A stretch of DNA of 64,000 nucleotides from Bacteroidia bacterium (GTDB taxonomy: Bacteria > Bacteroidota > Bacteroidia > SpSt-205): positions 1-64,000 of the forward strand of contig BPGW01000002.1 of assembly GCA_026003235.1 (NCBI GenBank). The letters are read 5' to 3'. Under the pieces are notes generated by a model. That model searched no databases. It was not told the DNA's origin and worked only from the letters and a program-made list of their open reading frames with translations. A program made the translations under genes and the position numbers. The first letter of the stretch is position 1. Every line of letters starts with the position of its first letter. Below, in pieces: positions 1 through 64,000 of this stretch.

Positions 1-2
1 GG

Positions 3-122
3 CAAAAAGCTGGCTACATGGACTGCTTACAAGGCTCATGGGGGGAGTTTCTGGCAAAGCCCCCGCAGGCTCCGAAGAGGAGCAAGCGCCCAGCCATAGA
101 CCTACAAGAAGGAGCCCTTTAG
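3..122 (+). CDS. Possible 3' end of an upstream gene (partial, uncertain)
   Basis: Frame 3 is open from the window edge to a TAG at 120-122 and gives about 39 residues with a basic, proline-rich stretch (PPQAPKRSKRP). The other two forward frames also run on for a while (to 99 and about 167), so frame openness is weak evidence. No family is recognisable. It could equally be non-coding DNA ahead of glmS. Confidence 0.2.
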   Translation, partial: QKAGYMDCLQGSWGEFLAKPPQAPKRSKRPAIDLQEGAL

Positions 123-166
123 CGCGCATGAGCAAATGTACTTATTTTCCGACGACGGGGAAGCCT

Positions 167-174
167 TAATATTG
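167..174 (+). promoter_or_regulatory. Variant -7 box (TAATATTG) of glmS
   Basis: The box differs at one position from the Bacteroidota consensus TAnnTTTG and ends 5 bases before the glmS ATG. The same variant occurs at 35255-35262 in front of the kinase gene. Confidence 0.45.
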
Positions 175-179
175 CGGTT

Positions 180-2030
180 ATGTGTGGGATTGTGGCCTAT
201 ACTGGGTCTCGCCCGGCTTTGCCAATCCTTCTGGAAGGGCTCAAAAGGCTTGAGTACCGAGGGTACGATTCGGCGGGGGTGGCCCTTCACGAAGAGGGCC
301 AATTCCAGATCTACAAGCAGGCAGGTAAGGTTTCAGCGCTGGCCCGCAGTGTAGCCGGGGTTCCTTTATCGGCTACTACAGGCATTGCGCACACGCGGTG
401 GGCTACGCATGGGGCTCCTACGGACCCGAACGCGCATCCCCATCTCAGCTATGACGGGGAAGTGGTGCTGGTGCACAACGGAATCATTGAGAACTATGCC
501 GCGCTGCGGGCTCGCTTAGCTGCCGAAGGCATTCCTTTTGCCAGCGAGACTGACACCGAAGTGCTGGTACATTGGATTGCGTGGCATCGCCGTCGGCGAC
601 CCCATGCTTCGTGGGAGGAGGTGCTGCGGGAGGCTTTTGCCTCTGTGGAAGGCACCTTTGGGATCGCCATGCTGGTGCGCTCTGAACCAGGGTTGGTTAT
701 TCTGATTCGGCGCTTTAGCCCTCTCCTGATCGGCCTGGGAGAAGGGGAGTTCATCGCCGCCTCCGACGCCACAGCCATCGTGGCGTATACCCGCCGCGTT
801 GTGTATCTTGAGGAAGACGAAGTAGCGCTTTTACACCCTTCCCAGGAAGCGCCGCAGATTTTCAGCTTGGCGGATCGGCGGCGAGAAGCGCGGGTGGAGT
901 ACATTGATTGGGACGTCTCGGCCATAGAGCGAGGGGGCTTTCCCCACTACATGCTCAAGGAGATTTTTGAGCAGCCGAACGCCCTCCGAGATTGCATGCG
1001 GGGCCGCATCCGCCAGGAGCCCTTGGAAGTGCGGCTGGGAGGTATCAGCAGCGTCATGGATAGGCTTTTAGCTGCACCTCGGCTGACCCTGGTCGGATGC
1101 GGCACAAGCTGGCACGCTGCCCTGGTAGGGGAGTACCTCCTGGAACAGCTGGCTCGCATCCCCACCGAAGTGGAATACGCTTCCGAGTTTCGGTATCGCG
1201 ATCCTGTCATTGGACCTCAGGATGTGGTCATTGGCATTAGCCAGAGCGGCGAGACGGCCGATACGCTGGCGGCGCTGCGCCTGGCCAAAGAAAAAGGTGC
1301 GCTCGCGCTCGGTATCACCAATGTAGTAGGGTCCAGCATTCCTCGCGAGACGCATGCGGGCATCTACATTCATGCGGGGCCGGAGATCGGGGTCGCCTCC
1401 ACGAAGGCCTTCACCGCTCAGCTCACAGCGCTGACTATGTTGGCGCTTCACCTTGGAGCTGCCCGCTATACGCTGGATCGTACCCTCCACGATACGCTCC
1501 TGGAGGCGCTTCTCCGGCTGCCTGACCAAGTGGAGGCCACCCTCCACGCCCTCAACGAGCCTGTCAGGGCGTTGGCCGAGCGCTTCCATACCGTTTCCAA
1601 TGCCTTGTACTTAGGACGGGGCTACAATTTCCCCGTGGCCCTGGAAGGCGCTCTCAAGCTCAAAGAGATCTCCTACATCCACGCCGAAGGATATCCCGCC
1701 GCCGAGATGAAGCACGGCCCTATTGCCCTCGTGGATGAGGGTATGTTGGTTGTGGTGATTGCGCTGCGGGATAGCCTCTACGAAAAGGTGCTCGGTAATG
1801 TCCAAGAGGTTCGGGCGCGCGGAGGGCGGATCGTAGCCATCGCCACCGAAGGCGACACCGAGATCCAAGCCTACGCCGAAGCGGTTCTCTATGTGCCCGA
1901 GGTGCCCGAACCCCTTTCGCCTATCTTGACAGTGCTTCCGCTTCAGCTTCTGGCTTATCATGCGGCTGTTTTGCGAGGCTGCGATGTAGATCAGCCCCGC
2001 AATCTGGCTAAGTCGGTCACCGTAGAGTAG
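180..2030 (+). CDS. glmS: Glutamine--fructose-6-phosphate aminotransferase
   Basis: This cytosolic enzyme converts fructose-6-phosphate and glutamine to glucosamine-6-phosphate, the entry step to peptidoglycan and LPS amino sugars. The 616-aa product has the family's usual length. It starts MCGIVAY, placing the catalytic N-terminal Cys right after the initiator Met, so the ATG at 180 must be the start. Residues 1-220 are the class II glutaminase domain. Two SIS sugar-isomerase domains follow (about 290-425 and 455-600). The C-terminus carries the diagnostic DxPRNLAKSVTVE motif. No glmS ribozyme is visible: the -7-like box ends 5 bases before the ATG, leaving no room for one. The ComEC-like gene follows after 9 bases, probably on the same transcript. 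Confidence 0.97.
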   Translation: MCGIVAYTGSRPALPILLEGLKRLEYRGYDSAGVALHEEGQFQIYKQAGKVSALARSVAGVPLSATTGIAHTRWATHGAPTDPNAHPHLSYDGEVVLVHNGIIENYAALRARLAAEGIPFASETDTEVLVHWIAWHRRRRPHASWEEVLREAFASVEGTFGIAMLVRSEPGLVILIRRFSPLLIGLGEGEFIAASDATAIVAYTRRVVYLEEDEVALLHPSQEAPQIFSLADRRREARVEYIDWDVSAIERGGFPHYMLKEIFEQPNALRDCMRGRIRQEPLEVRLGGISSVMDRLLAAPRLTLVGCGTSWHAALVGEYLLEQLARIPTEVEYASEFRYRDPVIGPQDVVIGISQSGETADTLAALRLAKEKGALALGITNVVGSSIPRETHAGIYIHAGPEIGVASTKAFTAQLTALTMLALHLGAARYTLDRTLHDTLLEALLRLPDQVEATLHALNEPVRALAERFHTVSNALYLGRGYNFPVALEGALKLKEISYIHAEGYPAAEMKHGPIALVDEGMLVVVIALRDSLYEKVLGNVQEVRARGGRIVAIATEGDTEIQAYAEAVLYVPEVPEPLSPILTVLPLQLLAYHAAVLRGCDVDQPRNLAKSVTVE

Positions 2031-2039
2031 GCCCCTCTT

Positions 2040-3542
2040 ATGCCCGCCTGGCAGCATCCCTTTTTGTGGGCTGCGGCGGGGCTGGCCCTGGGCCTCTATC
2101 TGCACGAGCTACCTCTGGCTTGGGCCTTGGCTGGTCAGGCCGTCCTTACGATGGGTGCCGCGTACCTGTGGTGGGTTCAACAGGCGCCGAGACTGGTATG
2201 GGTTCTGCCTGTGTTTAGCGCACTGGGCGTTTTTCGCGCCGAAGTGAGTCAGCTCAGCCGGCAAGACCCCCTTCTGCCCCTGCGTGGCCATCTGGTTCAG
2301 CTTCAGGGCTACCTCATCGAGGAGCCTCTGCCGACCCGCAAAGCCTGCCGTCTCCTGGTGAGGGTGGATTCGGTGTATGGGCCGCTTTTTGCGCGAGGAT
2401 GGCGGTTGACCGGCGAATGTATTATTTATGTGCGCGGTGGCTGCGAGGGTTCGCTAAAGCCCGGTACGCGAGTTCAGGCTACCCTGCGCCTGGATACGCT
2501 CCAGTATGGCGCCGCCTATTGGGCCAGGCAGGGGGTCCACCTGGGGGGCTTTGCTCCTCATATTCAGATAGGCGAGGTAGAGCCGACCTATGGGTGGGGG
2601 TATTTTCTGCGGCTGCGACAGGTTCTTTTGGAGGGTTTGCGGCGTACGGCCCCCCGCCAAGACCCTGTAGAAGCCGTGCTGGAAGCGCTCCTGCTGGGCT
2701 ATCGGCGGGGCGTGGACCCTGAAACGCGCGCAGCGTTTCAACTTTCTGGCGCCGCCCACATCCTGGCCGTGTCGGGCATGCATGTAGGACTGGTGCTTAC
2801 CCTATGGCTTTTTCTGCTTCGCCATCTGCCAGGGGGATGGGCTTTTCATCCTGTCAGCCAGGGAGCGCTCCTTATCTTAGTGCTGCTTTATGGGCTCCTT
2901 ACGGGAGCTTCGCCCTCCGCGATGCGAGCCGTGATCATGGGTGCAGTGGCGCTGCTGGCTCGTATGGCGTACAAGCCCTACCTTGCGCTCAATGCCCTGG
3001 GTTTTGCGGCCTTTATCCAACTCAGCCTGGATCCTGCTCTCCTGCATAATGTAGGCTTCCAGCTCTCCTATGCGGCTGTGGGGGGCATTCTGGCTTTTTA
3101 CGGGCCTCTTCGGGGACTTTTCAGAGGTCGGTTTTTTTCCACCGCTTGGGGGGCTTACCTGCGCGATCTGGTAGCGATTTCGCTGGCGGCGCAGGCGGGT
3201 ACCCTGCTGCTTAGCTGGGCTTATTTCGGGCGCCTGCCGCTGTATTTCCTCCTCACCAACCTCGTGGCGGTGCCGCTGGGTACGGCAGCTACTTTTGCGG
3301 CGGTGGGGTGGCTGATGCTGATGCCTTTTCCGGGTCTTGGTTCTCTGGCCGCTTGGCCCGCTTATGGGCTGGCCTGGTTGATGGTCCAGGCCGTCAAGGG
3401 GCTGTCTCGCCTCCCAGGCAGCTCCCTGGAACTCCCCCCTCTGCCCCTGCCTTGGGCTGTGGGGCTGACCCTGCTTCTCGTTGCAGGCGGAGGGTGGGCG
3501 CTTCACCGCCTACGCCGCGAAGAAACCCTCTGGATTGCCTGA
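2040..3542 (+). CDS. ComEC/Rec2-family DNA-uptake channel protein, short form
   Basis: A 500-aa polytopic membrane protein. Residues 1-60 hold hydrophobic helices, about 60-170 resemble the DUF4131 soluble domain, and about 215-480 form the Competence membrane domain, with the signature HILAVSGMHVGL near residue 240. In transforming bacteria ComEC carries single-stranded DNA across the inner membrane. The protein stops right after the last membrane helices with a short basic tail, so the C-terminal metallo-beta-lactamase domain of full-length ComEC (usually 700-800 aa) is missing; nothing in the next gene supplies it. It lies 9 bases after glmS and probably shares its transcript. Family assignment is firm; activity in transformation is inferred. 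Confidence 0.88.
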   Translation: MPAWQHPFLWAAAGLALGLYLHELPLAWALAGQAVLTMGAAYLWWVQQAPRLVWVLPVFSALGVFRAEVSQLSRQDPLLPLRGHLVQLQGYLIEEPLPTRKACRLLVRVDSVYGPLFARGWRLTGECIIYVRGGCEGSLKPGTRVQATLRLDTLQYGAAYWARQGVHLGGFAPHIQIGEVEPTYGWGYFLRLRQVLLEGLRRTAPRQDPVEAVLEALLLGYRRGVDPETRAAFQLSGAAHILAVSGMHVGLVLTLWLFLLRHLPGGWAFHPVSQGALLILVLLYGLLTGASPSAMRAVIMGAVALLARMAYKPYLALNALGFAAFIQLSLDPALLHNVGFQLSYAAVGGILAFYGPLRGLFRGRFFSTAWGAYLRDLVAISLAAQAGTLLLSWAYFGRLPLYFLLTNLVAVPLGTAATFAAVGWLMLMPFPGLGSLAAWPAYGLAWLMVQAVKGLSRLPGSSLELPPLPLPWAVGLTLLLVAGGGWALHRLRREETLWIA

Positions 3543-3549
3543 GTTTTCG

Positions 3550-3557
3550 TACCTTTG
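3550..3557 (+). promoter_or_regulatory. -7 promoter box TACCTTTG
   Basis: Exact match to TAnnTTTG, ending 7 bases before the ATG at 3565. It starts 8 bases after the ComEC-like stop codon. Confidence 0.7.
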
Positions 3558-3564
3558 CTTCGGT

Positions 3565-4734
3565 ATGCGCAGGTACCTCGCAGTCCTTGGCTTGACAGGT
3601 CTGGCTTTCGTGTGGGCGCAAAAGAAACAGGTAAACGCTCAGGAATCCAAAACCAGCCCCGATAAGCCGGCAAAGCTGGTAGAGTTCCCTAAAGTAGAGC
3701 ATGATTTTGGCAAAATCAAGGAGGAAGACCGCACAGCCACCACGCGCTTTACTTTCAAGAATGTAAGCAAGGAGCCTGTTCGGGTGGTGGATGTGAAGGC
3801 GTCGTGCGGGTGCACCTCCCCCAGCTGGAGCAAAGAGCCGGTTGCGCCAGGCAAGGAAGGCTTTGTGGAGGCGCAGTACAGCGCCTGGGGTCGTCCGGGA
3901 AGCTTTACCAAAACCCTCACCGTGCGCGTGCGCTCCGAAAAGGACACCACCCGAGAAGAGACCTACGTGCTAACTATCAAAGGCGAAGTGCTCCCTCGGC
4001 CGAAAGGCCCCGAAGACTGGTACCCGACGAAGGTAGGAGCTCTCCGGTTCGGCCCGGCTAACCACGTCTCCTTCGGCACCATCAAAACCAACGAACGCAA
4101 AACCCTCTACGTCACGCTGTACAACGACTCGGACAAGCCTCTGGAGCTGCGCGAGTTTGTGGAAGTGCCTAAACATGTGAAGGTCTTCTTCAAGACGCCT
4201 AAGGGTACGGTGCCCAACTATGTGCTTCCTCCGAAGGATACGGTACAGGTAGGCGTAGAGTACGATGCGGGGGCGGCGGGGGATTACGGGTTTGTGTATC
4301 ACCTCCTCAAGCTGCGCACGAACGACGCCGTAGAACCCGACAAGCCCTTCTACATCACGGCTAACATTGAGGAGTACTTTGGCGAACTGACGGAACAGGC
4401 GCTGGCTGAGGCGCCTCGGGTGCAGTTTGACGCCACCGAGTACAACTACGGCAAAATCAAAGCCGGTGAAAAGGTCACGCATGAGTTTCGCCTTACCAAT
4501 ACGGGCAAAAAGCCCCTTGTGATCCGGAAGGTCAAGGCCAGCTGTGGGTGTACCGCAGCCATGCCTGAAAAAAGTGAGCTCAAGCCGGGTGAGAGCACGA
4601 CGATAAAGGTGGTGTTTGATTCCACCGGGCGGGCAGGCCGCGACTCTAAGAGCGTCACCGTGATTACGAATGACCCTCGCCAGCCTACCACCAACCTGGT
4701 CATCCAGGGTGAAATTGAGGCTGTAAGCAAGTAA
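3565..4734 (+). CDS. Secreted protein with two DUF1573 domains
   Basis: The 389-aa product starts at the ATG at 3565, just after a -7 box. An in-frame TTG at 3481 exists but lies inside the previous gene. A signal peptide (MRRYLAVLGLTGLAFVWAQ) probably ends Ala|Gln. Two DUF1573 domains, Ig-like (ASH/MSP-like) folds common in Bacteroidota, lie at about 38-125 and 285-385; each contains HDFGKI/YNYGKI-like and VKASCGCT motifs. The middle third is a diverged third copy or linker. The paired SCGC cysteines repeat in both domains. Function in this family is not established; periplasmic or surface location is inferred. A strong terminator follows, so the gene ends its own unit. Confidence 0.85.
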   Translation: MRRYLAVLGLTGLAFVWAQKKQVNAQESKTSPDKPAKLVEFPKVEHDFGKIKEEDRTATTRFTFKNVSKEPVRVVDVKASCGCTSPSWSKEPVAPGKEGFVEAQYSAWGRPGSFTKTLTVRVRSEKDTTREETYVLTIKGEVLPRPKGPEDWYPTKVGALRFGPANHVSFGTIKTNERKTLYVTLYNDSDKPLELREFVEVPKHVKVFFKTPKGTVPNYVLPPKDTVQVGVEYDAGAAGDYGFVYHLLKLRTNDAVEPDKPFYITANIEEYFGELTEQALAEAPRVQFDATEYNYGKIKAGEKVTHEFRLTNTGKKPLVIRKVKASCGCTAAMPEKSELKPGESTTIKVVFDSTGRAGRDSKSVTVITNDPRQPTTNLVIQGEIEAVSK

Positions 4735-4755
4735 AGAGCCGGCATAAGCTTGCGA

Positions 4756-4788
4756 AGGAGGGGGGCTGTAGCCCCCCCTCCTTTTTTT
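4756..4788 (+). terminator. Intrinsic terminator after the DUF1573 gene
   Basis: A GC-rich stem (AGGAGGGGGGC with GCCCCCCCTCCT, one bulged C) around a TGTA loop is followed by seven T residues at 4782-4788. It separates the glmS-side genes from the large surface-protein gene. Confidence 0.9.
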
Positions 4789-4828
4789 CTGCTCCCAGGA
4801 GATCCTGGCTGCCCCTTGGGGCAAATGA

Positions 4829-4864
4829 GCTACCACTCAGCCGCAGTTGGCTACCACTCAGCCG
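4829..4864 (+). promoter_or_regulatory. Two 15-bp direct repeats upstream of the large surface protein gene
   Basis: GCTACCACTCAGCCG occurs at 4829-4843 and again at 4850-4864. The copies are identical and start 21 bases apart, two helical turns, so both face the same side of the DNA. They lie about 66-101 bases upstream of the predicted transcription start near 4930. A 14-base inverted repeat (TGCCCC-TT-GGGGCA, 4809-4822) lies just upstream. A regulator-binding site is the simplest reading; no regulator can be named. Confidence 0.5.
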
Positions 4865-4917
4865 AGCTCCCTTGTAAAAGGGGTTGTTTCCCCCTCCTGT
4901 ATGTCCTAAGAAGCTCC

Positions 4918-4925
4918 TATATTTG
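4918..4925 (+). promoter_or_regulatory. -7 promoter box TATATTTG
   Basis: Exact TAnnTTTG match ending 4 bases before the ATG at 4930. It decides the start of the large surface protein: the longer open frame back to 4750 would begin before the terminator of the previous gene. Confidence 0.75.
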
Positions 4926-4929
4926 CCTC

Positions 4930-7900
4930 ATGCGATGGCTTAGGATACTCGGCTTGCTCACGGGCGTAGGAGGTACGCTTTCCTTTTTACGGGCTACGCA
5001 CCTCATGGGAGGCCAGATTACCTATGAGTGCATAGGCCCTAACCAGTACCGCATCACCGTCAAGCTGTATCGGGACTGTGGGGGGATAGCTTTGGAAAAC
5101 CCTATTGTACTCAATTACTCCTCTGCAGCATGTGGCGTCAATGCCTCTGTCTCGCTTAGCCGCATTTCAGCGCAGGACATTACGCCTGTCTGTCCAGGGG
5201 GGCAGAGTCGCTGTTCAGGAAGTGGCCCGTATGGCTGGGAAGAGCATATCTATCAGGGCATTCTGAATCTCCCTCCAGGCTGTTCAGATTGGGTGCTCTG
5301 GTACAGCAGCTGCTGTCGTAATGGCGCCATCACGACGGGGCCTGCTAACGATTACTTCACAATTTATACCAACCTCAACAATACCTTAGCCCCTTGCAAT
5401 AACTCTCCTGTTTTCAATAATCCCCCTGCGGCGCTTGCTTGTTTGGGCCAGCGTAACTGTATTAATCCGGGGGTAACCGATCCGGACGGAGACTCTTTGG
5501 CGTTTAGCCTTACTTATTGTCGGTCTGTTGATTACTCTGCTTCTGTGGGCTATGCCGGGGGCTACAGCGCCACCAATCCCCTTCCTACGACGGGGGGCAC
5601 TACGATCGATCCGCGTACAGGCACCATCTGTTTTACGCCCAGCGCCTTAGCGGTAGGGGTGATTTGCATTCGGGTGGAAGAATTCCGCAACGGCACCAAG
5701 ATTGGGGAGTACCTGCGGGACATCCAAATACGGGTGGTCTCGTGTGCCAACCAGCTTCCGGTAGCCTCGGGGATAAATGGGGTGCCTTACGACCCCAACA
5801 GCCCTCCTACTTATACGGTAGAAGTGTGTGCTACGGGTTCGCCAACGTGCTTTGACATCAATTTTTCAGATCCGGATGGGCAGCCGCTCACGGTGAGCTG
5901 GAATAACGGTATTCCGGGGGGTAGTTTTATAGTGAATAACAATGGCACCCCCAATCCTACGGCGACTTTTTGTTGGACGCCCACGCCGGCGGATATTGGT
6001 TCGCATCAGTTTGTGGTTACTGTACAGGACAACGCCTGTCCTATCCGCGGGGTCTCCAATTATGGGTATATCGTGAATGTGATTGGGGGTGTATCCCATC
6101 CGGTGGATGCGGGGCCGGATGCGACGATATGCCAGGGCCAGAGTGTGACGCTGAACGGGACGGTGGCGGGGCCCCCTGGGGATATTCAGAGTGTGCAATG
6201 GATTCCGGCTACGGGCTTGAGTAACCCTACTATTCTCAATCCGGTTGCTTCACCCACGAGCACGACCACCTATACGCTGGAGGTGACTTTTGTAGGGGGC
6301 TGTCGGCGTCGGGATCAGGTCACGGTAACCGTCTTGCCTTTGCCGGCTCCTCCTACAGTTACGCCGCCCAGCGCCCAAATTTGCAGCGGCAGTGGGGTAC
6401 TGCTTACAGCCTCCTCACCCGGAGCGGCGGATTATGAGTGGCACAGTGGCGCCCCCAATGGGCCTACCGTCGGCACAGGCCCCACCTATACCGCTACCCC
6501 CGCTGCTTCCACCACCTATTATGTGGTAGCGGTGGGTGCGAACGGCTGCCGTTCGGCTCCTACGCCGGTTTCCGTCGCAGTCAACCCTCCGCCGCCGCCT
6601 GTCTCTTGCGTGGTCATCTATGTAGACCCCAATGGCTGTAACGGGGGGCCAGGGTGCGGTACACGCGCCAACCCCGCCAACCTCCCTACCGCCATCGCTA
6701 TGGCTCAATGCAACAACAGCTACCTTAAGCTGCGCTGCGGTACCTATACAATTAATAACCCCGTCTCTTTCACCAGCAATACCACCGTGGAGGGCGGCTA
6801 TGACGCCAACTGGCGCAAAACCAACGGGTGCCAGTCCATCATCTACCGCTCTGCCGCCAATGTCCAGCCTACCCCCAATCGGCTCGTAGCCGTAGAGCTG
6901 AATACGGTGCGGTACTTCGCCATGTACGATGTGACGATCCAGACGGCCGATGCACCGGCCCCGCCTATCAGTGGAGACTATCGCGGGGTAAGCACGTATG
7001 CCTTGTACCTTGCCAACGGATCCGACTACAAGTTCGTGCGGTGTCGGTTTGAGCCTGGGCGTGCCAGCGATGGCGCTGCCGGGGCGAACGGGGTAGGGCC
7101 GTACATGGGGGGTGCCCCGGGCACTGGGGGAGCGGGGGGTACGGGTAGTATGACACGCTGCGGTGGGTGTGGGGGAAATGGGCAGGCAGGGGGTGTCTCT
7201 TCCACAGGCGCAGCAGGTGGGGCAGGGGGGGGCGGCTGCTGTGGGAGCGGGTGCAACATATTTGGTTGTAATGCCAGTGGGTGTACAGGTTGTACCGCAG
7301 GGAACGGTGCGCCTGGAGCCAACGGAGCTAATGGGGCGGCTGCCGCGGTGCCTGCGCCGGGGGCCTGGTTCTCGCCCGTACAGTCCCCTGCAGGTAATCC
7401 AGGTGGCCACGGCGGAGGTGGAGGGGGGAGGAGGGGGCGATATAGGTACCTGCTGCCTCTCTACCTGCTACGCTGGTCCCACAGACGGGGGGCGAGGTGG
7501 AGATGGCGGCCGTGGGGGTAACCCCGGTCAGGGAGGCTGGGGAGGAGGTGGGGCCTTCGGTGTGTACCTCTACCAGAATGGGGCTAATGGGCAGTTCGTA
7601 GACTGCGGCTTCAATACTCCTCAGGCGGGTGCAGGGGGGCCTGGCGGGGCAGGTGCGGCGGGTCAGTCCGGCAACCCGCCCAGCCCACCAGGCATCCATG
7701 GCTGTGCAGGTACACCCTGTCAGCAAGGCTGCTGCGGTGGGGACTGTGGGGCGGGTGGACAGGGAGGCTTCGGCGGGAATGGAGGAAATGGGGGTAATGG
7801 AGGGCCAGGCCACCCTGGTATCGCTTATCGCCTGTATGTGGTGAGCGGTACCCTCCCCACCGTGACTACAGCCGGTACTCCCCAGGGCCTTGCAGTCGGT

Positions 7901-10900
7901 GGGAATAACCCCATACCTTACAACTTCGCTGCGGAGCCTATCCTCCTCGTGGACGGCTTTGCTTGTACCAACAAAGACTACACGATCCAGGTGACCAGCG
8001 GGGGCTTCAACCAGTGGGTGAGCTTGGGACCTGGGGCCACCGCTACTACCCCTAACACCAACAACCCCCTTACCTATCAGTACACCTCTACGGGGCGTAA
8101 GACAATCGTGGTGCGGGTAGGGGGGGTGGATTACACCTTTACGGAGTTCATCGGTATCCTCCTGCCGGATAATCAGGTGCCCACGATAACGGCCAATCCG
8201 ACGGGGCCGGTATGCCAGGGAGCCACGGTGGCTTTCAGTGGGAGCCTGGCGGGAGTCCAGTATGAGTGGCAGACGATCCCGGCGGCAGGGGCTACCTTCA
8301 CGCCGAATCCACCCAATGCCCAGTCTGTCCAGATAACCTTCACCCAGCCCGGCACCTACACCATTCGCCACCGGGTATACACGGACTGCTGTGGATGGAC
8401 TCCCTGGGCTTCTACCACGATAGATGTGCATCCTCAGGCCAGCGTAACTGTAAATCCTCCCACTCCCTCTATCTGCTACGGCGATCAGGTAACCCTGACG
8501 GCTACTTTTGGGCCGCCGGGTTCTACCATTTTGTGGTCGCCTGCTACGGGTCTCAGCACGACTACGGCCCCTACGGTGGTGGCTTCTCCCTCGAGTACCA
8601 CGACCTATACGGCTCTGGTTATCCCTCCGGTAGGAAACTGCGTGGCCACGGCCAATGTCACCGTCACAGTTAATCCGCTCCCGGATGCCACGCCTACTGT
8701 CACGCCGGCCAGCTGCGGAGACAATGGCAGCGTAACGCTTACGGTCACGGCCGGGGCGCCGCCTGTAAGTGCGGTCTGGAATACGACCCCTCCTCAGACA
8801 GGCCTCACAGCTACGGGCCTCCAGCCGGGCATTTATACGGCTACCCTCACCGATGCTAATGGTTGCAGTCGCGATATCTCCATCTTTGTGCCTGCTCCTC
8901 CGGGGGCCCTTCTGGCGTGGCTGCAAAATAGCCAGTCGCCTTCCTGCTTTGGCAGCACCGACGGCAGCGCCACGATCGGCGTAACAGGAGGTACGCCTCC
9001 CTATAGCTACAGCTGGAGCCACAACCCTGCTCTCAATGCCCCTACGGCCACAGGATTAGGGGCAGGCGGTTATACCGTCACGGTGCAGGATGCAGCCGGC
9101 TGCTCCTTCGTGGTGAATTTCTCGCTCAGCCAACCTGCCCCTCTTGCCATTGCGCTGGATTCCTTGCGCCAGAACGAACCGGTGAGCTGCTCAGGCGCCT
9201 GTAATGGGGTCCTTACCGTAGAAGCTGATGGGGGTACGCTTCCGTATACCTATACGTGGAGCAGTAGCACCTACCCCGCTTTTTCCTTCTCGGGCGTCAA
9301 TGCGGCAGGCACCCAAGTGGCCAACCTCTGTGAAGGCGAATACACCATTACCGTGACCGACGCCAACGGCTGTACAGCTTCTCTTACAGTGCAACTGGGG
9401 GTCACGCCGCTGACCTACACCTTGAGTAAGACTGACGCATTGTGCTTTGGAGCGGCCCAGGGGTCGGCTACGGTCACGATTCAAACGGCTCATTCCGGCA
9501 CCACCTGGCAGTGGACCGGTCCAGGCGGCTATACCTCTGCTCCCAACGCCACCACCATCACCAACCTCGTACCGGGACGGTATTACATTCACTTCACTAT
9601 ACCTGGGTGCCCGGGCACTGTCACAGACTCTGTTGATGTGGGCTCTCCTCCCGACATTACGATAACCGCCAGCCATGTCATGCCCTTGTGTAATGGGCAG
9701 GCCAACGGCTCTATCACCATAACGTCTGGAGGAGGGGTTGGCGGCTATTCGTACAACCTCAATGGCGGACCTTGGGGGCCCGGAAATACCTTCACAGGGT
9801 TGGCAGCGGGAACCTATACCCTCGGAGTCCAGGACGCCAATGGCTGTACCAAGTACCTTACCTACACCCTTCCCGAGCCGCCAGTTCTTGGGCTGAATGC
9901 GCCTGCCATCACGAATGTGAGCTGCAACGGAGGCAGTGATGGGAGTATTACGGTGAATGCGAGTGGGGGTACGCCGCCGTACCAGTACAGTTTGAACGGC
10001 GGTCCATATCAGGCTGGGGCTACATTTAGCGGGCTGAGTGCTGGGACGTACACGGTGACGGTGCGGGATGCCAATGGATGTACGGCCACGGCGACGTACA
10101 CGGTGACGGAGCCGCTGGTTCTTGTGCTGAATGCACCTGCCATTACGAATGTGAGCTGCAACGGAGGCAGTGATGGGAGTATTACGGTGAATGCGAGTGG
10201 GGGTACGCCGCCGTACGAGTACAGTTTGAACGGAGGTCCATATCAGGCTGGGGCTACGTTTAGCGGGCTGAGTGCTGGGACGTACACGGTGACGGTGCGA
10301 GATGCCAATGGATGTACGGCCACGGCGACGTACACGGTGACGGAGCCGCTGGTTCTTGTGCTGAATGCGCCTGCCATTACGAATGTGAGCTGCAACGGAG
10401 GCAGTGATGGGAGTATTACGGTGAACGCGAGTGGGGGTACGCCGCCGTACCAGTACAGTTTGAACGGGGGTCCGTATCAGGCTGGGGCTACATTTAGTGG
10501 GCTGAGTGCTGGGACGTACACTGTGACGGTGCGGGATGCCAATGGGTGTACGGCGACGGCGACGTATACGGTGACGGAGCCTTCTGCGCTGGTGTTTGGG
10601 GCGCCGACGATTACGAATGTGGGCTGTAACGGAGGCAGTGATGGGAGTATTACGGTGAGCGCGAGTGGGGGTACGCCGCCGTACGAGTACAGTTTGAACG
10701 GGGGTCCGTATCAGGCTGGGGCTGCATTTAGTGGGCTGAGTGCTGGGACGTACACTGTGACGGTGCGGGATGCCAATGGGTGTACGGCGACGGCGACGTA
10801 CACGGTGACGGAGCCTTCTGCGCTGGTGTTTGGGGCGCCGACGATTACGAATGTGAGCTGTAACGGAGGCAGTGATGGGAGCATTACGGTGAGCGCGAGT

Positions 10901-13231
10901 GGGGGTACGCCGCCGTACGAGTACAGTTTGAACGGGGGTCCGTATCAGGCTGGGGCTACGTTCAGTGGGCTGAGTGCTGGGACGTACACTGTGACGGTGC
11001 GGGATGCCAATGGGTGTACAGCGACGGCGACGTACACGGTGACGGAGCCGCCGGTTCTTGTGCTGAATGCACCTGCCATTACGAATGTGAGCTGCAACGG
11101 AGGCAGTGATGGGAGTATTACGGTGAATGCGAGTGGGGGTACGCCGCCGTACGAGTACAGTTTGAACGGAGGTCCGTATCAGGCTGGGGCTACATTTAGC
11201 GGGCTGAGTGCTGGGACGTACACGGTGACGGTGCGGGATGCCAATGGATGTACGGCCACGGCGACGTACACGGTGACGGAGCCGCTGGTTCTTGTGCTGA
11301 ATGTGCCTGCCATCACGAATGTGAGCTGCAATGGGGGTTCGGATGGGAGCATTACGGTGAGCGCCGGTGGGGGTACGCCGCCGTACGAGTACAGTTTGAA
11401 CGGGGGTCCGTATCAGGCTGGGGCTACATTTAGTGGGCTGAGTGCTGGGACGTACACTGTGACGGTGCGGGATGCCAATGGGTGTACGGCGACGGCGACG
11501 TACACGGTGACGGAGCCTTCTGCGCTGGTGTTTGGGGCGCCGACGATTACGAATGTGAGCTGTAACGGAGGCAGTGATGGGAGCATTACGGTGAGCGCGA
11601 GTGGGGGTACGCCGCCGTACGAGTACAGTTTGAACGGGGGTCCGTATCAGGCTGGGGCTACATTTAGTGGGCTGAGTGCTGGGACGTACACTGTGACGGT
11701 GCGGGACGCCAATGGGTGTACGGCGACGGCGACGTATACGGTGACGGAGCCTTCTGCGCTGGTGTTTGGGGCGCCGACGATTACGAATGTGAGCTGTAAC
11801 GGAGGCAGTGATGGGAGCATTACGGTGAGCGCGAGTGGGGGTACGCCGCCGTACCAGTACAGTTTGAACGGAGGTCCATATCAGGCTGGGGCTACGTTCA
11901 GTGGGCTGAGTGCTGGGACGTACAATGTGACGGTGCGGGATGCCAATGGATGTACGGCCACGGCGACGTACACGGTGACGGAGCCGCCGGTGCTGAGCTT
12001 TACCGTGACGACCCAGAATGCGTTATGCTGGGGCACGCAGACTGGGCAGATTAGCTTTACGGCCAATGGAGGTACGCCTCCGTATGAGTACAGTATCAAC
12101 GGTGGGGTTACATGGGGTGCGGCGAGCGCTTTTGGGGTGGGTGCGGGGACGTATACCCTGTATGTCCGGGATGCCAATGGGTGTGTGGCAGGTCCTCAGA
12201 CGGTGACGATTACGGAGCCTGCACCGCTGCAGGCGGTCGTGACGAATGTGACGCAGGCGGTGTGTCGGGAGACGGCGGACGGATCCGCCACGATAGCGGG
12301 GCAGGGCGGTACGCCTCCCTATCAGTATAGCTGGGTTGGGCTGCCGCAGTTTGCGGGCAGTGCGACGATAAGCGGGGTGCTGCCGGGTGCGTATTATGGG
12401 GTGGTGGTGGATGCAAATGGGTGTCGGGATACCGTGGAGGTTCAGATTCCGTATCGCAGTTATGTAGATGCGGCGGTGCGGCCGGTGGATGTGGCGGGGT
12501 GTGTACCGCTGGCGGTGAGCTGGGTAGCGTTGCCTTCGGGGGTAGGGCCCTACAGGTATGAGTGGGACCTGGGAGATGGGACGACGGCGACGGACTCGGT
12601 GGTCGTACATGTGTATCCTGTGCAGGGGTCGTATCCGGTTCGGTTGATTATCCGGAATGCGGATGGGTGTGCGGATACGGCTGTGGCGGTGGCACAGGCC
12701 TTTTTCACGCCGCTACCTACTTATACGATTGAGCCGGACACGACGGGGGGACCGGTTGTAGGGACTGTCTTTACGCTGACGAGCGTAGGACAGAATGTGC
12801 AGGAGGTGTGGTGGGTGGCGGATGGGTACGGGCGGGTGGAAGGCCCTGTGCTCCAGCTCAAGTACGACCGCCCAGGGGAGTATTGCTATGCGTTGTGGGT
12901 GCGCAATGGGAGCTGTGTAGATTCGGCGAAGGGATGCATTCGGGTGCGTGACCCGTATGTCTACCTGCCGAATGCGTTTTCTCCTAACGGCGATGGGGTG
13001 AACGATGTGTTTGAAGTCAAGGCCTTTGGGCTCAAGGAGCCTCGGGTGCGGATTTACGACCGGTGGGGTGTGCTGGTGTTTGACAATCAAGGGGATATGA
13101 CACGGCACTGGGATGGCACCTATCAGGGGCGGCCGGTGCCGGAGGATGCGTACACGGTGGTGATAGAAGGGAAGATGCCACCGTACGACAAGCCTTTGAG
13201 GCGGTCAGGTACGGTGACGGTGGTGCGGTAG
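4930..13231 (+). CDS. Giant SprB-repeat, gliding-type C-terminal domain surface protein (frameshifted)
   Basis: Read with one base skipped in a G-rich tract (about 7410-7437), this is one protein of about 2766 aa. As written, the first frame ends at 7521 and the second is open from before 7163 to 13231. Domains in order: N-terminal export region and gliding-associated head (HLMGGQITYECIG, 1-390); PKD/Ig-like module (about 390-460); pectin-lyase-like region (about 555-715); Gly-rich, Cys-containing stretch (about 710-970) that holds the frameshift; Ig-like modules (about 1080-1250); divergent SprB-type repeats (about 1250-1650); nine near-identical 78-aa SprB repeats (1652-2353); two more diverged repeats; a PKD domain; and a gliding-motility C-terminal domain (LPNAFSPNGDGVNDVFEV), the type B T9SS secretion signal. 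SprB of Flavobacterium is the mobile adhesin of gliding. Role here: surface adhesin or gliding track protein, inferred. Confidence 0.85.
7404..7437 (+). other. G-rich frameshift site inside the giant surface protein
   Basis: The tract contains G runs of six and five bases. Upstream of it frame 1 encodes GNPGGHGGGG; downstream only frame 2 gives the continuing Gly-rich and Cys-rich protein (GGGGDIGTCC). Moving between them needs a +1 shift, equal to one extra G in the assembly. A homopolymer sequencing error, slipped-strand phase variation or programmed frameshifting would look the same here. Confidence 0.75.
9884..11989 (+). repeat. Nine tandem 234-bp SprB repeats
   Basis: The motif GTGAGCTGC (GTGGGCTGT in copy 4) recurs at 9917, 10151, 10385, 10619, 10853, 11087, 11321, 11555 and 11789, exactly 234 bp (78 codons) apart. 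Each unit encodes ITNVSCNGGSDGSIT, GGTPPY(E/Q)YSLNGGPYQAG and DANGCTATATYTVTEP. Two sub-types alternate in blocks: A (VLNAPAIT) and B (ALVFGAPTIT), in the order A A A B B A A B B. Identity at DNA level, including synonymous sites, indicates recent duplication or gene conversion. Confidence 0.97.
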
Positions 13232-13269
13232 GGTGGAGCATTTCCCCTGGGAGTGTGTGGGGTTTTTCG

Positions 13270-13302
13270 GGGGGCGGGCTGAAGCTCGCCCCCTGGTTTT
13301 TT
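13270..13302 (+). terminator. Intrinsic terminator of the giant surface protein
   Basis: Ten-base stem GGGGGCGGGC / GCTCGCCCCC with one G-T pair and a TGAA loop, followed by TGG and six T residues (13297-13302). Confidence 0.88.
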
Positions 13303-13470
13303 GGGCTTTAGTGGGGGGCCTCAGATAGAAGTCTGGCTGGTTTTGTAGCCCGTTGCTGGGGTTTTGCGGAGTGGGAATGCTCCCTGGCTCTGAGCAACGA
13401 CAAGCAAAGCCGTCTCATGCTGGCCGAGAAGTAAGCGGGTGTTTTTTGCTGGCCGGGGCTAAGAGGAACC
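13303..13470. other. Non-coding stretch between two terminators
   Basis: This part of the 307-base gap (13232-13538) carries no convincing gene. It contains a 7-base inverted repeat (CGTTGCT at 13351-13357, AGCAACG at 13393-13399) enclosing a smaller GGAG/CTCC pair, then a T6 run near 13442. A small RNA is possible but no known RNA family is recognised. Confidence 0.3.
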
Positions 13471-13474
13471 TCCC

Positions 13475-13510
13475 AAAAAACCGAGGGGGTGGGTTTTATC
13501 CCACCCCCTC
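13475..13510 (-). terminator. Intrinsic terminator of the Cys-rich lipoprotein gene (minus strand)
   Basis: Read on the minus strand, GAGGGGGTGGG, a six-base loop and CCCACCCCCTC form an 11-bp perfect stem (13483-13493 with 13500-13510). It is followed by GG and six T residues (complement of 13475-13480). Confidence 0.88.
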
Positions 13511-13538
13511 ATCATGCCTTTTACGCTCCTGGGAGGGG

Positions 13539-14396
13539 TTACTTTACAGGCTGCGGTGTCCTGCCTCGGGCTTTTTGCTGGAAGGCGTAGCAGTCAAAAT
13601 CAAGCTGGGCGTAAGCGGTGGCGGGGTACTGCTTGTTTTTCCTGAGGCCCATCTGGAGGCCTTGGGCGCAGGTCATGTACTGCTCGTCGCAGGTGGCCAG
13701 GTACTTGAGGTTGAGTGTAGACTCCTCGGGGCTGGAAGGGAGCTGCTCGTAGAAGTGCAGCACAAGAGGGCCGGGTTCCCGGGAAGGGGGCATTTCCGTA
13801 CAGCGCCGCCTTTTGAAGGCGATGCCCCAGCGCAGCTCTTTCACCTGGAAGGTGCCTGGCTGGCTTAGGTCCACCACCGCCCAGATGAAGTCGTCCTCTT
13901 CAGCGGGCAGCTGAGAGAGGGCGGCATGCCAGGCTTTGGCGATTTCAGCGGGGGAGAGGGCAGGAGGGGTACTGCGCTTGGCCCAGTGGACAGCCACGCA
14001 GCCGCTGGGGTCTTCGGCCAGAGACTGCTCCATTGCGTTTGCTACGCAGTTTTTGTCGTAGCCACAATTTTTCTGCCAGGTGGGTTTGCAGTCGGACTCA
14101 GGCAGGCCCTCTCGACAGCAGCTTGTTCTGTAACGCTCCACGATGTAAGGGGCACTTTCTTCGCTGTTCGGGTCTTGAGGCCCGAAGGTAAGCCGGGTGG
14201 GTTCCAGACCCTGAGGGGTCCGGCGCAGATGGAGGGTGATGGCGGTGCCCTTCGCCAGCGGAAGCGCTTCTACCCACGCTACCCAATTCAGGCCGCGCCA
14301 GGCAAACGGCTGGGGCGTGGGGAGCGCTTGCTCTTTCCTCCCACAGGCTACGAGGAGGAAGAGCCCTGCCCATGCACGATGCGCGAAGTACCGCAT
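13539..14396 (-). CDS. Cysteine-rich lipoprotein of unknown function
   Basis: The 285-aa product begins [22 protein letters not shown], a lipoprotein signal peptide with lipobox LVAC at residues 16-19. The ATG at 14396 is chosen because an exact -7 box (TACATTTG) ends 4 bases before it; a longer open frame to 14522 would run through that promoter and into purE. The mature part carries many cysteines (a CC pair, then several spaced Cys), suggesting disulfides or metal binding outside the cytoplasm. No family is recognised. It is transcribed divergently from purE and has its own terminator, so it is a single-gene unit. Confidence 0.8.
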
Positions 14397-14400
14397 ACGA

Positions 14401-14408
14401 CAAATGTA
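14401..14408 (-). promoter_or_regulatory. -7 promoter box TACATTTG (minus strand)
   Basis: Exact TAnnTTTG match ending 4 bases before the lipoprotein ATG at 14396. Confidence 0.75.
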
Positions 14409-14457
14409 TGCGAATTCCAAAAAAAAGCAAGGCCCATCCATCCTCCTTTTTCTGGCG

Positions 14458-14465
14458 TACCTTAG
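14458..14465 (+). promoter_or_regulatory. Variant -7 box TACCTTAG of purE
   Basis: One mismatch to TAnnTTTG. It ends 4 bases before the purE ATG, the same spacing as the exact boxes. The identical variant sits before the DUF4197 gene at 17855. Confidence 0.5.
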
Positions 14466-14469
14466 CGGC

Positions 14470-14979
14470 ATGGGGGTGCAGGTAGGCATTATCATGGGTA
14501 GTGCGAGCGATGCGGAGGTCATGGCTGGGGCCCGGCGTGTGCTGGAAGAGTTTGGCGTGCCGTACGAGTTTACGATTGTGTCGGCGCACCGAACGCCGGA
14601 TCGGCTGTGGGCTTACGCTAAGCAAGCGGCGGCGCGAGGGCTCCAGGTGCTCATCGCTGGGGCGGGGGGAGCCGCCCACCTGCCGGGTATGGTGGCTTCG
14701 CTTACGCACCTGCCGGTGATCGGGGTGCCGATTCGCTCGCGTCACTCGCTGGCCGGCCTTGACTCGCTGCTTTCTATTGTGCAGATGCCTGCTGGCGTAC
14801 CGGTCGCCACCGTCGCCATAGACAACGCCGCGAATGCAGCCCTTCTGGCCGTGCGCATGCTGGCGCTTCGGGACGAGGGCTTGCGAGCGCGCCTCATAGC
14901 TTACCAGGAGCGGCTCCGGCACGAAGCGTTGGAGCCCCTCTCTCGGGACCCCCACCAATTTGATAACATCGTCCTATGA
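14470..14979 (+). CDS. purE: N5-carboxyaminoimidazole ribonucleotide mutase
   Basis: PurE rearranges N5-CAIR to CAIR in purine synthesis. The 169-aa product has the usual class I PurE length. The nucleotide-binding start [13 protein letters not shown], the [10 protein letters not shown] motif and [14 protein letters not shown] are all present. The ATG at 14470 gives a start four residues before the conserved GIIMGS and follows a variant -7 box by 4 bases; an upstream in-frame start at 14236 lies inside the divergent gene. The 3' end overlaps msrA by ATGA. No purK is nearby. Confidence 0.95.
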
Positions 14980-15566
14980 GGGGGTGGGGTGCCGTAGCTT
15001 TGCTGAGCATGACCTTAGCCCAGCCTATAGAGGAAGCCACTTTTGGTGGGGGTTGCTTTTGGTGCACGGAAGCCCTCTTCAAGCAGCTGCGTGGGGTGGT
15101 GGAGGTGCTACCTGGGTATGCCGGCGGGCACACCGCTAACCCCACTTACGAGGAGGTGTGCACGGGCACGACCGGCCATGCCGAAGTGGTGCGCGTGCGC
15201 TTCCGTCCCCAGGAAATCTCGTACGAGCAGCTGGTGGAGTACTTTTTCCTTACGCACGACCCCACCACGCCCAATCGGCAAGGGGCCGATGTAGGTCCCC
15301 AGTATCGGTCGGTAATCTTTTACCACTCACCGCAGCAAAAGACCGTAGCTGAACGCGTCAAGCACCGCCTGGAAGCAGAAAAGGTGTTCCCCGCTCCCAT
15401 CGTCACTACGATAGAACCGCTTACCTCCTTCTACCCGGCGGAGCCCTACCATCACGACTATTTTGCTCGGCATCCCCAGCAGCCCTACTGTCGGTTCGTG
15501 ATTGCGCCCAAAGTCCAGAAAGCCCGGGAAAAGTTCCGCTCTCTGCTCAAAGAGGCTGGAAAGTAG
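14976..15566 (+). CDS. msrA: Peptide-methionine (S)-S-oxide reductase, exported
   Basis: MsrA repairs oxidised methionine. The active-site motif GGCFWC places the catalytic Cys at residue 27; a second Cys is at 30. The family signatures [16 protein letters not shown] and GHAEVV(R)V follow. The 196-aa length fits a single-domain MsrA plus an N-terminal signal sequence ([16 protein letters not shown]) probably cut Ala|Gln, so it should act outside the cytoplasm. No MsrB domain is fused. Its ATG overlaps the purE stop (ATGA), implying translational coupling. Its TAG stop directly abuts the -7 box of the next gene. Confidence 0.93.
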
Positions 15567-15574
15567 TACCTTTG
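15567..15574 (+). promoter_or_regulatory. -7 promoter box TACCTTTG
   Basis: Exact match that begins at the base after the msrA stop codon and ends 4 bases before the ATG at 15579. Confidence 0.75.
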
Positions 15575-15578
15575 CCTG

Positions 15579-16529
15579 ATGCGCTATTTTGTCATAGCAG
15601 CCTTCCTTGCTCCGCTGTGGGCGCAAGAAGACCCGCTCGGTTTCGGTCTGATGCTGCGGGCGCATAGCGGCGTCGCCCTGGGCTTTTTCGGCAAGCTTGA
15701 ACAGGACTTCAAGCCGGCCAATGCCCTGGGGAGAGACTTTCGCCTCCGCCCTTTGGCTACCACCGCCGGGGCTAACCTTGACCTGCTGATTGCCCGGCGG
15801 CTCCTGCTGGGAGGCACGCTTCAGCTCCAGCATTACGACGCTTCGGAGACGGAACGGGGCTTGGTCCGGCCTTATGCGCTGCACTACGGGGGACAAATCG
15901 GCTTTGCGGCCATCAATAAAAACCTGTGGCTCTTCTACCCCTATGTGGGGTACCAGGTGGGCACTTATGAGGTGCGCTACACGAATTACTTCACGGAGCC
16001 TATTTTCTTTGGCACCACCCAGCAGCTGCGCCCCTTAGAGAAGCGCACGTATTCCAGCAGCTTAGGGCTGGTGGAGCTGGGCCTGGGGCTGCGCCGCTAC
16101 CGACGGGGAGAAGGGGTGAGCCTTTTCTGGGGGGTGGACTTGGGGGGCGTCTTCGCACCCTCCAAGGGAAGCTGGAAAGCCTCCGAAGGCCCAGACCCTC
16201 AAGGCGTGAATCCCCCTCAGCTTTCAGCGGGGTATCTGCGCTTTTCGCTGGGCTTCGGGTACGTCAAGCCTAAGTCCGAAAGCGCACCATCGCCTATTCC
16301 TGCGGCGCCCGAGGCGGAGAAGCCGAAAAAAGACCGCAAAGCTAAAAAAGCTGAAGAAGCCGCTGCCCCAGAAAAGGCTCCTTCCCCGGCAGCCCCTGGG
16401 CCAGAAAAGCCCAAGAAGAAGAAAAAATCGGAGGAGGCGACTCAGGCTCCCCCTGCTGCTCCAAGCACGCCGACCCCAGAAAAGTCCAGCAAAAAGTCCA
16501 AAAAGAAAGCGGCCGAGGACGAAGAGTGA
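15579..16529 (+). CDS. Outer-membrane beta-barrel-like protein with Lys/Pro/Ala tail
   Basis: The 316-aa product starts with a signal peptide (MRYFVIAAFLAPLWAQ, Ala|Gln). Residues about 20-230 alternate aromatic and glycine-rich strands (LWLFYPYVGYQVGTYEV, LGLGLRRY, YLRFSLGFGYV), as in small Bacteroidota beta-barrels. The last 85 residues are a low-complexity Lys/Glu/Pro/Ala tail (repeated EKPKK, KKSKKK blocks), likely disordered, perhaps peptidoglycan- or surface-associated. No specific family is recognised. It has its own promoter box and is followed by the Mrp gene after 23 bases. Confidence 0.75.
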   Translation: MRYFVIAAFLAPLWAQEDPLGFGLMLRAHSGVALGFFGKLEQDFKPANALGRDFRLRPLATTAGANLDLLIARRLLLGGTLQLQHYDASETERGLVRPYALHYGGQIGFAAINKNLWLFYPYVGYQVGTYEVRYTNYFTEPIFFGTTQQLRPLEKRTYSSSLGLVELGLGLRRYRRGEGVSLFWGVDLGGVFAPSKGSWKASEGPDPQGVNPPQLSAGYLRFSLGFGYVKPKSESAPSPIPAAPEAEKPKKDRKAKKAEEAAAPEKAPSPAAPGPEKPKKKKKSEEATQAPPAAPSTPTPEKSSKKSKKKAAEDEE

Positions 16530-16552
16530 GGGGGCTTTTGTTTGACGCATAG

Positions 16553-17632
16553 ATGGCAGACTTGGAAGATCGCATACGTCGGGCGCTGGGGCGGGTGATA
16601 GACCCGGACTTGGGTCGCAGTATTGTCGAGCTGGGGATGGTGCAGGGGCTGGCTTGGAACGCCGAAAAGCGGGTGGTCTCTCTGACGCTTCAGCTTACCA
16701 CGCCGGCCTGTCCGCTCAAAGGGCATTTTGAACGGGAGATTCAGGCGCGGCTTGTGGAAGAGCTGGGCGAAGGCTGGCGCGCAGAGGTTGCCTTTTCTGC
16801 GCAGACAGCGGGGGGGGGCTCTACGGTTTTGCCTGGCATCAGAAACCTCCTCCTTGTGGGCTCAGGCAAAGGCGGCGTGGGTAAGTCCACGGTGGCGGTT
16901 AACCTGGCGGTGGCGCTGGCGCAGCAAGGGGCTCGCGTAGGCCTTCTGGATGCGGATATCTACGGCCCCAGTGTGCCTATCCTGATGGGCCTGGAGCACG
17001 CTAAGCCCCAAGTCGTCCACCAGGACGGTCGTCCCCTCCTACTTCCGATAGCGAAGTATGGCGTACAAGTGATGTCGCTGGGTTTTCTCGTGCCGGCGGG
17101 GCAGGCCACGCCTTGGCGGGGACCCATGGCTTCCAACACCCTTCGGCAACTGCTGGTAGAGACCCAATGGCCAGAGTTGGATTACCTCATCGTGGATATG
17201 CCCCCCGGAACGGGGGATGTGCAGCTAACCCTCGCGCAGCAGTTTAGACCCCAAGGCGCACTCATCGTGACCACGCCGCAGCAGGTGGCTGTAGCCGACG
17301 CCGAAAAAGCCCTCACCATGTTCCAGATGCCCCTCGTCCAGGTGCCTGTGCTGGGCGTGATTGAGAACATGGCCTACTTCTGGACGCCGCAGCTGCCCGA
17401 ACGGCGTTTTTATCTCTTTGGGCAGGGCGGGGGACGCCAGTTGGCTGAAAAGTACGGTGTACCTTTCCTGGGCGAAATCCCCCTTCTTGAAGAGATCGTG
17501 CTGCGCAGTGACCAGGGGGTTCCGCCGGCGCTCTCCGAGGGCACGCCGCTGGCCGAAGCGTATCATCGCCTTGCCGGCGAAGTGGCTCGGGCGGCGTCTC
17601 GTTTAGCCTACGCCTCGGCACCTTCCTCATGA
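16553..17632 (+). CDS. Mrp/ApbC-family P-loop ATPase, iron-sulfur carrier
   Basis: The 359-aa cytosolic protein has an N-terminal MIP18/DUF59 domain (1-85, with LTTPACPLK) and an Mrp/NBP35 ATPase domain. Its deviant Walker A is GSGKGGVGKST at residues 103-113. Family motifs DADIYGPSVPILMG and DMPPGTGDVQLTL are present. Mrp proteins carry and transfer Fe-S clusters. The C-terminal CPxC found in many relatives is replaced by ENMAYFWTPQLPERRFYLFG, with no cysteine, so cluster binding at that site is unlikely. The downstream NifU-like domain overlaps by ATGA, strongly suggesting joint work in Fe-S assembly. Confidence 0.93.
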   Translation: MADLEDRIRRALGRVIDPDLGRSIVELGMVQGLAWNAEKRVVSLTLQLTTPACPLKGHFEREIQARLVEELGEGWRAEVAFSAQTAGGGSTVLPGIRNLLLVGSGKGGVGKSTVAVNLAVALAQQGARVGLLDADIYGPSVPILMGLEHAKPQVVHQDGRPLLLPIAKYGVQVMSLGFLVPAGQATPWRGPMASNTLRQLLVETQWPELDYLIVDMPPGTGDVQLTLAQQFRPQGALIVTTPQQVAVADAEKALTMFQMPLVQVPVLGVIENMAYFWTPQLPERRFYLFGQGGGRQLAEKYGVPFLGEIPLLEEIVLRSDQGVPPALSEGTPLAEAYHRLAGEVARAASRLAYASAPSS

Positions 17633-17862
17633 AGCTCACGCTGGAGGAGATCGCCGCTCACCTGGCTCCCATTCGGCAGTACCTGGCGGCCGATGGAGGG
17701 GATATTGAACTGGTGGATCTCACGCCTGATGGGGTGCTCTACATCCGGCTTCTGGGGAGCTGCCGGACCTGCGACCTGAATTCTACCACCGTGCAGCTGG
17801 GGATCCTGGAGCCCCTTCAGCGGCTTTTCCCCACCCTCAAAGCCATAAAAGTCGTACCTTAG
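17629..17862 (+). CDS. NifU-like iron-sulfur scaffold domain protein
   Basis: A free-standing 77-aa NifU C-terminal domain. The family core AADGGDIELVDL and the cluster-ligating pair GSCRTC (Cys45 and Cys48) are intact. Such small Nfu proteins bind a 4Fe-4S cluster across a dimer and hand it to target proteins. The ATG overlaps the stop of the Mrp gene (ATGA). The last three bases, TAG, form the end of the variant -7 box TACCTTAG of the next gene, so stop codon and promoter share bases. Confidence 0.93.
   Translation: MKLTLEEIAAHLAPIRQYLAADGGDIELVDLTPDGVLYIRLLGSCRTCDLNSTTVQLGILEPLQRLFPTLKAIKVVP
17855..17862 (+). promoter_or_regulatory. Variant -7 box TACCTTAG overlapping a stop codon
   Basis: One mismatch to TAnnTTTG; ends 4 bases before the ATG at 17867. 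Its last three bases are the TAG stop of the NifU-like gene. A perfect TTTG would abolish that stop, which may explain the mismatch. Confidence 0.5.
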
Positions 17863-17866
17863 GAGT

Positions 17867-18568
17867 ATGAACCTTCGCCTGGTGCTGATGGCCACCCTTC
17901 TTTTTGTGGGGGGGTGCGAGAAAATCAACCTACCCGAAGGCCAGCCCCTTTCTGACGAGGAGGTGGTAGCCGGCCTCAAGGAAGCCCTCAGGATAGGTAC
18001 GGATACGACCGTTCGTTACCTGAACCGGCTTGATGGGTACTACGGCGATACGCTGATCCGTATTCTTTTCCCGGAGGAAGCCTGGAAAGTCAAGCTGGCC
18101 ATTGAGGCCTTACCGGGTGGGGCTGGGCTTGTCCAGGACTTAGTGATCAAAATGAACCGCGCCGCCGAGGAGGCCGCCGCTGAGGCTAAACCCATCTTTT
18201 GGCAGGCTATCGCTGCCCTTACGATCCAGGATGGGATGGCGATCCTCAAGGGCGATACCGTGGCGGCAACGCGGTATCTCCGGGAGCGCACCTACGATAG
18301 CCTCTACGCACGCTACAAACCCAAGATTCAGGCGGCTATGGAGGATGTAGGTGCCCAGCAAGCGTGGGAGTACATCGTGGATACCTACAATGGGCTGCCT
18401 ACTACGCTCACGCCGCTGGAGAACCGCGACCTGGCGGCCTATGTGACCCACCGAGCTCTCTACGGGCTTTTTCTGAAGGTGGGGCAGCACGAGACGAAGA
18501 TTCGCCGGGATGTGCGCTATCGGGTGACGGACTTACTTCAGAAGGTCTTTGCCCATGCTACGGGCTAA
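17867..18568 (+). CDS. DUF4197 lipoprotein
   Basis: The 233-aa product has a lipoprotein signal (LLFVGGC, lipidated Cys at residue 17). The body matches the DUF4197 family along its length: LSDEEVVAGLKEALRIG, MNRAAEEAAAEAKPIFWQAI, DGMAILKGDTVAATRYLRE and the C-terminal KIRRDVRYRVTDLLQKVF. DUF4197 proteins are widespread in Bacteroidota and Proteobacteria; their role is unknown. The start follows a variant -7 box by 4 bases. The next gene begins 14 bases before this gene's stop. Confidence 0.9.
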   Translation: MNLRLVLMATLLFVGGCEKINLPEGQPLSDEEVVAGLKEALRIGTDTTVRYLNRLDGYYGDTLIRILFPEEAWKVKLAIEALPGGAGLVQDLVIKMNRAAEEAAAEAKPIFWQAIAALTIQDGMAILKGDTVAATRYLRERTYDSLYARYKPKIQAAMEDVGAQQAWEYIVDTYNGLPTTLTPLENRDLAAYVTHRALYGLFLKVGQHETKIRRDVRYRVTDLLQKVFAHATG

Positions 18569-19997
18569 GGAGCCCCCCTTGCCATGGTGGCTACCCACCC
18601 TGGTAGGGCTCCTGACAGGGCTGGCCTGCCGGCGTGAAGTGCTCACCCCTAAGCCGGGACTCCTGCGCTTCTCTCGGGATACGGTGGTTTTTGACTCGCT
18701 CTTTTCTACCGTGCTCTCGCCTACCCAGCGCCTGTGGGTCTACAATCCCCACCGGTATCCTGTGCGGGTACTTCGTGCTTTCCTCGCAAAAGGCGCTCAG
18801 AGTCCCTACGCCTTCGTATGGGATGGCCAGCCGGGGCCTCTCCAGGCTCCTTATGTGCTGGGAGCCGGAGATAGCGCGCAAGTGTTTCTGACCCTGCGCG
18901 ACACCACTTTTGTGGATGCTGTACGGGAGGATGTCCTGGTGATGCAGACCGAAGCCGGGGTTCAGGAGGTGCCTTTGCGGGCTACCCTTATCGCTGCCTA
19001 CGTGTACCGGGACTTGGCTTTTGACAGCGTAGTTGTTTCCCTTCCCACGGATAAGCCCATCGTCGTGGATGGGTATCTGTACGTAGGTCCGGCGGCGGTA
19101 CTGCGCCTACTGCCGGGCACGCGGCTCTACTTCTCGGCGCGGCGCTGGCCCTCCGGCCCCCTCCAGGGCGAGCTGATGTCCGGTCTCTATGTGGCCGGAC
19201 GGTTGGAAGCGCTGGGCACACCCGCTTCACCTATTCGCTGTCAGGGGTGGCGACTGGAGCCTTACTACGCCAGCGCGCCAGGGCAGTGGCAGGGGCTCTG
19301 GTTCTTCCCCTCCAGCACCGATAATCGCCTGCTGTATGTGGAGATTGCCCAGGCCAGCGTGGGGATACGGGTGGATTCGGCGGGAGGGCCGATAGCCCCT
19401 AAGCTCTACCTGGAAGGTTGCGTCATCCGGGACGCGGCCAATTACGGCTTGGTCGTCCAGGGCTTCTGCCCAACGCTGCCTTCTCAGCCTATCCTTCACG
19501 CGGTGAATACCCTCGTCTACCGGTGTGGGCAGGCCTGCGCAGCGTTGGTGGGTGGAGGTACCTATCGCCTCGTGCATTGTGCCTTCCTGTATGACCAGGG
19601 CGATCTGCGCCGGGGCGTTACCGCGCTCGTGCTGACCGATTTTTTACGGCTCTCGGAGGCTCAGGTGCAGTCGTATCCGCTTGACTTCTGGGCGCTCAAC
19701 TCGCTCTTCTGGACGACCAAGGAAGAAGCCGTCGTAGCGGACCTAAGGGGGGGCACGCCGGTGCAGTATACCTTTGACCACTGCGCAGCTCGGCAAAAGA
19801 GCCCCTTGCCCGGCCCGGGGAATCTCTATCCTTCTTCACCCGGCTTGGGTTCCGCTCAGGACGCTTACCCCCTCCTTGAAGAAAGCCTCCTGATCAATGC
19901 AGGACGATACGATCCCACCTGGTCGCCCTTATTTGATCGGGTGGGGAGGAGGCGAGACAGCCAACCTGATATCGGGGTGTATGAATACGTTCGGTAG
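18555..19997 (+). CDS. Lipoprotein with right-handed parallel beta-helix
   Basis: The 480-aa product begins MLRAKEPPLPWWLP and has a lipobox LTGLAC about 27 residues in. The body (about 150-460) resembles parallel beta-helix proteins: regularly spaced short strands with GLYVAGRLEALG, PIRCQGW, GLVVQGF and VNTLVYRCG. It ends in a Bacteroidota-type PDIGVYEY motif, also common in beta-helix lipoproteins. A TTG at 18549 is in frame, but the ATG at 18555 is preferred. It overlaps the DUF4197 gene by 14 bases and aroC by 17 bases. Probably outer-membrane anchored; a carbohydrate or matrix ligand is only a guess. Confidence 0.8.
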   Translation: MLRAKEPPLPWWLPTLVGLLTGLACRREVLTPKPGLLRFSRDTVVFDSLFSTVLSPTQRLWVYNPHRYPVRVLRAFLAKGAQSPYAFVWDGQPGPLQAPYVLGAGDSAQVFLTLRDTTFVDAVREDVLVMQTEAGVQEVPLRATLIAAYVYRDLAFDSVVVSLPTDKPIVVDGYLYVGPAAVLRLLPGTRLYFSARRWPSGPLQGELMSGLYVAGRLEALGTPASPIRCQGWRLEPYYASAPGQWQGLWFFPSSTDNRLLYVEIAQASVGIRVDSAGGPIAPKLYLEGCVIRDAANYGLVVQGFCPTLPSQPILHAVNTLVYRCGQACAALVGGGTYRLVHCAFLYDQGDLRRGVTALVLTDFLRLSEAQVQSYPLDFWALNSLFWTTKEEAVVADLRGGTPVQYTFDHCAARQKSPLPGPGNLYPSSPGLGSAQDAYPLLEESLLINAGRYDPTWSPLFDRVGRRRDSQPDIGVYEYVR

Positions 19998-21054
19998 GCT
20001 CTTGCGCATCACGACTTTTGGAGAGTCACACGGGCCGGGGATTGGGGTGGTGATAGATGGGCTTCCAGGGGACCTGCCGGTGGATCTGGATCGGGTCCAG
20101 GCAGCTTTGGCGCGCCGCAGGCCAGGACAGTCTCCTTTTACCACCCCTCGGCAGGAGTCGGATGCCGTAGAAGTGCTCAGCGGCCTGTACCAAGGTCGTA
20201 CTACGGGGGCTCCGCTTACCTTATGGATCGCCAACCGGGATGCTCGCTCCGAAGACTACGCCGAGATAGCCCAGGTGTATCGGCCTTCGCATGCAGACTT
20301 CCCTTACCACCTGAAGTATCGCAACCCCGACCCGCGGGGAGGAGGCCGCAGTTCAGCGCGGGAAACGGCAGCCCGGGTAGCCGCCGGCGCCATCGCCCAG
20401 CAGCTCTTGGAGAGGATGTCCCCCGCTCTACGCATCCTGGCTTGGACCGCTGCGATCGGGCCCTATGCCACCGCCTACCAGCCCCAAAGCATAGAAGAAG
20501 TAGAGCGTTCGCCGGTACGCTGCCCTGACCCGGCGGTGAGCCAGCAGATGCAGCGCTATATAGAGGAGCTTATCCAAGTGGGGGATACGACAGGGGGTAT
20601 CGTAGCTGTTCGCGTGGAAGGGGTGCCGCCAGGATGGGGGGAGCCGCTCTATGATAAGCTGCCGGCCCGCTTGGCGTACGCCATGCTAAGCATCAACGCC
20701 GCCCGAGGATTTGAGATGGGAGAAGGGTTTGCGGCGGCCTCTTGGCGCGGCTCTGCCCACAACGATCCTTTTGAAGTAGATGCGCAGGGCCGCATTCGGC
20801 CCGTCACCAACCATGCAGGGGGCGTGCTGGGGGGCCTCTCCACCGGCGAACCCCTTTTCTTTCGGGTGGCGTTCAAGCCTATAGCGACCCTTCGGCAAGC
20901 GCAACAGACCGTTACCCGCCAGGGCGAGCCTATTCAGTTCACAGCGAAGGGGCGGCACGATCCCTGTCCCGTACCTCGCGCCGTTCCCATTGTAGAAGCC
21001 ATGACGGCGCTCGTGCTGGCTGATTTTGCGCTGCTGCACAAAAGCGCTACCTGA
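19981..21054 (+). CDS. aroC: Chorismate synthase
   Basis: AroC makes chorismate from EPSP, the last shared step of aromatic amino-acid synthesis, using reduced FMN. All signature motifs are visible: TFGESHGPGIG, RRRPGQSPFTT, GGGRSSARETAARVAAGA and SINAARGFEMGEGF. The 357-aa length is typical. The ATG at 19981 sets the conserved MNTFGRLLRITTFGESHG start; the longer open frame to 19897 lies inside the lipoprotein gene. The 17-base overlap suggests co-transcription with that gene. Confidence 0.96.
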   Translation: MNTFGRLLRITTFGESHGPGIGVVIDGLPGDLPVDLDRVQAALARRRPGQSPFTTPRQESDAVEVLSGLYQGRTTGAPLTLWIANRDARSEDYAEIAQVYRPSHADFPYHLKYRNPDPRGGGRSSARETAARVAAGAIAQQLLERMSPALRILAWTAAIGPYATAYQPQSIEEVERSPVRCPDPAVSQQMQRYIEELIQVGDTTGGIVAVRVEGVPPGWGEPLYDKLPARLAYAMLSINAARGFEMGEGFAAASWRGSAHNDPFEVDAQGRIRPVTNHAGGVLGGLSTGEPLFFRVAFKPIATLRQAQQTVTRQGEPIQFTAKGRHDPCPVPRAVPIVEAMTALVLADFALLHKSAT

Positions 21055-21110
21055 AGCAAACCTCTCCCCCATCCAAGCGAGGTAAAGAACGCTGTCCCAC
21101 CCCAAAAGCG

Positions 21111-21118
21111 TACTTTTG
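21111..21118 (+). promoter_or_regulatory. -7 promoter box TACTTTTG
   Basis: Exact TAnnTTTG match ending 6 bases before the GTG at 21125. It supports GTG over the ATG at 21152 as the start of the methyltransferase. Confidence 0.65.
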
Positions 21119-21124
21119 CCAACC

Positions 21125-22189
21125 GTGCGTGAAGAAGGCTTTTCTCTTCGGATGGAAGCGGTGCCCTATTGTATGCTTTGTGGGAGCGAGGGATCGCTTC
21201 TGTATGAGGGGCTTGAGGATAGGTTGTACGGGGTGCCAGGGAAATTTAGTCTGTATTCTTGTCCTGATTGTGGCCTGGTGTGGCTAAATCCTCGCCCGGT
21301 AGAAGAGGACTTGGCCAAGTGTTACATGAACGCCTATTACACGCACACTCCTCCCGCGTCTTTAGAGCGGAGTGCCGTTCTGCGGGGGTGGCGGGAGTTT
21401 TTGCGGCGGCTGATTTGGGAGGCGTATTATGCGTATCCACCTGCAGGGCGGTTTCCTCTTTTGCGCAAGGCTGTAGGGAAGGTTTTAGGGGCTTTACCGC
21501 CTCTTCGGCGGCGGGCTGCTTACGACTTAGGGGTCCTTTTTCTGCCTTTTCACGGGCAGCGGAGGCTTTTAGATGTGGGCTGCGGCAATGGCGCCTACCT
21601 CAAGCTGATGCAAGAACTGGGATGGCAGGTGACCGGCATAGATATAGACCCAGCCGCGGTCGCAGTGTGCCGAGCTCAGGGTCTGAACGCTTCTGTGGGG
21701 ACGCTGGAAACGATGAACTTCCCCGATCACGCCTTTGATGCCATAACCCTCAGCCATGTTTTTGAGCATCTCCCTGATCCGGCTAAGTTTCTCCAGGAGT
21801 GTTATCGTATTCTCTCGCCGGGGGGGTATATAGCCATGAAGATGCCTAACATAAAGAGTTTAGGGCATCGGCTATTTAAGCGGTTTTGGAGAGGGCTTGA
21901 ACCTCCTCGCCATCTGAGCCTTTGGGATAGACATACATTGCATATTATTCTACATCGCAATAACCTTAAAATATATACATGCCATACAAGTAGTCATATA
22001 GCGGATTTTATTTATGAATATAGTGTTTTTTCAAATGAAAAATACAAAAAAAGCTTTATATTCTATCTAAGAAAAAAAATATTCAAAATTCATGAGAATT
22101 TTCTTCTCTTGTTTGACAAAGATGCAGGTGAGGAAGTGTTTATGGTAGCTCGGAAGTCAGGAATGAATTTATTTGCAAAACAAGGATAA
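21125..22189 (+). CDS. SAM-dependent methyltransferase with N-terminal zinc ribbon
   Basis: The 354-aa product has an N-terminal CxxC pair (YCMLCGSE and SCPDCGLVW, about residues 16-55), a treble-clef or zinc-ribbon arrangement typical of sugar and cell-surface methyltransferases. A class I SAM domain follows (LLDVGCGNGAYL, then GIDIDP, and the post-motif EHLPDPAKFL). Base composition changes abruptly inside the gene: the first 800 bases are GC-rich like the neighbours, while the last 260 (from about 21930) are strongly AT-rich with Lys/Phe/Tyr/Ile-rich protein. Start GTG at 21125 is chosen from the -7 box; ATG at 21152 is an alternative. With the following glycosyltransferase it suggests a polysaccharide-modifying pair. 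Confidence 0.82.
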   Translation: MREEGFSLRMEAVPYCMLCGSEGSLLYEGLEDRLYGVPGKFSLYSCPDCGLVWLNPRPVEEDLAKCYMNAYYTHTPPASLERSAVLRGWREFLRRLIWEAYYAYPPAGRFPLLRKAVGKVLGALPPLRRRAAYDLGVLFLPFHGQRRLLDVGCGNGAYLKLMQELGWQVTGIDIDPAAVAVCRAQGLNASVGTLETMNFPDHAFDAITLSHVFEHLPDPAKFLQECYRILSPGGYIAMKMPNIKSLGHRLFKRFWRGLEPPRHLSLWDRHTLHIILHRNNLKIYTCHTSSHIADFIYEYSVFSNEKYKKSFIFYLRKKIFKIHENFLLLFDKDAGEEVFMVARKSGMNLFAKQG

Positions 22190-22193
22190 ATTT

Positions 22194-23180
22194 ATGGATT
22201 TGTCTATACTGATTGTTAGCTGGAATAGTAGATTTTTTCTTGAGAGATGTGTAGATAGTATGTATAGGCATCCGCCGAAAAAGTATACTTTTGAAGTGAT
22301 TGTAATTGACAACCATAGCCAAGATGATACCGTGGCTATGTTGCGAGAGCGGTTCCCGCAGGTACGGGTCATAGAGAATACCTACAATTATGGGTTTGCG
22401 CGTGCCACCAACCAGGGTTATCGGGTCAGCCAAGGACGGTATGTCATGACCCTTAATCCAGATACCTTGCTCTCTGAAGGAACTTTGGATGCTCTTGTAG
22501 ATTTTCTGGAAGCGCATCCTTGTGTCGGGTTAGTAGGCCCATCTGAGTGTTATGGAAATTTTATTCCAGCTTATCGTTCATTCATTTTATCTAAGGTAAG
22601 TCAAAAAATAAACAGAATCTTTTTGAAGAATGAATATACTGATCAAAGTGAGACTCCTACTGAAGTGCAATGGCTATGGGGTACCGGTCTTGTCTGTCGA
22701 AGAGAAGCATTAGAGCCTGATCTGTTTTTTGACGAGCGTACCTTTCTTTATGGGGAGGAGTATTGGCTTGTCTTACGTGTTAGGAAAAAGGGCTATACAG
22801 TTTACCGACTTCCATCTGTAAAGGTTAATCATGTGGCAAGTGGCCTTTGTAGACAATCTCCCTCCTATGCCTACAAGGCGAGGTATTTGAAAGAGTATAC
22901 TTACCATATTCTACGAAAGCGTGAATTAGGAGTATGGAATGCCAAGCTTAATGCTCTTTTAGACCTTATGGAGGCAACTATAGTCTCGCTGCCTTTATGG
23001 ATAAAGCAAGTTTTATATCCTTCTCAGAAAAGAGCTGTAGCCCTCGCTGAGTGGCGAGCTGTAATGAAAGGAAGTTGGGATTTTCTTTTTAGAGGGGTCA
23101 AGTACTTCAAAAAAGCTAATGAAGAGGTAGAGCGCTTTTTTAATGAGATTTCATCTCAGAAGGTAAAGGAACCTGTCTAA
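22194..23180 (+). CDS. Family 2 glycosyltransferase
   Basis: The 328-aa product has a GT-A fold core (LSILIVSWNSRFFLERCVDS, VIVIDNHSQDDTV, NPDTLL as the metal-binding segment, and FLYGEEYWLVLRVRKKGY). It resembles rhamnosyltransferase-type GT2 enzymes of O-antigen or capsule synthesis. The ATG is four bases after the methyltransferase stop; a TTG at 22173 is in frame but less likely. The gene is AT-rich at both ends with a GC-richer core segment around 22310-22510, unlike its neighbours; this fits horizontal acquisition or domain recombination. Substrate cannot be told from sequence. Confidence 0.87.
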   Translation: MDLSILIVSWNSRFFLERCVDSMYRHPPKKYTFEVIVIDNHSQDDTVAMLRERFPQVRVIENTYNYGFARATNQGYRVSQGRYVMTLNPDTLLSEGTLDALVDFLEAHPCVGLVGPSECYGNFIPAYRSFILSKVSQKINRIFLKNEYTDQSETPTEVQWLWGTGLVCRREALEPDLFFDERTFLYGEEYWLVLRVRKKGYTVYRLPSVKVNHVASGLCRQSPSYAYKARYLKEYTYHILRKRELGVWNAKLNALLDLMEATIVSLPLWIKQVLYPSQKRAVALAEWRAVMKGSWDFLFRGVKYFKKANEEVERFFNEISSQKVKEPV

Positions 23181-23189
23181 AAAGGTCTT

Positions 23190-24002
23190 TTATTCATAGC
23201 TTTCAGCAGCGGAGGGGAAGTCCCGTCGTTTGACATCCTGGATGTAGCGTTCCGCTGCTTCGCGGACGATCTTAGCTAAGTGGACATAGCGTCGCAGAAA
23301 GCGCGGGGAGAAAGCCTCGGTCAGCCCCAGCATATCATGCAGCACAAGCACTTGTCCATCGCAGTGAGGCCCTGCCCCAATCCCGATGGTGGGAATAGGG
23401 AGGCTTTCCGTCACTTCTTGGGCCAGGCTGGCGGGCACTTTTTCCAGCACGAGGGCGAAGATTCCGGCTTCAGCCAGGAGAGCGGCGTCTCTGCGTAGTT
23501 TTTCGGCTTCGGTGGGGTCTTTGGCGCGCACGCGGTAGCCGCCAAACTGATAGATAGACTGGGGGGTCAGGCCCAGGTGCCCCATCACCGGAATGCCCGC
23601 AGATACGATGCGCTGCACCGAATCCAACACCGCCTCGCCGCCTTCCAATTTTACTGCATGGGCGCCGCTTTCCTTCATGATGCGAATCGCGGCGCGCAGC
23701 GCCTGGCGCGAGTCGCCCTGGTAGCTGCCAAAGGGCATATCTACCACCACCAAGGCTCGTTGGGCGGCGCGCACGACAGCGCTGCCGTGGTAGATCATCT
23801 GGTCTAGCGTGATAGGTAGGGTGGTTTCGTGGCCAGCGATCACATTGGAAGCGGAGTCGCCTACCAGAAGCACTTCAATGCCTGCTTCGTCCAGGAGCCG
23901 CGCAAACGTGTAATCGTACGCCGTGAGCATGGCGATGGGTTCCCGGCGTGCTTTCATTTCGGCCAGGGTGCGGGTGGTGATCCGCTTAACTTTGCCTTCC
24001 AC
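23190..24002 (-). CDS. panB: 3-methyl-2-oxobutanoate hydroxymethyltransferase
   Basis: PanB makes ketopantoate from alpha-ketoisovalerate and methylene-THF, the first committed step to pantothenate and CoA. The 270-aa product contains [56 protein letters not shown] and the catalytic-Glu region ALVLEKVPA. The start is a GTG at 24002, four bases after an exact -7 box; the next codons match the family N-terminus. Divergent to ubiE with only 11 bases between start codons. Its 3' end faces the glycosyltransferase with 9 bases between and no visible terminator. Confidence 0.96.
23987..23994 (+). promoter_or_regulatory. -7 promoter box TAACTTTG of ubiE
   Basis: Exact TAnnTTTG match lying inside the first codons of panB and ending 19 bases before the ubiE ATG. 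It interleaves with the panB box on the other strand. Confidence 0.5.
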
Positions 24003-24006
24003 CCTC

Positions 24007-24014
24007 CAAAGGTA
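24007..24014 (-). promoter_or_regulatory. -7 promoter box TACCTTTG of panB (minus strand)
   Basis: Exact match ending 4 bases before the panB GTG. Its outermost base is the first base of the ubiE ATG on the other strand. Confidence 0.75.
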
Positions 24015-24709
24015 TGCAATCCTCTCCTGCGCAGCTCTTTGCGCGTATCGCTCGGCGCTACGACCGAATGAACCGGCTCATGACGTTCGGGCTTGACCTG
24101 CGGTGGCGCCGGCTGGCCGTAGACCGGCTCAAGCCCCACGCCCCTCGCCGACTTCTGGACTTGGCGGCGGGTACGGGGGACTTTGCTCGGGAAGCGACTC
24201 GGCGGCTCCCTTCTCTAAAAGAGGTGTATCTGGTGGACCTTACGCCGGAGATGCTGGCCTATGCCCCGCCTAAAAATCCCGCTCCCAACCGGGCTGTTTG
24301 GCACCTTCAGGTGGGGGATGCCCACGCTTTGCCGTTTGAAGACGACTTCTTTGACGCCATAACGGTGGGGTATGGCGTGCGTAACTTCGCCGACCGTCCG
24401 AAAGCCCTCAGGGAAATGTACCGGGTCCTGCGTGCGGGGGGAGTGGCGCTGGTGCTTGAGACCGGCTTGCCGCACAATGCTTTCTGGAAGGCCCTCTTCT
24501 GGGGCTACTTTCGCTTCTGGGTGCCGCTCCTGGGCGCCCTGCTGGCTGCCGACCGCGCAGCTTATACTTACCTCCCCGAATCTACCGCAGCTTTTCCCCA
24601 TCGGGATGATTTTCTCTACCTTTGTCGGCAAGCAGGTTTCCATAGTGGTACTTACATGGAATGGCTGGGCGGTGTTTCCATCCTGTATGAGCTACACAAG
24701 CCGGCTTAA
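24014..24709 (+). CDS. ubiE: Demethylmenaquinone/ubiquinone methyltransferase
   Basis: UbiE/MenG C-methylates demethylmenaquinol, the final step to menaquinone. The 231-aa product shows the family start ([19 protein letters not shown]), SAM motif [19 protein letters not shown] and the UbiE signature [22 protein letters not shown]. In Bacteroidota the acceptor is expected to be a menaquinone; that is family knowledge. It overlaps the porT-like gene by 23 bases, a ubiE-porT order also known in other Bacteroidota. Confidence 0.95.
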
Positions 24710-25370
24710 GCCGTGGCTCTGGGTAATAGGGCCCTCTTTCCTTGCCGCCCAGTACAACCTGTATTACGACCTGCGGTCGTTTAACCTCGGCTTCAACATG
24801 GGGGCCAACTACAGCCAAGTCAAAATCCATTATAGCCAGCTGCAGTACAACGACCCCAACGCTTCAGGGCCTTCCTTTGTAAAGATTGAGGGCATTCCAG
24901 GCATCAACTTGGGCCTCATTATGAATAAAAAACTTCACAAATACTTTGATTTGCGAAGCATTCCTTCGGTTTCGCTGCAGCAGCGTAACCTTTACTTTGT
25001 GCTGCGGGATACCACGCTCAAGCGGCGGCTGGAAGCGTCCTATCTGTATATTCCTGTGCTGCTCAAGTATAAGTCGCAGTTTTACAAGGGGTATCGGGTC
25101 TATGTACTGGCGGGAGGGCAGGCAGGCATTAATTTAGCCAGCGACAAGCGCGTGCGCGACAACCCAGAACTGATTCGCACCGAGAGGCTTGACTTTCAGT
25201 GGGTAGCGGGGGTAGGGATGGACCTCTACTTGGACAAAGTGAAGCTTTCCCCAGAGCTGACGTATTCGCTGGGTGTGCGCAACATCTACGACCCGACGGG
25301 CACTCGCTATGGGTATGTAATCAAGTCCTTGCACATGCAGACCCTGACCTTCAACCTCCACTTTGAGTAG
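24687..25370 (+). CDS. porT: PorT-like outer-membrane protein of the type IX secretion system
   Basis: The 227-aa product has a signal peptide (ending FLAAQ, Ala|Gln). Its beta-barrel body has PorT-like landmarks: FNLGFNMGANYSQVKI, the PGINLGLIMNKKLHKYFDLR block, PVLLKYKS, VYVLAGGQAGINLAS and KLSPELTYSLGVRN. PorT is needed for T9SS export in Porphyromonas and gliding bacteria. The ATG at 24687 overlaps ubiE; the longer frame to 24372 is internal to ubiE and rejected. It is the only T9SS component in the window, and two likely T9SS cargoes (4930 and 54748) are encoded nearby. Confidence 0.85.
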   Translation: MSYTSRLKPWLWVIGPSFLAAQYNLYYDLRSFNLGFNMGANYSQVKIHYSQLQYNDPNASGPSFVKIEGIPGINLGLIMNKKLHKYFDLRSIPSVSLQQRNLYFVLRDTTLKRRLEASYLYIPVLLKYKSQFYKGYRVYVLAGGQAGINLASDKRVRDNPELIRTERLDFQWVAGVGMDLYLDKVKLSPELTYSLGVRNIYDPTGTRYGYVIKSLHMQTLTFNLHFE

Positions 25371-25406
25371 GGTGGTTTTGGGGAGAGGGTTGTATTTTCG
25401 CAGGCC

Positions 25407-28187
25407 ATGTCTTTTGCCCCGTTGGATCGCAAGTGGCAGGCCCGATGGGAAGCGCTCGGCGCCTATGAAGTGAAAGAAGACCCCACCCGCCCCAAGTACT
25501 ATGTGCTGGACATGTTTCCGTACCCTTCGGGGGCGGGGCTGCATGTGGGGCATCCCCTGGGTTACATTGCGACGGACATTGTAGCCCGCTACAAACGCCA
25601 CCGCGGGTATGTGGTGCTTCATCCGATGGGGTTTGATTCGTTTGGGTTGCCTGCTGAACAGTACGCCCTGCGAACGGGGGTTCATCCAGCTATCACCACC
25701 GAACGCAACATAGCCCGGTATACTGAGCAGCTCAAGCGGTTGGGGCTGGGATACCCTTGGAGTCGGGCTGTGCGCACCAGCGACCCCAGCTACTACCGCT
25801 GGACGCAGTGGATATTTCTGCAGTTTTTTTCGCACTGGTACGACAAGCGGGCGCAGCGGGCCCGACCTATAGCCGAATTGGAAGCGCTCCTGGCTGAAGG
25901 GGGTTCGCAGGCCGTGGAGGCGGCTACGGACTTCAACGGGCATTTTACGGCGGAGGAATGGCGTTCTTTTTCTCCTGCGCAGCGCCAGCGTATTCTCCTG
26001 CACTACCGGCTGGCTTACACCCAAGAAGCCTGGGTTAACTGGTGCCCGGCCCTGGGTACCGTCTTAGCCAACGAGGAGGTCAAAGACGGCCTGTCAGAAC
26101 GGGGCGGCCATCCGGTGTATCGGATTCCCTTGCGGCAGTGGTTTTTGCGCATCACGGCGTACGCAGACCGGCTTCTGGAGCACTTAGACGAGCTGGACTG
26201 GCCCGAAGCCATCAAGGAGCAGCAGCGCAACTGGATCGGCCGCTCCGAAGGAGCGTATATAGACTTCTTGGCTGAGGGGCCCCAAGGCCAGACCGTCTCT
26301 ATTCGTGTCTTTTCTACTCGGCCGGATACGCTATGGGGGGCTACGTTCCTGGTGCTGGCGCCCGAACATCCGCTGGTAGAGGCTTTAACTTCCCCGGACA
26401 GGCAGGCTGAAGTGGCCGCCTACCGGGAAAAGGCCCGTAACCGGCTTGAGCGGGATCGGCTCATTGGCGGCGGAACCCCCACAGGGGTTTTCCTCGGTAC
26501 CTACGCTCGGCACCCCTACACCGGCGAACGGTTGCCCATCTACATCAGCGACTACGTGCTGATGGGCTACGGAACCGGAGCTATCATGGCGGTGCCCGCT
26601 CATGATAGCCGCGACTGGGCTTTTGCGCGCCACTTTGGCCTGCCTATCCGTTCTATTATTGAGGGGGTGACGGCGGAAGAGGCCCCTTACGAGGCTCGGG
26701 AAGGGCGCCTAATAAACTCGGACTTCCTGACAGGGCTTGAAGTAGAAGAGGCCATTCAGGTGATTCGGCAGCGGCTCAAGGCCGACGGCAAAGGCGAACC
26801 CGCCGTACAGTATCGCTTGCGAGATGCGGTCTTTTCTCGGCAGCGCTACTGGGGCGAACCCTTCCCCATTGTATGGCGGGAAGGGTTGCCTTACCCTGTT
26901 CCCGAAAGCGACCTTCCCGTGACCCTGCCCCCCATCCAGCGGTACGAACCGACTGGGGATGCCCGATCGCCCCTTGCCCGCCTTGAAGAATGGGTGCGCC
27001 TGCCCGATGGAAGCCAGCGGGAAACCGATACCATGCCGGGCTGGGCCGGCTCAAGCTGGTACTTCCTGCGCTACTGCGACCCGCACAACGACCAAGCCCT
27101 GGCAGACTTTTCCAAGCTGGCTTACTGGCTGCCCGTAGACCTGTATGTGGGCGGCGCCGAACACGCCGTAGGTCACCTGCTTTACGCGCGCTTCTGGACG
27201 CATTTCTTGTATGACCTGGGCTACTCGCCGGTGAAGGAACCTTTCCGCCGCCTGGTGAACCAAGGCATGATCCTGGGCCGTTCTCTCCTCATCTACAAGC
27301 ACCGGGAGCAGGCGCGCTTCGTTTCGGCCGACCTCCTGTCGCCCGAAGAGAAAAAACACTACTTGCCCGTGCGGGTGGACGTCAATTTGGCCGAAGATAC
27401 CCGGGTGGATGTAGAGGCCTTCAAAAAGTGGATGCCTGAGTACGCCGAGGCGCAGTTCGTGTGCAGCGGCGATGGGCACTTTTATGCCGAGCCCTTCATT
27501 GAGAAGATGTCCAAGTCGTTTCACAATGTGGTCACGCCTGACGAGCTGTGTGAGCGGTATGGGGCTGATGCGTTTCGGCTCTACGAGATGTTCATGGGGC
27601 CTCTAAGCCAGACCAAGCCATGGGATCCCCAAGGCATCCAGGGAACGTACCATTTTCTGCGGAGGCTGTGGCGATTCCTGGGGGGAGATAGCGAAGAGGG
27701 GGCCTTCTCGGAGGGGGAGCCGACCGCCGAGGAACTTCGGGTGCTGCATCATACGATTCGGCGGGTGACGGAAGATCTGGAACGGCTGAGCTTCAACACC
27801 TGCGTTTCGCACTTCATGATCTTTCTGAATGAGATGCAGCGGCTGGGATGCCGGAAGAAGGCCATTTGGCGACCCTTCCTGGTGCTTTTGGAGCCTTTTG
27901 CGCCGCATATAGCTCACGAGCTGTGGGAACGGCTGGGTGAGACCACTCCGCTGTGGGAAGCCCCTTGGCCTGCGTGGGAAGAAGCCTACCTCAAGCAGGA
28001 TCAGGTGGAGTATCCCGTCTCTGTGAATGGCAAGCTGCGGTTTCACATTCCGCTTTCGGCGGAGGCGACCCCCGCCGAGATTGAAGCGCGAGTGCTGGCT
28101 GATGAGCGCTTAGCTCGCTATACGCAGGGCAAACCTGTCCGCCGCGTGGTGGTGGTACCCGGCAAAATCGTCAACGTCGTCGTCTGA
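25407..28187 (+). CDS. leuS: Leucyl-tRNA synthetase
   Basis: A 926-aa class I synthetase charging tRNA-Leu. The HIGH-type motif is HVGHPLGY near residue 50, the KMSKS motif (KMSKSFHN) lies near residue 700, and the editing domain with its Thr-rich GTGAIMAVPAHDSRDW segment sits between. The C-terminal anticodon and tail domains are complete. A -7-like box (TATTTTCG, 25393-25400, one mismatch) ends 6 bases before the ATG. It is followed by fmt with a TGATG overlap, so tRNA charging and initiator formylation genes are joined. Confidence 0.98.
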   Translation: MSFAPLDRKWQARWEALGAYEVKEDPTRPKYYVLDMFPYPSGAGLHVGHPLGYIATDIVARYKRHRGYVVLHPMGFDSFGLPAEQYALRTGVHPAITTERNIARYTEQLKRLGLGYPWSRAVRTSDPSYYRWTQWIFLQFFSHWYDKRAQRARPIAELEALLAEGGSQAVEAATDFNGHFTAEEWRSFSPAQRQRILLHYRLAYTQEAWVNWCPALGTVLANEEVKDGLSERGGHPVYRIPLRQWFLRITAYADRLLEHLDELDWPEAIKEQQRNWIGRSEGAYIDFLAEGPQGQTVSIRVFSTRPDTLWGATFLVLAPEHPLVEALTSPDRQAEVAAYREKARNRLERDRLIGGGTPTGVFLGTYARHPYTGERLPIYISDYVLMGYGTGAIMAVPAHDSRDWAFARHFGLPIRSIIEGVTAEEAPYEAREGRLINSDFLTGLEVEEAIQVIRQRLKADGKGEPAVQYRLRDAVFSRQRYWGEPFPIVWREGLPYPVPESDLPVTLPPIQRYEPTGDARSPLARLEEWVRLPDGSQRETDTMPGWAGSSWYFLRYCDPHNDQALADFSKLAYWLPVDLYVGGAEHAVGHLLYARFWTHFLYDLGYSPVKEPFRRLVNQGMILGRSLLIYKHREQARFVSADLLSPEEKKHYLPVRVDVNLAEDTRVDVEAFKKWMPEYAEAQFVCSGDGHFYAEPFIEKMSKSFHNVVTPDELCERYGADAFRLYEMFMGPLSQTKPWDPQGIQGTYHFLRRLWRFLGGDSEEGAFSEGEPTAEELRVLHHTIRRVTEDLERLSFNTCVSHFMIFLNEMQRLGCRKKAIWRPFLVLLEPFAPHIAHELWERLGETTPLWEAPWPAWEEAYLKQDQVEYPVSVNGKLRFHIPLSAEATPAEIEARVLADERLARYTQGKPVRRVVVVPGKIVNVVV

Positions 28188-29116
28188 TGCGGGTGGTTTT
28201 TTTCGGCAATGGGGAGTTCGGGCTGCCAACGCTGCGTTTGCTGGCCGCTTCGCCGCACAAGGTGATGGCGGTGATCACGAACCCAGACAAACCCAGTGGG
28301 CGAGGCCATCGCCTGACCCCCACACCCGTCAAGCTGGAGGCTCAGCGTCTGGGCCTGCCTGTATGGGAGGTAGACTCGCCGAAAGACCCCACCCTCCCGG
28401 AAAGGCTGCGTGAGCTACAGGCCCAGGCGTTTGTGGTGGTAGCGTATCGCTTACTGCCCCGGTCGGTGTGGAGCTTGCCTCCGCTGGGCACCCTGAATAT
28501 CCATCCTTCGCTTTTGCCGGCTTATCGCGGCCCGGCTCCTATCGCTTGGAGCATCATACGAGGGGAAAAAACCACCGGCATTACGATATTTCAAATACGA
28601 GACGGGGTAGACACCGGCGAGATAGTGCTGCAGCGGGCTTTTCCCTTGCCAGAGGAATGGAATGCCGGCGAACTGGAACGGTTTCTGTCGGAGATTGGGG
28701 CGCAAATGCTATTAGAAGCGCTTGAGGGCTTATCGCTGGGGAGCCTTCAGCCTTGGCCCCAGCCCGAAGACCCTGAAGCCCCCTACGCTCCGAAACTCTC
28801 TGCGGCCAACACCCGCATCCAGTGGGCCCAACCCGCTCAGGTGGTATACAACTTCATTCGGGGCCTTTCTCCTCGCCCCCGGGCTTGGACCCTCCTACAG
28901 GGCAAGCACTTTCATATTTTGCGCGCAGAGCGGCTTCCGCCCCGACGCCTGACCTATCCGCCCGGCACCCTCTGGCAGGAAGAAGCCTTTCCGGTGGTGG
29001 CGTGCCAGGATGCGCCCCTTCAACTCCTCACCGTCCAGCTTGAGGGTCGTAAGCCCATCTCCGGCCCTGAATTCGCTCGGGGCTATATCCGCAATCAGCT
29101 TCTTCATCTGGAATGA
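28187..29116 (+). CDS. fmt: Methionyl-tRNA formyltransferase
   Basis: Fmt formylates initiator Met-tRNA using 10-formyl-THF. The 309-aa product has FFGNGEFGLPTLR, the catalytic block NIHPSLLPAYRGPAPI (Asn-x-His) and GVDTGEI with the conserved Asp. A C-terminal OB-like domain is present. The usual partner def is not in this window. It is coupled to leuS through TGATG and to the MarR-like gene through ATGA. Leaderless messages depend on fMet-tRNA for initiation, so this gene is of interest beside the promoter pattern, though that link is inference. Confidence 0.97.
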   Translation: MRVVFFGNGEFGLPTLRLLAASPHKVMAVITNPDKPSGRGHRLTPTPVKLEAQRLGLPVWEVDSPKDPTLPERLRELQAQAFVVVAYRLLPRSVWSLPPLGTLNIHPSLLPAYRGPAPIAWSIIRGEKTTGITIFQIRDGVDTGEIVLQRAFPLPEEWNAGELERFLSEIGAQMLLEALEGLSLGSLQPWPQPEDPEAPYAPKLSAANTRIQWAQPAQVVYNFIRGLSPRPRAWTLLQGKHFHILRAERLPPRRLTYPPGTLWQEEAFPVVACQDAPLQLLTVQLEGRKPISGPEFARGYIRNQLLHLE

Positions 29117-29679
29117 CTACGGCGGAACAGATAGTGGCTGCCCTGGAACGGGCGAGTTACCTCCTCAGGCAGGTGGAATGGGACCTGGCCTACCCTGATC
29201 GGCTCACGCCCCTCCAGCGGCAAATTTTGTGGTACATCTACGCTTATCCTGCACGGGCCCGGGCCACGCACATGAGCCGGTACCTGGGGGTCAAAAAACC
29301 GACGATCAGCTTGGCTTTGGCCCTTCTGGAGCGCAAAGGCTACGTATACCGGCAGGTGGACCCGCAAGATCGGCGCAGCCACCGCATTCTCCTCACCGAG
29401 AAGGCGCAGAAGCTTGTGGGCCGTCTTTCGCTGGAAAAGCTGCTGGCGCAGGTGGCCGCTTTGCCCGATGAGGACCAACAGCGCATCCGAGAAGGGCTGT
29501 ATCTCCTCCTTTCGGGCCTGGTGGAGCGAGGGGTTATCCAGGAGGCCTACATGTGCGCGACCTGTGGGCACTTTGACCGGGGGCGCAGCTACTGCAAGCT
29601 GCTGGGCAAGCCCCTGCCCCTGTCAGAACGGCGGCTCCTATGCCGGGAACATACCTGGCTCGCTCCAAGCCGTGATTAG
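29113..29679 (+). CDS. MarR-type winged-helix protein with C-terminal cysteine cluster
   Basis: The 188-aa product has a MarR-like winged helix (about 20-110): LTPLQRQILWYIY, SRYLGVKKPTISLALALLERKGYVYR as recognition helix and wing entry, and DPQDRRSHRILLT. An unusual tail follows with CATCGHF, CKLLG and RRLLCREH (about 145-180), likely a metal or redox site. It resembles MarR proteins that sense stress through cysteines, but ligand and targets are unknown. The ATG overlaps fmt (ATGA). Its stop overlaps that of the convergent zinc-ribbon gene by 3 bases. Confidence 0.8.
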   Translation: MTTAEQIVAALERASYLLRQVEWDLAYPDRLTPLQRQILWYIYAYPARARATHMSRYLGVKKPTISLALALLERKGYVYRQVDPQDRRSHRILLTEKAQKLVGRLSLEKLLAQVAALPDEDQQRIREGLYLLLSGLVERGVIQEAYMCATCGHFDRGRSYCKLLGKPLPLSERRLLCREHTWLAPSRD

Positions 29680-30752
29680 CGACCGCTCAGCCACGCTAAA
29701 AGCCCTACCCCCACCAGAAGGGCCAGCACCAACAGGGTTACTTTTACCCAGCTGAGGGGGCTCTCGCCATGTACGGCTCCGCTGCGGCCGTGGATCACCA
29801 CCCGGTAAGGCTTTCCTTTGTAGCGGTAGGCTACCACATACAGCGGCACATAAGCAAGCTTGGTGGTGAGGCCCGAAAGCTGCAGACGCATGGAAAAGTT
29901 TCGGTGCGTATCTCCGGGCAGGGCTCGTTTGCAGGCTTCGGCGGTCATCTCGTAAATGCGCTGGTAGGCTTCCTTCCAGGCGGCTGGAAGGGGCTTATCA
30001 GGGAGGGCTACTTCCCATCCCAGGAAGTAATCGGGGTTGTAGGCCTGCAGGTCGGAGGGGGTGGCAAACCCCCCCACGCTGTCCAGGTAGGAGGTAGGTA
30101 GGCTTACCAGACCCGAAACCAGCACATCATCGTAGAAGTCCTGGTGGTGACCAGAGACGGGAGGGCCCCACTCCACATAGGTCACGGTACGGCTTTGCCA
30201 GGAGCGGCTTCTTGGGTCAAAGTACCGTTCGGTGCGGGTGCGGTAGTAGCCGGGCTCAGCCCGCCAGTGCGCCCAAACCTGGGCATCAAAGGTCCATATC
30301 GGCAGGTAGAAGCCCCGAATCTTTTCAATCTGGCGCTTGTCTTTCAAGTCTGAGGGGGCCAGCCAGAGGCTTCGGACCCACCGATCAAAGGCGGCTCGGG
30401 CTTCCTCCTGGCTAACCCGAAAAGGCAAAACGCCCTGCGGCTTGACAGGTAAAGCTTGGAGAGCTTTTTCGCTCACATTTTCCGAGCCGCAGAAGCCGCA
30501 GGCTGCGCGCACTTCCTGGCAAGCGATCTCGGCCCCGCAACTCTGGCAGTACACCACATGGTACCCCGTTAGGCTTGTAGGGGTCTGGGCCGCCTGTAGG
30601 GCTTCTTCCAAGTCTATTTCCTGGATGCCTTCGTAGGAGGGGGTGAGGGTTTCCTGGCTCCCGCAATAGGGGCATTTTAGGGTCTCGCTCTGGGGGTCGT
30701 AGACGAACGAAGCGCCGCAGCTTCGGCAGCGCCGGCTGTAGAGCTCGCTCAT
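29676..30752 (-). CDS. Membrane-anchored zinc-ribbon protein
   Basis: The 358-aa product carries two zinc ribbons at the N-terminus (CRSCGASF...CPYCGSQ at about 9-33; CQSCGAEI...CGFCGSEN at about 69-90), a soluble domain rich in aromatic residues (FYLPIWTFDAQVWAHW) and a C-terminal transmembrane helix (about 335-355). Similar proteins exist as TFIIB-type zinc-ribbon or YdjG-like proteins; their role is not settled. It is the last gene of a minus-strand unit after the hydrolase (ATGA overlap). Location probably inner membrane with the ribbons in the cytoplasm. Confidence 0.78.
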   Translation of the reverse strand: MSELYSRRCRSCGASFVYDPQSETLKCPYCGSQETLTPSYEGIQEIDLEEALQAAQTPTSLTGYHVVYCQSCGAEIACQEVRAACGFCGSENVSEKALQALPVKPQGVLPFRVSQEEARAAFDRWVRSLWLAPSDLKDKRQIEKIRGFYLPIWTFDAQVWAHWRAEPGYYRTRTERYFDPRSRSWQSRTVTYVEWGPPVSGHHQDFYDDVLVSGLVSLPTSYLDSVGGFATPSDLQAYNPDYFLGWEVALPDKPLPAAWKEAYQRIYEMTAEACKRALPGDTHRNFSMRLQLSGLTTKLAYVPLYVVAYRYKGKPYRVVIHGRSGAVHGESPLSWVKVTLLVLALLVGVGLLAWLSGR

Positions 30753-31933
30753 CGGGAAGAGGCGGTTTTCGCCGCCAGATCCAAGAGCCCCCCATACGCT
30801 TGGAAGAAGGCATCTTCGTCTACGGCGGTGGGGCTATTCCAAGTCATGGCGACCAGGTACCGCTTGCCAGCGGGGGTCAGCAGGACGGAGGTCATATTCC
30901 GCACGCCAGGGTAGCTGCCGCCCTTATAAGCGATGTGAGCCCATTCGGCTTTTTCGGCCAAGCCAGGGTTGATGCTCATCAGGGGGAGCTTCTCTACCAG
31001 GCGGAAAAGCGTGTCCAGCTCTCGGAGCGAGTAGCGCCAGCCCACCAGGAGGTCTTCGGGGGCCAGGTCGAAGGCCAGCTCACCCGCACGAGGGAGGGGC
31101 AGACGCGTTATTTTTTCAAGCAGCAGCGCCCGTTCACCAGCAGAAGCCGCCGCATACGGCCGTCTCAGGGTATGGCCTGCGGGGGTAAGGATCAGCTTGA
31201 AAAACACTTGCGTAGAGAGGAAGGGCCAGTTGCGGCGAGCGTAAGGGCGCAAACGCTCCTCTCCGAGAAGGGCTATGAGCGCATCGGTAGCCGTATTGTC
31301 GCTTTCTGCAATCATGAGGGCTGCGAGGGTATAGAGCGTCAGCGGTGCGCCGGCGGGCCAATCCTGAAGGAGACCCGAACGCAGACTTTTCCAGCTGGAG
31401 TCCAGCCGGACGATGTCTTCCCAGGCAAGCTGGCCGGCTTGGATAGCTTCCTCCAGGGCAGCTAAGACGGCGACTTTGAAGGTGGAGCCTACCGCCAAGG
31501 GGGTGTCAGGCCGAATGGCAAGCAGGTCGGTTTCACCTTCGCGCACGAGGACGCTCACAAGCTCTGGACGCCGGAGGAGACTATCCTGCGCTTCGGCCCA
31601 GCTTGCCCACTTGCGGCGGGGGGCCAGAAAGCGCAGGCCTGAAATACGCCCTCGGCTGTCCAGCGTAATGTAAGCCGGCACAAAGGCCCGTTCGTACTCC
31701 ACACGGTAGGGGTTTTGGCTGCCGCTCACGCGCAGATACCGGCCTTGGCTCTGGGTAAACTCCCGCAGGATGCGCTTGACCTGGCTAAGCGGCGCTTCGG
31801 CCAAAAAAGACTCGGCAAACCAGCTTTTCTCAGGGCTGGAAGAGGAGAGAAGGCGGTGCAAGGCTTCTTTGGGCGTGAGCATCTGCCCCCATGCCACCAG
31901 CGCTACGAGAAAAGCGTATGCCAGCTTTCTCAT
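30749..31933 (-). CDS. Beta-lactamase/DD-peptidase-fold serine hydrolase
   Basis: The 394-aa exported protein (signal MRKLAYAFLVALVAWGQ, Gly|Gln) has an N-terminal cystatin-like domain (about 35-105), as in ORF12/LpqF-type hydrolases, then a class A beta-lactamase-like domain. The catalytic tetrad SxxK is Ser150-Thr-Phe-Lys153, the SDN motif is 211-213, and a KGG stands where KTG is usual. Lack of the classical Glu166 region makes a true beta-lactamase uncertain; a peptidase or esterase is equally possible. The ATG overlaps the symporter stop (ATGA), yet an exact -7 box 4 bases upstream means it can also be transcribed alone. Confidence 0.85.
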   Translation of the reverse strand: MRKLAYAFLVALVAWGQMLTPKEALHRLLSSSSPEKSWFAESFLAEAPLSQVKRILREFTQSQGRYLRVSGSQNPYRVEYERAFVPAYITLDSRGRISGLRFLAPRRKWASWAEAQDSLLRRPELVSVLVREGETDLLAIRPDTPLAVGSTFKVAVLAALEEAIQAGQLAWEDIVRLDSSWKSLRSGLLQDWPAGAPLTLYTLAALMIAESDNTATDALIALLGEERLRPYARRNWPFLSTQVFFKLILTPAGHTLRRPYAAASAGERALLLEKITRLPLPRAGELAFDLAPEDLLVGWRYSLRELDTLFRLVEKLPLMSINPGLAEKAEWAHIAYKGGSYPGVRNMTSVLLTPAGKRYLVAMTWNSPTAVDEDAFFQAYGGLLDLAAKTASSR

Positions 31934-33540
31934 GCCTCAAAGGTAGGAGAAGAGACCCGAGGCAATAGCCAGAAAAACACGGTCAGCCCTGCAGCCCCGC
32001 TCAGGAAAAGCCAGGGGAAAGATTCCTCCCTTAGCCAGACGAGGAGGCCCAGGAGCAGCGCATAGCCGCTAACGGTGCCCAGGAGCCACAGGCCCATGTG
32101 GCGTAGCGTGAAGGCAGGCTGGACTTTCTGGGCGAAGGCCTCCCAGCTCCTCTTGTCGGGGGCAGGCCCCAGAAGGGTCACCAAGACCACGCACCCAAGG
32201 GTAAAAGCCACCGTGGCGAGGTAGCTGTAGGGGAAAACCCATTCCAGCCCCCACCTAAAGAGGGCGTATCCTACCATCGGCGCTATTAGGCCGGCGATTT
32301 CGGACCAGATGGTGAGCCTCGGCCAAAACCATCGCAGGATCAGGACCAGGCCGGTACCTGCCCCGCTCTCCAAAAGGAAGTTCCAAGCGCCGGCGATGCT
32401 GTCCATGAAGGGGGTCACAACCAAGCTTAGGACCGCCAGGACGATCGTGGCCCACAAGCCGGCTTGCAGGGCTTTGTTTTCGGCCAGGCCTAAGTCGCGG
32501 GCAGCGTACGAAGCCCCCCAGTTGAAGTGGGTGGAGACCGTGCTCATGTAGGCGCCCGTCAGCCCCACCAGCAGGAAGATCTGCTCCAAAGGCGAGAGGA
32601 ACCGTTGGGCCATGAGGAGGTAGGCGCTCTTGGGGTCAGCCAGGTCCGGCAGCACCACGAGGGAAGCCAGCGCTACAGAGAACCAGGTGGCTGGCCGGAT
32701 GGCGTAATGCAGCACCTGAAAGAGAGCCAGGGCCTTTTGCGCCTGGGTGGGAGAAGGGGTGGAGGCCATGCGCTGGAGAATGTAGCCTCCACCGGCGGGT
32801 TCAGCGCCGGGGTACCAGCTGGCCCACCATTGCACCCCCAAAAAGGCCACCGCCACCCAGAAGCTCCAGGCTTCCTTGCCGCTTCCCGGAGCCAAGGCCC
32901 AAGCCCAGTCTGGTACAGAAGACAAGTCCACCGCTTGGAATACGCGCAGCATGAGCAGCGTGGTCGATCCCAGCGCCAGAACAAGCTGGAGCACATCGGT
33001 CCATACCACGCTCCACAGCCCTCCCAGCAGGGTATAGGTGAGGGTCACGGCGGTAGCTATGCCCAGAAGCAGGTAAGCCTGCAGGGGGGTAAGCCCCACC
33101 AGCGTCTGAAGGACGGTCCGCATGGCGGTCTGGACCCAGCCGAGGATGATGAGGTTGAGGAAGAGGCCCAGCCAGACAGCCCTTACAGCTCGCAGGAGCG
33201 CGGCGGGGCGGTTGCCGTAGCGCAGGGAAAGGATCTCGCTGTCGGTGAGCACCCCACTGCGCCGCCACAGGGGCGCAAAGACCACCACACTAAGCATGCC
33301 CCCAATGAGCATATTCCACCAGCGCCAGTTGCCTGCCAGGCCTTCTTGTCGCACGTATTCGGTGATGGCGAGGGGTGTATCCACTGCGAAGGTCGTGGCC
33401 ACCATGCTAAGGGCCGCGAGATACCAGGGAAGCTGGCGGCTGGCGGCAAAGTACCCTTCCAGCGTGGGGGTGGTGCGGCGCCGGCCCCAAAACCCTACCG
33501 CCAGACTCAAGACAAAATACCCTCCCAAGGCCCACAACAT
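31930..33540 (-). CDS. Sodium:solute symporter family protein
   Basis: The 536-aa inner-membrane protein has about 13-14 hydrophobic helices and the SSS-family features: an early GRRRTTPTLEGYFAASRQLPW loop, helix 1-2 ATTFAVDTPL, and GLTGAYMSTVSTHFNWGASY with the conserved sodium-site region. The substrate cannot be predicted; relatives carry sugars, amino acids or vitamins. ATG at 33540 is chosen because an exact -7 box ends 3 bases upstream; a TTG at 33546 is in frame. It heads a unit with the hydrolase and zinc-ribbon genes. Confidence 0.88.
   Translation of the reverse strand: MLWALGGYFVLSLAVGFWGRRRTTPTLEGYFAASRQLPWYLAALSMVATTFAVDTPLAITEYVRQEGLAGNWRWWNMLIGGMLSVVVFAPLWRRSGVLTDSEILSLRYGNRPAALLRAVRAVWLGLFLNLIILGWVQTAMRTVLQTLVGLTPLQAYLLLGIATAVTLTYTLLGGLWSVVWTDVLQLVLALGSTTLLMLRVFQAVDLSSVPDWAWALAPGSGKEAWSFWVAVAFLGVQWWASWYPGAEPAGGGYILQRMASTPSPTQAQKALALFQVLHYAIRPATWFSVALASLVVLPDLADPKSAYLLMAQRFLSPLEQIFLLVGLTGAYMSTVSTHFNWGASYAARDLGLAENKALQAGLWATIVLAVLSLVVTPFMDSIAGAWNFLLESGAGTGLVLILRWFWPRLTIWSEIAGLIAPMVGYALFRWGLEWVFPYSYLATVAFTLGCVVLVTLLGPAPDKRSWEAFAQKVQPAFTLRHMGLWLLGTVSGYALLLGLLVWLREESFPWLFLSGAAGLTVFFWLLPRVSSPTFEA
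31938..31945 (-). promoter_or_regulatory. -7 promoter box TACCTTTG inside the symporter's last codons (minus strand)
   Basis: Exact match ending 4 bases before the hydrolase ATG, encoded within the final codons of the upstream symporter gene. Confidence 0.65.
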
Positions 33541-33543
33541 GCC

Positions 33544-33551
33544 CAAAGGTA
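33544..33551 (-). promoter_or_regulatory. -7 promoter box TACCTTTG (minus strand)
   Basis: Exact match ending 3 bases before the symporter ATG at 33540; located in the 14-base gap after recN. Confidence 0.7.
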
Positions 33552-33554
33552 GGG

Positions 33555-35237
33555 TCAGTACCGTTCTGCCGAGGCCAGCAGCTCGCGGGCTGCGGCTAAG
33601 GCGCCTTGGCTGGGGGGTTGGCCGCTCAGCAGACGGGCCACTTCCTGAACGCGCTCTTCCGGCTCCAGGCGCTGTACCCGAGTCTCCCAGGCTCCATCGG
33701 GGGTCGCTTCTTTCCAGATGCGAAAGTGCCAGCCAGGTTGGGCCGCTATGGCCGGCAGGTGGGTAATCAAAATGATCTGCAGCCGCTGACCCAGCCCTCG
33801 CAGAAACTCACCCATGCGGCGGGCGCCTTCTCCGCTCAGGCCGGTGTCTATTTCGTCCAGGATGAGGGTGGGAAGCTGGACTTTTTCAGCCAAGGCCGCC
33901 TTGAGGGCCAGCATGATGCGCGAAAGCTCCCCGCCGGAGGCCACCTCCGAAAGCGGCGCTAATGGAAGCTGCGGATGCGTGCGCAAGAGAAAGGTGACCG
34001 ACGAGAACCCATACGGCGTGAGCTCTACCCCTTCGCCTTCCCAAGTGTAAGGGCTTTGGGGGTTTTTCAGCCGCTCCACCGCAATATGGAAGCGCGCATG
34101 AGACAGCCCTAACTGCGCCAGGTGCTTTTCCACCTCGTCGGCCAGGGCTTGGGCAGCGGCCAGACGAGCCAGCTCCAAGCGATACCCCTGTTCCAGCAAA
34201 GAGGCCGTCAGCGCTTGAAGTTCCTTCTCAGCGGGTTCCAATTGGCTTTGCTGGGTCAGCAGGGCTTGGTACTCGGAGCGCAGTTTTTCGCGCAGGTCCA
34301 GGAGGGCTTCAAGGGTGGGCACGCGGTACTTCAGCAGGAGGCTATTGCAGGCATCGTAGCGCTCGCGGGCTTGCTGCGCCTCGGCCGGGTCAAGGGTGAA
34401 GTCGTTCAGAAGGGCTTCTATCTGGCTGGCTGCTTCGCCCAGCAGGAGGCGGGCCTGCTCAAGCTGGCTAAGGATAGAGGGCAGTTCGGGGAGAGGTAGG
34501 CGCCCTAAGCTCTTTTCTGCCTCGCGTAGGACAGTAAGGGGGGCGTGAGGGGCTTCAGCCAGCTGGTGGTGCCAGTGCGACAGAAGGGCAAGCGCCTGCT
34601 CTTGGTGCTCCAGCCGGCGAATCGTCTTTTCCAGGGCGGCGTACTCTTCCGGGGAAAGGCGGAGGGCTTCCAGCTCTTCCAGCTGAGGGGTCAGCCAAGC
34701 CAGCCGAGCGGCCGCCTGCGCCTCTTGGCTGCGTAGGGTAGCCACTTTATCCGTGAGGGCCCGCCATCGCTCATACGTGGCCCGATAGGCTTCCACTTCT
34801 GCGGTCAGGTCGGCGTAGGTGTCCAGCAGTTCTCGCTGGAAAGGAGCTTGAAAAAGCTGTTGGGTCTCGTGCTGGCTGTGGATTTCTACCAGGTAGTACG
34901 CCAGCGAGCGGAGGGTAGAGGCGGAAGTAGGGCTGTCGTTCAGGAATAGCCTCCGGCGTCCAGAGGGCAGGAGCTCGCAGCGAAGCCAGAGGGTATCGGT
35001 AGGCTCTTCCAGGTGAGGTTGGAGAGCCGCAGGGACGGGACTGAATTCGGCTTCAATGAGGGCTTTTTCCGAGATGGGGGGGAGGTCGGCCTTAAAGCCC
35101 AGCAGCACGCCCAGCGACTCAATGAGCAGCGATTTGCCGGCGCCTGTCTCGCCGGTGAGGATGTTGAGGCCTGGCCCCCAGGAAAGGTCCGCCGCACGCA
35201 AAAAAGCCAGCCGCTGAATCGTCAGGCGCCGCAACAT
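33555..35237 (-). CDS. recN: DNA repair ATPase RecN
   Basis: RecN is an SMC-like ATPase acting on double-strand break repair. The 560-aa product has Walker A GETGAGKSLLIESLG near residue 30, two long coiled-coil arms (about 150-390) and a C-terminal ABC signature and Walker B (SGGELSRIMLALK, then LILDEIDTGLSG). A -7-like box (AAACTTTG, complement of 35246-35253, one mismatch) ends 8 bases before the ATG. It is divergent to the kinase gene with 31 bases between the start codons, so their promoters lie back to back. Confidence 0.95.
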   Translation of the reverse strand: MLRRLTIQRLAFLRAADLSWGPGLNILTGETGAGKSLLIESLGVLLGFKADLPPISEKALIEAEFSPVPAALQPHLEEPTDTLWLRCELLPSGRRRLFLNDSPTSASTLRSLAYYLVEIHSQHETQQLFQAPFQRELLDTYADLTAEVEAYRATYERWRALTDKVATLRSQEAQAAARLAWLTPQLEELEALRLSPEEYAALEKTIRRLEHQEQALALLSHWHHQLAEAPHAPLTVLREAEKSLGRLPLPELPSILSQLEQARLLLGEAASQIEALLNDFTLDPAEAQQARERYDACNSLLLKYRVPTLEALLDLREKLRSEYQALLTQQSQLEPAEKELQALTASLLEQGYRLELARLAAAQALADEVEKHLAQLGLSHARFHIAVERLKNPQSPYTWEGEGVELTPYGFSSVTFLLRTHPQLPLAPLSEVASGGELSRIMLALKAALAEKVQLPTLILDEIDTGLSGEGARRMGEFLRGLGQRLQIILITHLPAIAAQPGWHFRIWKEATPDGAWETRVQRLEPEERVQEVARLLSGQPPSQGALAAARELLASAERY

Positions 35238-35254
35238 GTTTGCCGCAAAGTTTG

Positions 35255-35262
35255 TAATATTG
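35255..35262 (+). promoter_or_regulatory. Variant -7 box TAATATTG of the sensor kinase gene
   Basis: One mismatch to TAnnTTTG, ending 6 bases before the ATG at 35269. Same variant as in front of glmS. Confidence 0.4.
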
Positions 35263-35268
35263 CGCCTG

Positions 35269-38200
35269 ATGCGCTACATCGCTTTCTGGGTAGGACTAAC
35301 CCTCCTGTGGGGGCAGAGTAGGCCGCTCTGGCGCACTTTCTCCGAAGAGGACTACCGCGCCTATACCCAGGTGTGGGCTATAGCTCAAGACCCTACTTCA
35401 GGGCTTGTGTACGCCGGCACTAACCAGGGAATATCCGAATACGACGGCCAGCGCTGGCAATTGTATCCTGCTTCAAGCCTAGTGCGAGCGCTCGCTGTGG
35501 CCCCTAACCACCGCATCTGGGTAGGCGGCCAAGGGGACTTTGGAGAACTGCGCACAGATTCCTTGGGACGGCTCTATTACACCTCCTATCGGTCCTTTTT
35601 GCCTAAGGAAAAGCAAGCGTTTGGTGACATCCAGTGGATCTTCGTAGATGCCCAGAACCAGGTGTACTTTATCGGCACGCGGGGGTATATCTTTTTAGAT
35701 GGGGGCACGTTGGCTATCGCTCCGCAGGCGACTCTTTTGCGAGAGGGCACCCAGATATCGGGGGCCGGGCAAGTGGGCACCGAGGTGTGGGTCAATCTCG
35801 TAGGAGGGGGAGGGCTCCATCGGCTCACACCCTCGGGACTTACGCCTGTTCGGGGGGGAGGGCTCTTTGAGGAAAAGTTCGTCTCCGCGATGCTCAGCGC
35901 CGCCGGAAAGGTGTTTGTCCTCACAGATGAAGGCGCTATCTACGCCGCCTCGCAGGGGTCAGCCAATTTCCTACCTCTCAAAGTGGCGGACGAGAAGTAC
36001 CTGCGTGAAAACCGCATTTATCGGGCCGCTGTTTTGCAAGACAATCTCCTGATTGGCACCCTCAATGGGGGCGTGCTGGTCCTTTCGCCAGATGGCCGTA
36101 CGCTTGAGCGGTGGACCCAAGCGCAAGGCTTTCCCAGCGACGACATTTATGCCCTCTATGTAGACGCTACAGGCCATGCGTGGGTCTCTCACGGACGGGG
36201 TCTGACGCAAGTGCTGTCGGCGCTTCCCTTGCGCCTTCTTGCCGGAGGCGCCATTGAAGGCAAAATCACGGACATCTTGCCGGCAGGAGAGGAGCTGTAC
36301 TTCACCACTATCCAGGGAGCCTTCAAACTCTCCGCTAAAGCCGTCCCGGCACGGATCGCAGGTCTGAAGAGCGAATGCTGGCGCCTGGCTTACCTTCAAA
36401 AGCGTCTGCTTGTGGCCACTTCGCAGGGCTTGTACGACATCACAGGGGGCGATGCGGCTGTGCCGATTGTGCCTAATCAGCCCTTTGTGGGCATAGCCCC
36501 TGCCCGAAATGACCCCGCTCGCGCCTACGCTTACGGGCGCAGTGGGCTGGTCCTGCTGCGGTATGCGGGCGGCGCCTGGAAGCTGGACCGAACCCTCTTT
36601 TCCACCCCCGTACAGAGCCTCGTAGAAGAAGGCGACTACCTTTGGATGGGTACACCTACCGGGGTCTTGCGGTATAACCTCACCAACCAGGCCTTGGATG
36701 CTACGGAGAGCGACTTGGGCCTGGAAAAGGGCCACTATTATGTAGGCCAACTTGAAGGCCGTATCCTGGCGCAGAGCGGCCAGGGGGTGTATGTATTTCG
36801 GGAAGGCACCGGCAAATTTGAATGGGACCCTGACCTTACGGCCCTGCTGTCCAGCGAAAGGGTAGACCAACTGATCCGGGCAGCAGACAAGGTGCTGCTG
36901 CGCGCACGCAATGGCGTGCAGGTGTTAGCCATGTCCTCTGAAGGGTATCGGGCTGAGCCCCTCCTTGAGGGCCAACCCCTCTCGCTCAACGCGTTAGGCC
37001 GCAGGCCGGATGTCGTGCGGGTGCAGGATGGGCGCGTATGGGCAGCCTACAAAGACGAGCTTGTCGTAGGGCAGTTCCTCCTCTCGCCCCAGAGCCTTCC
37101 GCCGACCCTCATCCGGGCTGCTATTTTGGGTAGCGACTCGCTGCTGTGGGGCGGCCGTTTCTACCTGGTGGATAAAATGGAGCTTACCTTTACGCAGCCC
37201 GCCGACCGCGTGCCGGAAGTGCCTTATACCCTGGCCAGCGGGCGCTTGCTTCTCGGCTGGGTAGACCCTTATGGCGGGCTGGCTCCGGCCCGATTCCGGT
37301 ATCGTATCGCAAGGAGCGGCGAAGAGCGAGAATGGACCTTCCTGGAGTCGGGGGGGGCGATTCCTTTCGCCGACCTGGCTGAGGGCAATTACACCGTAGA
37401 AGTGCAAGCTGTCGCGCCTTACGGCCTGGAAGCTCCGCCTTTCCGGTATCAATTCCGGGTGCTCCCCCCTTGGTGGCGCACCACTTGGGCTTACATCCTG
37501 TATGGCATCTTGGGGGTTCTGGTGGTCTTTGCTGCGGTTCGCCTGAATGCCGCTCGCCTGGAGGCCCGCAACCGCGAGCTGGAGGCTGTCGTACGGGCCC
37601 GTACCGCCGAACTCCAGCAAAGCTACTCCCAGCTGGCTGCCGCCAAGAAAGATCTAGAGAGAGCTTACGAAGACCTCAAAAACACCCAGCAACAGCTCAT
37701 CCAGTCTGAAAAAATGGCAGCCTTAGGGCAGCTCATTGCCGGCGTCGCGCACGAAGTCAATACCCCTATTGGAGCCATAAGCGCTGCGGCGCATAACATC
37801 TCCAAGTCTCTGCCGCAGACCCTCCAGCAGTACCCCCGCCTCTTAGCTGTGCTGGGGGATCAAGCCGACCTCTTCCATCAGATGGTGGAGCGAACGCTTT
37901 CCTTCACCGGCTCCCTCACTTCTCGGGAAGAGCGACAGTACCGCCGTCAGGTGACCGAATGGCTGGAACAGCACAGCGTGCCGAATGCCACTACGCTGGC
38001 TCAATCCCTTATCAAAATAGGACTTTTTGATAACCTTGACCCTTTCGTTCCGCTTCTCAAACATCCGGAGGCTCCTTTTATCATAGAGATGGTCGGCAAC
38101 ATCGGCAAGCTCCGCCTCAACTCCGACAACATTGAACTGGCTGTGGCTAAAACGCAAAAAATCGTCTATGCTCTCAAGTCTTACGCCCGAAAAGGAGCCG

Positions 38201-38700
38201 AAGACAAGCCTGAGTACGTCAACATCTCCGACACGATAGATACCGTGCTGATCATCTACCACAACCAGCTCAAATACGGCATTGAAGTCACCAAAGAATA
38301 CGAGCCTGATCTGCCGGCGATTCTCGGGGTGCCGGACCAGCTCTCGCAAGTGTGGACCAATATTATTTCCAACGCTATCCAAGCTATGCAAGGAAAGGGC
38401 TCTTTGCATATTCGGGTCTGGCGAGAAGGGGATGATATTATTGCAAGCTTTACGGATTCCGGCCCTGGAATACCGAAAGAGATTCAAGACAAGATTTTTG
38501 AGGCTTTCTTTACCACCAAGCCAGCTGGGGAAGGAACCGGGCTGGGGCTGGATATTTCGCGTCGGATTGTAGAAAAACACGGGGGGCGCATTTACTTTGA
38601 AAGTGAGCCGGGCAAAACCACGTTCTATGTGCGTATTCCGGTCAAAACGCCTTTTGAATCTGTAGTACATGCTCAACAAACCACGCAACCAACACAATGA
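35269..38700 (+). CDS. Sensor histidine kinase with periplasmic propeller domain
   Basis: The 1143-aa kinase starts MRYIAFWVGLTLLWGQ (signal, Gly|Gln). About 25-640 is a repeat-rich region of the two-component-regulator propeller type (DPTSGLVYAGTNQG, IWVGGQGDFG, YLWMGTPTGVLRY). A Y_Y_Y-like domain (about 650-735) and one transmembrane helix (about 740-760) follow, then a coiled coil (765-815). The phosphoacceptor His828 is in GVAHEVNTP. The ATPase domain shows NIISNAIQAM, DSGPGIP and GTGLGLDISRRIV. About 190 residues separate the His box from the N box, more than usual. The ATG at 35269 is preferred over 35236. Two receiver genes follow immediately, so it likely phosphorylates one or both. 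Confidence 0.92.
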   Translation: MRYIAFWVGLTLLWGQSRPLWRTFSEEDYRAYTQVWAIAQDPTSGLVYAGTNQGISEYDGQRWQLYPASSLVRALAVAPNHRIWVGGQGDFGELRTDSLGRLYYTSYRSFLPKEKQAFGDIQWIFVDAQNQVYFIGTRGYIFLDGGTLAIAPQATLLREGTQISGAGQVGTEVWVNLVGGGGLHRLTPSGLTPVRGGGLFEEKFVSAMLSAAGKVFVLTDEGAIYAASQGSANFLPLKVADEKYLRENRIYRAAVLQDNLLIGTLNGGVLVLSPDGRTLERWTQAQGFPSDDIYALYVDATGHAWVSHGRGLTQVLSALPLRLLAGGAIEGKITDILPAGEELYFTTIQGAFKLSAKAVPARIAGLKSECWRLAYLQKRLLVATSQGLYDITGGDAAVPIVPNQPFVGIAPARNDPARAYAYGRSGLVLLRYAGGAWKLDRTLFSTPVQSLVEEGDYLWMGTPTGVLRYNLTNQALDATESDLGLEKGHYYVGQLEGRILAQSGQGVYVFREGTGKFEWDPDLTALLSSERVDQLIRAADKVLLRARNGVQVLAMSSEGYRAEPLLEGQPLSLNALGRRPDVVRVQDGRVWAAYKDELVVGQFLLSPQSLPPTLIRAAILGSDSLLWGGRFYLVDKMELTFTQPADRVPEVPYTLASGRLLLGWVDPYGGLAPARFRYRIARSGEEREWTFLESGGAIPFADLAEGNYTVEVQAVAPYGLEAPPFRYQFRVLPPWWRTTWAYILYGILGVLVVFAAVRLNAARLEARNRELEAVVRARTAELQQSYSQLAAAKKDLERAYEDLKNTQQQLIQSEKMAALGQLIAGVAHEVNTPIGAISAAAHNISKSLPQTLQQYPRLLAVLGDQADLFHQMVERTLSFTGSLTSREERQYRRQVTEWLEQHSVPNATTLAQSLIKIGLFDNLDPFVPLLKHPEAPFIIEMVGNIGKLRLNSDNIELAVAKTQKIVYALKSYARKGAEDKPEYVNISDTIDTVLIIYHNQLKYGIEVTKEYEPDLPAILGVPDQLSQVWTNIISNAIQAMQGKGSLHIRVWREGDDIIASFTDSGPGIPKEIQDKIFEAFFTTKPAGEGTGLGLDISRRIVEKHGGRIYFESEPGKTTFYVRIPVKTPFESVVHAQQTTQPTQ

Positions 38701-38704
38701 GCCT

Positions 38705-39127
38705 ATGGCAGATAATCAACGAAAAGTCAAGCGGGCGATTCTCTGCGTAGACGACGAAAAAATCGTGCTGGATAGCTTACAGGAGCAACTTCGTTCTACT
38801 TTTGGCGACCAGTTTGAGTACGAGATCGCCGAAAGCGTAGACGAAGCCTGGGAGGTGATCGAAGACTTGGTTTCACAGGGGTACGAGATGGTGCTGGTCA
38901 TTTCAGACTGGCTGATGCCCCGCGTGAAGGGGGATACTTTTCTGATCGAGCTGCATCAGAGGTATCCTGAGACGGTTACCATCATGCTCACGGGTCAAGC
39001 TGATCCCGAAGCCGTGGAAAACGCTTTCCAAAACGCCAACCTCTATGCTTACATCCGCAAACCCTGGCGCGAAGAAGACCTCATCAACTATGTGAATAAC
39101 GCCCTGAAGAAGTTAGGCCTCACCTGA
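38705..39127 (+). CDS. Single-domain response regulator
   Basis: The 140-aa product is one receiver domain with no output domain: acidic pocket CVDDE at the N-terminus, phosphoacceptor Asp68 in VISDWLMP, and conserved T/Lys region (MLTGQAD, IRKPWREEDL). The ATG at 38705 lies 4 bases after the kinase stop; an in-frame ATG at 38669 inside the kinase gene would add 12 residues. The sequence is similar to the receiver of the next gene (both have SLQEQ and KPWRE-D-L), so the pair arose by duplication. It may act as phosphate sink or phosphotransfer intermediate. Confidence 0.9.
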   Translation: MADNQRKVKRAILCVDDEKIVLDSLQEQLRSTFGDQFEYEIAESVDEAWEVIEDLVSQGYEMVLVISDWLMPRVKGDTFLIELHQRYPETVTIMLTGQADPEAVENAFQNANLYAYIRKPWREEDLINYVNNALKKLGLT

Positions 39128-39130
39128 TAT

Positions 39131-40840
39131 ATGCCCTATCGTAAGCCTGTTGTTCTGTGTGTAGACGATGAGAAGATAATCCTGGATAGCTTGCAAGAGC
39201 AGGTGCTGGCTCGGGTGGGGGACCGCTTTGACTGCGAAGTAGCGCAAGGAGGGGAAGAAGGGCTGGAAGTGATCGAAGAGCTACGCGCAGAGGGGCAAGA
39301 TGTGGCGGTGATCATTTCCGATCAGCTCATGCCCGGCATGAAAGGGGATGAGTTTCTGATCGCTGCCCACAAAATTGTGCCGGATGCGTATAAGATTCTG
39401 CTCACTGGGCAGGCTACCCTGGACGCCGTACGCAACGCCATCAACCATGCGCGCCTCTATCGCTATGTGATGAAACCCTGGCGCGAAGATGATCTCATGC
39501 TCACGGTGGAAGAAGCCGCCGAAGCTTACCTGCAAAAAATCCGCCTCCAGCTCTACACCCGCCTCCTGCGAGACATCAACAACCTTACCCAGAAACTCTC
39601 TGGTGAGCGAGAACTCAATCGCCTCATTGAGAAGTACTTTGAGAGCCTGGCAGAAACCGTTGGTTTCACTTCCGCTAAAATCTCCATTGAGTATCCCCAG
39701 CAGGGCTTGAACTTGCAGGCTATGGCTAATAGTTTGAGCTCTTATGCGAGAAAGCTCCAAATTGAGCTTTATGATGGGTATGTTTATCCGGATAAAGCCA
39801 AAAAACTGCGCGAGGAAGTTCAGCAGGCTATTGAGCAAGCCATGCTGGAAGAGGTGAGCAACCTGCTTGTGACCCCTATCCGCCTCCAGCAAGGCTCCCG
39901 AGATCTGGGCTATGTGGTTCTGGAACGCTCAGAGGCGGTGGATTTTCTACGAGAACAGCGAGAAATCCAGAATACCCTTCAGACGCTTACCAGCCAGCTG
40001 GCCATCTCTCTGGAAAATGTAGCGTTGTACCACACTATCTTGGAGCAAAAAAAGGAGCTTGAAGACAGCATCCTTTATGCGCGGCGGATTCAACGGGCTC
40101 TCCTCCCAAGCGATGAGATCATTCGCTACTACTTGCCTGAGAGCTTTATCCTTTACCTGCCTAAGGCCGTCGTCAGTGGAGACTTTTACTGGTTTGCCGA
40201 GCAGGGGGGCCGTTATATTTACCTGGCAGCTGTGGACTGTACTGGGCATGGGGTTCCGGGGGCTTTCATGAGCGTGCTTGTGAGCAACGCCCTCAGCTAC
40301 GCCGTAAACGAGATGGGGGTCTCCGACGCAGCGGGCATTCTGCAGGTGGTGGACATGCAGGTGCGAGAAAAGCTCCAGCGCCAGACCCAAGGCGAAGTGC
40401 TCCAGGACGGCGCCGAAATGGGCTTAGTTCAGATAGACCTGCAGACCGGGGAGCTTTTCTACGCCGGGGCTAAACGACCTCTGCTTTGGTATACAGGAGG
40501 CCAACGCCAAGAAATAGCGGCTACACCTCGGGCCATCGCCGATGATCCGCAGCTTTTCCGGGATGTGCCGTTCAAAAGCCATAAGCTGGTGCCTCAACCC
40601 GGCGACCTCTTCTACCTTTTCTCAGATGGCTATGCGGACCAAGAAAGCGCCGAGCGCCCCCGCATGGGTACACGCCGCTTCTACGAGATCCTGGATGAAG
40701 CGAGCCATTTGCCTCTATCGCAGCAAGCAGCCTTTCTGGAACAGCGTTTTCGGGAATGGCGGGGGACTCTGCCCCAAACCGACGATGTCCTGATCCTGGG
40801 CTTCCGCTACGCGCCTAAGGGCAGTCCAGTAGAACTGTAA
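39131..40840 (+). CDS. Response regulator with GAF-like region and PP2C/SpoIIE phosphatase
   Basis: The 569-aa product has a receiver (about 1-125, Asp64 in IISDQLMPGMKGDE), a GAF-like or sensor region (about 140-305), a short coiled coil (about 315-340, HTILEQKKELEDSILYARR) and a PP2C domain (about 345-560). The metal-binding Asp motifs of PP2C are intact: VVSGDFYWF, VDCTGHGVPGAFMS, LFSDGYADQ and TDDVLILGF. RsbU/RsbP-like phosphatases of this type release anti-sigma antagonists in partner switching, but no anti-sigma or antagonist gene is present here. Lies 3 bases after the lone receiver. Confidence 0.92.
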   Translation: MPYRKPVVLCVDDEKIILDSLQEQVLARVGDRFDCEVAQGGEEGLEVIEELRAEGQDVAVIISDQLMPGMKGDEFLIAAHKIVPDAYKILLTGQATLDAVRNAINHARLYRYVMKPWREDDLMLTVEEAAEAYLQKIRLQLYTRLLRDINNLTQKLSGERELNRLIEKYFESLAETVGFTSAKISIEYPQQGLNLQAMANSLSSYARKLQIELYDGYVYPDKAKKLREEVQQAIEQAMLEEVSNLLVTPIRLQQGSRDLGYVVLERSEAVDFLREQREIQNTLQTLTSQLAISLENVALYHTILEQKKELEDSILYARRIQRALLPSDEIIRYYLPESFILYLPKAVVSGDFYWFAEQGGRYIYLAAVDCTGHGVPGAFMSVLVSNALSYAVNEMGVSDAAGILQVVDMQVREKLQRQTQGEVLQDGAEMGLVQIDLQTGELFYAGAKRPLLWYTGGQRQEIAATPRAIADDPQLFRDVPFKSHKLVPQPGDLFYLFSDGYADQESAERPRMGTRRFYEILDEASHLPLSQQAAFLEQRFREWRGTLPQTDDVLILGFRYAPKGSPVEL

Positions 40841-40841
40841 C

Positions 40842-42566
40842 ATGCTTTCCTGGAAAGGAAAGGTAGCCGACTGGCTTTACGAAGGACCTTCTGTTTTGCC
40901 CTTTTCAGGGGACCCGAAGGTGCCTGGGCCTATCCAACAGGCTCTCTGGCGACGAGGGGTGCAAGATCTCTCCTCGTATTTTGAGCCCAGCCTGCATAGC
41001 TTGCCTGACCCGGGCCAGCTGCCTGACCTGGAAAAAGCGCTTGATCTGCTGCATCAGGCCGTCCACCACCAATGGCCTGTCTATGTGGTGGCGGATTACG
41101 ATGTGGACGGTACCACCGCCGCCGCATTGTTGTCCGATTTTTTCCGGGCCGTGGGGCTGCAAACCTACTTTATTCACCTGCCCGATCGCTTTGCAGAAGG
41201 CTACGGCGTCTCAGAAAAAGCGGTGCAAAAAGCCATCGGAGGAGGGTATAAGCTTTTCCTTGCGGTGGATTGCGGCACCAAAGATGTGGAGGCCCTGAAA
41301 AAGCTCAAAACAGCGGGTCTTACGGTTGTGGTTTTAGACCACCATGTCGTGGACGAAATAAGCTCTCATCACCCCGCCGACGCCTTTGTCAATCCCCAGC
41401 GTCTGGATAGCTCCTATCCTAATCCCCATCTGTCGGCGGCTGCCTTGACCTACCGAGTCCTCCAGGCGTATGTAGACCGGTATGGCGGCCCGCCTGAGAT
41501 CCTGCAGGAGGGGCTTGATTTGGTGGCTCTTAGCCTGCTGGCCGACGTGATGCCGCTCACGGGCGAAAATCGCATCTTGGCTTATTGGGGCCTTCAGCGC
41601 CTGCGGGAGGGGGCTCGTCCAGGCCTCGTTTACCTCATGCAGGAGGCTGGTCTGTCAGCTCAGGCCCTGCGGCGATCCGGACAAGTGCTCTTCCAGCTTG
41701 TGCCCCGGCTCAACGCCGCCGGTCGCCTAAGCCACCCCCGCTATGCTCTTTATCTTCTGTACGAACGAAACGATGGTGCGCGGCTTCAACAGACGGCTGA
41801 GTACCTTTCTAAGCTCAATTCCCAACGCCAGCGGCTTCAGGAGGCGGCGCTGAAAGAGGCGATAGAACAGCTTGAGAAGCGGTATCCTGGGTTTTCACAG
41901 GGTGGGCAAGCGGTACCACCGGCCCTGGTGGCTTGGAGTCCCCGTTGGTCTAAAGGGGTGGTGGGCCTGGTGGCCTCCAAACTCACCGAACGGTTTCACC
42001 GCCCTGCTTTTGTCTTACGGCAGGAAGGGCATAAGCTCACCGGCTCGGCCCGAAGTCCTGTAGGTGTGTCGCTTACCCAGATTTTGAAGGGTCCTCCTGG
42101 CTCGTACCTTTCTCGGTATGGGGGGCATGAGCGCGCTGCAGGCTTGACCCTTGAGGTAGCCCATGTAGAAGACTTCCTCCAGGCCCTCTTGCAAGAAGTG
42201 GCTCGGTATCTGCCCCCTCGTCCCACCGAAAAGATAGACGCCATCGTAGATGTGCAGGAACATCCCTTGCCAGAACTGGCCCTATGGAGCGAACGCTTCG
42301 AGCCGGTGGGCCCCGACAATCAAGCTCCTCGCTTTCTTCTGCCGTACCTGCGCGTCGGAGAACTCGGCGACCGCGTTTGCGTTCTGGTAGCTCCAGACGG
42401 TCAGGCGTACAACGGCCATTTGGATCCGGTGCATGAACCCTTGCTTAGGAGGGCCCTTGCTTCTCCACGCCCCGTCTCGGTGGTGGCAACCCCACGCCTG
42501 AATGACCAGGGCACAGTCTTCCTCTCTGTGCGGGATGTGGTGGAGAGCGTCCCGCTTACATCGTAG
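40842..42566 (+). CDS. recJ: Single-strand-specific DNA exonuclease RecJ
   Basis: RecJ degrades single-stranded DNA 5' to 3' in recombination and mismatch repair. The 574-aa product has the DHH-family motifs: VVADYDVDGTTAA, AVDCGT, LDHHVVDE and, in the DHHA1 part, YGGHERAAGLTLE. A C-terminal OB-fold segment is present. One base separates it from the phosphatase gene, so it may be on the signalling transcript. Its 3' end overlaps the convergent bshA by 11 bases. Confidence 0.95.
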   Translation: MLSWKGKVADWLYEGPSVLPFSGDPKVPGPIQQALWRRGVQDLSSYFEPSLHSLPDPGQLPDLEKALDLLHQAVHHQWPVYVVADYDVDGTTAAALLSDFFRAVGLQTYFIHLPDRFAEGYGVSEKAVQKAIGGGYKLFLAVDCGTKDVEALKKLKTAGLTVVVLDHHVVDEISSHHPADAFVNPQRLDSSYPNPHLSAAALTYRVLQAYVDRYGGPPEILQEGLDLVALSLLADVMPLTGENRILAYWGLQRLREGARPGLVYLMQEAGLSAQALRRSGQVLFQLVPRLNAAGRLSHPRYALYLLYERNDGARLQQTAEYLSKLNSQRQRLQEAALKEAIEQLEKRYPGFSQGGQAVPPALVAWSPRWSKGVVGLVASKLTERFHRPAFVLRQEGHKLTGSARSPVGVSLTQILKGPPGSYLSRYGGHERAAGLTLEVAHVEDFLQALLQEVARYLPPRPTEKIDAIVDVQEHPLPELALWSERFEPVGPDNQAPRFLLPYLRVGELGDRVCVLVAPDGQAYNGHLDPVHEPLLRRALASPRPVSVVATPRLNDQGTVFLSVRDVVESVPLTS

Positions 42567-43686
42567 CGACGCTTGCCAGCGTTTGGTGGTATAGCTGCTC
42601 GTACATAGGCACGATAGCGTCGGCCTCATAGCGCAAGGCCGTTTCTCGGGCGCCTTGCCGGTAGGCGGGCAGGTCGCTCAGCACCCGCAGAATGGCCTGT
42701 AAGGCCTGTTCTTGGTCACCGGGGGGATACAATAGCCCAGCCTGCGGAGAGACCAGTTCAGGTAGGCCCCCGACGCTGGGGGCTACGACCGGCACCCCAC
42801 AAGCCATTGCTTCCAGCGCTGCCAAGCCAAAGCTCTCGTACCGAGACCCCAGCACAAACACATCCCCCAGCGATAGCAGAGGCGCGATGTCTTGGTGGCT
42901 GCCTGCGAAGGTGAGGCGGTCGGCTATCCCCAGCTCGCGGCCCTTGCGTTCACAGATAGGCCGCTCAGGGCCATCTCCAATCATCAGGAGCCGTGCAGGC
43001 ACCCCCGCTTCCAGCACCTGCCCAAAAAGCTCAACCAGCCACGGCGTTTGCTTGATGGGCCGGAAATTGGAGGCATGCACAAAGAGCACCTCTTCAGGCG
43101 AAGCGTAGGCAGCCCGCAGCTCTGCTTTGCGCTGGGCGGGACTGAAGCGGCGCGTATCTACGAAATTGGGGATGACCAGGGGGCTCTCCGAGAGGCCGAA
43201 ACGGCGCTGACTCTCTTGGGCTAAAGCTTTAGAAACCGCCGTGACGGCTTCGCTGGCTTTGAGCGCCACCTCCACAATAGGGTACAGATCCGGGTCTTCG
43301 CTCACCAGCACCGTGTCGGTGCCATGGAGGGTCGTCACAAAAGGGACTTTTTTCTGCAGGCTTTCTGTGAGGGCCCATTGGGCCAGCAAGGCGCTGACCG
43401 CGTGAGGTATGGCATAATGCACATGAATCAGGTCCAGTCCTTGTCGGGCCAGGTGCACCAGCCGGCCTGCCAGGGCGCTTTCGTAGGGCCGGTACCGAAA
43501 TACCGGATAATCCGGCGGCACCACCTCGTGAAAATGCAGAGCAGGCAAACACGACCCCAACCGAAACGGCGGCTCCGAAGAAACCAGATGCACTTCGTGC
43601 CCTCGGCAGGCCAGCTTGTAAGCCAGCTCCGTCGCTACCACGCCGCTCCCTCCCAACGCCGGATAACAAACCATCGCTACCCGCAC
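42556..43686 (-). CDS. bshA: N-acetyl-alpha-D-glucosaminyl L-malate synthase
   Basis: BshA joins UDP-GlcNAc to malate in the first step of bacillithiol synthesis. The 376-aa GT4-family product has the BshA-specific GGSGVVATELAYKLA, HFHEVVPPDYPVF, IHVHYAIPHAVSALLA and TTLHGTDTVLV motifs, and the GT-B nucleotide site ESFGLAALEAMACG. The start is GTG at 43686, which yields the expected short N-terminus; ATG at 43674 is internal to the first strand. bshB and bshC are not in the window. Bacillithiol or its N-methyl form is inferred from the family. Confidence 0.92.
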   Translation of the reverse strand: MRVAMVCYPALGGSGVVATELAYKLACRGHEVHLVSSEPPFRLGSCLPALHFHEVVPPDYPVFRYRPYESALAGRLVHLARQGLDLIHVHYAIPHAVSALLAQWALTESLQKKVPFVTTLHGTDTVLVSEDPDLYPIVEVALKASEAVTAVSKALAQESQRRFGLSESPLVIPNFVDTRRFSPAQRKAELRAAYASPEEVLFVHASNFRPIKQTPWLVELFGQVLEAGVPARLLMIGDGPERPICERKGRELGIADRLTFAGSHQDIAPLLSLGDVFVLGSRYESFGLAALEAMACGVPVVAPSVGGLPELVSPQAGLLYPPGDQEQALQAILRVLSDLPAYRQGARETALRYEADAIVPMYEQLYHQTLASVATM

Positions 43687-43734
43687 ACCCTCAAGAACAA
43701 AAAAGAGCCCCTCTTGCTATGTCGGAAAAAGCCG

Positions 43735-43742
43735 TACCTTTG
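43735..43742 (+). promoter_or_regulatory. -7 promoter box TACCTTTG before a 35-aa ORF
   Basis: Exact match ending 4 bases before the ATG at 43747. A TTG 18 bases upstream (43714-43716) could serve as the -33 element. Confidence 0.7.
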
Positions 43743-43746
43743 CGCC

Positions 43747-43854
43747 ATGCAAGCCCACCTTCCGCTTGTCGTGAAGAAGTCGTCCCTCTCCCCTGCCAAT
43801 ACGATGGTGCAATCGGGGGTGCGGGGGTGGGTTTGGCGCCCTTGCCAGGCCTAA
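43747..43854 (+). CDS. Putative 35-aa peptide upstream of trpB2, with two Trp codons
   Basis: A short open frame placed 4 bases after a perfect -7 box, exactly like the verified genes. The product starts MQAHLPLVVKK and ends with GWVWRPCQA, with Trp at residues 28 and 30. The next gene is a tryptophan synthase beta-like enzyme. This suggests a leader peptide for transcriptional or translational attenuation. Against it: the Trp residues are not adjacent and there is no poly-T terminator between it and trpB2. It may instead be an unrelated small protein or a relic. No homology is recognised. Confidence 0.45.
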   Translation: MQAHLPLVVKKSSLSPANTMVQSGVRGWVWRPCQA

Positions 43855-43865
43855 TCAATCCTCTT

Positions 43866-43940
43866 CAGCAGGTACCTTTTTTCTGCTGGCCCTCAGGCTC
43901 TCTTGGAGGGCGCGGGCTGCCTCTTCTTTTGCTGCGCGCC
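43866..43940 (+). promoter_or_regulatory. Tandem and mutually exclusive hairpins between the small ORF and trpB2
   Basis: CAGCAG/CTGCTG (43866-43871 with 43883-43888) is followed without a gap by GCCCTC/GAGGGC (43889-43894 with 43906-43911). A third pairing, GGCGCG/CGCGCC (43909-43914 with 43935-43940), shares GGC with the second, so they cannot form together. Apart from this, the 43855-43985 stretch shows nothing. No U-rich terminator follows. Confidence 0.4.
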
Positions 43941-43974
43941 AGGCCTTAGGCTGCGGGCGCTCAGGTATCCCTTT

Positions 43975-43982
43975 TCAGTTTG
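43975..43982 (+). promoter_or_regulatory. Variant -7 box TCAGTTTG of trpB2
   Basis: One mismatch to TAnnTTTG; ends 3 bases before the ATG at 43986. Confidence 0.4.
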
Positions 43983-43985
43983 CGT

Positions 43986-45284
43986 ATGCACATGCACGCG
44001 TATAGGTTGCATGCGGGCGATATGCCCCGCAGTTGGTACAACATTCTGGCAGATTTGCCCAGACCGTTAGATCCGCCGCTGGATCCTCGTACGAACGCTC
44101 CCCTGGCTGATCCTGCGCCTCTTTTGCGCCTTTTCCCCAGGGCGCTGGTGGAGCAGGAGATGACGGTGGTGCGGGAAGTGCCCATTCCGGAGCCGGTGCT
44201 GGAGCTGTATGCGCGCTATCGGCCGACGCCACTCTTTCGGGCGCGTCGTCTTGAAGAGGCCTTACAGACCCCAGCCCACATCTACTACAAGTACGAGGGC
44301 GTGAGTCCGACCGGTAGCCACAAACCCAACACCGCCTTGGCCCAGGCGTACTACAACGCGCAAGAAGGTGTCCACACGCTTGTCACCGAGACGGGCGCAG
44401 GGCAATGGGGCTCAGCTTTGGCGCTGGCTTGCCGGCTACTGGGCCTGGAGACACGGGTCTACATGGTGCGCATCAGTTACCAGCAGAAGCCGCTTCGGCG
44501 TGTCGTGATGGAGACCTATGGGGCCCAGGTGTTTGCGAGCCCTTCTGACCGCACGGATTTCGGGCGTAAGCTCTATGGCAGCGATTCGCCTGGAAGCCTC
44601 GGTATCGCCATCAGCGAAGCCATAGAAGATGTGCTCAGCGACCCCGGCGCGAAGTATGCCCTCGGAAGCGTCCTGAACCATGTGCTTCTCCACCAGACCA
44701 TCATCGGCCTTGAAGCCCGCAAACAGATGGAAATGGCCGGCGAAGCTCCCACCATCCTCGTGGGCGCCGTAGGGGGCGGAAGCAACTTCGCAGGGCTCGT
44801 GCTGCCCTTCCTCGGGGAAAGCCTCCGGTCTGTAAACCAGTCCTACCGGATTGTGGCTGTGGAACCTGAGAGCTGCCCCTCCCTCACCCGAGGCGAGTAT
44901 CGCTACGATTACGGTGACACGGCCGGGATGACGCCCTTGCTCAAAATGCACACGCTGGGGCATGACTTCATGCCGCCGCGGATTCATGCAGGGGGGCTCC
45001 GCTACCATGGGATGGCGCCGATCGTGTCTCACCTCTACCATCTGGGCTATATAGAGGCGCGAGCTTACTCCCAAAAGGCCGTCTTTGAAGCAGGGGAGTT
45101 TTTCGCTCGGACGGAAGGCATCATCCCCGCTCCCGAAGCGGCCCACGCCGTCAAAGCGGTGATAGACCTGGCCGTGGAAGCTCGCCACACCGGAACCCGC
45201 CCCGTGATCCTCTTTGGTCTTTGCGGGCACGGGCTTCTGGACCTATCCGCTTACGACGATTTTCACGCAGGTAGGTTAGAGTAA
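43986..45284 (+). CDS. Tryptophan synthase beta chain-like PLP enzyme (TrpB2 type)
   Basis: The 432-aa product belongs to the TrpB2 subgroup: the early [20 protein letters not shown] motif is typical of TrpB2, and the PLP lysine is Lys113 in [11 protein letters not shown]. The glycine-rich phosphate site GAVGGGSNF is present. TrpB2 makes tryptophan from serine and indole; in archaea and thermophiles it may salvage indole. No trpA lies nearby, in line with that. Start ATG at 43986 is in front of two further in-frame Met codons; the ORF's TTG at 43980 is inside the -7 box. Strong terminator downstream. Confidence 0.93.
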
Positions 45285-45291
45285 GCTTGTA

Positions 45292-45328
45292 AGGCTGGGG
45301 GCGAAAAAAGCCCCCAGCCTGCTTTTTT
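45292..45328 (+). terminator. Intrinsic terminator of trpB2
   Basis: Perfect 11-bp stem AGGCTGGGGGC / GCCCCCAGCCT with a 7-base A-rich loop, followed by GC and six T residues (45323-45328). The T run overlaps the stop codon of the convergent epimerase gene. Confidence 0.92.
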
Positions 45329-46223
45329 AGGATGGTTTGGGCCACAGCTCTTGCAGCGCCGCTTCAAGGGTCGGGTACTGGAACGAGAAGCCAGCCTTCT
45401 CCAGGCGAGCCGGCAGCACATAAGCCCCACGGGTCAGGGTATCGGCCAGTTCGCCGAGGATCCACCGCAGGGGTGCGGCGGGAAGGGGCACTACCAGCCA
45501 GCTTTTGAGGTGGCGACCTACGATTTCAGCAAACGCCCTTGCGCTCACGGGGTTAGGCGCGGTTACGTTGTAGGGGCCTTGGGCTTCGGGATGGGTCAGT
45601 GCCCAGAGGAAGGCCCTCACCACGTCCTGGATGTGTACCCATGAAAAGCCCTGGGTGCCTGGCGCAAAATAGGTGGCTATGCCGGCTCGCAGGCCTTGTC
45701 GCAAGCGAGGCCAAGCGCCTCCTGTGCGGCTTAGCACCACTCCCAGCCGAAGCAGGACTGGCGGGGTAGGCGCCTCCTGAGCGGCCGCTTCCCAAGCTTG
45801 CGCTAACCCCGCCAAGAAGTCCTTACCCGGAGGGCTCTCTTCCGTTAGGCGCGCCGACGAAAGCCCACTCCCGTAGTACCCGATCGCCGAAGCCGAGATC
45901 AACCGGCCAGAAGGAGCCTTATCCCGCAGCCACGCTACGGCGGCTTGCGTGGCTTGTACACGGCTCTCCCAAAGCACTTGTTTGTAGGCCGGCGTCCATC
46001 GCCTGTCTGCAATGCCTGCACCAGCCAGGTTGATCACAGCCACCCCTTCCTCGGCAGGAAGAGAGGAGGGAAACCTTACCCCATCCCAGAGAAACACCTG
46101 GGCTTCCGGAAGGGAAACCGAACGGCGGCTCAGCACGATCGGCTCGTAGCCAGCTTGTCGCAGCGCAGGCAACAGGGCCCGACCTATCAGACCCGTACCG
46201 CCTGTGAGGATGATGCGGGACAC
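45327..46223 (-). CDS. TIGR01777-family NAD-dependent epimerase-like protein
   Basis: The 298-aa product is an extended-type SDR: Rossmann motif ILTGGTGLIGRALL, NLAGAGIADRRW (the family-specific NLAGxxI-x-RW), SASAIGYYG and a C-terminal DUF1731-like helical domain (VPLPAAPLRWILGELADTLT). The family includes E. coli YfcH and human SDR39U1; substrate unknown. GTG at 46223 is the only start giving the intact nucleotide-binding strand. It lies 24 bases after asnB, likely on the same transcript. Confidence 0.92.
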   Translation of the reverse strand: MSRIILTGGTGLIGRALLPALRQAGYEPIVLSRRSVSLPEAQVFLWDGVRFPSSLPAEEGVAVINLAGAGIADRRWTPAYKQVLWESRVQATQAAVAWLRDKAPSGRLISASAIGYYGSGLSSARLTEESPPGKDFLAGLAQAWEAAAQEAPTPPVLLRLGVVLSRTGGAWPRLRQGLRAGIATYFAPGTQGFSWVHIQDVVRAFLWALTHPEAQGPYNVTAPNPVSARAFAEIVGRHLKSWLVVPLPAAPLRWILGELADTLTRGAYVLPARLEKAGFSFQYPTLEAALQELWPKPS

Positions 46224-46247
46224 TTCGGGGAAAACAAATTTTTTCCT

Positions 46248-48116
46248 TCAGCGGTAGGTGGAAAGGTCTTGGTACCACGCGCTCCACAGGCCCAGTACAA
46301 AAAGGTGCCAGAAAAAAAGCCCATAGCTATCTGCGCCTTGGGCGAAGGTCCGATGCCATGCCTCAAGCCTCCTGAAGTGAAGGGGTAGGTTAGATAGGGG
46401 GGACTCTCGGCTGTAGAGGAAGAAGCGCAGCCTTTCTGCGAGGGGGCCTCTAAGCCAGTCGGCCACTGGTACAGCGAACCCCTGCTTAGGGCGCTCGTAC
46501 AACTGGGCGGGTAGGTACCGCGCCAAAAGCCGCCGAAGGACTTTTTTGGTTTCGGTGCCTTGTACTTTCTCGGTGGGGGGCAATTGTCCGGCCAGAGCCA
46601 CCAATTCGGGGTCCAGGAAGGGCTCTCGTGCCTCCAGCGCGTGGGCCATGGTGGCGCGATCGACTTTTTGCAGCACATCATCAGGCAGGTACCGCACCAG
46701 GTCCAGGTATTGGCGGCTGCGTAAGGAAAACCAAGGTTCGGGCAGTTCTTCGGGGGTGTAAGGCAGGCCAGGTTGAGGTTCGGTGAGGGCGGCTTGGGCC
46801 AGGGCCTCCGGAAAGGCCGCTACCAGTTCTCCGTAGTGCCGGCCTTGAAAGTGTTTTAGCTTGAAGAGTTTGGCAGGCAGGTTGTGGAAGGCGGTCCGGG
46901 GTAAAGCGGTCTGGAGGCTGGCCAGGTGTTCAGGTTGGAGAGGCAGGAGGCGCAGGAGCTGGGCCATCAGGCGTAGCCGGGGCAGGGACTGGGTGTGGCG
47001 TACGTAGCCGCCGAAGAGTTCGTCGCCGCCGTCGGCGGAAAGCACGACTTTGACGTGGGTAGCGGTAAAGCGGGCTAAAGCATACACGGCCAGGGCGGAG
47101 GCGTCGCCGAAAGGCTGCCCATACAGGGGAGGGAGGCTCTCAATCAAGGGGCGCAGCTCGTCAGGGGTAAGGTAGAAGGGGAAGTGCGGCAGGTTCAGGT
47201 GCTGGGCTATGGCGGCAGCCCAGGGCGTTTCGTCGTAGGGCGCCTCACGAAAGCCCAGCGTGAAAGCAGGTAGCTGCACGCCCGCCTTGCGGGCCAGCAA
47301 GGCCGCCACCAGCGAGGAGTCCAGCCCCCCACTCAAAAAAAGCCCTACTGGTACATCCGCCACCAGTCGCCGCTGAAAGCTTTCGGTGAGCTGGGCTTCT
47401 ACTTCGTCCAGGGAGCGGGGGACAGAAGGAACAAAGAACACCTTTTGGGGTTCCCAGTAAGGATGCTCTTCGGTGGTGGTGGGGGTGATACGCAGCCAGT
47501 GGCCGGGGCGTACCTGCCAAACCCCTTCGTAGAAGGTGTAAGGCGCCTGCACAAACCCATAAGCCAAGTAAGTGGGCAGGGCCTTGAGCAGGGGAGAAGG
47601 CCGTTCGGGTAGGACCTTCAGCAAGGCCGTCAGTTCTGAGGCGAAGAAGCACCCTTCTGGGCGCACGGTGTAAAAGAGGGGCTTCACCCCGAAGCGGTCC
47701 CGTACCAACCATAACGCTTGACCGTCCCACAATCCAAAGGCCCACATACCCCGCAGGCGGGGTAGCAGATCAGGCCCCCAAGCGTGCCAGCCCCACAACA
47801 GCACTTCTGTGTCTGTGTGACTGGAGAACGCGTAGCCCCGCTGAAGGAGCTGTTTGCGCAGGTCAGCGTAGTTGTAGATTTCGCCGTTGTAGGTGATCCA
47901 CAGGTGGGCGCGCTGCATGGGCTGCGCCCCGGCCGGGGACAGGTCCAGAATAGCAAGGCGGCGATGGACCAGACCTATTGGCGTTTCGGGCTCTATCCAG
48001 AGGCCTTCTCCGTCTGGGCCTCCATGCGCTTGCCTGCGCGCCAGCTCTTGAAGCCGCCGCTTCATCAGGGCGGGTTCGGGTTGCCCCCAGCTCCAGATCC
48101 CCCCTATGCGACACAT
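46248..48116 (-). CDS. asnB: Asparagine synthase (glutamine-hydrolysing)
   Basis: AsnB amidates aspartate with glutamine nitrogen. The 622-aa product starts MCRIGGIW, so Cys2 is the glutaminase nucleophile and fixes the ATG at 48116. The class II glutaminase domain (1-200; YNGEIYNYADLR, DTEVLL, RDRFGVKPL) is followed by the synthetase domain with the PP-loop LFLSGGLDSSLVA and SADGGDELFGGY. Paralogs act in cell-surface glycan amidation, so a role beyond free asparagine cannot be excluded. A -7-like box (TACTTTCG, complement of 48121-48128, one mismatch) ends 4 bases before the ATG. It shares a 32-base divergent control region with the acyltransferase. Confidence 0.94.
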   Translation of the reverse strand: MCRIGGIWSWGQPEPALMKRRLQELARRQAHGGPDGEGLWIEPETPIGLVHRRLAILDLSPAGAQPMQRAHLWITYNGEIYNYADLRKQLLQRGYAFSSHTDTEVLLWGWHAWGPDLLPRLRGMWAFGLWDGQALWLVRDRFGVKPLFYTVRPEGCFFASELTALLKVLPERPSPLLKALPTYLAYGFVQAPYTFYEGVWQVRPGHWLRITPTTTEEHPYWEPQKVFFVPSVPRSLDEVEAQLTESFQRRLVADVPVGLFLSGGLDSSLVAALLARKAGVQLPAFTLGFREAPYDETPWAAAIAQHLNLPHFPFYLTPDELRPLIESLPPLYGQPFGDASALAVYALARFTATHVKVVLSADGGDELFGGYVRHTQSLPRLRLMAQLLRLLPLQPEHLASLQTALPRTAFHNLPAKLFKLKHFQGRHYGELVAAFPEALAQAALTEPQPGLPYTPEELPEPWFSLRSRQYLDLVRYLPDDVLQKVDRATMAHALEAREPFLDPELVALAGQLPPTEKVQGTETKKVLRRLLARYLPAQLYERPKQGFAVPVADWLRGPLAERLRFFLYSRESPLSNLPLHFRRLEAWHRTFAQGADSYGLFFWHLFVLGLWSAWYQDLSTYR

Positions 48117-48148
48117 AAAGCGAAAGTAACGCTTGCATCTTTGCCAGG

Positions 48149-49021
48149 ATGGAGACCCTTTCCTACCGGCTCTTGGACTGGGTGCTCACACGATTCGGGC
48201 GCCTCTCGTGGGCCCGGCGGGACCAGATCGCCCATGCCCTCTACCACCTCGTGTATCGGGTTTGGGGGTATCGGCGAGAACTGGTGCGGCGCCACCTCCG
48301 ACAAGCTTTTCCCGACAAACCCGAAACCTGGCTCACCACCACCGAAAAAGCCTTTTACCAACTCTTTGCGGACTGGATGATGGAGCTGTGCTTTATGCAC
48401 GCCCACGATTGGGAGGCCGTGCGAGCCCAGTTTGAGATCAAGAACCTGGAGCTTTTTCACCAGGCCCATCAGCGCGGTCAATCGGTGATTGTGGCTATGG
48501 GCCACCAGTTCAATTGGGAGTGGGGCGGTTGGATTGTGCGCAAAGACACGCAAGCCCCCATCTTGTGTGTCTACTTGCCGCTTAGCTGGGGGGTGGGGGA
48601 CAAGTTTTTCTTGCGTTTGCGGGGGCGGTATGGAAGTGAGATGCTCCCGCTGGGCAAGATGGGAGCACGGCTGGCGCGTATGCGCTCCACCACGCATACG
48701 CTCATTCTGATGGCCGACCAGAGCCCCAGCGACTTGGAAAGGGCCTACTGGGTGCCCTTTCTGCATCGGGTCACCGCTTGGCATGGGGGCTTGGAACGCA
48801 GCGCTCGGCTGGGAGGGTATCGCGTGCTCTTTGTGGAGATCGTGCAGACAGAAAGGCACCGCTACGAAGCGTACCCCACGGTCCTCACGGATGAGCCAGC
48901 TCGTTTGCCTGAAGGGCAGCTCACCCGCCTGTATGTAGAGGCCTTGGAGGCCAGCATTCGCCGGGCGCCGCACAACTGGCTCTGGACCCACAACCGCTGG
49001 AAGCACAGCCCCCCCTCTTAG
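48149..49021 (+). CDS. Lysophospholipid/lipid A acyltransferase (LpxL/HtrB-like)
   Basis: The 290-aa membrane-associated product matches the LpxL/LpxM (HtrB) family: catalytic H-x4-E motif in VAMGHQFNWEWG, then DQSPS and VPFLHR-like segments and an N-terminal membrane-associated region. In Bacteroidota such enzymes acylate lipid A or, in some cases, ornithine or glycine lipids. The ATG at 48149 follows a near-box (CATCTTTG, 48136-48143) by 5 bases. The next gene topA starts 18 bases after the stop. Confidence 0.9.
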   Translation: METLSYRLLDWVLTRFGRLSWARRDQIAHALYHLVYRVWGYRRELVRRHLRQAFPDKPETWLTTTEKAFYQLFADWMMELCFMHAHDWEAVRAQFEIKNLELFHQAHQRGQSVIVAMGHQFNWEWGGWIVRKDTQAPILCVYLPLSWGVGDKFFLRLRGRYGSEMLPLGKMGARLARMRSTTHTLILMADQSPSDLERAYWVPFLHRVTAWHGGLERSARLGGYRVLFVEIVQTERHRYEAYPTVLTDEPARLPEGQLTRLYVEALEASIRRAPHNWLWTHNRWKHSPPS

Positions 49022-49024
49022 GCG

Positions 49025-49032
49025 TATATTTG
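49025..49032 (+). promoter_or_regulatory. -7 promoter box TATATTTG of topA
   Basis: Exact match ending 6 bases before the ATG at 49039. It contains the alternative TTG start at 49030, which is therefore unlikely to be used. Confidence 0.7.
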
Positions 49033-49038
49033 CCGCAG

Positions 49039-51399
49039 ATGGCCGATTCGGGCAAGCCGCTCCTTATCGTTGAGTCGCCTACGAAGGCCCAGACCATTCG
49101 CCGCCTGTTGGGGAAAACCTACGAGGTGGCCGCCTCCTACGGTCATGTGCGTGACTTGCCGGAAAAAGGCATGGGCGTCCAAATCGTGGAAGAGAACGGC
49201 GAGCCTCGCTTCGTGCCCCTGTACGAGATTCAGCCCAGCAAAAAAGCCCTCATCCAGTCGCTCAAAAAGCAAGTGGAAGAAGCTTCCCAGGTGTGGCTTG
49301 CCACCGACGAAGACCGAGAAGGGGAAGCCATCGCGTGGCATCTGTGCACCCTCTTAGGAGTCTCACCGCAGGAGCCTGTTCGCATCGCTTTCCATGAGAT
49401 CACTCGGCGAGCGCTGGAGCAGGCCCTACAGCATCCCCGGCCCATCTCTATGAGTCTGGTGGAGGCGCAGCAGGCGCGCCGCATCCTGGACCGGCTGGTG
49501 GGGTACGAGATTTCACCGCTCTTATGGCGGATCTTCCCCAAAGGCGAGAAAAAGGCCGCTCTTTCCGCCGGGCGGGTGCAATCGGTGGCCTTGCGCCTGA
49601 TTGTGGAGCGTGAGCGTGCCATCGCTAACCACCAGCCTGAGGTGTCCTACAGCGCCGAAGTCCACCTGGTGGCGGAGCCGCCCTTCAAAGCGGTGCTTGT
49701 AGAGCCCGAGCTGCCTCATCTGGAAGCGGCTCAGACCTACTTACGCCAGCTTGTGGGCCAAGCCCTTCAGGTGACGCGGGTAGAGAAAAAGACCCGGCGC
49801 CGTTCGCCTCCGCCCCCCTTCACCACTTCTACCCTCCAACAAGAAGCCCAGCGGCGGCTGGGTTTCTCCCTGCAGCGGACCATGCGTACGGCTCAATCCC
49901 TCTACGAAAAGGGGCTCATCACCTACATGCGCACGGACTCGGTACATCTGGCGCCCGAAGCCCTAAAGGCTATTCACGCTGTCCTGGCGGAAAAATATGG
50001 CCCCCAAGCCGTGAGCCCCCGTACCTGGGAGACCCGTTCAGCGCATGCCCAGGAAGCCCATGAGGCCATACGCCCCACGGACCCCCACCTTGCCCAGGCT
50101 GGCGACACCCCCGACGAACAAAAACTCTACGCCCTGATCTGGAAGCGCACCCTCGCCGGACAGATGCCCGAAGCCCTCTACGAAGAAACGGTGGCCGAAC
50201 TGGTGCCGGAAAAGCCCACCGAGCCGGTCCTTCGCTTTGAGGCCAAGGGGACTGTACTGGTGCGGCCCGGCTTCCTCCAACTCTACAGCCAGGCCGAGGA
50301 AGAGGACACCCAAGAACAAGAGCCCTCTCTTCCACCTCTTTCCCCCGGTCAGAAGTGGCCTTGGAACCTCCTTCGGGTCGTGGAACGCTTCTCGGCTCCC
50401 CCTGCTCGCTACACCGAAGGAACCCTCGTGCGAGAATTGGAAAGCCGCGGCATTGGCCGCCCCTCCACCTATGCCCCCACCGTGGAAACCCTCTTCAAAC
50501 GAGGCTACATCCGGCGCGAAACCTTGCGCGTAGCTCGCCCGCCTTATACGGAACTGCTCTTTTACCCCGACGGCCGCGAAGAACGCACCCGTCAGACGCC
50601 CCCACCGGAAACCCAGAAAAACAAACTGGTACCCACCGAACTGGGTATGCAGGTGCTGGATTTCCTCGTGGCGCGTTTCCCAGACATCCTGGACTACGAA
50701 TTCACGGCTCGGGTTGAAGCGGAGTTGGACCAGATTGCCGCGCAGAAGTTGGACTGGCAGGCCATGCTGGCTGCCTTTTATCGGCGCTTCGTAGCCGAAC
50801 TGGAGACAGCCCGCACCACCCGAAACGAATATCGGCATCGCCTCTTAGGCTATGACCCTGTCAGCCAAAAGCCTGTCTTCCTCCACGTGGGCCGCAACGG
50901 GCCTTACGTGGCCCTGGCTGAAAAAGGCGACCCCAACTACCGAACCGCTTCGGTACCAGGCCGGTTCAAACTGGACGAGTTGACCCTGGAGACGGCCCTT
51001 GAGCTGTTATCCTTTCCTCGCCAGGTGGGCACCTACGAAGGCGACCCTATCTGGGTCCACCAAGGACCTTATGGCTATTACCTGCGCCATAAGGGGGCTA
51101 ACTATCCGCTTTTGCCGGGGATGAGCCCCTTCAGCTTGACCGAAGAAGAAGCTATAGAGGCCATTGAGGCCCGCCGCCGCCAGCAGGCCAACACCCTACT
51201 TCGGGAGTTTCCAGAAGCGGGCATTCGGATTCTGCGGGGGCGGTATGGGCCGTATATCCAGTACGGCGGCAAGAACTACACCCTTCCGCGGGGGGTAGAC
51301 CCGGCTCAGCTCACGGTGGAGGCCTGTCAGCAGCTGATGGCCGAAAAGGCGTCCAAGCCCTCCAAAGCTTCTCGTAAGCCCTCTTCTCGGAAGAAGTAG
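49039..51399 (+). CDS. topA: DNA topoisomerase I
   Basis: TopA relaxes negative supercoils. The 786-aa product has the Toprim domain (LLIVESPTKAQTIRR, then ATDEDREGEAIAWHL), the catalytic Tyr in LITYMRTDSVHL, and the fold regions of a type IA enzyme (ALSAGRVQSVALRLI). The C-terminus has no four-Cys zinc ribbons. Instead it shows repeated topoisomerase-C-terminal elements (GRNGPYVAL, GPYGYYLRHKG, GRYGPYIQYGGKNYTL) and a Lys/Ser-rich tail, as in Bacteroidota. It ends one base before the convergent surface-protein gene, with no terminator between. Confidence 0.96.
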   Translation: MADSGKPLLIVESPTKAQTIRRLLGKTYEVAASYGHVRDLPEKGMGVQIVEENGEPRFVPLYEIQPSKKALIQSLKKQVEEASQVWLATDEDREGEAIAWHLCTLLGVSPQEPVRIAFHEITRRALEQALQHPRPISMSLVEAQQARRILDRLVGYEISPLLWRIFPKGEKKAALSAGRVQSVALRLIVERERAIANHQPEVSYSAEVHLVAEPPFKAVLVEPELPHLEAAQTYLRQLVGQALQVTRVEKKTRRRSPPPPFTTSTLQQEAQRRLGFSLQRTMRTAQSLYEKGLITYMRTDSVHLAPEALKAIHAVLAEKYGPQAVSPRTWETRSAHAQEAHEAIRPTDPHLAQAGDTPDEQKLYALIWKRTLAGQMPEALYEETVAELVPEKPTEPVLRFEAKGTVLVRPGFLQLYSQAEEEDTQEQEPSLPPLSPGQKWPWNLLRVVERFSAPPARYTEGTLVRELESRGIGRPSTYAPTVETLFKRGYIRRETLRVARPPYTELLFYPDGREERTRQTPPPETQKNKLVPTELGMQVLDFLVARFPDILDYEFTARVEAELDQIAAQKLDWQAMLAAFYRRFVAELETARTTRNEYRHRLLGYDPVSQKPVFLHVGRNGPYVALAEKGDPNYRTASVPGRFKLDELTLETALELLSFPRQVGTYEGDPIWVHQGPYGYYLRHKGANYPLLPGMSPFSLTEEEAIEAIEARRRQQANTLLREFPEAGIRILRGRYGPYIQYGGKNYTLPRGVDPAQLTVEACQQLMAEKASKPSKASRKPSSRKK

Positions 51400-51400
51400 C

Positions 51401-54400
51401 TTACCGCACCTTTTCGGCGATGGCGCACGGTAGCCGGTAATGGTGCACTTGGCCGGTGCGGGGGCGCGTGAGGGTGATATGCACCACATACAGCCCGGCA
51501 GGCAAGCGCTGCTCCCCTGCGTCGGTGCCTTCCCACCGGAAGCGGTTTTCACCAGGGCTGAGGAGGGCTCCTTCGGCAAGGTGGCGGATCAGGTGCCCAC
51601 GCAGGGTATACACAGCTACGTCGGCGCGGGTCTCCGGCTCTTGCGCCCACACATAAATCCACAATAGGTCGTCGTAGCCGTCCCCGTCCGGCGAGAAGGT
51701 CCGGGGTTCCAGTCGGATGGGGGCGTTTTCGGTGGGAGGCTCTCGCTGAGAGTTGGGATAGCCTGGTGTGCCGTATCGTACATGGCTTGCGGCCGAGTAC
51801 CAGTTTTGCGGATCAAGCGAAGGTCTTTCCGGCGAAAGCCGTTCAAGCGCCACGCCTCGGGTAGAACGTAGGTCAGGGAAGTGGTAGCTCTCTTGATAAG
51901 GCACGTAATCTATGGGCAAGGAGTCGGCTGTGCGCAGGAGCCAGACGGTATCCTGCTTGTAGTCGTAAGCGGGCAGGCTCTGAACTCGATGAAAACGCGC
52001 ATGGGGTGGGGGAAGGTAGCGGGCCTGGACATCGGCCGTATCCGGTGTCACGCAGAGGTACTCGCCGGGTCCCAGTAGGCGATTCTCCGTGGCGATGGGC
52101 TGGTGGCGGGTTGGAGGGCTTCCACGGGCCAAAAGAAGGGTTTTTAGGTCTATCCAGCTGCGGGAGCGGTTGTACAGCTCAATGTACCGGCTGCCGCCAG
52201 ACTGGGGCTGGGGCAGGATTTCGTTTATCACGAGGTCGCCGGGGGTGACGGGGGCAGGTATCCGCACAGCGGCGCACAACGGCGGGAGCGGCCCACCGTC
52301 ACAGGATAAGCCTCCCTCCAGGCAGACTTGATACAGCTCGTTTTCCTGGGGGTTTTGCATGGGTAGAAGCCGTACAAGCTGGCCTTGCTGGCTCACTTCG
52401 GCGGCAAGGAGGGGGAGCTCAGGCTGGATACGATACCGCCCGGCGTCGGCCAAGGCCGCGCTATCCAGCCGCTCGCTAAAGCGCAGGATCAGGTAGGGAG
52501 GCTCGTAAGCCAGCTGACTGATACGGACGGGGGGCATAGGTTCGGTGGGAAAAAAGCTATTAGGGTGGCCGGGGGTGCCTCCTGCTGCGGCGAGGCTGGC
52601 CTGCCAGTTCTCTGCCGTGCCGCAGAGCCAATCTGTATAGAGGCGCTCCAGGCTCCAACCGCCCTCGTCTTTGGCAGGGTCCCGGTACCAGCTGGAACTG
52701 TAGGTTACCTCTTCCAGGAGGGCCCCGGAAGCTGCGCGCAAGCGAAGCGTGGCCCCACTATTCAGGAGAGAAGGAAAGCTTGAGAGGCCTATCGCAGGCA
52801 CACCCTGTGCCTGAAAAGCCACGGCCCCTTCTGGGCTGGTCAAGACGACGTACTGGCCAGGCCGCAAGAGATAAGCCGGTAGGGCATAAGGCCGACCATT
52901 CACTTCCAGGGCAAGGTCCCGCAAATCAAGGTAGCGGTTTGAGCGGTTGTACAGCTCCACGTACTCAAAAGGCGGTAGGGCCACGGGGGGGTCGGGGTCC
53001 GCCATGATTTCGGTAAAGATGAGGTCGTAAGGTTGGGGCGGTTCAGGCAAGCCGAACAGGTATTCAAGCAAGGCGGTGTTGCCTTGGCAGTCTTGGGCCT
53101 GGATGCGCAGCGTGTAGGGCTGGCTGGGCTGAAGGGGGGCGCTCAGGGAAAGGGCCACCTCTTCCGGCAGGCCTACTTGTACGCTTTGGACGGTTAGCCC
53201 GCCTGAGAGGGTGTATCGGCTGGGGTCTTGCATGGCTGCGGTATCAAGCGGCTCCGAAAAGCGCAACCGAATCTGGTCAGGCAAAGGAAAGGCCACTTCC
53301 AAGAGAGAAGGGGGGGTTTGGTCGCTCCATAGGCCGGCTACGCTGTTGGGCTGGGCGGGGGTGCCGCCACGAGGATCGCGGGAAGCTATCCAGTTGGAGT
53401 CCGTGGCGCAAAGGTTGGTCAGGTCTATGCGTTCCAGGCTCCACCCTCCGCTGGCTTTGCTGGGGTCGCGGTACCATCGGGAGCTGTACACCACCCGGTC
53501 TAAAAGTTCGTCGTCGGCATTCCACAGGGTCAGGCTGTCGCCGCTGTCATTGAGGGTAGGCCACGGGCTAAGGGGTAGCGCATCGGGGTAATCCCCTACA
53601 GCGCTGCTTGGCACCAGAAGAAGGTAAGCGCCAGGGGGCAGCAGCCGATCAGGAAGCAAGGCGCATTGGGTAGCGTCGCAGAGCCGGCACCCCGCCAGGG
53701 TAAGCCATCGTGAGGAGCGGTTGTGCAGCTCCACGTATTCGTGGGGCGGCAAGCCGACCACAGGGGTAGGCTTGGGAAGAAGCTCAGAAATCCCCAAGTC
53801 TGCAGGCTGAGGGGCCTCTGGCAAGACGAGCGTCGTTTGGCCGCTGCTGGCGTTGGCAGAGAGGTCTTCCAGGCCGCTCCATCGGAGGGTGTAGAGCTGA
53901 GAAGGCACCAACGATTGGCCCAGCGTCAGGTCTACTTGGCTGGGGGAGGGTTGGCTGACGCTTGTGATGGGCAGCGGCCCCGGTAAAAGCTCATAGCGGG
54001 CCGCATCAGTAGCCGTAGCCGGATTCAGCGTTTCGGAAAACCGCAGCCGAACAAGGGTGGGCGTGAGAACCTGAGCCTGAAGCAGCTGAGGGGCAGTCGT
54101 GTCTACGATGGGCGGCCCCACATACACTTCATCCAGGTAGAAGTTCTGCCGGTTGGTGGAGGTATGTTGGAAATACACGCCGAAGTAGGCGGTGCTGGTG
54201 AGGGTAGCGTCCGTGACGGAGAATTCCATTTCCCAAAAGCCGGAGGTGTCGCTGTAAGCTTGCCAGTGGCCTGAGCCGTCTCGCAGCACCCGCAGACGCA
54301 GGATGTTGTTGGTGCCGCCAAACCGTCCTACGCGTCCTCCGGCCAGGCGGGTGTGGGTAGAGCCCTGCTGGAGCCACAGTTCTAAGCTGTCGGTGGTGCC

Positions 54401-54748
54401 AGAGATGCCCCCCAGCTTGAGGTAGTATCCTTGCAAGGCAGGGTCGGTAAGGTCGCTTCTGTCGGCTACCAGATACACGCGCACATAGTTTTGCGTGGAG
54501 GGGTTGAAAGCCACGCGCACCCAGAAGCGCCACTCGGTGTTGTGGATTTGGGCGTTGGGGGTGGACAAGTACAAGGTGGCCGTAGCGGCAGGTCCATTGC
54601 TGCGCAGGCGCTGATCGGGGGTCACCGTCCAGTAAGCGTCGGTACCAGACCAAGGAGGGTTGTTTGTGAAGTCGCCGTCCGAGAAGTCGTCCTGCACCTG
54701 CCCCCACGCCAAGGCCGCTATCAAGGAGGCTAATCCGTAGCGCCTCAT
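51401..54748 (-). CDS. Secreted lamin-tail-domain protein
   Basis: The 1115-aa product has a signal peptide (MRRYGLASLIAALAWGQ, Gly|Gln). It carries a beta-sandwich N-terminal region (about 20-215), Ig/SwmB-like modules (about 215-310 and similar later: RLRFSE, LRFSERLDSAALADAGRY), and three lamin-tail domains: ISELLPKPTP...EYVELHNRS (about 320-465), FTEIMADPDP...EYVELYNRS (about 590-735) and INEILPQPQ...YIELYNRS (about 850-995). The C-terminus is a T9SS-type/FlgD-like module (PRTFSPDGDGYDD, LPAGLYVVHI). ATG at 54748 follows a near-box (TATCTTTC) by 4 bases. Likely a T9SS-exported surface or secreted protein; function unknown. Confidence 0.87.
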   Translation of the reverse strand: MRRYGLASLIAALAWGQVQDDFSDGDFTNNPPWSGTDAYWTVTPDQRLRSNGPAATATLYLSTPNAQIHNTEWRFWVRVAFNPSTQNYVRVYLVADRSDLTDPALQGYYLKLGGISGTTDSLELWLQQGSTHTRLAGGRVGRFGGTNNILRLRVLRDGSGHWQAYSDTSGFWEMEFSVTDATLTSTAYFGVYFQHTSTNRQNFYLDEVYVGPPIVDTTAPQLLQAQVLTPTLVRLRFSETLNPATATDAARYELLPGPLPITSVSQPSPSQVDLTLGQSLVPSQLYTLRWSGLEDLSANASSGQTTLVLPEAPQPADLGISELLPKPTPVVGLPPHEYVELHNRSSRWLTLAGCRLCDATQCALLPDRLLPPGAYLLLVPSSAVGDYPDALPLSPWPTLNDSGDSLTLWNADDELLDRVVYSSRWYRDPSKASGGWSLERIDLTNLCATDSNWIASRDPRGGTPAQPNSVAGLWSDQTPPSLLEVAFPLPDQIRLRFSEPLDTAAMQDPSRYTLSGGLTVQSVQVGLPEEVALSLSAPLQPSQPYTLRIQAQDCQGNTALLEYLFGLPEPPQPYDLIFTEIMADPDPPVALPPFEYVELYNRSNRYLDLRDLALEVNGRPYALPAYLLRPGQYVVLTSPEGAVAFQAQGVPAIGLSSFPSLLNSGATLRLRAASGALLEEVTYSSSWYRDPAKDEGGWSLERLYTDWLCGTAENWQASLAAAGGTPGHPNSFFPTEPMPPVRISQLAYEPPYLILRFSERLDSAALADAGRYRIQPELPLLAAEVSQQGQLVRLLPMQNPQENELYQVCLEGGLSCDGGPLPPLCAAVRIPAPVTPGDLVINEILPQPQSGGSRYIELYNRSRSWIDLKTLLLARGSPPTRHQPIATENRLLGPGEYLCVTPDTADVQARYLPPPHARFHRVQSLPAYDYKQDTVWLLRTADSLPIDYVPYQESYHFPDLRSTRGVALERLSPERPSLDPQNWYSAASHVRYGTPGYPNSQREPPTENAPIRLEPRTFSPDGDGYDDLLWIYVWAQEPETRADVAVYTLRGHLIRHLAEGALLSPGENRFRWEGTDAGEQRLPAGLYVVHITLTRPRTGQVHHYRLPCAIAEKVR

Positions 54749-54772
54749 GGGGGAAAGATACAAAAAAGCGTG

Positions 54773-54845
54773 TCGGGGCGACTGGACTCGAACCAGCGAC
54801 CTCAGCGTCCCGAACGCTGCGCGCTACCAGCTGCGCTACGCCCCG
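54773..54845 (-). tRNA. tRNA-Pro (anticodon CGG)
   Basis: A 73-base cloverleaf on the minus strand. The acceptor stem is CGGGGCG/CGCCCCG, with D arm GCGCAGCTGGTAGCGC, anticodon loop TTCGGGA (anticodon CGG) on a CAGCG/CGCTG stem, and T arm with GGTTCGAGTCC. The 3' CCA is not encoded. It lies 3 bases downstream of tRNA-Met. Confidence 0.95.
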
Positions 54846-54848
54846 CCG

Positions 54849-54922
54849 TGGCGAGAGCGGGAATCGAACCCGCGACCTCAGGGTTATGAATCCTGCGCTC
54901 TTACCAACTGAGCTATCTCGCC
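54849..54922 (-). tRNA. tRNA-Met (anticodon CAT, elongator type)
   Basis: Minus strand, acceptor GGCGAGA/TCTCGCC, D arm GCTCAGTTGGTAAGAGC, loop TTCATAA giving anticodon CAT, T arm GCGGG TTCGATT CCCGC. The CCA is not encoded. The first acceptor pair is normal, so it is not the initiator, which has a mismatched first pair. The anticodon stem CAGGA/CCCTG has an A-C mismatch at its inner end. A CAT anticodon can be converted to Ile by lysidine; the Met call rests on general features. Confidence 0.88.
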
Positions 54923-54929
54923 AGGCGGT

Positions 54930-54937
54930 CAAAGGTA
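54930..54937 (-). promoter_or_regulatory. -7 promoter box TACCTTTG of the tRNA genes (minus strand)
   Basis: Exact match in the 21-base gap after ispD, ending 7 bases before the mature 5' end of tRNA-Met. Because a tRNA precursor must include the 5' end, transcription starts within about 7 bases of the box. Confidence 0.7.
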
Positions 54938-54943
54938 CGAAAT

Positions 54944-55639
54944 TTAGCGCAGGCGGCGTAGCCAGGCTCGGGCCACTTCCCAATCAATGGGGTGGGTGAT
55001 TTTGAAGTTGGAGGGTTCGCCGGCCACGACCTGGACCGAGAACCCCGCCGCCTCTATCCAGGTTCCCTCATCGGTGAAGTGGGGTGCTGCGGTGGGCGAG
55101 AGCCGCTGCCAGGCCGCCTTTAAGACGCTGCCTCGGAAGGCCTGGGGGGTCTGGACTTCCCAGATGCCTTCGCGGGGCAGAGCTTCAGAACGCTCGCCGT
55201 TCACCCGACGGAGGGAAGAGGAGACGGGTAGGGCTGGCAGGGCCGCCCCTGAAGCTTCGGCTGCGGCAAAGACCCGCTGGATAAGCGCCTCTGACACCAG
55301 GGGGCGTGCCGCATCGTGGAAAGCGATGAGGTTTTCGGCGCTTAGCCAGCCGACTTGGCGCAGGTAGTGCAGGGCGGCCTCGGTGGAAGCGCTGCGGGTG
55401 GTGCCTCCCACCACAAAATGCAGCGAAGCCCCCGGAAAGAGCCGAGTCACAAGGGCCTTCCCATAGGCAAAGTGGGCCAGTGGAAGCGCTACCACCACCG
55501 GACTTCCAGGGGCTGCCTTCAGAAAGGTCTCTATGGCGTAGGCCAAAAGGGGCCGCCTACCCAACCGATGGAACTGCTTGGGGCGCTTCCCCCCAAAGCG
55601 GCTGCCCGACCCCGCCGCAAGCTGCACCCATATCCACAT
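54944..55639 (-). CDS. ispD: 2-C-methyl-D-erythritol 4-phosphate cytidylyltransferase
   Basis: IspD adds CMP to MEP in the non-mevalonate isoprenoid pathway. The 231-aa product has the CTP-binding start VQLAAGSGSRFGGKRPKQF, the catalytic-region FHDAARPLVS, VQTPQAFR and the terminal FKITHPIDWEVA. The ATG at 55639 shares one base with the queA stop. A frame extending 12 codons upstream lies inside queA. Two tRNA genes follow 21 bases downstream on the same strand but have their own box. Confidence 0.95.
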   Translation of the reverse strand: MWIWVQLAAGSGSRFGGKRPKQFHRLGRRPLLAYAIETFLKAAPGSPVVVALPLAHFAYGKALVTRLFPGASLHFVVGGTTRSASTEAALHYLRQVGWLSAENLIAFHDAARPLVSEALIQRVFAAAEASGAALPALPVSSSLRRVNGERSEALPREGIWEVQTPQAFRGSVLKAAWQRLSPTAAPHFTDEGTWIEAAGFSVQVVAGEPSNFKITHPIDWEVARAWLRRLR

Positions 55640-56688
55640 CAGATCACGAGCAGAAGGTCCCCATAGCAACCCCACTGGTAGCCTTTTTCCAGGGCCGTCT
55701 CGTAGGCTTTGCGCACAGGCGTATACCCCCCAAAGGTGGCGGTGGCGATAAAGCCAGCCGACTTAGGCAGGTGAAACTGCGTCAGGAGGGCCGTAGGAAT
55801 CTGGCACCGATAAGGAGGGAAGAGGAACTTCACCGTCCAGTCGGCGCCGGCCTTGAGATGGCCATAGGCAGAAAGGCTGGACTCCACAGCGCGCAAGGTG
55901 CTGACCCCTACCACCAAGACCCGCTTCCCTTGCCGGCGGGCTTCATTGACGCGTTCGGCGGCCTCTGCGCTCACCTCAAAGTACTCCGCATCCATGGAAA
56001 ACTTGAAAAGGTCCTCCACCTCAATGGTCCGAAAGTTAGCGGTGCCCACGTGCAGGGTCACGGGCACAAGGTCTACCCCTTTGACCTGGAGCTGGCGAAT
56101 CAAGAGCCGGGTGAAAGGCAAGCTTGCATCCGGGGCTTGGACCGAGCCCATGATGCCTTCCCATACGGGGAGGAAGTCTCGGAAGTCTTGCTCCCGGTAA
56201 GGACGGGTGATATACCGGGGTAGGGCCATCCGCCCAATGCTATCTATCAGGGCCGAAAACGATTCCCCCGGCGGCACAATGAACCGAATCGCCCGTTCCC
56301 GGCTTGTGGTGTTATCCACCACCTCGGCCGTGAGAGCGCTGTTGTAGAAGTAAATCTTGTTGCCTACCCGAATTTTTCGGGCGGGTTCCACCATCGCGTT
56401 CCACAGGTGGGTTTCGGGGTCCAGCTCGCGCAGGAGGAGGACCTCCACGGGGGATGTGCTTCGCTCTTTGTGACCCACCAGCAGGCAAGGGAAGGGCAGC
56501 GAGTTGTTGTAGACGAGGACGTCCCCTTCGTCAAGGTACTCCACCAGGTCGGCAAAAGACCGGTGTTCTATTTGGCCGGTCTCCCGGTGAAGCACCATCA
56601 GGCGGTTGCTGCCGCGCGGTTCTGGAGGATACTGGGCGATCTGGGTGGGGCTGAGTTCAAAGGCATAGTCGGATAGCCGGCTGCTCAT
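55639..56688 (-). CDS. queA: S-adenosylmethionine:tRNA ribosyltransferase-isomerase
   Basis: QueA forms epoxyqueuosine in tRNA wobble modification. The 349-aa product contains IAQYPPEPRGSNRLMVL, the DVLVYNNSLPFP segment, PVTLHVGTANFRTIEVED and the late KFLFPPYR and GGYTPVRKAYETALEKGY block. Some family motifs are less standard (VTLHVG-TANFRTI), which may reflect a lineage variant. Its TGA overlaps ispD. The start at 56688 faces the permease gene, whose -7 box begins at the same base. Confidence 0.93.
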   Translation of the reverse strand: MSSRLSDYAFELSPTQIAQYPPEPRGSNRLMVLHRETGQIEHRSFADLVEYLDEGDVLVYNNSLPFPCLLVGHKERSTSPVEVLLLRELDPETHLWNAMVEPARKIRVGNKIYFYNSALTAEVVDNTTSRERAIRFIVPPGESFSALIDSIGRMALPRYITRPYREQDFRDFLPVWEGIMGSVQAPDASLPFTRLLIRQLQVKGVDLVPVTLHVGTANFRTIEVEDLFKFSMDAEYFEVSAEAAERVNEARRQGKRVLVVGVSTLRAVESSLSAYGHLKAGADWTVKFLFPPYRCQIPTALLTQFHLPKSAGFIATATFGGYTPVRKAYETALEKGYQWGCYGDLLLVI

Positions 56689-56695
56689 AATTTTG
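56688..56695 (+). promoter_or_regulatory. -7 promoter box TAATTTTG of the permease gene
   Basis: Exact match ending 16 bases before the permease ATG at 56712. Its first base is the queA start codon's first base on the other strand. Confidence 0.55.
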
Positions 56696-56701
56696 TGCCT
56701 G

Positions 56702-56709
56702 CAAAGATA
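56702..56709 (-). promoter_or_regulatory. -7 promoter box TATCTTTG of queA (minus strand)
   Basis: Exact match ending 13 bases before the queA ATG. It interleaves with the permease box on the other strand. Confidence 0.55.
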
Positions 56710-56711
56710 CC

Positions 56712-57959
56712 ATGATTAGCCTGCTGGCTGAAGCGTGGCGCCAGGCCCTGCGCAATGTCGGTGCCCATCGTCGCCGCTCCTTTTTGACGCTCCTTACCAT
56801 TGCGATTGGGATTTTCTCCATCACGGCGGTGCGGGTCTTTACCTACTCCATGGAAAGGACTATCGTGGGGCGCTTTGAGCGGCTTGGGGCTTCTACGGTC
56901 TATGTGCATCATTTTACTTGGCGTTTTTCAGGCTCGGACTGGCAGAAGGAATGGCGCCGGCCCCGTCTTTCGCTGACGGACTACGAGGTGGTGCAGAAAG
57001 GCCTGGAGGGGGAAGCCTGGGTAGCCCTTCGGTACGATCAGTTCAACCAGCCGGTGCGCTTCAAGAGCCGCACCGAACAGGTGCGTATCCTGGGAGTGAC
57101 CGAACAGTTTGCCCAGGTTTTTCCGGTGGAGCTTCGGGCGGGGCGGTATTTCCGTCCCGAAGAGCTCAGGGGCGCGGGGTTGGTCGCCATCGTAGGCAGT
57201 GAGCTGGCGCGCCAGCTCACCGGTAGCGATAATCCCATCGGCCTGGTGATCTGGTACAAAGGACGCCCCCTGCAGGTGATAGGGGTGCTCAAAGTCCAGG
57301 GCAGTTTCGCCGGCGAGCTGGACAAAGCCATGCTGGTGCCTTTTCCTCTGCTGTATCGCCTGTATGGCTTGCCTCGCTATGCAGGAGACCGGACGCTCCT
57401 CGTGCGAGCTAAGGATCCCGAGGCCCTTCCTATAGACCTTCTTGAAGTGCGGGTACGGGGTCTGATGCGGCAAGCTCGCCGCCTCCCCCCTCAAGCCGAA
57501 GAGAATTTCAGCATCAACCGCCAGGATGCGCTGCTGGACCAGGTTCGTCGTTTCACGGGTTATGTGCAGCTCGTGGGGTTCTTTATTGCGGCCTTTTCGC
57601 TCCTCGTGGGAGGCCTCGGCGTGGCCAATATGCTCTACATCGCCGTGCGAGAACGCCGAGGAGAAATTGGCATTCAGCGGGCGATGGGGGCGCCTCGGCC
57701 GTTCATTCTGGGCCTTTTTCTGGTGGAGGGCCTTTTGCTAGCCCTGACAGGGGGAGGCATGGGGTTGGTGCTCACGGCTCTGCTGGTAGCGGGTCTCTCG
57801 GGATGGGCTGCTCAGCAAGGACTAGTTTTGGCGGTCGCGCCGGTTGACCTCCTATGGACGGTCGCCCTCATTGTCACGGTAGGGCTGGTGGCGGCCCTTG
57901 CCCCGGCCTGGCAGGCGGCCCGCCTCCACCCTATTGAAGCGATACGCACCGCTTTGTGA
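56712..57959 (+). CDS. MacB/LolC-type ABC transporter permease
   Basis: The 415-aa inner-membrane protein has the MacB layout: N-terminal helix (LLTIAIGIFSITAVRVF), a MacB-PCD periplasmic domain (about 50-270), and the FtsX-like core with three helices (about 285-410; VGGLGVANMLYIAVRERRGEIGIQRAMGA). No ATPase subunit or membrane-fusion partner is next to it, so it must pair with a distant one. Cargo is unknown; relatives export peptides, antibiotics or lipoproteins. Its TGA overlaps the glycosyltransferase start (TGATG). Confidence 0.9.
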   Translation: MISLLAEAWRQALRNVGAHRRRSFLTLLTIAIGIFSITAVRVFTYSMERTIVGRFERLGASTVYVHHFTWRFSGSDWQKEWRRPRLSLTDYEVVQKGLEGEAWVALRYDQFNQPVRFKSRTEQVRILGVTEQFAQVFPVELRAGRYFRPEELRGAGLVAIVGSELARQLTGSDNPIGLVIWYKGRPLQVIGVLKVQGSFAGELDKAMLVPFPLLYRLYGLPRYAGDRTLLVRAKDPEALPIDLLEVRVRGLMRQARRLPPQAEENFSINRQDALLDQVRRFTGYVQLVGFFIAAFSLLVGGLGVANMLYIAVRERRGEIGIQRAMGAPRPFILGLFLVEGLLLALTGGGMGLVLTALLVAGLSGWAAQQGLVLAVAPVDLLWTVALIVTVGLVAALAPAWQAARLHPIEAIRTAL

Positions 57960-58744
57960 TGGAGCTTTCCGCCGTCCTCATCACCTACAACGAAGCGCAC
58001 CGCCTGCGCCCCACCCTCGAGGCCCTCATGGGCGTGGTGGATGAAGTGGTGATCGTAGATAGCGGTTCTACAGACGAGACGAAGGCCGTGGCCTTGAGCT
58101 TCCCCGGGGTGCGATGGTATGAACGCCCTTTTGCAGGTTACGGCCCTCAAAAAAACTACGCCAATAGCCTGGCTCAAGGCAAGTACATTTTGTCTGTGGA
58201 TGCGGACGAAGTGCTTTCGCCAGCGCTTCGTGAGGCCATCTTAGCGGAGAAAGGGCGATGGCGTGCAGAGGCCTATGCCCTGCTTCGGGTAGCTGTGTAT
58301 TGCGGGGCTTTCATTCGCGCCAGCGATTGGTACCCCGATTGGAAGGTGCGTCTCTTTGCTAAGGGGGTCGCTCAGTGGAACCAAGCTCCTGTGCATGAGC
58401 GGTTGGTTTTAGCGGCGGGGGTCAAGCCTCTCCCTCTGCCAGGGGAGCTCTGGCACTACACCTACGCTACCGTGGAGGAGCACCTGCAGCGCAATCGCCA
58501 TTACGCTCGCCTGGCTGCGCAGGCGGCTTATGCCCAGGGCAGGCGACCGGCCTTCGGGCGAGCCTGCCTCAAAGCGGGGTTTCGCTTCGTCAAAAGCTTC
58601 CTCCTCAAAGGAGGGTGGCGACTCGGCTGGCGAGGCTGGAGCATTGCGGGCGTTGGGGCCTCCGCCTATTTCTTAAGGGAGCTGTACCTATCTGCGCTCT
58701 GGAGCTGCCCCGAAGCCCCCTGGGGAAAAGAAGGGGATAACTAA
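57959..58744 (+). CDS. Family 2 glycosyltransferase (LPS-core WaaE/KdtX-like)
   Basis: The 261-aa product starts MELSAVLITYNEAHRLRPTLEAL with the GT2 pattern VDEVVIVDSGSTDET and DADE metal motif; KNYANSLAQGKYILSVDADEVLSP and SDWYPDWKVRLF match the WaaE/KdtX-like branch that adds sugars to the LPS inner core. The ATG at 57959 overlaps the permease stop; a GTG at 57956 is also in frame. After its stop lie 71 bases and then the outer-membrane protein gene. Confidence 0.9.
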   Translation: MELSAVLITYNEAHRLRPTLEALMGVVDEVVIVDSGSTDETKAVALSFPGVRWYERPFAGYGPQKNYANSLAQGKYILSVDADEVLSPALREAILAEKGRWRAEAYALLRVAVYCGAFIRASDWYPDWKVRLFAKGVAQWNQAPVHERLVLAAGVKPLPLPGELWHYTYATVEEHLQRNRHYARLAAQAAYAQGRRPAFGRACLKAGFRFVKSFLLKGGWRLGWRGWSIAGVGASAYFLRELYLSALWSCPEAPWGKEGDN

Positions 58745-58800
58745 AGCGCCCGATCTAAAAGAAGACCTACAAGACTTGCTTGTGTCTCACCTGAATGCTT

Positions 58801-58808
58801 TACCTTTG
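58801..58808 (+). promoter_or_regulatory. -7 promoter box TACCTTTG
   Basis: Exact match ending 7 bases before the ATG at 58816, with a TTG 18 bases upstream (58780-58782) as a possible -33 element. Confidence 0.75.
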
Positions 58809-58815
58809 CGCCGCT

Positions 58816-59509
58816 ATGCGTATCCGTAAGCTCACGGTAGCAGGAGCCCTGGCTATAGCCGGGCTGTATGCGCAGAAGCCGACCGGCGGCACAGTAACCG
58901 GAGAAGTCGCCCTTAACGGCGCCATCAACAACATCAACATTGAGCCTGGTTCAGGGAGCCCGCGTGCGTTACTTCCTCGGGGACAACCTGGCTATTCGGG
59001 TGGGCCTCGGCCTAGACGTCAGAAACCGTACTAACAAGGATTACCAGAATCCTGACGGTACAGGCGGCGTAGGCGAGGAAAAGGAAAGCTACTCTAACTT
59101 CCAGCTTCTGCCGGGCGTGGAATACCACTTTGCAGGAGGAGAGAAGCTTTCCACCTTTGCGGGCGCGTACCTTTTGGTGGGTATAGAAGGGGCCAAGACC
59201 ACCCGAACCAACTATACTGCTGGCGTGTATACTTCTAACTTCTCCCAAACGGTGGAGGGTCAGTCCTCTTTGGGTCGCAAGGGTACCACCTTTGGCCTGG
59301 GGCTGTACTCGGGCTTTGACTGGTACTTTGTGGAGAAGCTTTACCTCGGGGTAGAATGGGGCTTGCTCTTCGGCTCCACCTCGCAAGGTGATGTGGTGAC
59401 CACCACTTCGGCGGGCGGTGTGACCACCGTCACTAAAACGGCCGGTGGTAGGGGCTCACAGTTTGGGGTGCAGGCCCTGGGTGCGCTGCGTCTGGGCTAC
59501 CAGTTCTGA
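58816..59509 (+). pseudogene. Frameshifted outer-membrane beta-barrel gene
   Basis: The first frame encodes a signal peptide (MRIRKLTVAGALAIAGLYAQ, Ala|Gln) and NGAINNINIEPGSGS, then drifts into unlikely sequence and ends at 59034. The second frame, open from before 58940, continues a beta-barrel (ARVRYFLGDNLAIRVGLGLD, GLYSGFDWYF, LYLGVEWGLLFG) to a C-terminal Phe at 59509. The two fit together with a +1 shift near 58950-58965, to about 230 aa. The gene is otherwise well formed with promoter and terminator, so either it is newly broken or the assembly has an indel. It resembles small Bacteroidota porin-like barrels. Confidence 0.75.
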
Positions 59510-59533
59510 GCTGCAGCCTACCCCTCCTCTCTT

Positions 59534-59567
59534 AAGGGGGCAGCAGACCGCTGCCCCCTTCTTTTTT
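59534..59567 (+). terminator. Intrinsic terminator of the barrel gene
   Basis: Perfect 11-bp stem AAGGGGGCAGC / GCTGCCCCCTT, 5-base loop, then C and six T residues. It isolates the ba3 oxidase operon from upstream transcription. Confidence 0.92.
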
Positions 59568-59583
59568 GGGTAGGGCTTTTCAT

Positions 59584-59612
59584 TTTGATATGAAAGAAAA
59601 TGCGTACCTTTG
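59584..59612 (+). promoter_or_regulatory. Full promoter of the ba3 oxidase operon (-33 TTTG and -7 TACCTTTG)
   Basis: TTTG at 59584-59587 and TACCTTTG at 59605-59612, 17 bases apart, as in the published Bacteroidota consensus. It is the best two-part promoter in the window. Confidence 0.8.
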
Positions 59613-59623
59613 CTCCGACCTAC

Positions 59624-59630
59624 AAGGAGG
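59624..59630 (+). promoter_or_regulatory. Shine-Dalgarno sequence of the ba3 operon
   Basis: AAGGAGG ends 5 bases before the ATG at 59636, with a 23-base gap from the -7 box. Other genes here have nothing comparable, so this message is translated through a leader. Confidence 0.7.
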
Positions 59631-59635
59631 TGCCT

Positions 59636-59767
59636 ATGGAAACGATGCCAGACCGGACAGAAGGAGGCTTTGTGCCTTATGGAGCGCTGGCCTTCTTTGG
59701 CGCGCTCATTTTGCTTACTGTACTTATTTGGCTGGGTAGTTACTTCCTCATGCTCAAACGAGGCTGA
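59636..59767 (+). CDS. Cytochrome ba3 oxidase subunit IIa
   Basis: A 43-aa single-helix membrane protein. Its central hydrophobic segment (GALAFFGALILLTVLIWLG) and terminal RG match the Thermus ba3 subunit IIa (34 aa) in length, layout and in the GALA...LT.LIWLG pattern. Subunit IIa replaces the first helix of a normal subunit II. It is followed by subunit II after 2 bases and subunit I, the expected ba3 order. A Shine-Dalgarno lies upstream. Homology is judged by eye and by position. Confidence 0.85.
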   Translation: METMPDRTEGGFVPYGALAFFGALILLTVLIWLGSYFLMLKRG

Positions 59768-59769
59768 CT

Positions 59770-60210
59770 ATGGATCGGGTAGAGAAAATCGTCTTGGCTT
59801 TTGCGGCGGGGCTACTGGGCATATTCTTTTTGGCGCTGCTTGCGGCCGCTCGTTTGCAGGGCATAGACGTGCCCCCTTGTTTGCCGCCAGAAGTGCGGCC
59901 CTTCACCGAAGGGCGCGTGGATACCCTCCCCAATGGCACCCGGCAAATCTTCTATGTGGCCCGCATGTGGCGCTTTGAACCCGAAGTGGTGGAGGTGCCC
60001 GCAGGCCAACCCCTGGACATTTTTCTTAGCGCGGCCGATGTCACCCACGGCTTCTACCTCAGCTGGTCTAACGCTAACCTGATGGCTATCCCCGGTGCCG
60101 TCAACGCTTACCGGGTTCGGCTGGACAAGCCCGGCGTCTACCCTATTGTGTGCCATGAATACTGCGGCACTGCGCATCAAAACATGGTTGCGTACCTCGT
60201 GGTGAAATAA
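59770..60210 (+). CDS. Cytochrome ba3 oxidase subunit II
   Basis: The 146-aa product has one N-terminal helix (about 5-28) and a CuA cupredoxin domain in the periplasm. CuA ligands are complete: His93 in DVTHGF, and Cys128, Glu130, Cys132, His136 and Met139 in CHEYCGTAHQNM. The short length and single helix are typical of B-type (ba3) oxidases, where subunit IIa supplies the missing helix. It takes electrons from the cytochrome c encoded downstream. Confidence 0.95.
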   Translation: MDRVEKIVLAFAAGLLGIFFLALLAAARLQGIDVPPCLPPEVRPFTEGRVDTLPNGTRQIFYVARMWRFEPEVVEVPAGQPLDIFLSAADVTHGFYLSWSNANLMAIPGAVNAYRVRLDKPGVYPIVCHEYCGTAHQNMVAYLVVK

Positions 60211-60228
60211 CTTCTAACCTTTAGGCGT

Positions 60229-61947
60229 ATGGCTGCGATGGAAAAAACCGAACTCGCACCCTTTCGGGTGTCGGCGCTTTCCCGAGCGCTGATGGCGATA
60301 GAAGTAACCCTGCCCATCCTTCTCTTGGTGCTGGGGATATATCATGGATTCCTCCAAACGCTGTATCGGGCTGGGGTTATCCAGAGTCCCAGCTTTGCGG
60401 GGCTTAGCTACTACCAGGGCCTGACGCTCCACGGCGTGATCAATGCGGTGGTGCTGACGACCTTTTTTGGGGTCGCTTTCGGCAACGCGCTTGTATCGTA
60501 CTACCTCCAGCGGCCTCTCATCCCGTGGGTGCACCTTCTTGCCACGGGTATGATGGTGACAGGGACCCTTCTGGCGGCTGTGCCCATGCTCCTTGGCTGG
60601 GCTGATGTGCTCTACACCTTCTACCCGCCCCTCAAAGCGCATCCCCTTTTCTATATCGGCGCAGCCTTGCTGGTGGTGGGGTCATGGGTGGCGTTCTTTG
60701 GATGGCTGCCCCTCGTGGCCCGCTTCCAGAAGGAAAACCCTGGCCAACCCCTCCCCCTCGCCGTGTTGGGGATCCTGGTCACCTTTATCATCTGGTTTTT
60801 GTGCACGATTCCCCTGGCTATTGAGGTGCTTTTCCTGCTTATCCCTTGGTCCTTGGGTTGGGTAGATACCATCTCTATCCCGCTGGCCCGGACCCTCTTC
60901 TGGTTTTTTGGGCATCCCCTGGTCTATTTCTGGCTGCTGCCTGCCTACATCGTCTACTACGTAATGCTGCCAAAGCTGGCGGGAGGAAAGCTGTATTCTG
61001 ACTATGCGGCTCGGGTCGCTTTTCTCCTGTTTCTGCTTTTCAGCATCCCGGTGGGGCTTCATCACCAGTATACGGAGCCGGGCTTTGATCGCTTCTGGAA
61101 GGGGGTTCATGCGATGCTGACTTTTATGGTGGCCATCCCCAGTTTCATGACCGCTTTCACGGTGGCGGCTTCGCTGGAATATGCAGGCCGAGAGCGGGGG
61201 GCCAGAGGGCTTTTTGACTGGATGGTTCGTCTGCCGTGGTTTGATGCCGAGCGGCCTCTCGTGGCCTATAGCTTGGCAGGCCTGCTCATCTTCATCTTTG
61301 GGGGGATCACCGGCATCGTCAACGCTTCGTACAACCTCAACCAAACGATCCACAATACCGGCTTTATCTCTGGCCATTTCCACATGACGGTGGGGGGGCC
61401 GGTGTTCCTGATGATCCTGGGCATGTCCCTGGAGCTTTTCTCCCAGCTGACGGGCAAACCTATTCGTCTCAAAGGCTGGAATGTGGCCGTGCCGTACCTG
61501 TGGATGCTGGGCCTTTTTCTCTTCTCACCGGCGATGATGTATGGGGGCCTGCTGGGCCAGCCCCGTCGCACCAACATGGGACTCTCGTACTTGGATCCGA
61601 ACTCTCCCCATTTCCGGGCTGATTGGGTGCCTACGGCGTACCTAACAGGCATTGGGGCGGCCGTGATGACGCTGGCTTTTGTGGTCTACTTGGCGGTATG
61701 GGTGGCTACCTGGGCTGGAGAGCCGGCCGCAGAAGGAGGGTATCTGTATTTCCCCACCGCCGAAAGTCTGCATCCTGTCGCCAGCACCAGCTCGGTGGTG
61801 ATGCGGCTGCGTCCTTGGCTGGTGGTGGCTCTTCTTCTGATTGCTGTGTCGTACTGGGCTCCCCTGCGGCAAGCTTTGCGCACACCTCAGGGAGCGCCGC
61901 CTTATGCGCCCGATAACCCTGTCCCGCTTATCCAGGTCAAAAAATGA
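60229..61947 (+). CDS. Cytochrome ba3 oxidase subunit I
   Basis: The 572-aa catalytic subunit has about 13 helices and reduces oxygen with proton pumping. Heme and CuB ligands are visible: low-spin heme b His in TLHGVINAVV; CuB His and Tyr in GHPLVYFWLLPAY; the HHQYTEP pair; and heme His residues in HNTGFISGHFHMTV. Length and motifs fit the B-type family (Thermus CbaA is 562 aa), which works at low oxygen and high temperature. An ATG 9 bases downstream could also serve as start. The 3' end overlaps the Sco gene (ATGA). Confidence 0.97.
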   Translation: MAAMEKTELAPFRVSALSRALMAIEVTLPILLLVLGIYHGFLQTLYRAGVIQSPSFAGLSYYQGLTLHGVINAVVLTTFFGVAFGNALVSYYLQRPLIPWVHLLATGMMVTGTLLAAVPMLLGWADVLYTFYPPLKAHPLFYIGAALLVVGSWVAFFGWLPLVARFQKENPGQPLPLAVLGILVTFIIWFLCTIPLAIEVLFLLIPWSLGWVDTISIPLARTLFWFFGHPLVYFWLLPAYIVYYVMLPKLAGGKLYSDYAARVAFLLFLLFSIPVGLHHQYTEPGFDRFWKGVHAMLTFMVAIPSFMTAFTVAASLEYAGRERGARGLFDWMVRLPWFDAERPLVAYSLAGLLIFIFGGITGIVNASYNLNQTIHNTGFISGHFHMTVGGPVFLMILGMSLELFSQLTGKPIRLKGWNVAVPYLWMLGLFLFSPAMMYGGLLGQPRRTNMGLSYLDPNSPHFRADWVPTAYLTGIGAAVMTLAFVVYLAVWVATWAGEPAAEGGYLYFPTAESLHPVASTSSVVMRLRPWLVVALLLIAVSYWAPLRQALRTPQGAPPYAPDNPVPLIQVKK

Positions 61948-62540
61948 AGCCTACCCTGTACCTGTGGGGTGCGTTGGCGGGCGGTGCGCTGGTAGCGGGG
62001 GGATGGTGGCTCTACGAGCGTCACACCGTCCCCCCCGCAGGGCGAGCCGTCTGGCCAGCGGTGGCGACCTATCCCCTCTTTGACCTGGAAGGCCAGCCGG
62101 TCCGGGTAGATTCGCTAAAGGGGAAAGTCGTCCTGCTGGCTTTCGTCTACACCCGCTGCACCTCGGTGTGCCCGCGCTTACAGGCCCGCATGCGGGACCT
62201 CCTCCTGCAAGTGTCCCCTCACACCCCGCTCGTGGCTCTTTCCATTTCGTTGGACCCCGAGCGGGATACCCCCCAGCAGGTCAAACCCTATTTGACCAGC
62301 TACGCCGTGCCAGGTCACAGGTGGCTTTTCTGGCGGCCCCTCTCTCAGAAGTGGGCCTTTGACATGGCCGAAACCGTCTTCGGCATCGCCGCAGCTCGGC
62401 TCGATAGCACCGATATCTTGCATACCGACGCCCTCTTCCTGATTGACTGTGAGGGCCGCTTGCGAGGCACTTACACTTCTTACGACGAAAACCTCCTTCC
62501 ACACACGCAGAAACTTTTACGCCTATGTGGTACCGACTAA
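61944..62540 (+). CDS. Sco1/SenC/PrrC-type copper chaperone
   Basis: The 198-aa membrane-anchored thioredoxin-fold protein inserts copper into the CuA site. It has an N-terminal helix, the copper motif CTSVC (Cys72 and Cys76) and His160 in DILHTDALFLID. Overlap with the oxidase gene (ATGA) and with the cytochrome (16 bases) shows it belongs to the operon. Confidence 0.94.
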   Translation: MKPTLYLWGALAGGALVAGGWWLYERHTVPPAGRAVWPAVATYPLFDLEGQPVRVDSLKGKVVLLAFVYTRCTSVCPRLQARMRDLLLQVSPHTPLVALSISLDPERDTPQQVKPYLTSYAVPGHRWLFWRPLSQKWAFDMAETVFGIAAARLDSTDILHTDALFLIDCEGRLRGTYTSYDENLLPHTQKLLRLCGTD

Positions 62541-63079
62541 CCTGCCTAACTCTCGCCCTTTTAGGGCTGGCTTGGACCCAAAACCCTGATAAGGGGAAGG
62601 TCCTTTTTCAGCAGCGGTGTGCAGCGTGCCATAAGCTTGAGCAAAAGCTTATCGGACCGCCTCTGGCTGGAGTGGAAAGCCGCCGAAAAAAAGAGTGGTT
62701 CCTCCAGTTTGTAGCCAACTCCCAGGCGCTTATCCAGGCTGGGGATAAGGAGGCGGTCGCTGTGTACAACGAGTACAACAAGCAAGTTATGCCGCCTTTT
62801 CCGGACCTAACGCCGGCCGATCTGGAGGACCTTTGGGCTTATGTCAATTCGGTCAAGGTGGCGTCCGCCGCTCCCGAGGCCAAGGCGAGTGCGTCTCCTC
62901 AGGCCGGTGAGGCCCGCTTGGTCTATCCTGGGCAGGCTCGCCCTATGCAAAGCGAAGACTGGGCTTTCCTGCGCCAGACGTTCTGGCTGTTGGTAGGTGC
63001 AGCGGTGGGGGTAGCGCTGCTTTTGGGGCTGGTGATTCACTTTGTGAGCACCCGCGCAGGCGACAGTAAGCGCACATAG
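62525..63079 (+). CDS. Membrane-anchored c-type cytochrome
   Basis: The 184-aa product has a signal peptide (Thr|Gln), a class I cytochrome c domain with heme motif CAACH (Cys32, Cys35, His36) and likely sixth ligand Met89 (KQVMPPFPDL), a flexible Ala/Ser/Glu-rich linker and a C-terminal transmembrane helix (about 148-172). It likely feeds electrons to the CuA site of the ba3 oxidase. The anchor at the C-terminus is unusual among partner cytochromes of ba3 oxidases. Its 3' end overlaps the convergent glycosyltransferase by 43 bases. Confidence 0.93.
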   Translation: MWYRLTCLTLALLGLAWTQNPDKGKVLFQQRCAACHKLEQKLIGPPLAGVESRRKKEWFLQFVANSQALIQAGDKEAVAVYNEYNKQVMPPFPDLTPADLEDLWAYVNSVKVASAAPEAKASASPQAGEARLVYPGQARPMQSEDWAFLRQTFWLLVGAAVGVALLLGLVIHFVSTRAGDSKRT

Positions 63080-64000
63080 ACGCCTTTGTACCGCTCCAGC
63101 CCTACGGGCAGAGACAGAAACGGCGCACTCGCTTCGCGAAGGGAGGGTGCGCCGGGTTTTTTTTCCAGCAGGCGCTGGGCGACCTGAGCGTACTCCGCCT
63201 CGTCAAAATGCTCGCAGAGATAGAGTCCCCCAGGGATTTGAGCCGCCAAGGTAGGGTTGTCCCCTAAGTCGGTCTGCACAACGACAGGAATGTTCATTGC
63301 CAACAGCTCAGCAATCCGCGTGGGCGAGCTTCCTATTCGGCTGAATCCAGGCCGGCAAAAGATAATGGAGCTATCCAGCACGCTGAGGTAGCTGGGCAGT
63401 TCTGACCGAGGCACGAAGCGTAGGCGGAGGGCAGAGCGGGGTAGGCCAACCTCATCCCAGTAGCGGAAAATCGCTTCTGGGGGAGCAGGCGTGTAGAAGA
63501 CCATGTAGGCATCTTCTCTTAGGCCCCGCAGAACCCGAAAAAAGCGCAGCATTTCGCGCACTTCGTACAAAGGGCCGATAGACCCTACATAACCTAATAC
63601 GTAGGCCTCGGGGGGAAGGTCCAGTTCGGTGCGACGGCGCTGCCGCTCAACAGCATAGAGGTCGGCCGGCAGAAAAAAGTGACCATAATCCGCTACGCAG
63701 GGGATCACCGTAATGCGGTCCGGGGAAAGGCCTCTTTCCACGAGATAGGCTTTCGCTGCTTCGGTGAGGACGATAATGTGCGCTGCGGAGGCCAGCATGG
63801 CCTTCTCGCGCCGCTTCCAGAGGCGATACAGAACCTGGTGGAGGGGCGAGGAGGGCGGCCAAGCCTGGGTCTCCCGCCGTTCATCAGCCCAGAAGCCCCG
63901 CATGTCAAAGATCCAAGGCACGCCGTAGCGTTGATGAAGTCGGTGGGCTACCCACCCCGCTACATAGCTGCGGGCATGCAAGAGGTTTATATTCCCTTTT
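63037..64000 (-). CDS. Family 4 glycosyltransferase (partial, 5' end beyond the window)
   Basis: At least 320 residues of a GT-B glycosyltransferase; the reading frame stays open through 64000, and the upstream residues (GNINLLHARSYVAG) look like real family sequence, so the TTG at 63981 is not the start. Visible motifs are LGYVGSIGPLYEV, RFVPRSELPSYLSVLD and the donor-site region SSPTRIAELLAMNIPVV. The nucleotide-sugar and acceptor are unknown. It probably belongs to a surface-polysaccharide locus that continues past the window. Confidence 0.85.
   Translation of the reverse strand, partial: KGNINLLHARSYVAGWVAHRLHQRYGVPWIFDMRGFWADERRETQAWPPSSPLHQVLYRLWKRREKAMLASAAHIIVLTEAAKAYLVERGLSPDRITVIPCVADYGHFFLPADLYAVERQRRRTELDLPPEAYVLGYVGSIGPLYEVREMLRFFRVLRGLREDAYMVFYTPAPPEAIFRYWDEVGLPRSALRLRFVPRSELPSYLSVLDSSIIFCRPGFSRIGSSPTRIAELLAMNIPVVVQTDLGDNPTLAAQIPGGLYLCEHFDEAEYAQVAQRLLEKKPGAPSLREASAPFLSLPVGLERYKGVYVRLLSPARVLTK

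Follow-up and report, generated by a model that had tools for sequence, protein, structure and literature searches.

Bacteroidota rarely use Shine–Dalgarno pairing, and how their ribosomes find start codons is still being worked out. Initiation without Shine–Dalgarno in Flavobacterium johnsoniae, with its Kozak-like signals, reads bases of the leader. Genes for leaderless mRNAs prefer an AUG start. The sigma-ABfr promoters of Flavobacterium and Bacteroides are among the closest described systems. In F. johnsoniae the box and the start site are 4 or 5 nt apart in many promoters, AT blocks lie near -18 and -28 with a weak TTTG at -33, and the leader exceeds 10 nt in 87% of cases (PMC6847099). 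Leaderless messages are reported at 5.5% in F. psychrophilum, and 5' UTRs shorter than 10 nt at about 3.7% in B. thetaiotaomicron. One paper mentions that Bacteroidota had been reported as rich in leaderless mRNAs. In the open-access literature searched, which also includes PMC9723704, PMC7366714, PMC9581028 and PMC10783764, no mapped leaderless default of the kind proposed below was found for the phylum. Elsewhere, Zheng et al. (2011) put the average leaderless share of genomes with such signals at 39.4% in Deinococcus-Thermus and 19.2% in Actinobacteria; they sought Pribnow-like promoters only, a limit that by their account may lead to undercounting in Bacteroidetes, although they consider a large hidden share of leaderless genes improbable (PMC3160421).

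The DNA analysed here, termed the window, is the forward strand of positions 1 to 64,000 of contig BPGW01000002.1 (assembly GCA_026003235.1, Bacteroidia bacterium; GTDB SpSt-205). From its sequence, a near-universal leaderless geometry had been proposed, based on 11 exact and 10 one-mismatch TAnnTTTG boxes just ahead of start codons. Every one of the 21 lies where that original prediction placed it (table 1). The gap is defined as the number of bases between the end of the box and the start codon. Exact boxes occur 32 times in the window, compared with 17.3 (sd 3.65) in shuffles. Among 45 window starts called without box information, an exact box precedes 8 at gap 3–8 (0.07 expected), and allowing up to one mismatch raises the number to 18 (0.75 expected). 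The furthest-reaching reading, to which we assign a probability of roughly 70%, is that a whole family of Bacteroidia would use leaderless messages by default. The phylum's own housekeeping promoter would sit on the start, and transcription would begin on the A of ATG; A would have been purged upstream against early polymerase starts; the box would share the upstream stop codon in some genes; and the ribosomes would routinely load 5'-terminal AUGs, bS21 and IF3 both being retained in the genus.

Table 1. Promoter boxes of the window, in order of position. Gaps are in bases to the start codon or, for the tRNA gene, to the mature 5' end.
Feature	Sequence	Position	Strand	Gap	Start (product)	Comment
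-7 box	TACATTTG	133..140	-	3	ATG 129	divergent from glmS; ORF cut by window edge; absent from original prediction
one-mismatch box	TAATATTG	167..174	+	5	ATG 180 (GlmS-type)	TAATATTG in 10/11 genus loci
-7 box	TACCTTTG	3550..3557	+	7	ATG 3565 (DUF1573 protein)	
-7 box	TATATTTG	4918..4925	+	4	ATG 4930	
-7 box	TACATTTG	14401..14408	-	4	ATG 14396	
one-mismatch box	TACCTTAG	14458..14465	+	4	ATG 14470 (AIR carboxylase)	L065 counterpart without box of <=1 mismatch
-7 box	TAGCTTTG	14995..15002	+	6	ATG 15009 (peptide methionine sulfoxide reductase)	absent from original prediction
-7 box	TACCTTTG	15567..15574	+	4	ATG 15579	L065 relative (77% identical): exact box, gap 4
one-mismatch box	TACCTTAG	17855..17862	+	4	ATG 17867 (DUF4197)	none seen in L065 relative
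-7 box	TACTTTTG	21111..21118	+	6	GTG 21125 (methyltransferase)	weak; uncertain start codon
-7 box	TAACTTTG	23987..23994	+	19	ATG 24014 (UbiE)	leadered exception; faces PanB box
-7 box	TACCTTTG	24007..24014	-	4	GTG 24002 (ketopantoate hydroxymethyltransferase, PanB)	
one-mismatch box	TATTTTCG	25393..25400	+	6	ATG 25407 (leucyl-tRNA synthetase)	
-7 box	TACCTTTG	31938..31945	-	4	ATG 31933	
-7 box	TACCTTTG	33544..33551	-	3	ATG 33540 (sodium:solute symporter family)	
one-mismatch box	AAACTTTG	35246..35253	-	8	ATG 35237	doubtful, class unenriched; yet GAACTTTG at gap 9 in L064
one-mismatch box	TAATATTG	35255..35262	+	6	ATG 35269 (histidine kinase)	L064: identical box, gap 7
-7 box	TACCTTTG	43735..43742	+	4	ATG 43747	35-codon ORF only; doubtful gene, weak start
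one-mismatch box	TCAGTTTG	43975..43982	+	3	ATG 43986	doubtful, class unenriched
one-mismatch box	TACTTTCG	48121..48128	-	4	ATG 48116 (asparagine synthase)	Cys2 start
one-mismatch box	CATCTTTG	48136..48143	+	5	ATG 48149 (lipid A acyltransferase)	
-7 box	TATATTTG	49025..49032	+	6	ATG 49039 (DNA topoisomerase)	
one-mismatch box	TATCTTTC	54753..54760	-	4	ATG 54748	doubtful, class unenriched; L003 without box of <=1 mismatch
-7 box	TACCTTTG	54930..54937	-	7	tRNA-Met (54848-54922)	distance calibration
-7 box	TAATTTTG	56688..56695	+	16	ATG 56712 (MacB/FtsX-type permease)	leadered exception
-7 box	TATCTTTG	56702..56709	-	13	ATG 56688 (QueA)	leadered exception; faces permease box
-7 box	TACCTTTG	58801..58808	+	7	ATG 58816 (72-codon ORF)	gap 7 kept in L003

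The gap profile covers every ATG and does not depend on gene calls. Over 464 kb of the genome the distance from exact TAnnTTTG to ATG peaks sharply at gap 4, with 45 cases where other gaps have about 3 each, and gaps 3–8 total 101, compared with 18 per six-gap block. The KatS3mg025 stretches give 97 versus 23.75 for gaps 3–8. Over the window's whole genome (G000) the counts are 190 at gap 4 and 16 at gap 14. The peak of the distance profile falls at exactly 4, the distance originally predicted. In the 464 kb the start codon at this gap is ATG in 45 cases, versus about 3, and GTG or TTG in 12, versus about 7. A gap-4 excess is present in 12/12 family genomes searched, with ratios of 5.8–27.6. 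The 48 genomes outside the family have a median ratio of 1.4 and a maximum of 6.4, the latter from small counts in G414 (32 vs 5). Because a sister genome in the same order (G406) has only 50 at gap 4 versus 35 at gap 14, the box-on-start pattern is a trait of one family, not of the phylum. In 63 kb of that sister genome an exact box stands at gap 3–8 in 4/8 divergent genes (controls 1–2), a sample of few genes. G440, from another family (GC 34%), has a gap-4 excess of 88 per Mb, as high as the family; since its ratio is low (3.5), its peak broad (gaps 3–6) and its spacer less A-poor (7, 44, 15 and 22% A, versus 33% in the genome), the same design is not claimed for it. The gap signal of G421 is weak.

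Gene-based counts rest on a two-codon caller in which equivalent starts are permitted; since it works on coding potential only, its starts may be off by a few codons. Incomplete genes at the ends of stretches, and genes with insufficient upstream sequence, were excluded. Looser start choice lifts hits and controls alike, and controls are therefore quoted beside the figures. With at most one mismatch at gap 3–8, a box precedes 54/86 divergent genes in G000 (controls 7–18) and 70/100 in G448 (controls 11–23); the exact box precedes 33/86 (controls 4–8) and 47/100 (controls 3–10). Exact boxes within 50 bases of called divergent starts lie at gap 3–8 in 26/38 cases in G000 and 34/46 in G448. This placement differs from the F. 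johnsoniae type, with leaders mostly longer than 10 nt; boxless genes fall outside the count. Genes with 16–40 bases upstream, behind a same-strand gene, have a box of at most one mismatch in 27/36 cases in G000 (controls 2–6) and 22/28 in G448 (controls 3–9). G000 genes with more than 100 bases upstream are barely above control (exact 6/64 vs 1–4; one mismatch 14/64 vs 4–10), and the 41–100 class of G448 is also weak (18/27 vs 8–12). A substantial fraction of genes shows no recognisable box; these would be miscalled genes, genes using other sigma factors or genes with real leaders. The predicted leaderless default is partly supported. The gap-4 peak and the lineage's sequence signs agree with it, published maps do give leaders as the phylum rule, and 'near-universal' goes too far, as the 54/86 figure and the mostly boxless overlapping operon genes indicate. 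Two other routes to gene starts were tried. Calls from single-codon usage contained many GTG starts and had lower box rates (exact 21/80 divergent vs 0–5), and were replaced. Reciprocal best hits of G000 genes and KatS3mg025 stretches were rejected for start finding, as many pairs resembled antisense shadow frames and starts were often internal; single pairs examined by eye were kept. They comprised 163 pairs, 150 with an aligned start, 144 past the filter and 67 matching a called gene; among the divergent genes of this set the box rate equalled the control (either genome, 4/11 vs 4/11).

The distance from box to start site can be calibrated on stable RNA genes. An exact box lies 4–15 bases before the mature end in 14/14 leading tRNA/tmRNA genes; genes directly behind another tRNA, namely tRNA-Leu (L023) and tRNA-Pro (window and six relatives), were left out. 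The minimum, a gap of 4, is found at tRNA-Asn (L032). If this gene is complete, +1 would lie no further than the fifth base. At gap 4 the spacer holds A at only 7/164 positions in G000 and 8/140 in G448, compared with 20.6% and 22.7% A in the genomes. Because the four preceding bases are nearly A-free, the first transcribed base at gap 4 is probably the A of ATG; the 4 or 5 nt of F. johnsoniae would, by analogy, place +1 on the same base. A purine stands at box+5 in 42/58 cases at gaps 6–8 (both genomes pooled), and in only 9/14 tRNA promoters. The proposed sequence of events is as follows. (i) RNA polymerase would start about 5 bases past the box. (ii) The first transcribed base would be the A of ATG at gap 4, and gaps 5–8 would leave a leader of about 0–4 bases. 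(iii) Ribosomes would start directly on 5'-terminal AUGs; we infer both this step and the 5' ends themselves. (iv) Boxless, operon-internal genes would follow another translation route without Shine–Dalgarno, perhaps coupling. Most of the family's recognisable promoters are near enough to the gene for transcripts to be expected to start no more than about 4 bases from the start codon. It is unlikely that polymerase initiation in this lineage is displaced from box+5, or that a second, upstream promoter makes a main message with a leader. The box-to-start distance has been measured only in other Bacteroidota and some genes do have another one-mismatch box upstream, but tRNA-Asn and the A-poor spacer suggest +1 at box+5, and a second promoter would find little non-coding room at the 16–40-base genes, where the box is commonest (27/36).

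Gene context also bears on the nature of the box. Overlapping genes have a box of at most one mismatch in 15/99 cases in G000 (controls 3–6), a small excess, and in 4/80 in G448 (controls 4–7). In 87 promoters AT-rich blocks lie some 18 and 27 bases upstream of the presumed +1 (roughly -15 to -20 and -26 to -28), and there is no clear -33 motif. On this sequence evidence the box behaves like a promoter and not like a ribosome site: most overlapping operon genes are without it, leading tRNA genes have it, and AT-rich blocks stand upstream. Very probably these boxes are ordinary -7 elements of the Bacteroidota housekeeping sigma factor that in this family have shifted to the start codon. The fixed spacing to ATG could also suit a translation signal, a U-rich site for the ribosome or S1 on messages starting further upstream, and PMC5397173 considers a U-rich bias near -10 in the phylum as a candidate S1 site. 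This reading is very unlikely, since overlapping operon genes would need such a signal and seldom have it, non-coding tRNA and tmRNA genes have it throughout, and the AT blocks occupy promoter positions. No Shine–Dalgarno enrichment was found in either genome (G000 8/375, versus 6 and 8 in control windows; G448 3/315, versus 6 and 9); its absence is general in Bacteroidota.

Some starts can be fixed apart from gene calling. Those of GlmS (180) and AsnB (48116) are set by Cys2, the catalytic residue in GlmS, and both genes have one-mismatch boxes in the window, at gap 5 and 4. A GlmS survey searched 40 genomes, of which 39 matched; among the best 30 loci, one of which (L098) gave no start by pattern, a one-mismatch box lies at gap 4–7 in 9/11 genus loci and a box at gap 3–8 in 2/18 loci outside the genus. 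The gap is 10 in G402, and G398 has no box of at most one mismatch. Judged by eye, the N-terminus of bS21 is conserved, and an exact box stands at gap 6 before its gene both here and in a KatS3mg025 stretch. It is hardly credible that start codons are misassigned, with true starts downstream and true leaders: the caller is uncertain by a few codons and starts 21125 and 43747 are weak, but the all-ATG gap profile is independent of gene calls, and the Cys2-set GlmS and AsnB starts and the conserved bS21 N-terminus have their boxes in place. In other families the bS21 gene offered too few readable contexts for a count, and the two family loci gave none. IF3 was found in 9/11 of the remaining family genomes and not in G000; as G000 is only 82% complete and relatives have the gene, its loss is not claimed. 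The search for a 16S gene, which would carry the anti-Shine–Dalgarno, found none in G000 and none in 10 other genomes, one of them a single contig.

The promoters of this family resemble sigma-ABfr promoters in the TAnnTTTG box, the weak -33 element and the upstream AT-rich blocks. They differ in that leaders are the rule there, whereas here the box most often ends 4 bases before ATG. With the leaderless mRNAs of Deinococcus-Thermus and Actinobacteria, such as mycobacteria, they share a core promoter directly ahead of many start codons; the element there is Pribnow-like, and here it is TAnnTTTG ending 4 bases before the presumed +1. The leadered initiation of F. johnsoniae likewise lacks Shine–Dalgarno enrichment, and bS21 is present here in 11/12 family genomes; unlike that mode, most boxed genes here would have no leader. 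Many Flavobacteriales have a bS21 gene with an extended Shine–Dalgarno (PMC9976891), whereas here a promoter box precedes the bS21 ATG by 6 bases. A leaderless default would be unusual in a phylum where leaderless messages have been measured as rare. If it is true, a leaderless family stands beside a same-order genome with no excess (50 vs 35), and the change is testable by comparison. Surveys seeking Pribnow-like boxes would miss such promoters, short-gap operon calls would err where genes 16–40 bases apart own promoters, and gene-start prediction for such genomes could exploit the box signal.

One-mismatch boxes require separate treatment. In the 464 kb, ATGs that begin a frame of 60 codons or more are preceded at gap 3–8 by 86 exact boxes (8.2 expected) and 77 one-mismatch boxes (54 expected). 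As a class, the latter are weak and mostly chance. The variants enriched over the same 464 kb are 7T>C (12 vs 2.6), 7T>G (7 vs 2.2), 7T>A (4 vs 1.4) and 5T>A (4 vs 1.2). Of the ten predicted sites, all exactly positioned, six (180, 14470, 17867, 25407, 35269 and 48116) belong to 7T>C, 7T>A or 5T>A. Variant 1T>C, at site 48149, is fair (10 vs 4.2 expected). The prediction is weakened at the other three, whose classes have no enrichment: 1T>A (2 vs 4.4; site 35237), 2A>C (4 vs 3.4; 43986) and 8G>C (2 vs 4.8; 54748). Relatives of 14470, 17867 and 54748 have no box of at most one mismatch at gap 3–8 of the aligned start. Genes with longer spacing, predicted at 13–23 bases, were found as described for UbiE (gap 19), QueA (13) and the FtsX-type permease (16). 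The face-to-face box pair of QueA and the permease is conserved in L001–L008.

In the genome that contains the window (G000; 2.06 Mb in 11 contigs, 82% complete), the Bacteroidota housekeeping promoter element TAnnTTTG (the box) lies at a preferred distance from start codons. Each exact box followed by an ATG was tallied gap by gap, without gene calls, where the gap is the number of bases between box end and start codon. The sample comprised the window (59.7% GC over 64 kb) and 20 further stretches, 464 kb in all or 22% of the genome. There were 45 such boxes at gap 4, against a mean of 3.2 per gap over gaps 13–50, and 101 over gaps 3–8, against 18 per six-gap block. GTG or TTG rose only slightly at gap 4 (12 versus about 7), and stop codons numbered eight there, without a peak. 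The profile is repeated in the family relative KatS3mg025 (421 kb of stretches, L003 included), with 40 boxes at gap 4 and 97 over gaps 3–8 versus 23.75. The peak at gap 4 foreseen by the original prediction is therefore real, and all 21 boxes claimed 3–8 bases before window starts (11 exact, 10 with one mismatch) were found at those gaps when printed and measured. Of 45 window starts called independently, 8 are preceded by an exact box at gap 3–8, where 0.07 are expected.

Among ATGs opening at least 60 codons in the 464 kb, gaps 3–8 hold 86 exact boxes versus 8.2 expected (excess 78) and 77 one-mismatch boxes versus 54 (excess about 23), so that a lone one-mismatch box is weak evidence taken singly. 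Exact boxes within 50 bases of the called start of a divergent gene lie at gap 3–8 in 26 of 38 cases (G000) and 34 of 46 (KatS3mg025). Judged by box position, leaderless is thus the commonest design where the box is clear, but it falls short of the near-universal rule that had been proposed.

As read from sequence, the box behaves as a promoter element and not as a ribosome site. Genes called from coding potential alone were classed by upstream space, and exact and one-mismatch boxes at gap 3–8 were counted together, beside controls shifted by 10–40 bases.

Genes with a box at gap 3–8, by upstream space (four shifted controls in each case)
Class	G000 boxed	G000 controls	KatS3mg025 boxed	KatS3mg025 controls
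Divergent	54/86	18, 13, 7, 16	70/100	21, 23, 14, 11
>100 bases	14/64	10, 10, 7, 4	12/26	6, 4, 5, 4
41–100 bases	16/35	2, 7, 8, 3	18/27	12, 9, 8, 9
16–40 bases	27/36	6, 5, 2, 2	22/28	7, 9, 3, 7
1–15 bases	16/52	4, 5, 1, 5	13/51	3, 3, 3, 4
Overlapping	15/99	4, 6, 3, 3	4/80	6, 7, 6, 4

With more than 100 bases upstream the box rate is poor in G000 and moderate in KatS3mg025; low rates there could reflect gene-calling errors, the use of other sigma factors or true leaders. Shine-Dalgarno sequences are not enriched at the starts of G000 (8 of 375, versus 6 and 8 in control windows) or KatS3mg025 (3 of 315, versus 6 and 9). Protein bS21 is encoded in 11 of 12 family genomes, and that of G000 contains AAY, which by eye we read as the Tyr54 equivalent. 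IF3 is found in 9 of 12, and was not found in the 82% complete G000. When 87 coding promoters are aligned on the box, A/T enrichment appears at roughly −18 and −27 relative to the presumed +1, near the positions described for F. johnsoniae (PMC6847099). Where a same-strand gene is preceded by an exact box at gap 3–8, the first three bases of that box are the upstream gene's stop codon in 7 of 46 cases (G000 stretches) and 7 of 41 (KatS3mg025 stretches).

In many F. johnsoniae promoters the box is separated from +1 by 4 or 5 bases (PMC6847099). Three signs within the lineage agree. (i) An exact box lies 4–15 bases 5' of the mature end in all 14 leading tRNA/tmRNA genes (eight in G000 and six orthologous tRNA-Met genes in relatives); that of tRNA-Asn lies 4 bases before it, which, if that gene is complete, places +1 at box+5 at the latest. 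(ii) The gap-4 spacer is poor in A, with 7 of 164 positions in G000 (binomial 2e-9) and 8 of 140 in KatS3mg025 (5e-8); A makes up 12–27% of the bases following G000 boxes without a nearby ATG. (iii) Purines at box+5 rise at gaps 6–8 (42 of 58) and slightly in tRNA promoters (9 of 14). Together with the F. johnsoniae distance, these signs suggest that gap 4 would leave no leader, and gaps 5–8 one of about 0–4 bases.

Some starts are fixed independently of gene calling. GlmS and AsnB require Cys at position 2, which fixes their ATG. In the window, the AsnB start is preceded at gap 4 by a one-mismatch box. Among 11 glmS loci of the genus (L073–L083), ten carry the variant box TAATATTG, at gap 4–7 in nine and gap 10 in one; the eleventh lacks a box within one mismatch, TAATATCG standing in its place. 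This variant may be the target of another sigma factor or a sign of weaker promoters. Outside the family, glmS has a box at gap 3–8 in 2 of 18 readable loci. Exact boxes precede the bS21 gene at gap 6 in G000 and a KatS3mg025 stretch, and the gene starting at 15579 at gap 4 in both genomes. For relatives of the genes at 14470 (AIR carboxylase), 17867 (DUF4197) and 54748, neither an exact nor a one-mismatch box was seen at gap 3–8 of the aligned start, which would either weaken these one-mismatch sites or reflect drift.

Box plus ATG at gap 4 was counted in 60 whole genomes with gap 14 as control. G000 gave 190 versus 16. In every one of the 12 family genomes searched the ratio falls within 5.8–27.6 and the excess within 63–97 sites per Mb; the other 48 have a median ratio of 1.4, a median excess of 8 per Mb and a maximum ratio of 6.4 (32 versus 5, in G414). 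The same-order sister G406 gave 50 versus 35. Among non-family genomes only G440, which is AT-rich and belongs to a different family in the class, shows a similar excess (88 per Mb, ratio 3.5); its peak is broad, at gaps 3–6 (L045–L052, L131–L140), and is possibly a second, independent shift towards short leaders. A wider survey of 395 genomes of the phylum had the reversed pattern as sole control and was judged by eye: G000 gave 190 versus 2, and no other member paired a large count with so small a control (G018, 7 versus 0). The named genomes nearest to G000 are the MAGs SKYG57, SKW77, KatS3mg025, SKYB116, SKW103 and others, several of them from hot springs. A 16S rRNA gene was not found in G000 or 10 further genomes, one a single contig of 2.3 Mb; the absence may come from masking or from limits of the genome collection.

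Leaderlessness itself is known in the phylum. Zheng et al. 2011 report that 1 of 37 Bacteroidetes/Chlorobi genomes (2.4%) carries leaderless signals, having searched, as they state, solely for Pribnow-like promoters (PMC3160421), and leaderless mRNA is reported for some Flavobacteriia without CCUCC (PMC10783764). Nakagawa et al. write that the phylum was reported to be rich in leaderless mRNAs, leaving lineage and box unnamed, a statement that fits poorly with the mapped transcripts of F. johnsoniae, F. psychrophilum and B. thetaiotaomicron. The StartLink work assigns AT-rich, non-canonical RBSs to the FCB group; some of these signals may be promoters of the TAnnTTTG-at-ATG kind. We saw no Bacteroidota lineage described as leaderless by default, by promoter position or transcript mapping, in the open-access literature searched.

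Exact boxes 9–43 bases from divergent-gene starts have an opposing box within the leader in 6 of 11 cases (G000) and 7 of 13 (KatS3mg025), counts that may include both members of one pair. Exact face-to-face pairs within 30 bases, counted as separate places, number 5 versus 0.89 expected (G000) and 7 versus 1.92 (KatS3mg025). For back-to-back pairs the expectations are the same and the counts 2 and 16; in KatS3mg025, therefore, close divergent promoters of both orientations are over-represented.

Positions of variant boxes and face-to-face promoter pairs
Feature	Start codons	Position	Remark
Variant box TAATATTG (glmS)		window 167–174	departs from TAnnTTTG
Variant box TAATATTG		window 35255–35262	departs from TAnnTTTG
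QueA/permease pair	56688/56712	window 56688–56709	face-to-face; kept in stretches L001–L008
PanB/UbiE pair	24002/24014	window 23987–24014	face-to-face
Further pair		stretch L023, 14245–14277	face-to-face
Further pair		stretch L003, from 9977	face-to-face

The face-to-face layout is TAnnTTTG ... CAAAnnTA, 2–24 bases apart. Each message's 5' end would then lie within or beside the other's box, and the two promoters could be mutually exclusive. Such a facing arrangement of two promoters seems to come at the cost of a short leader.
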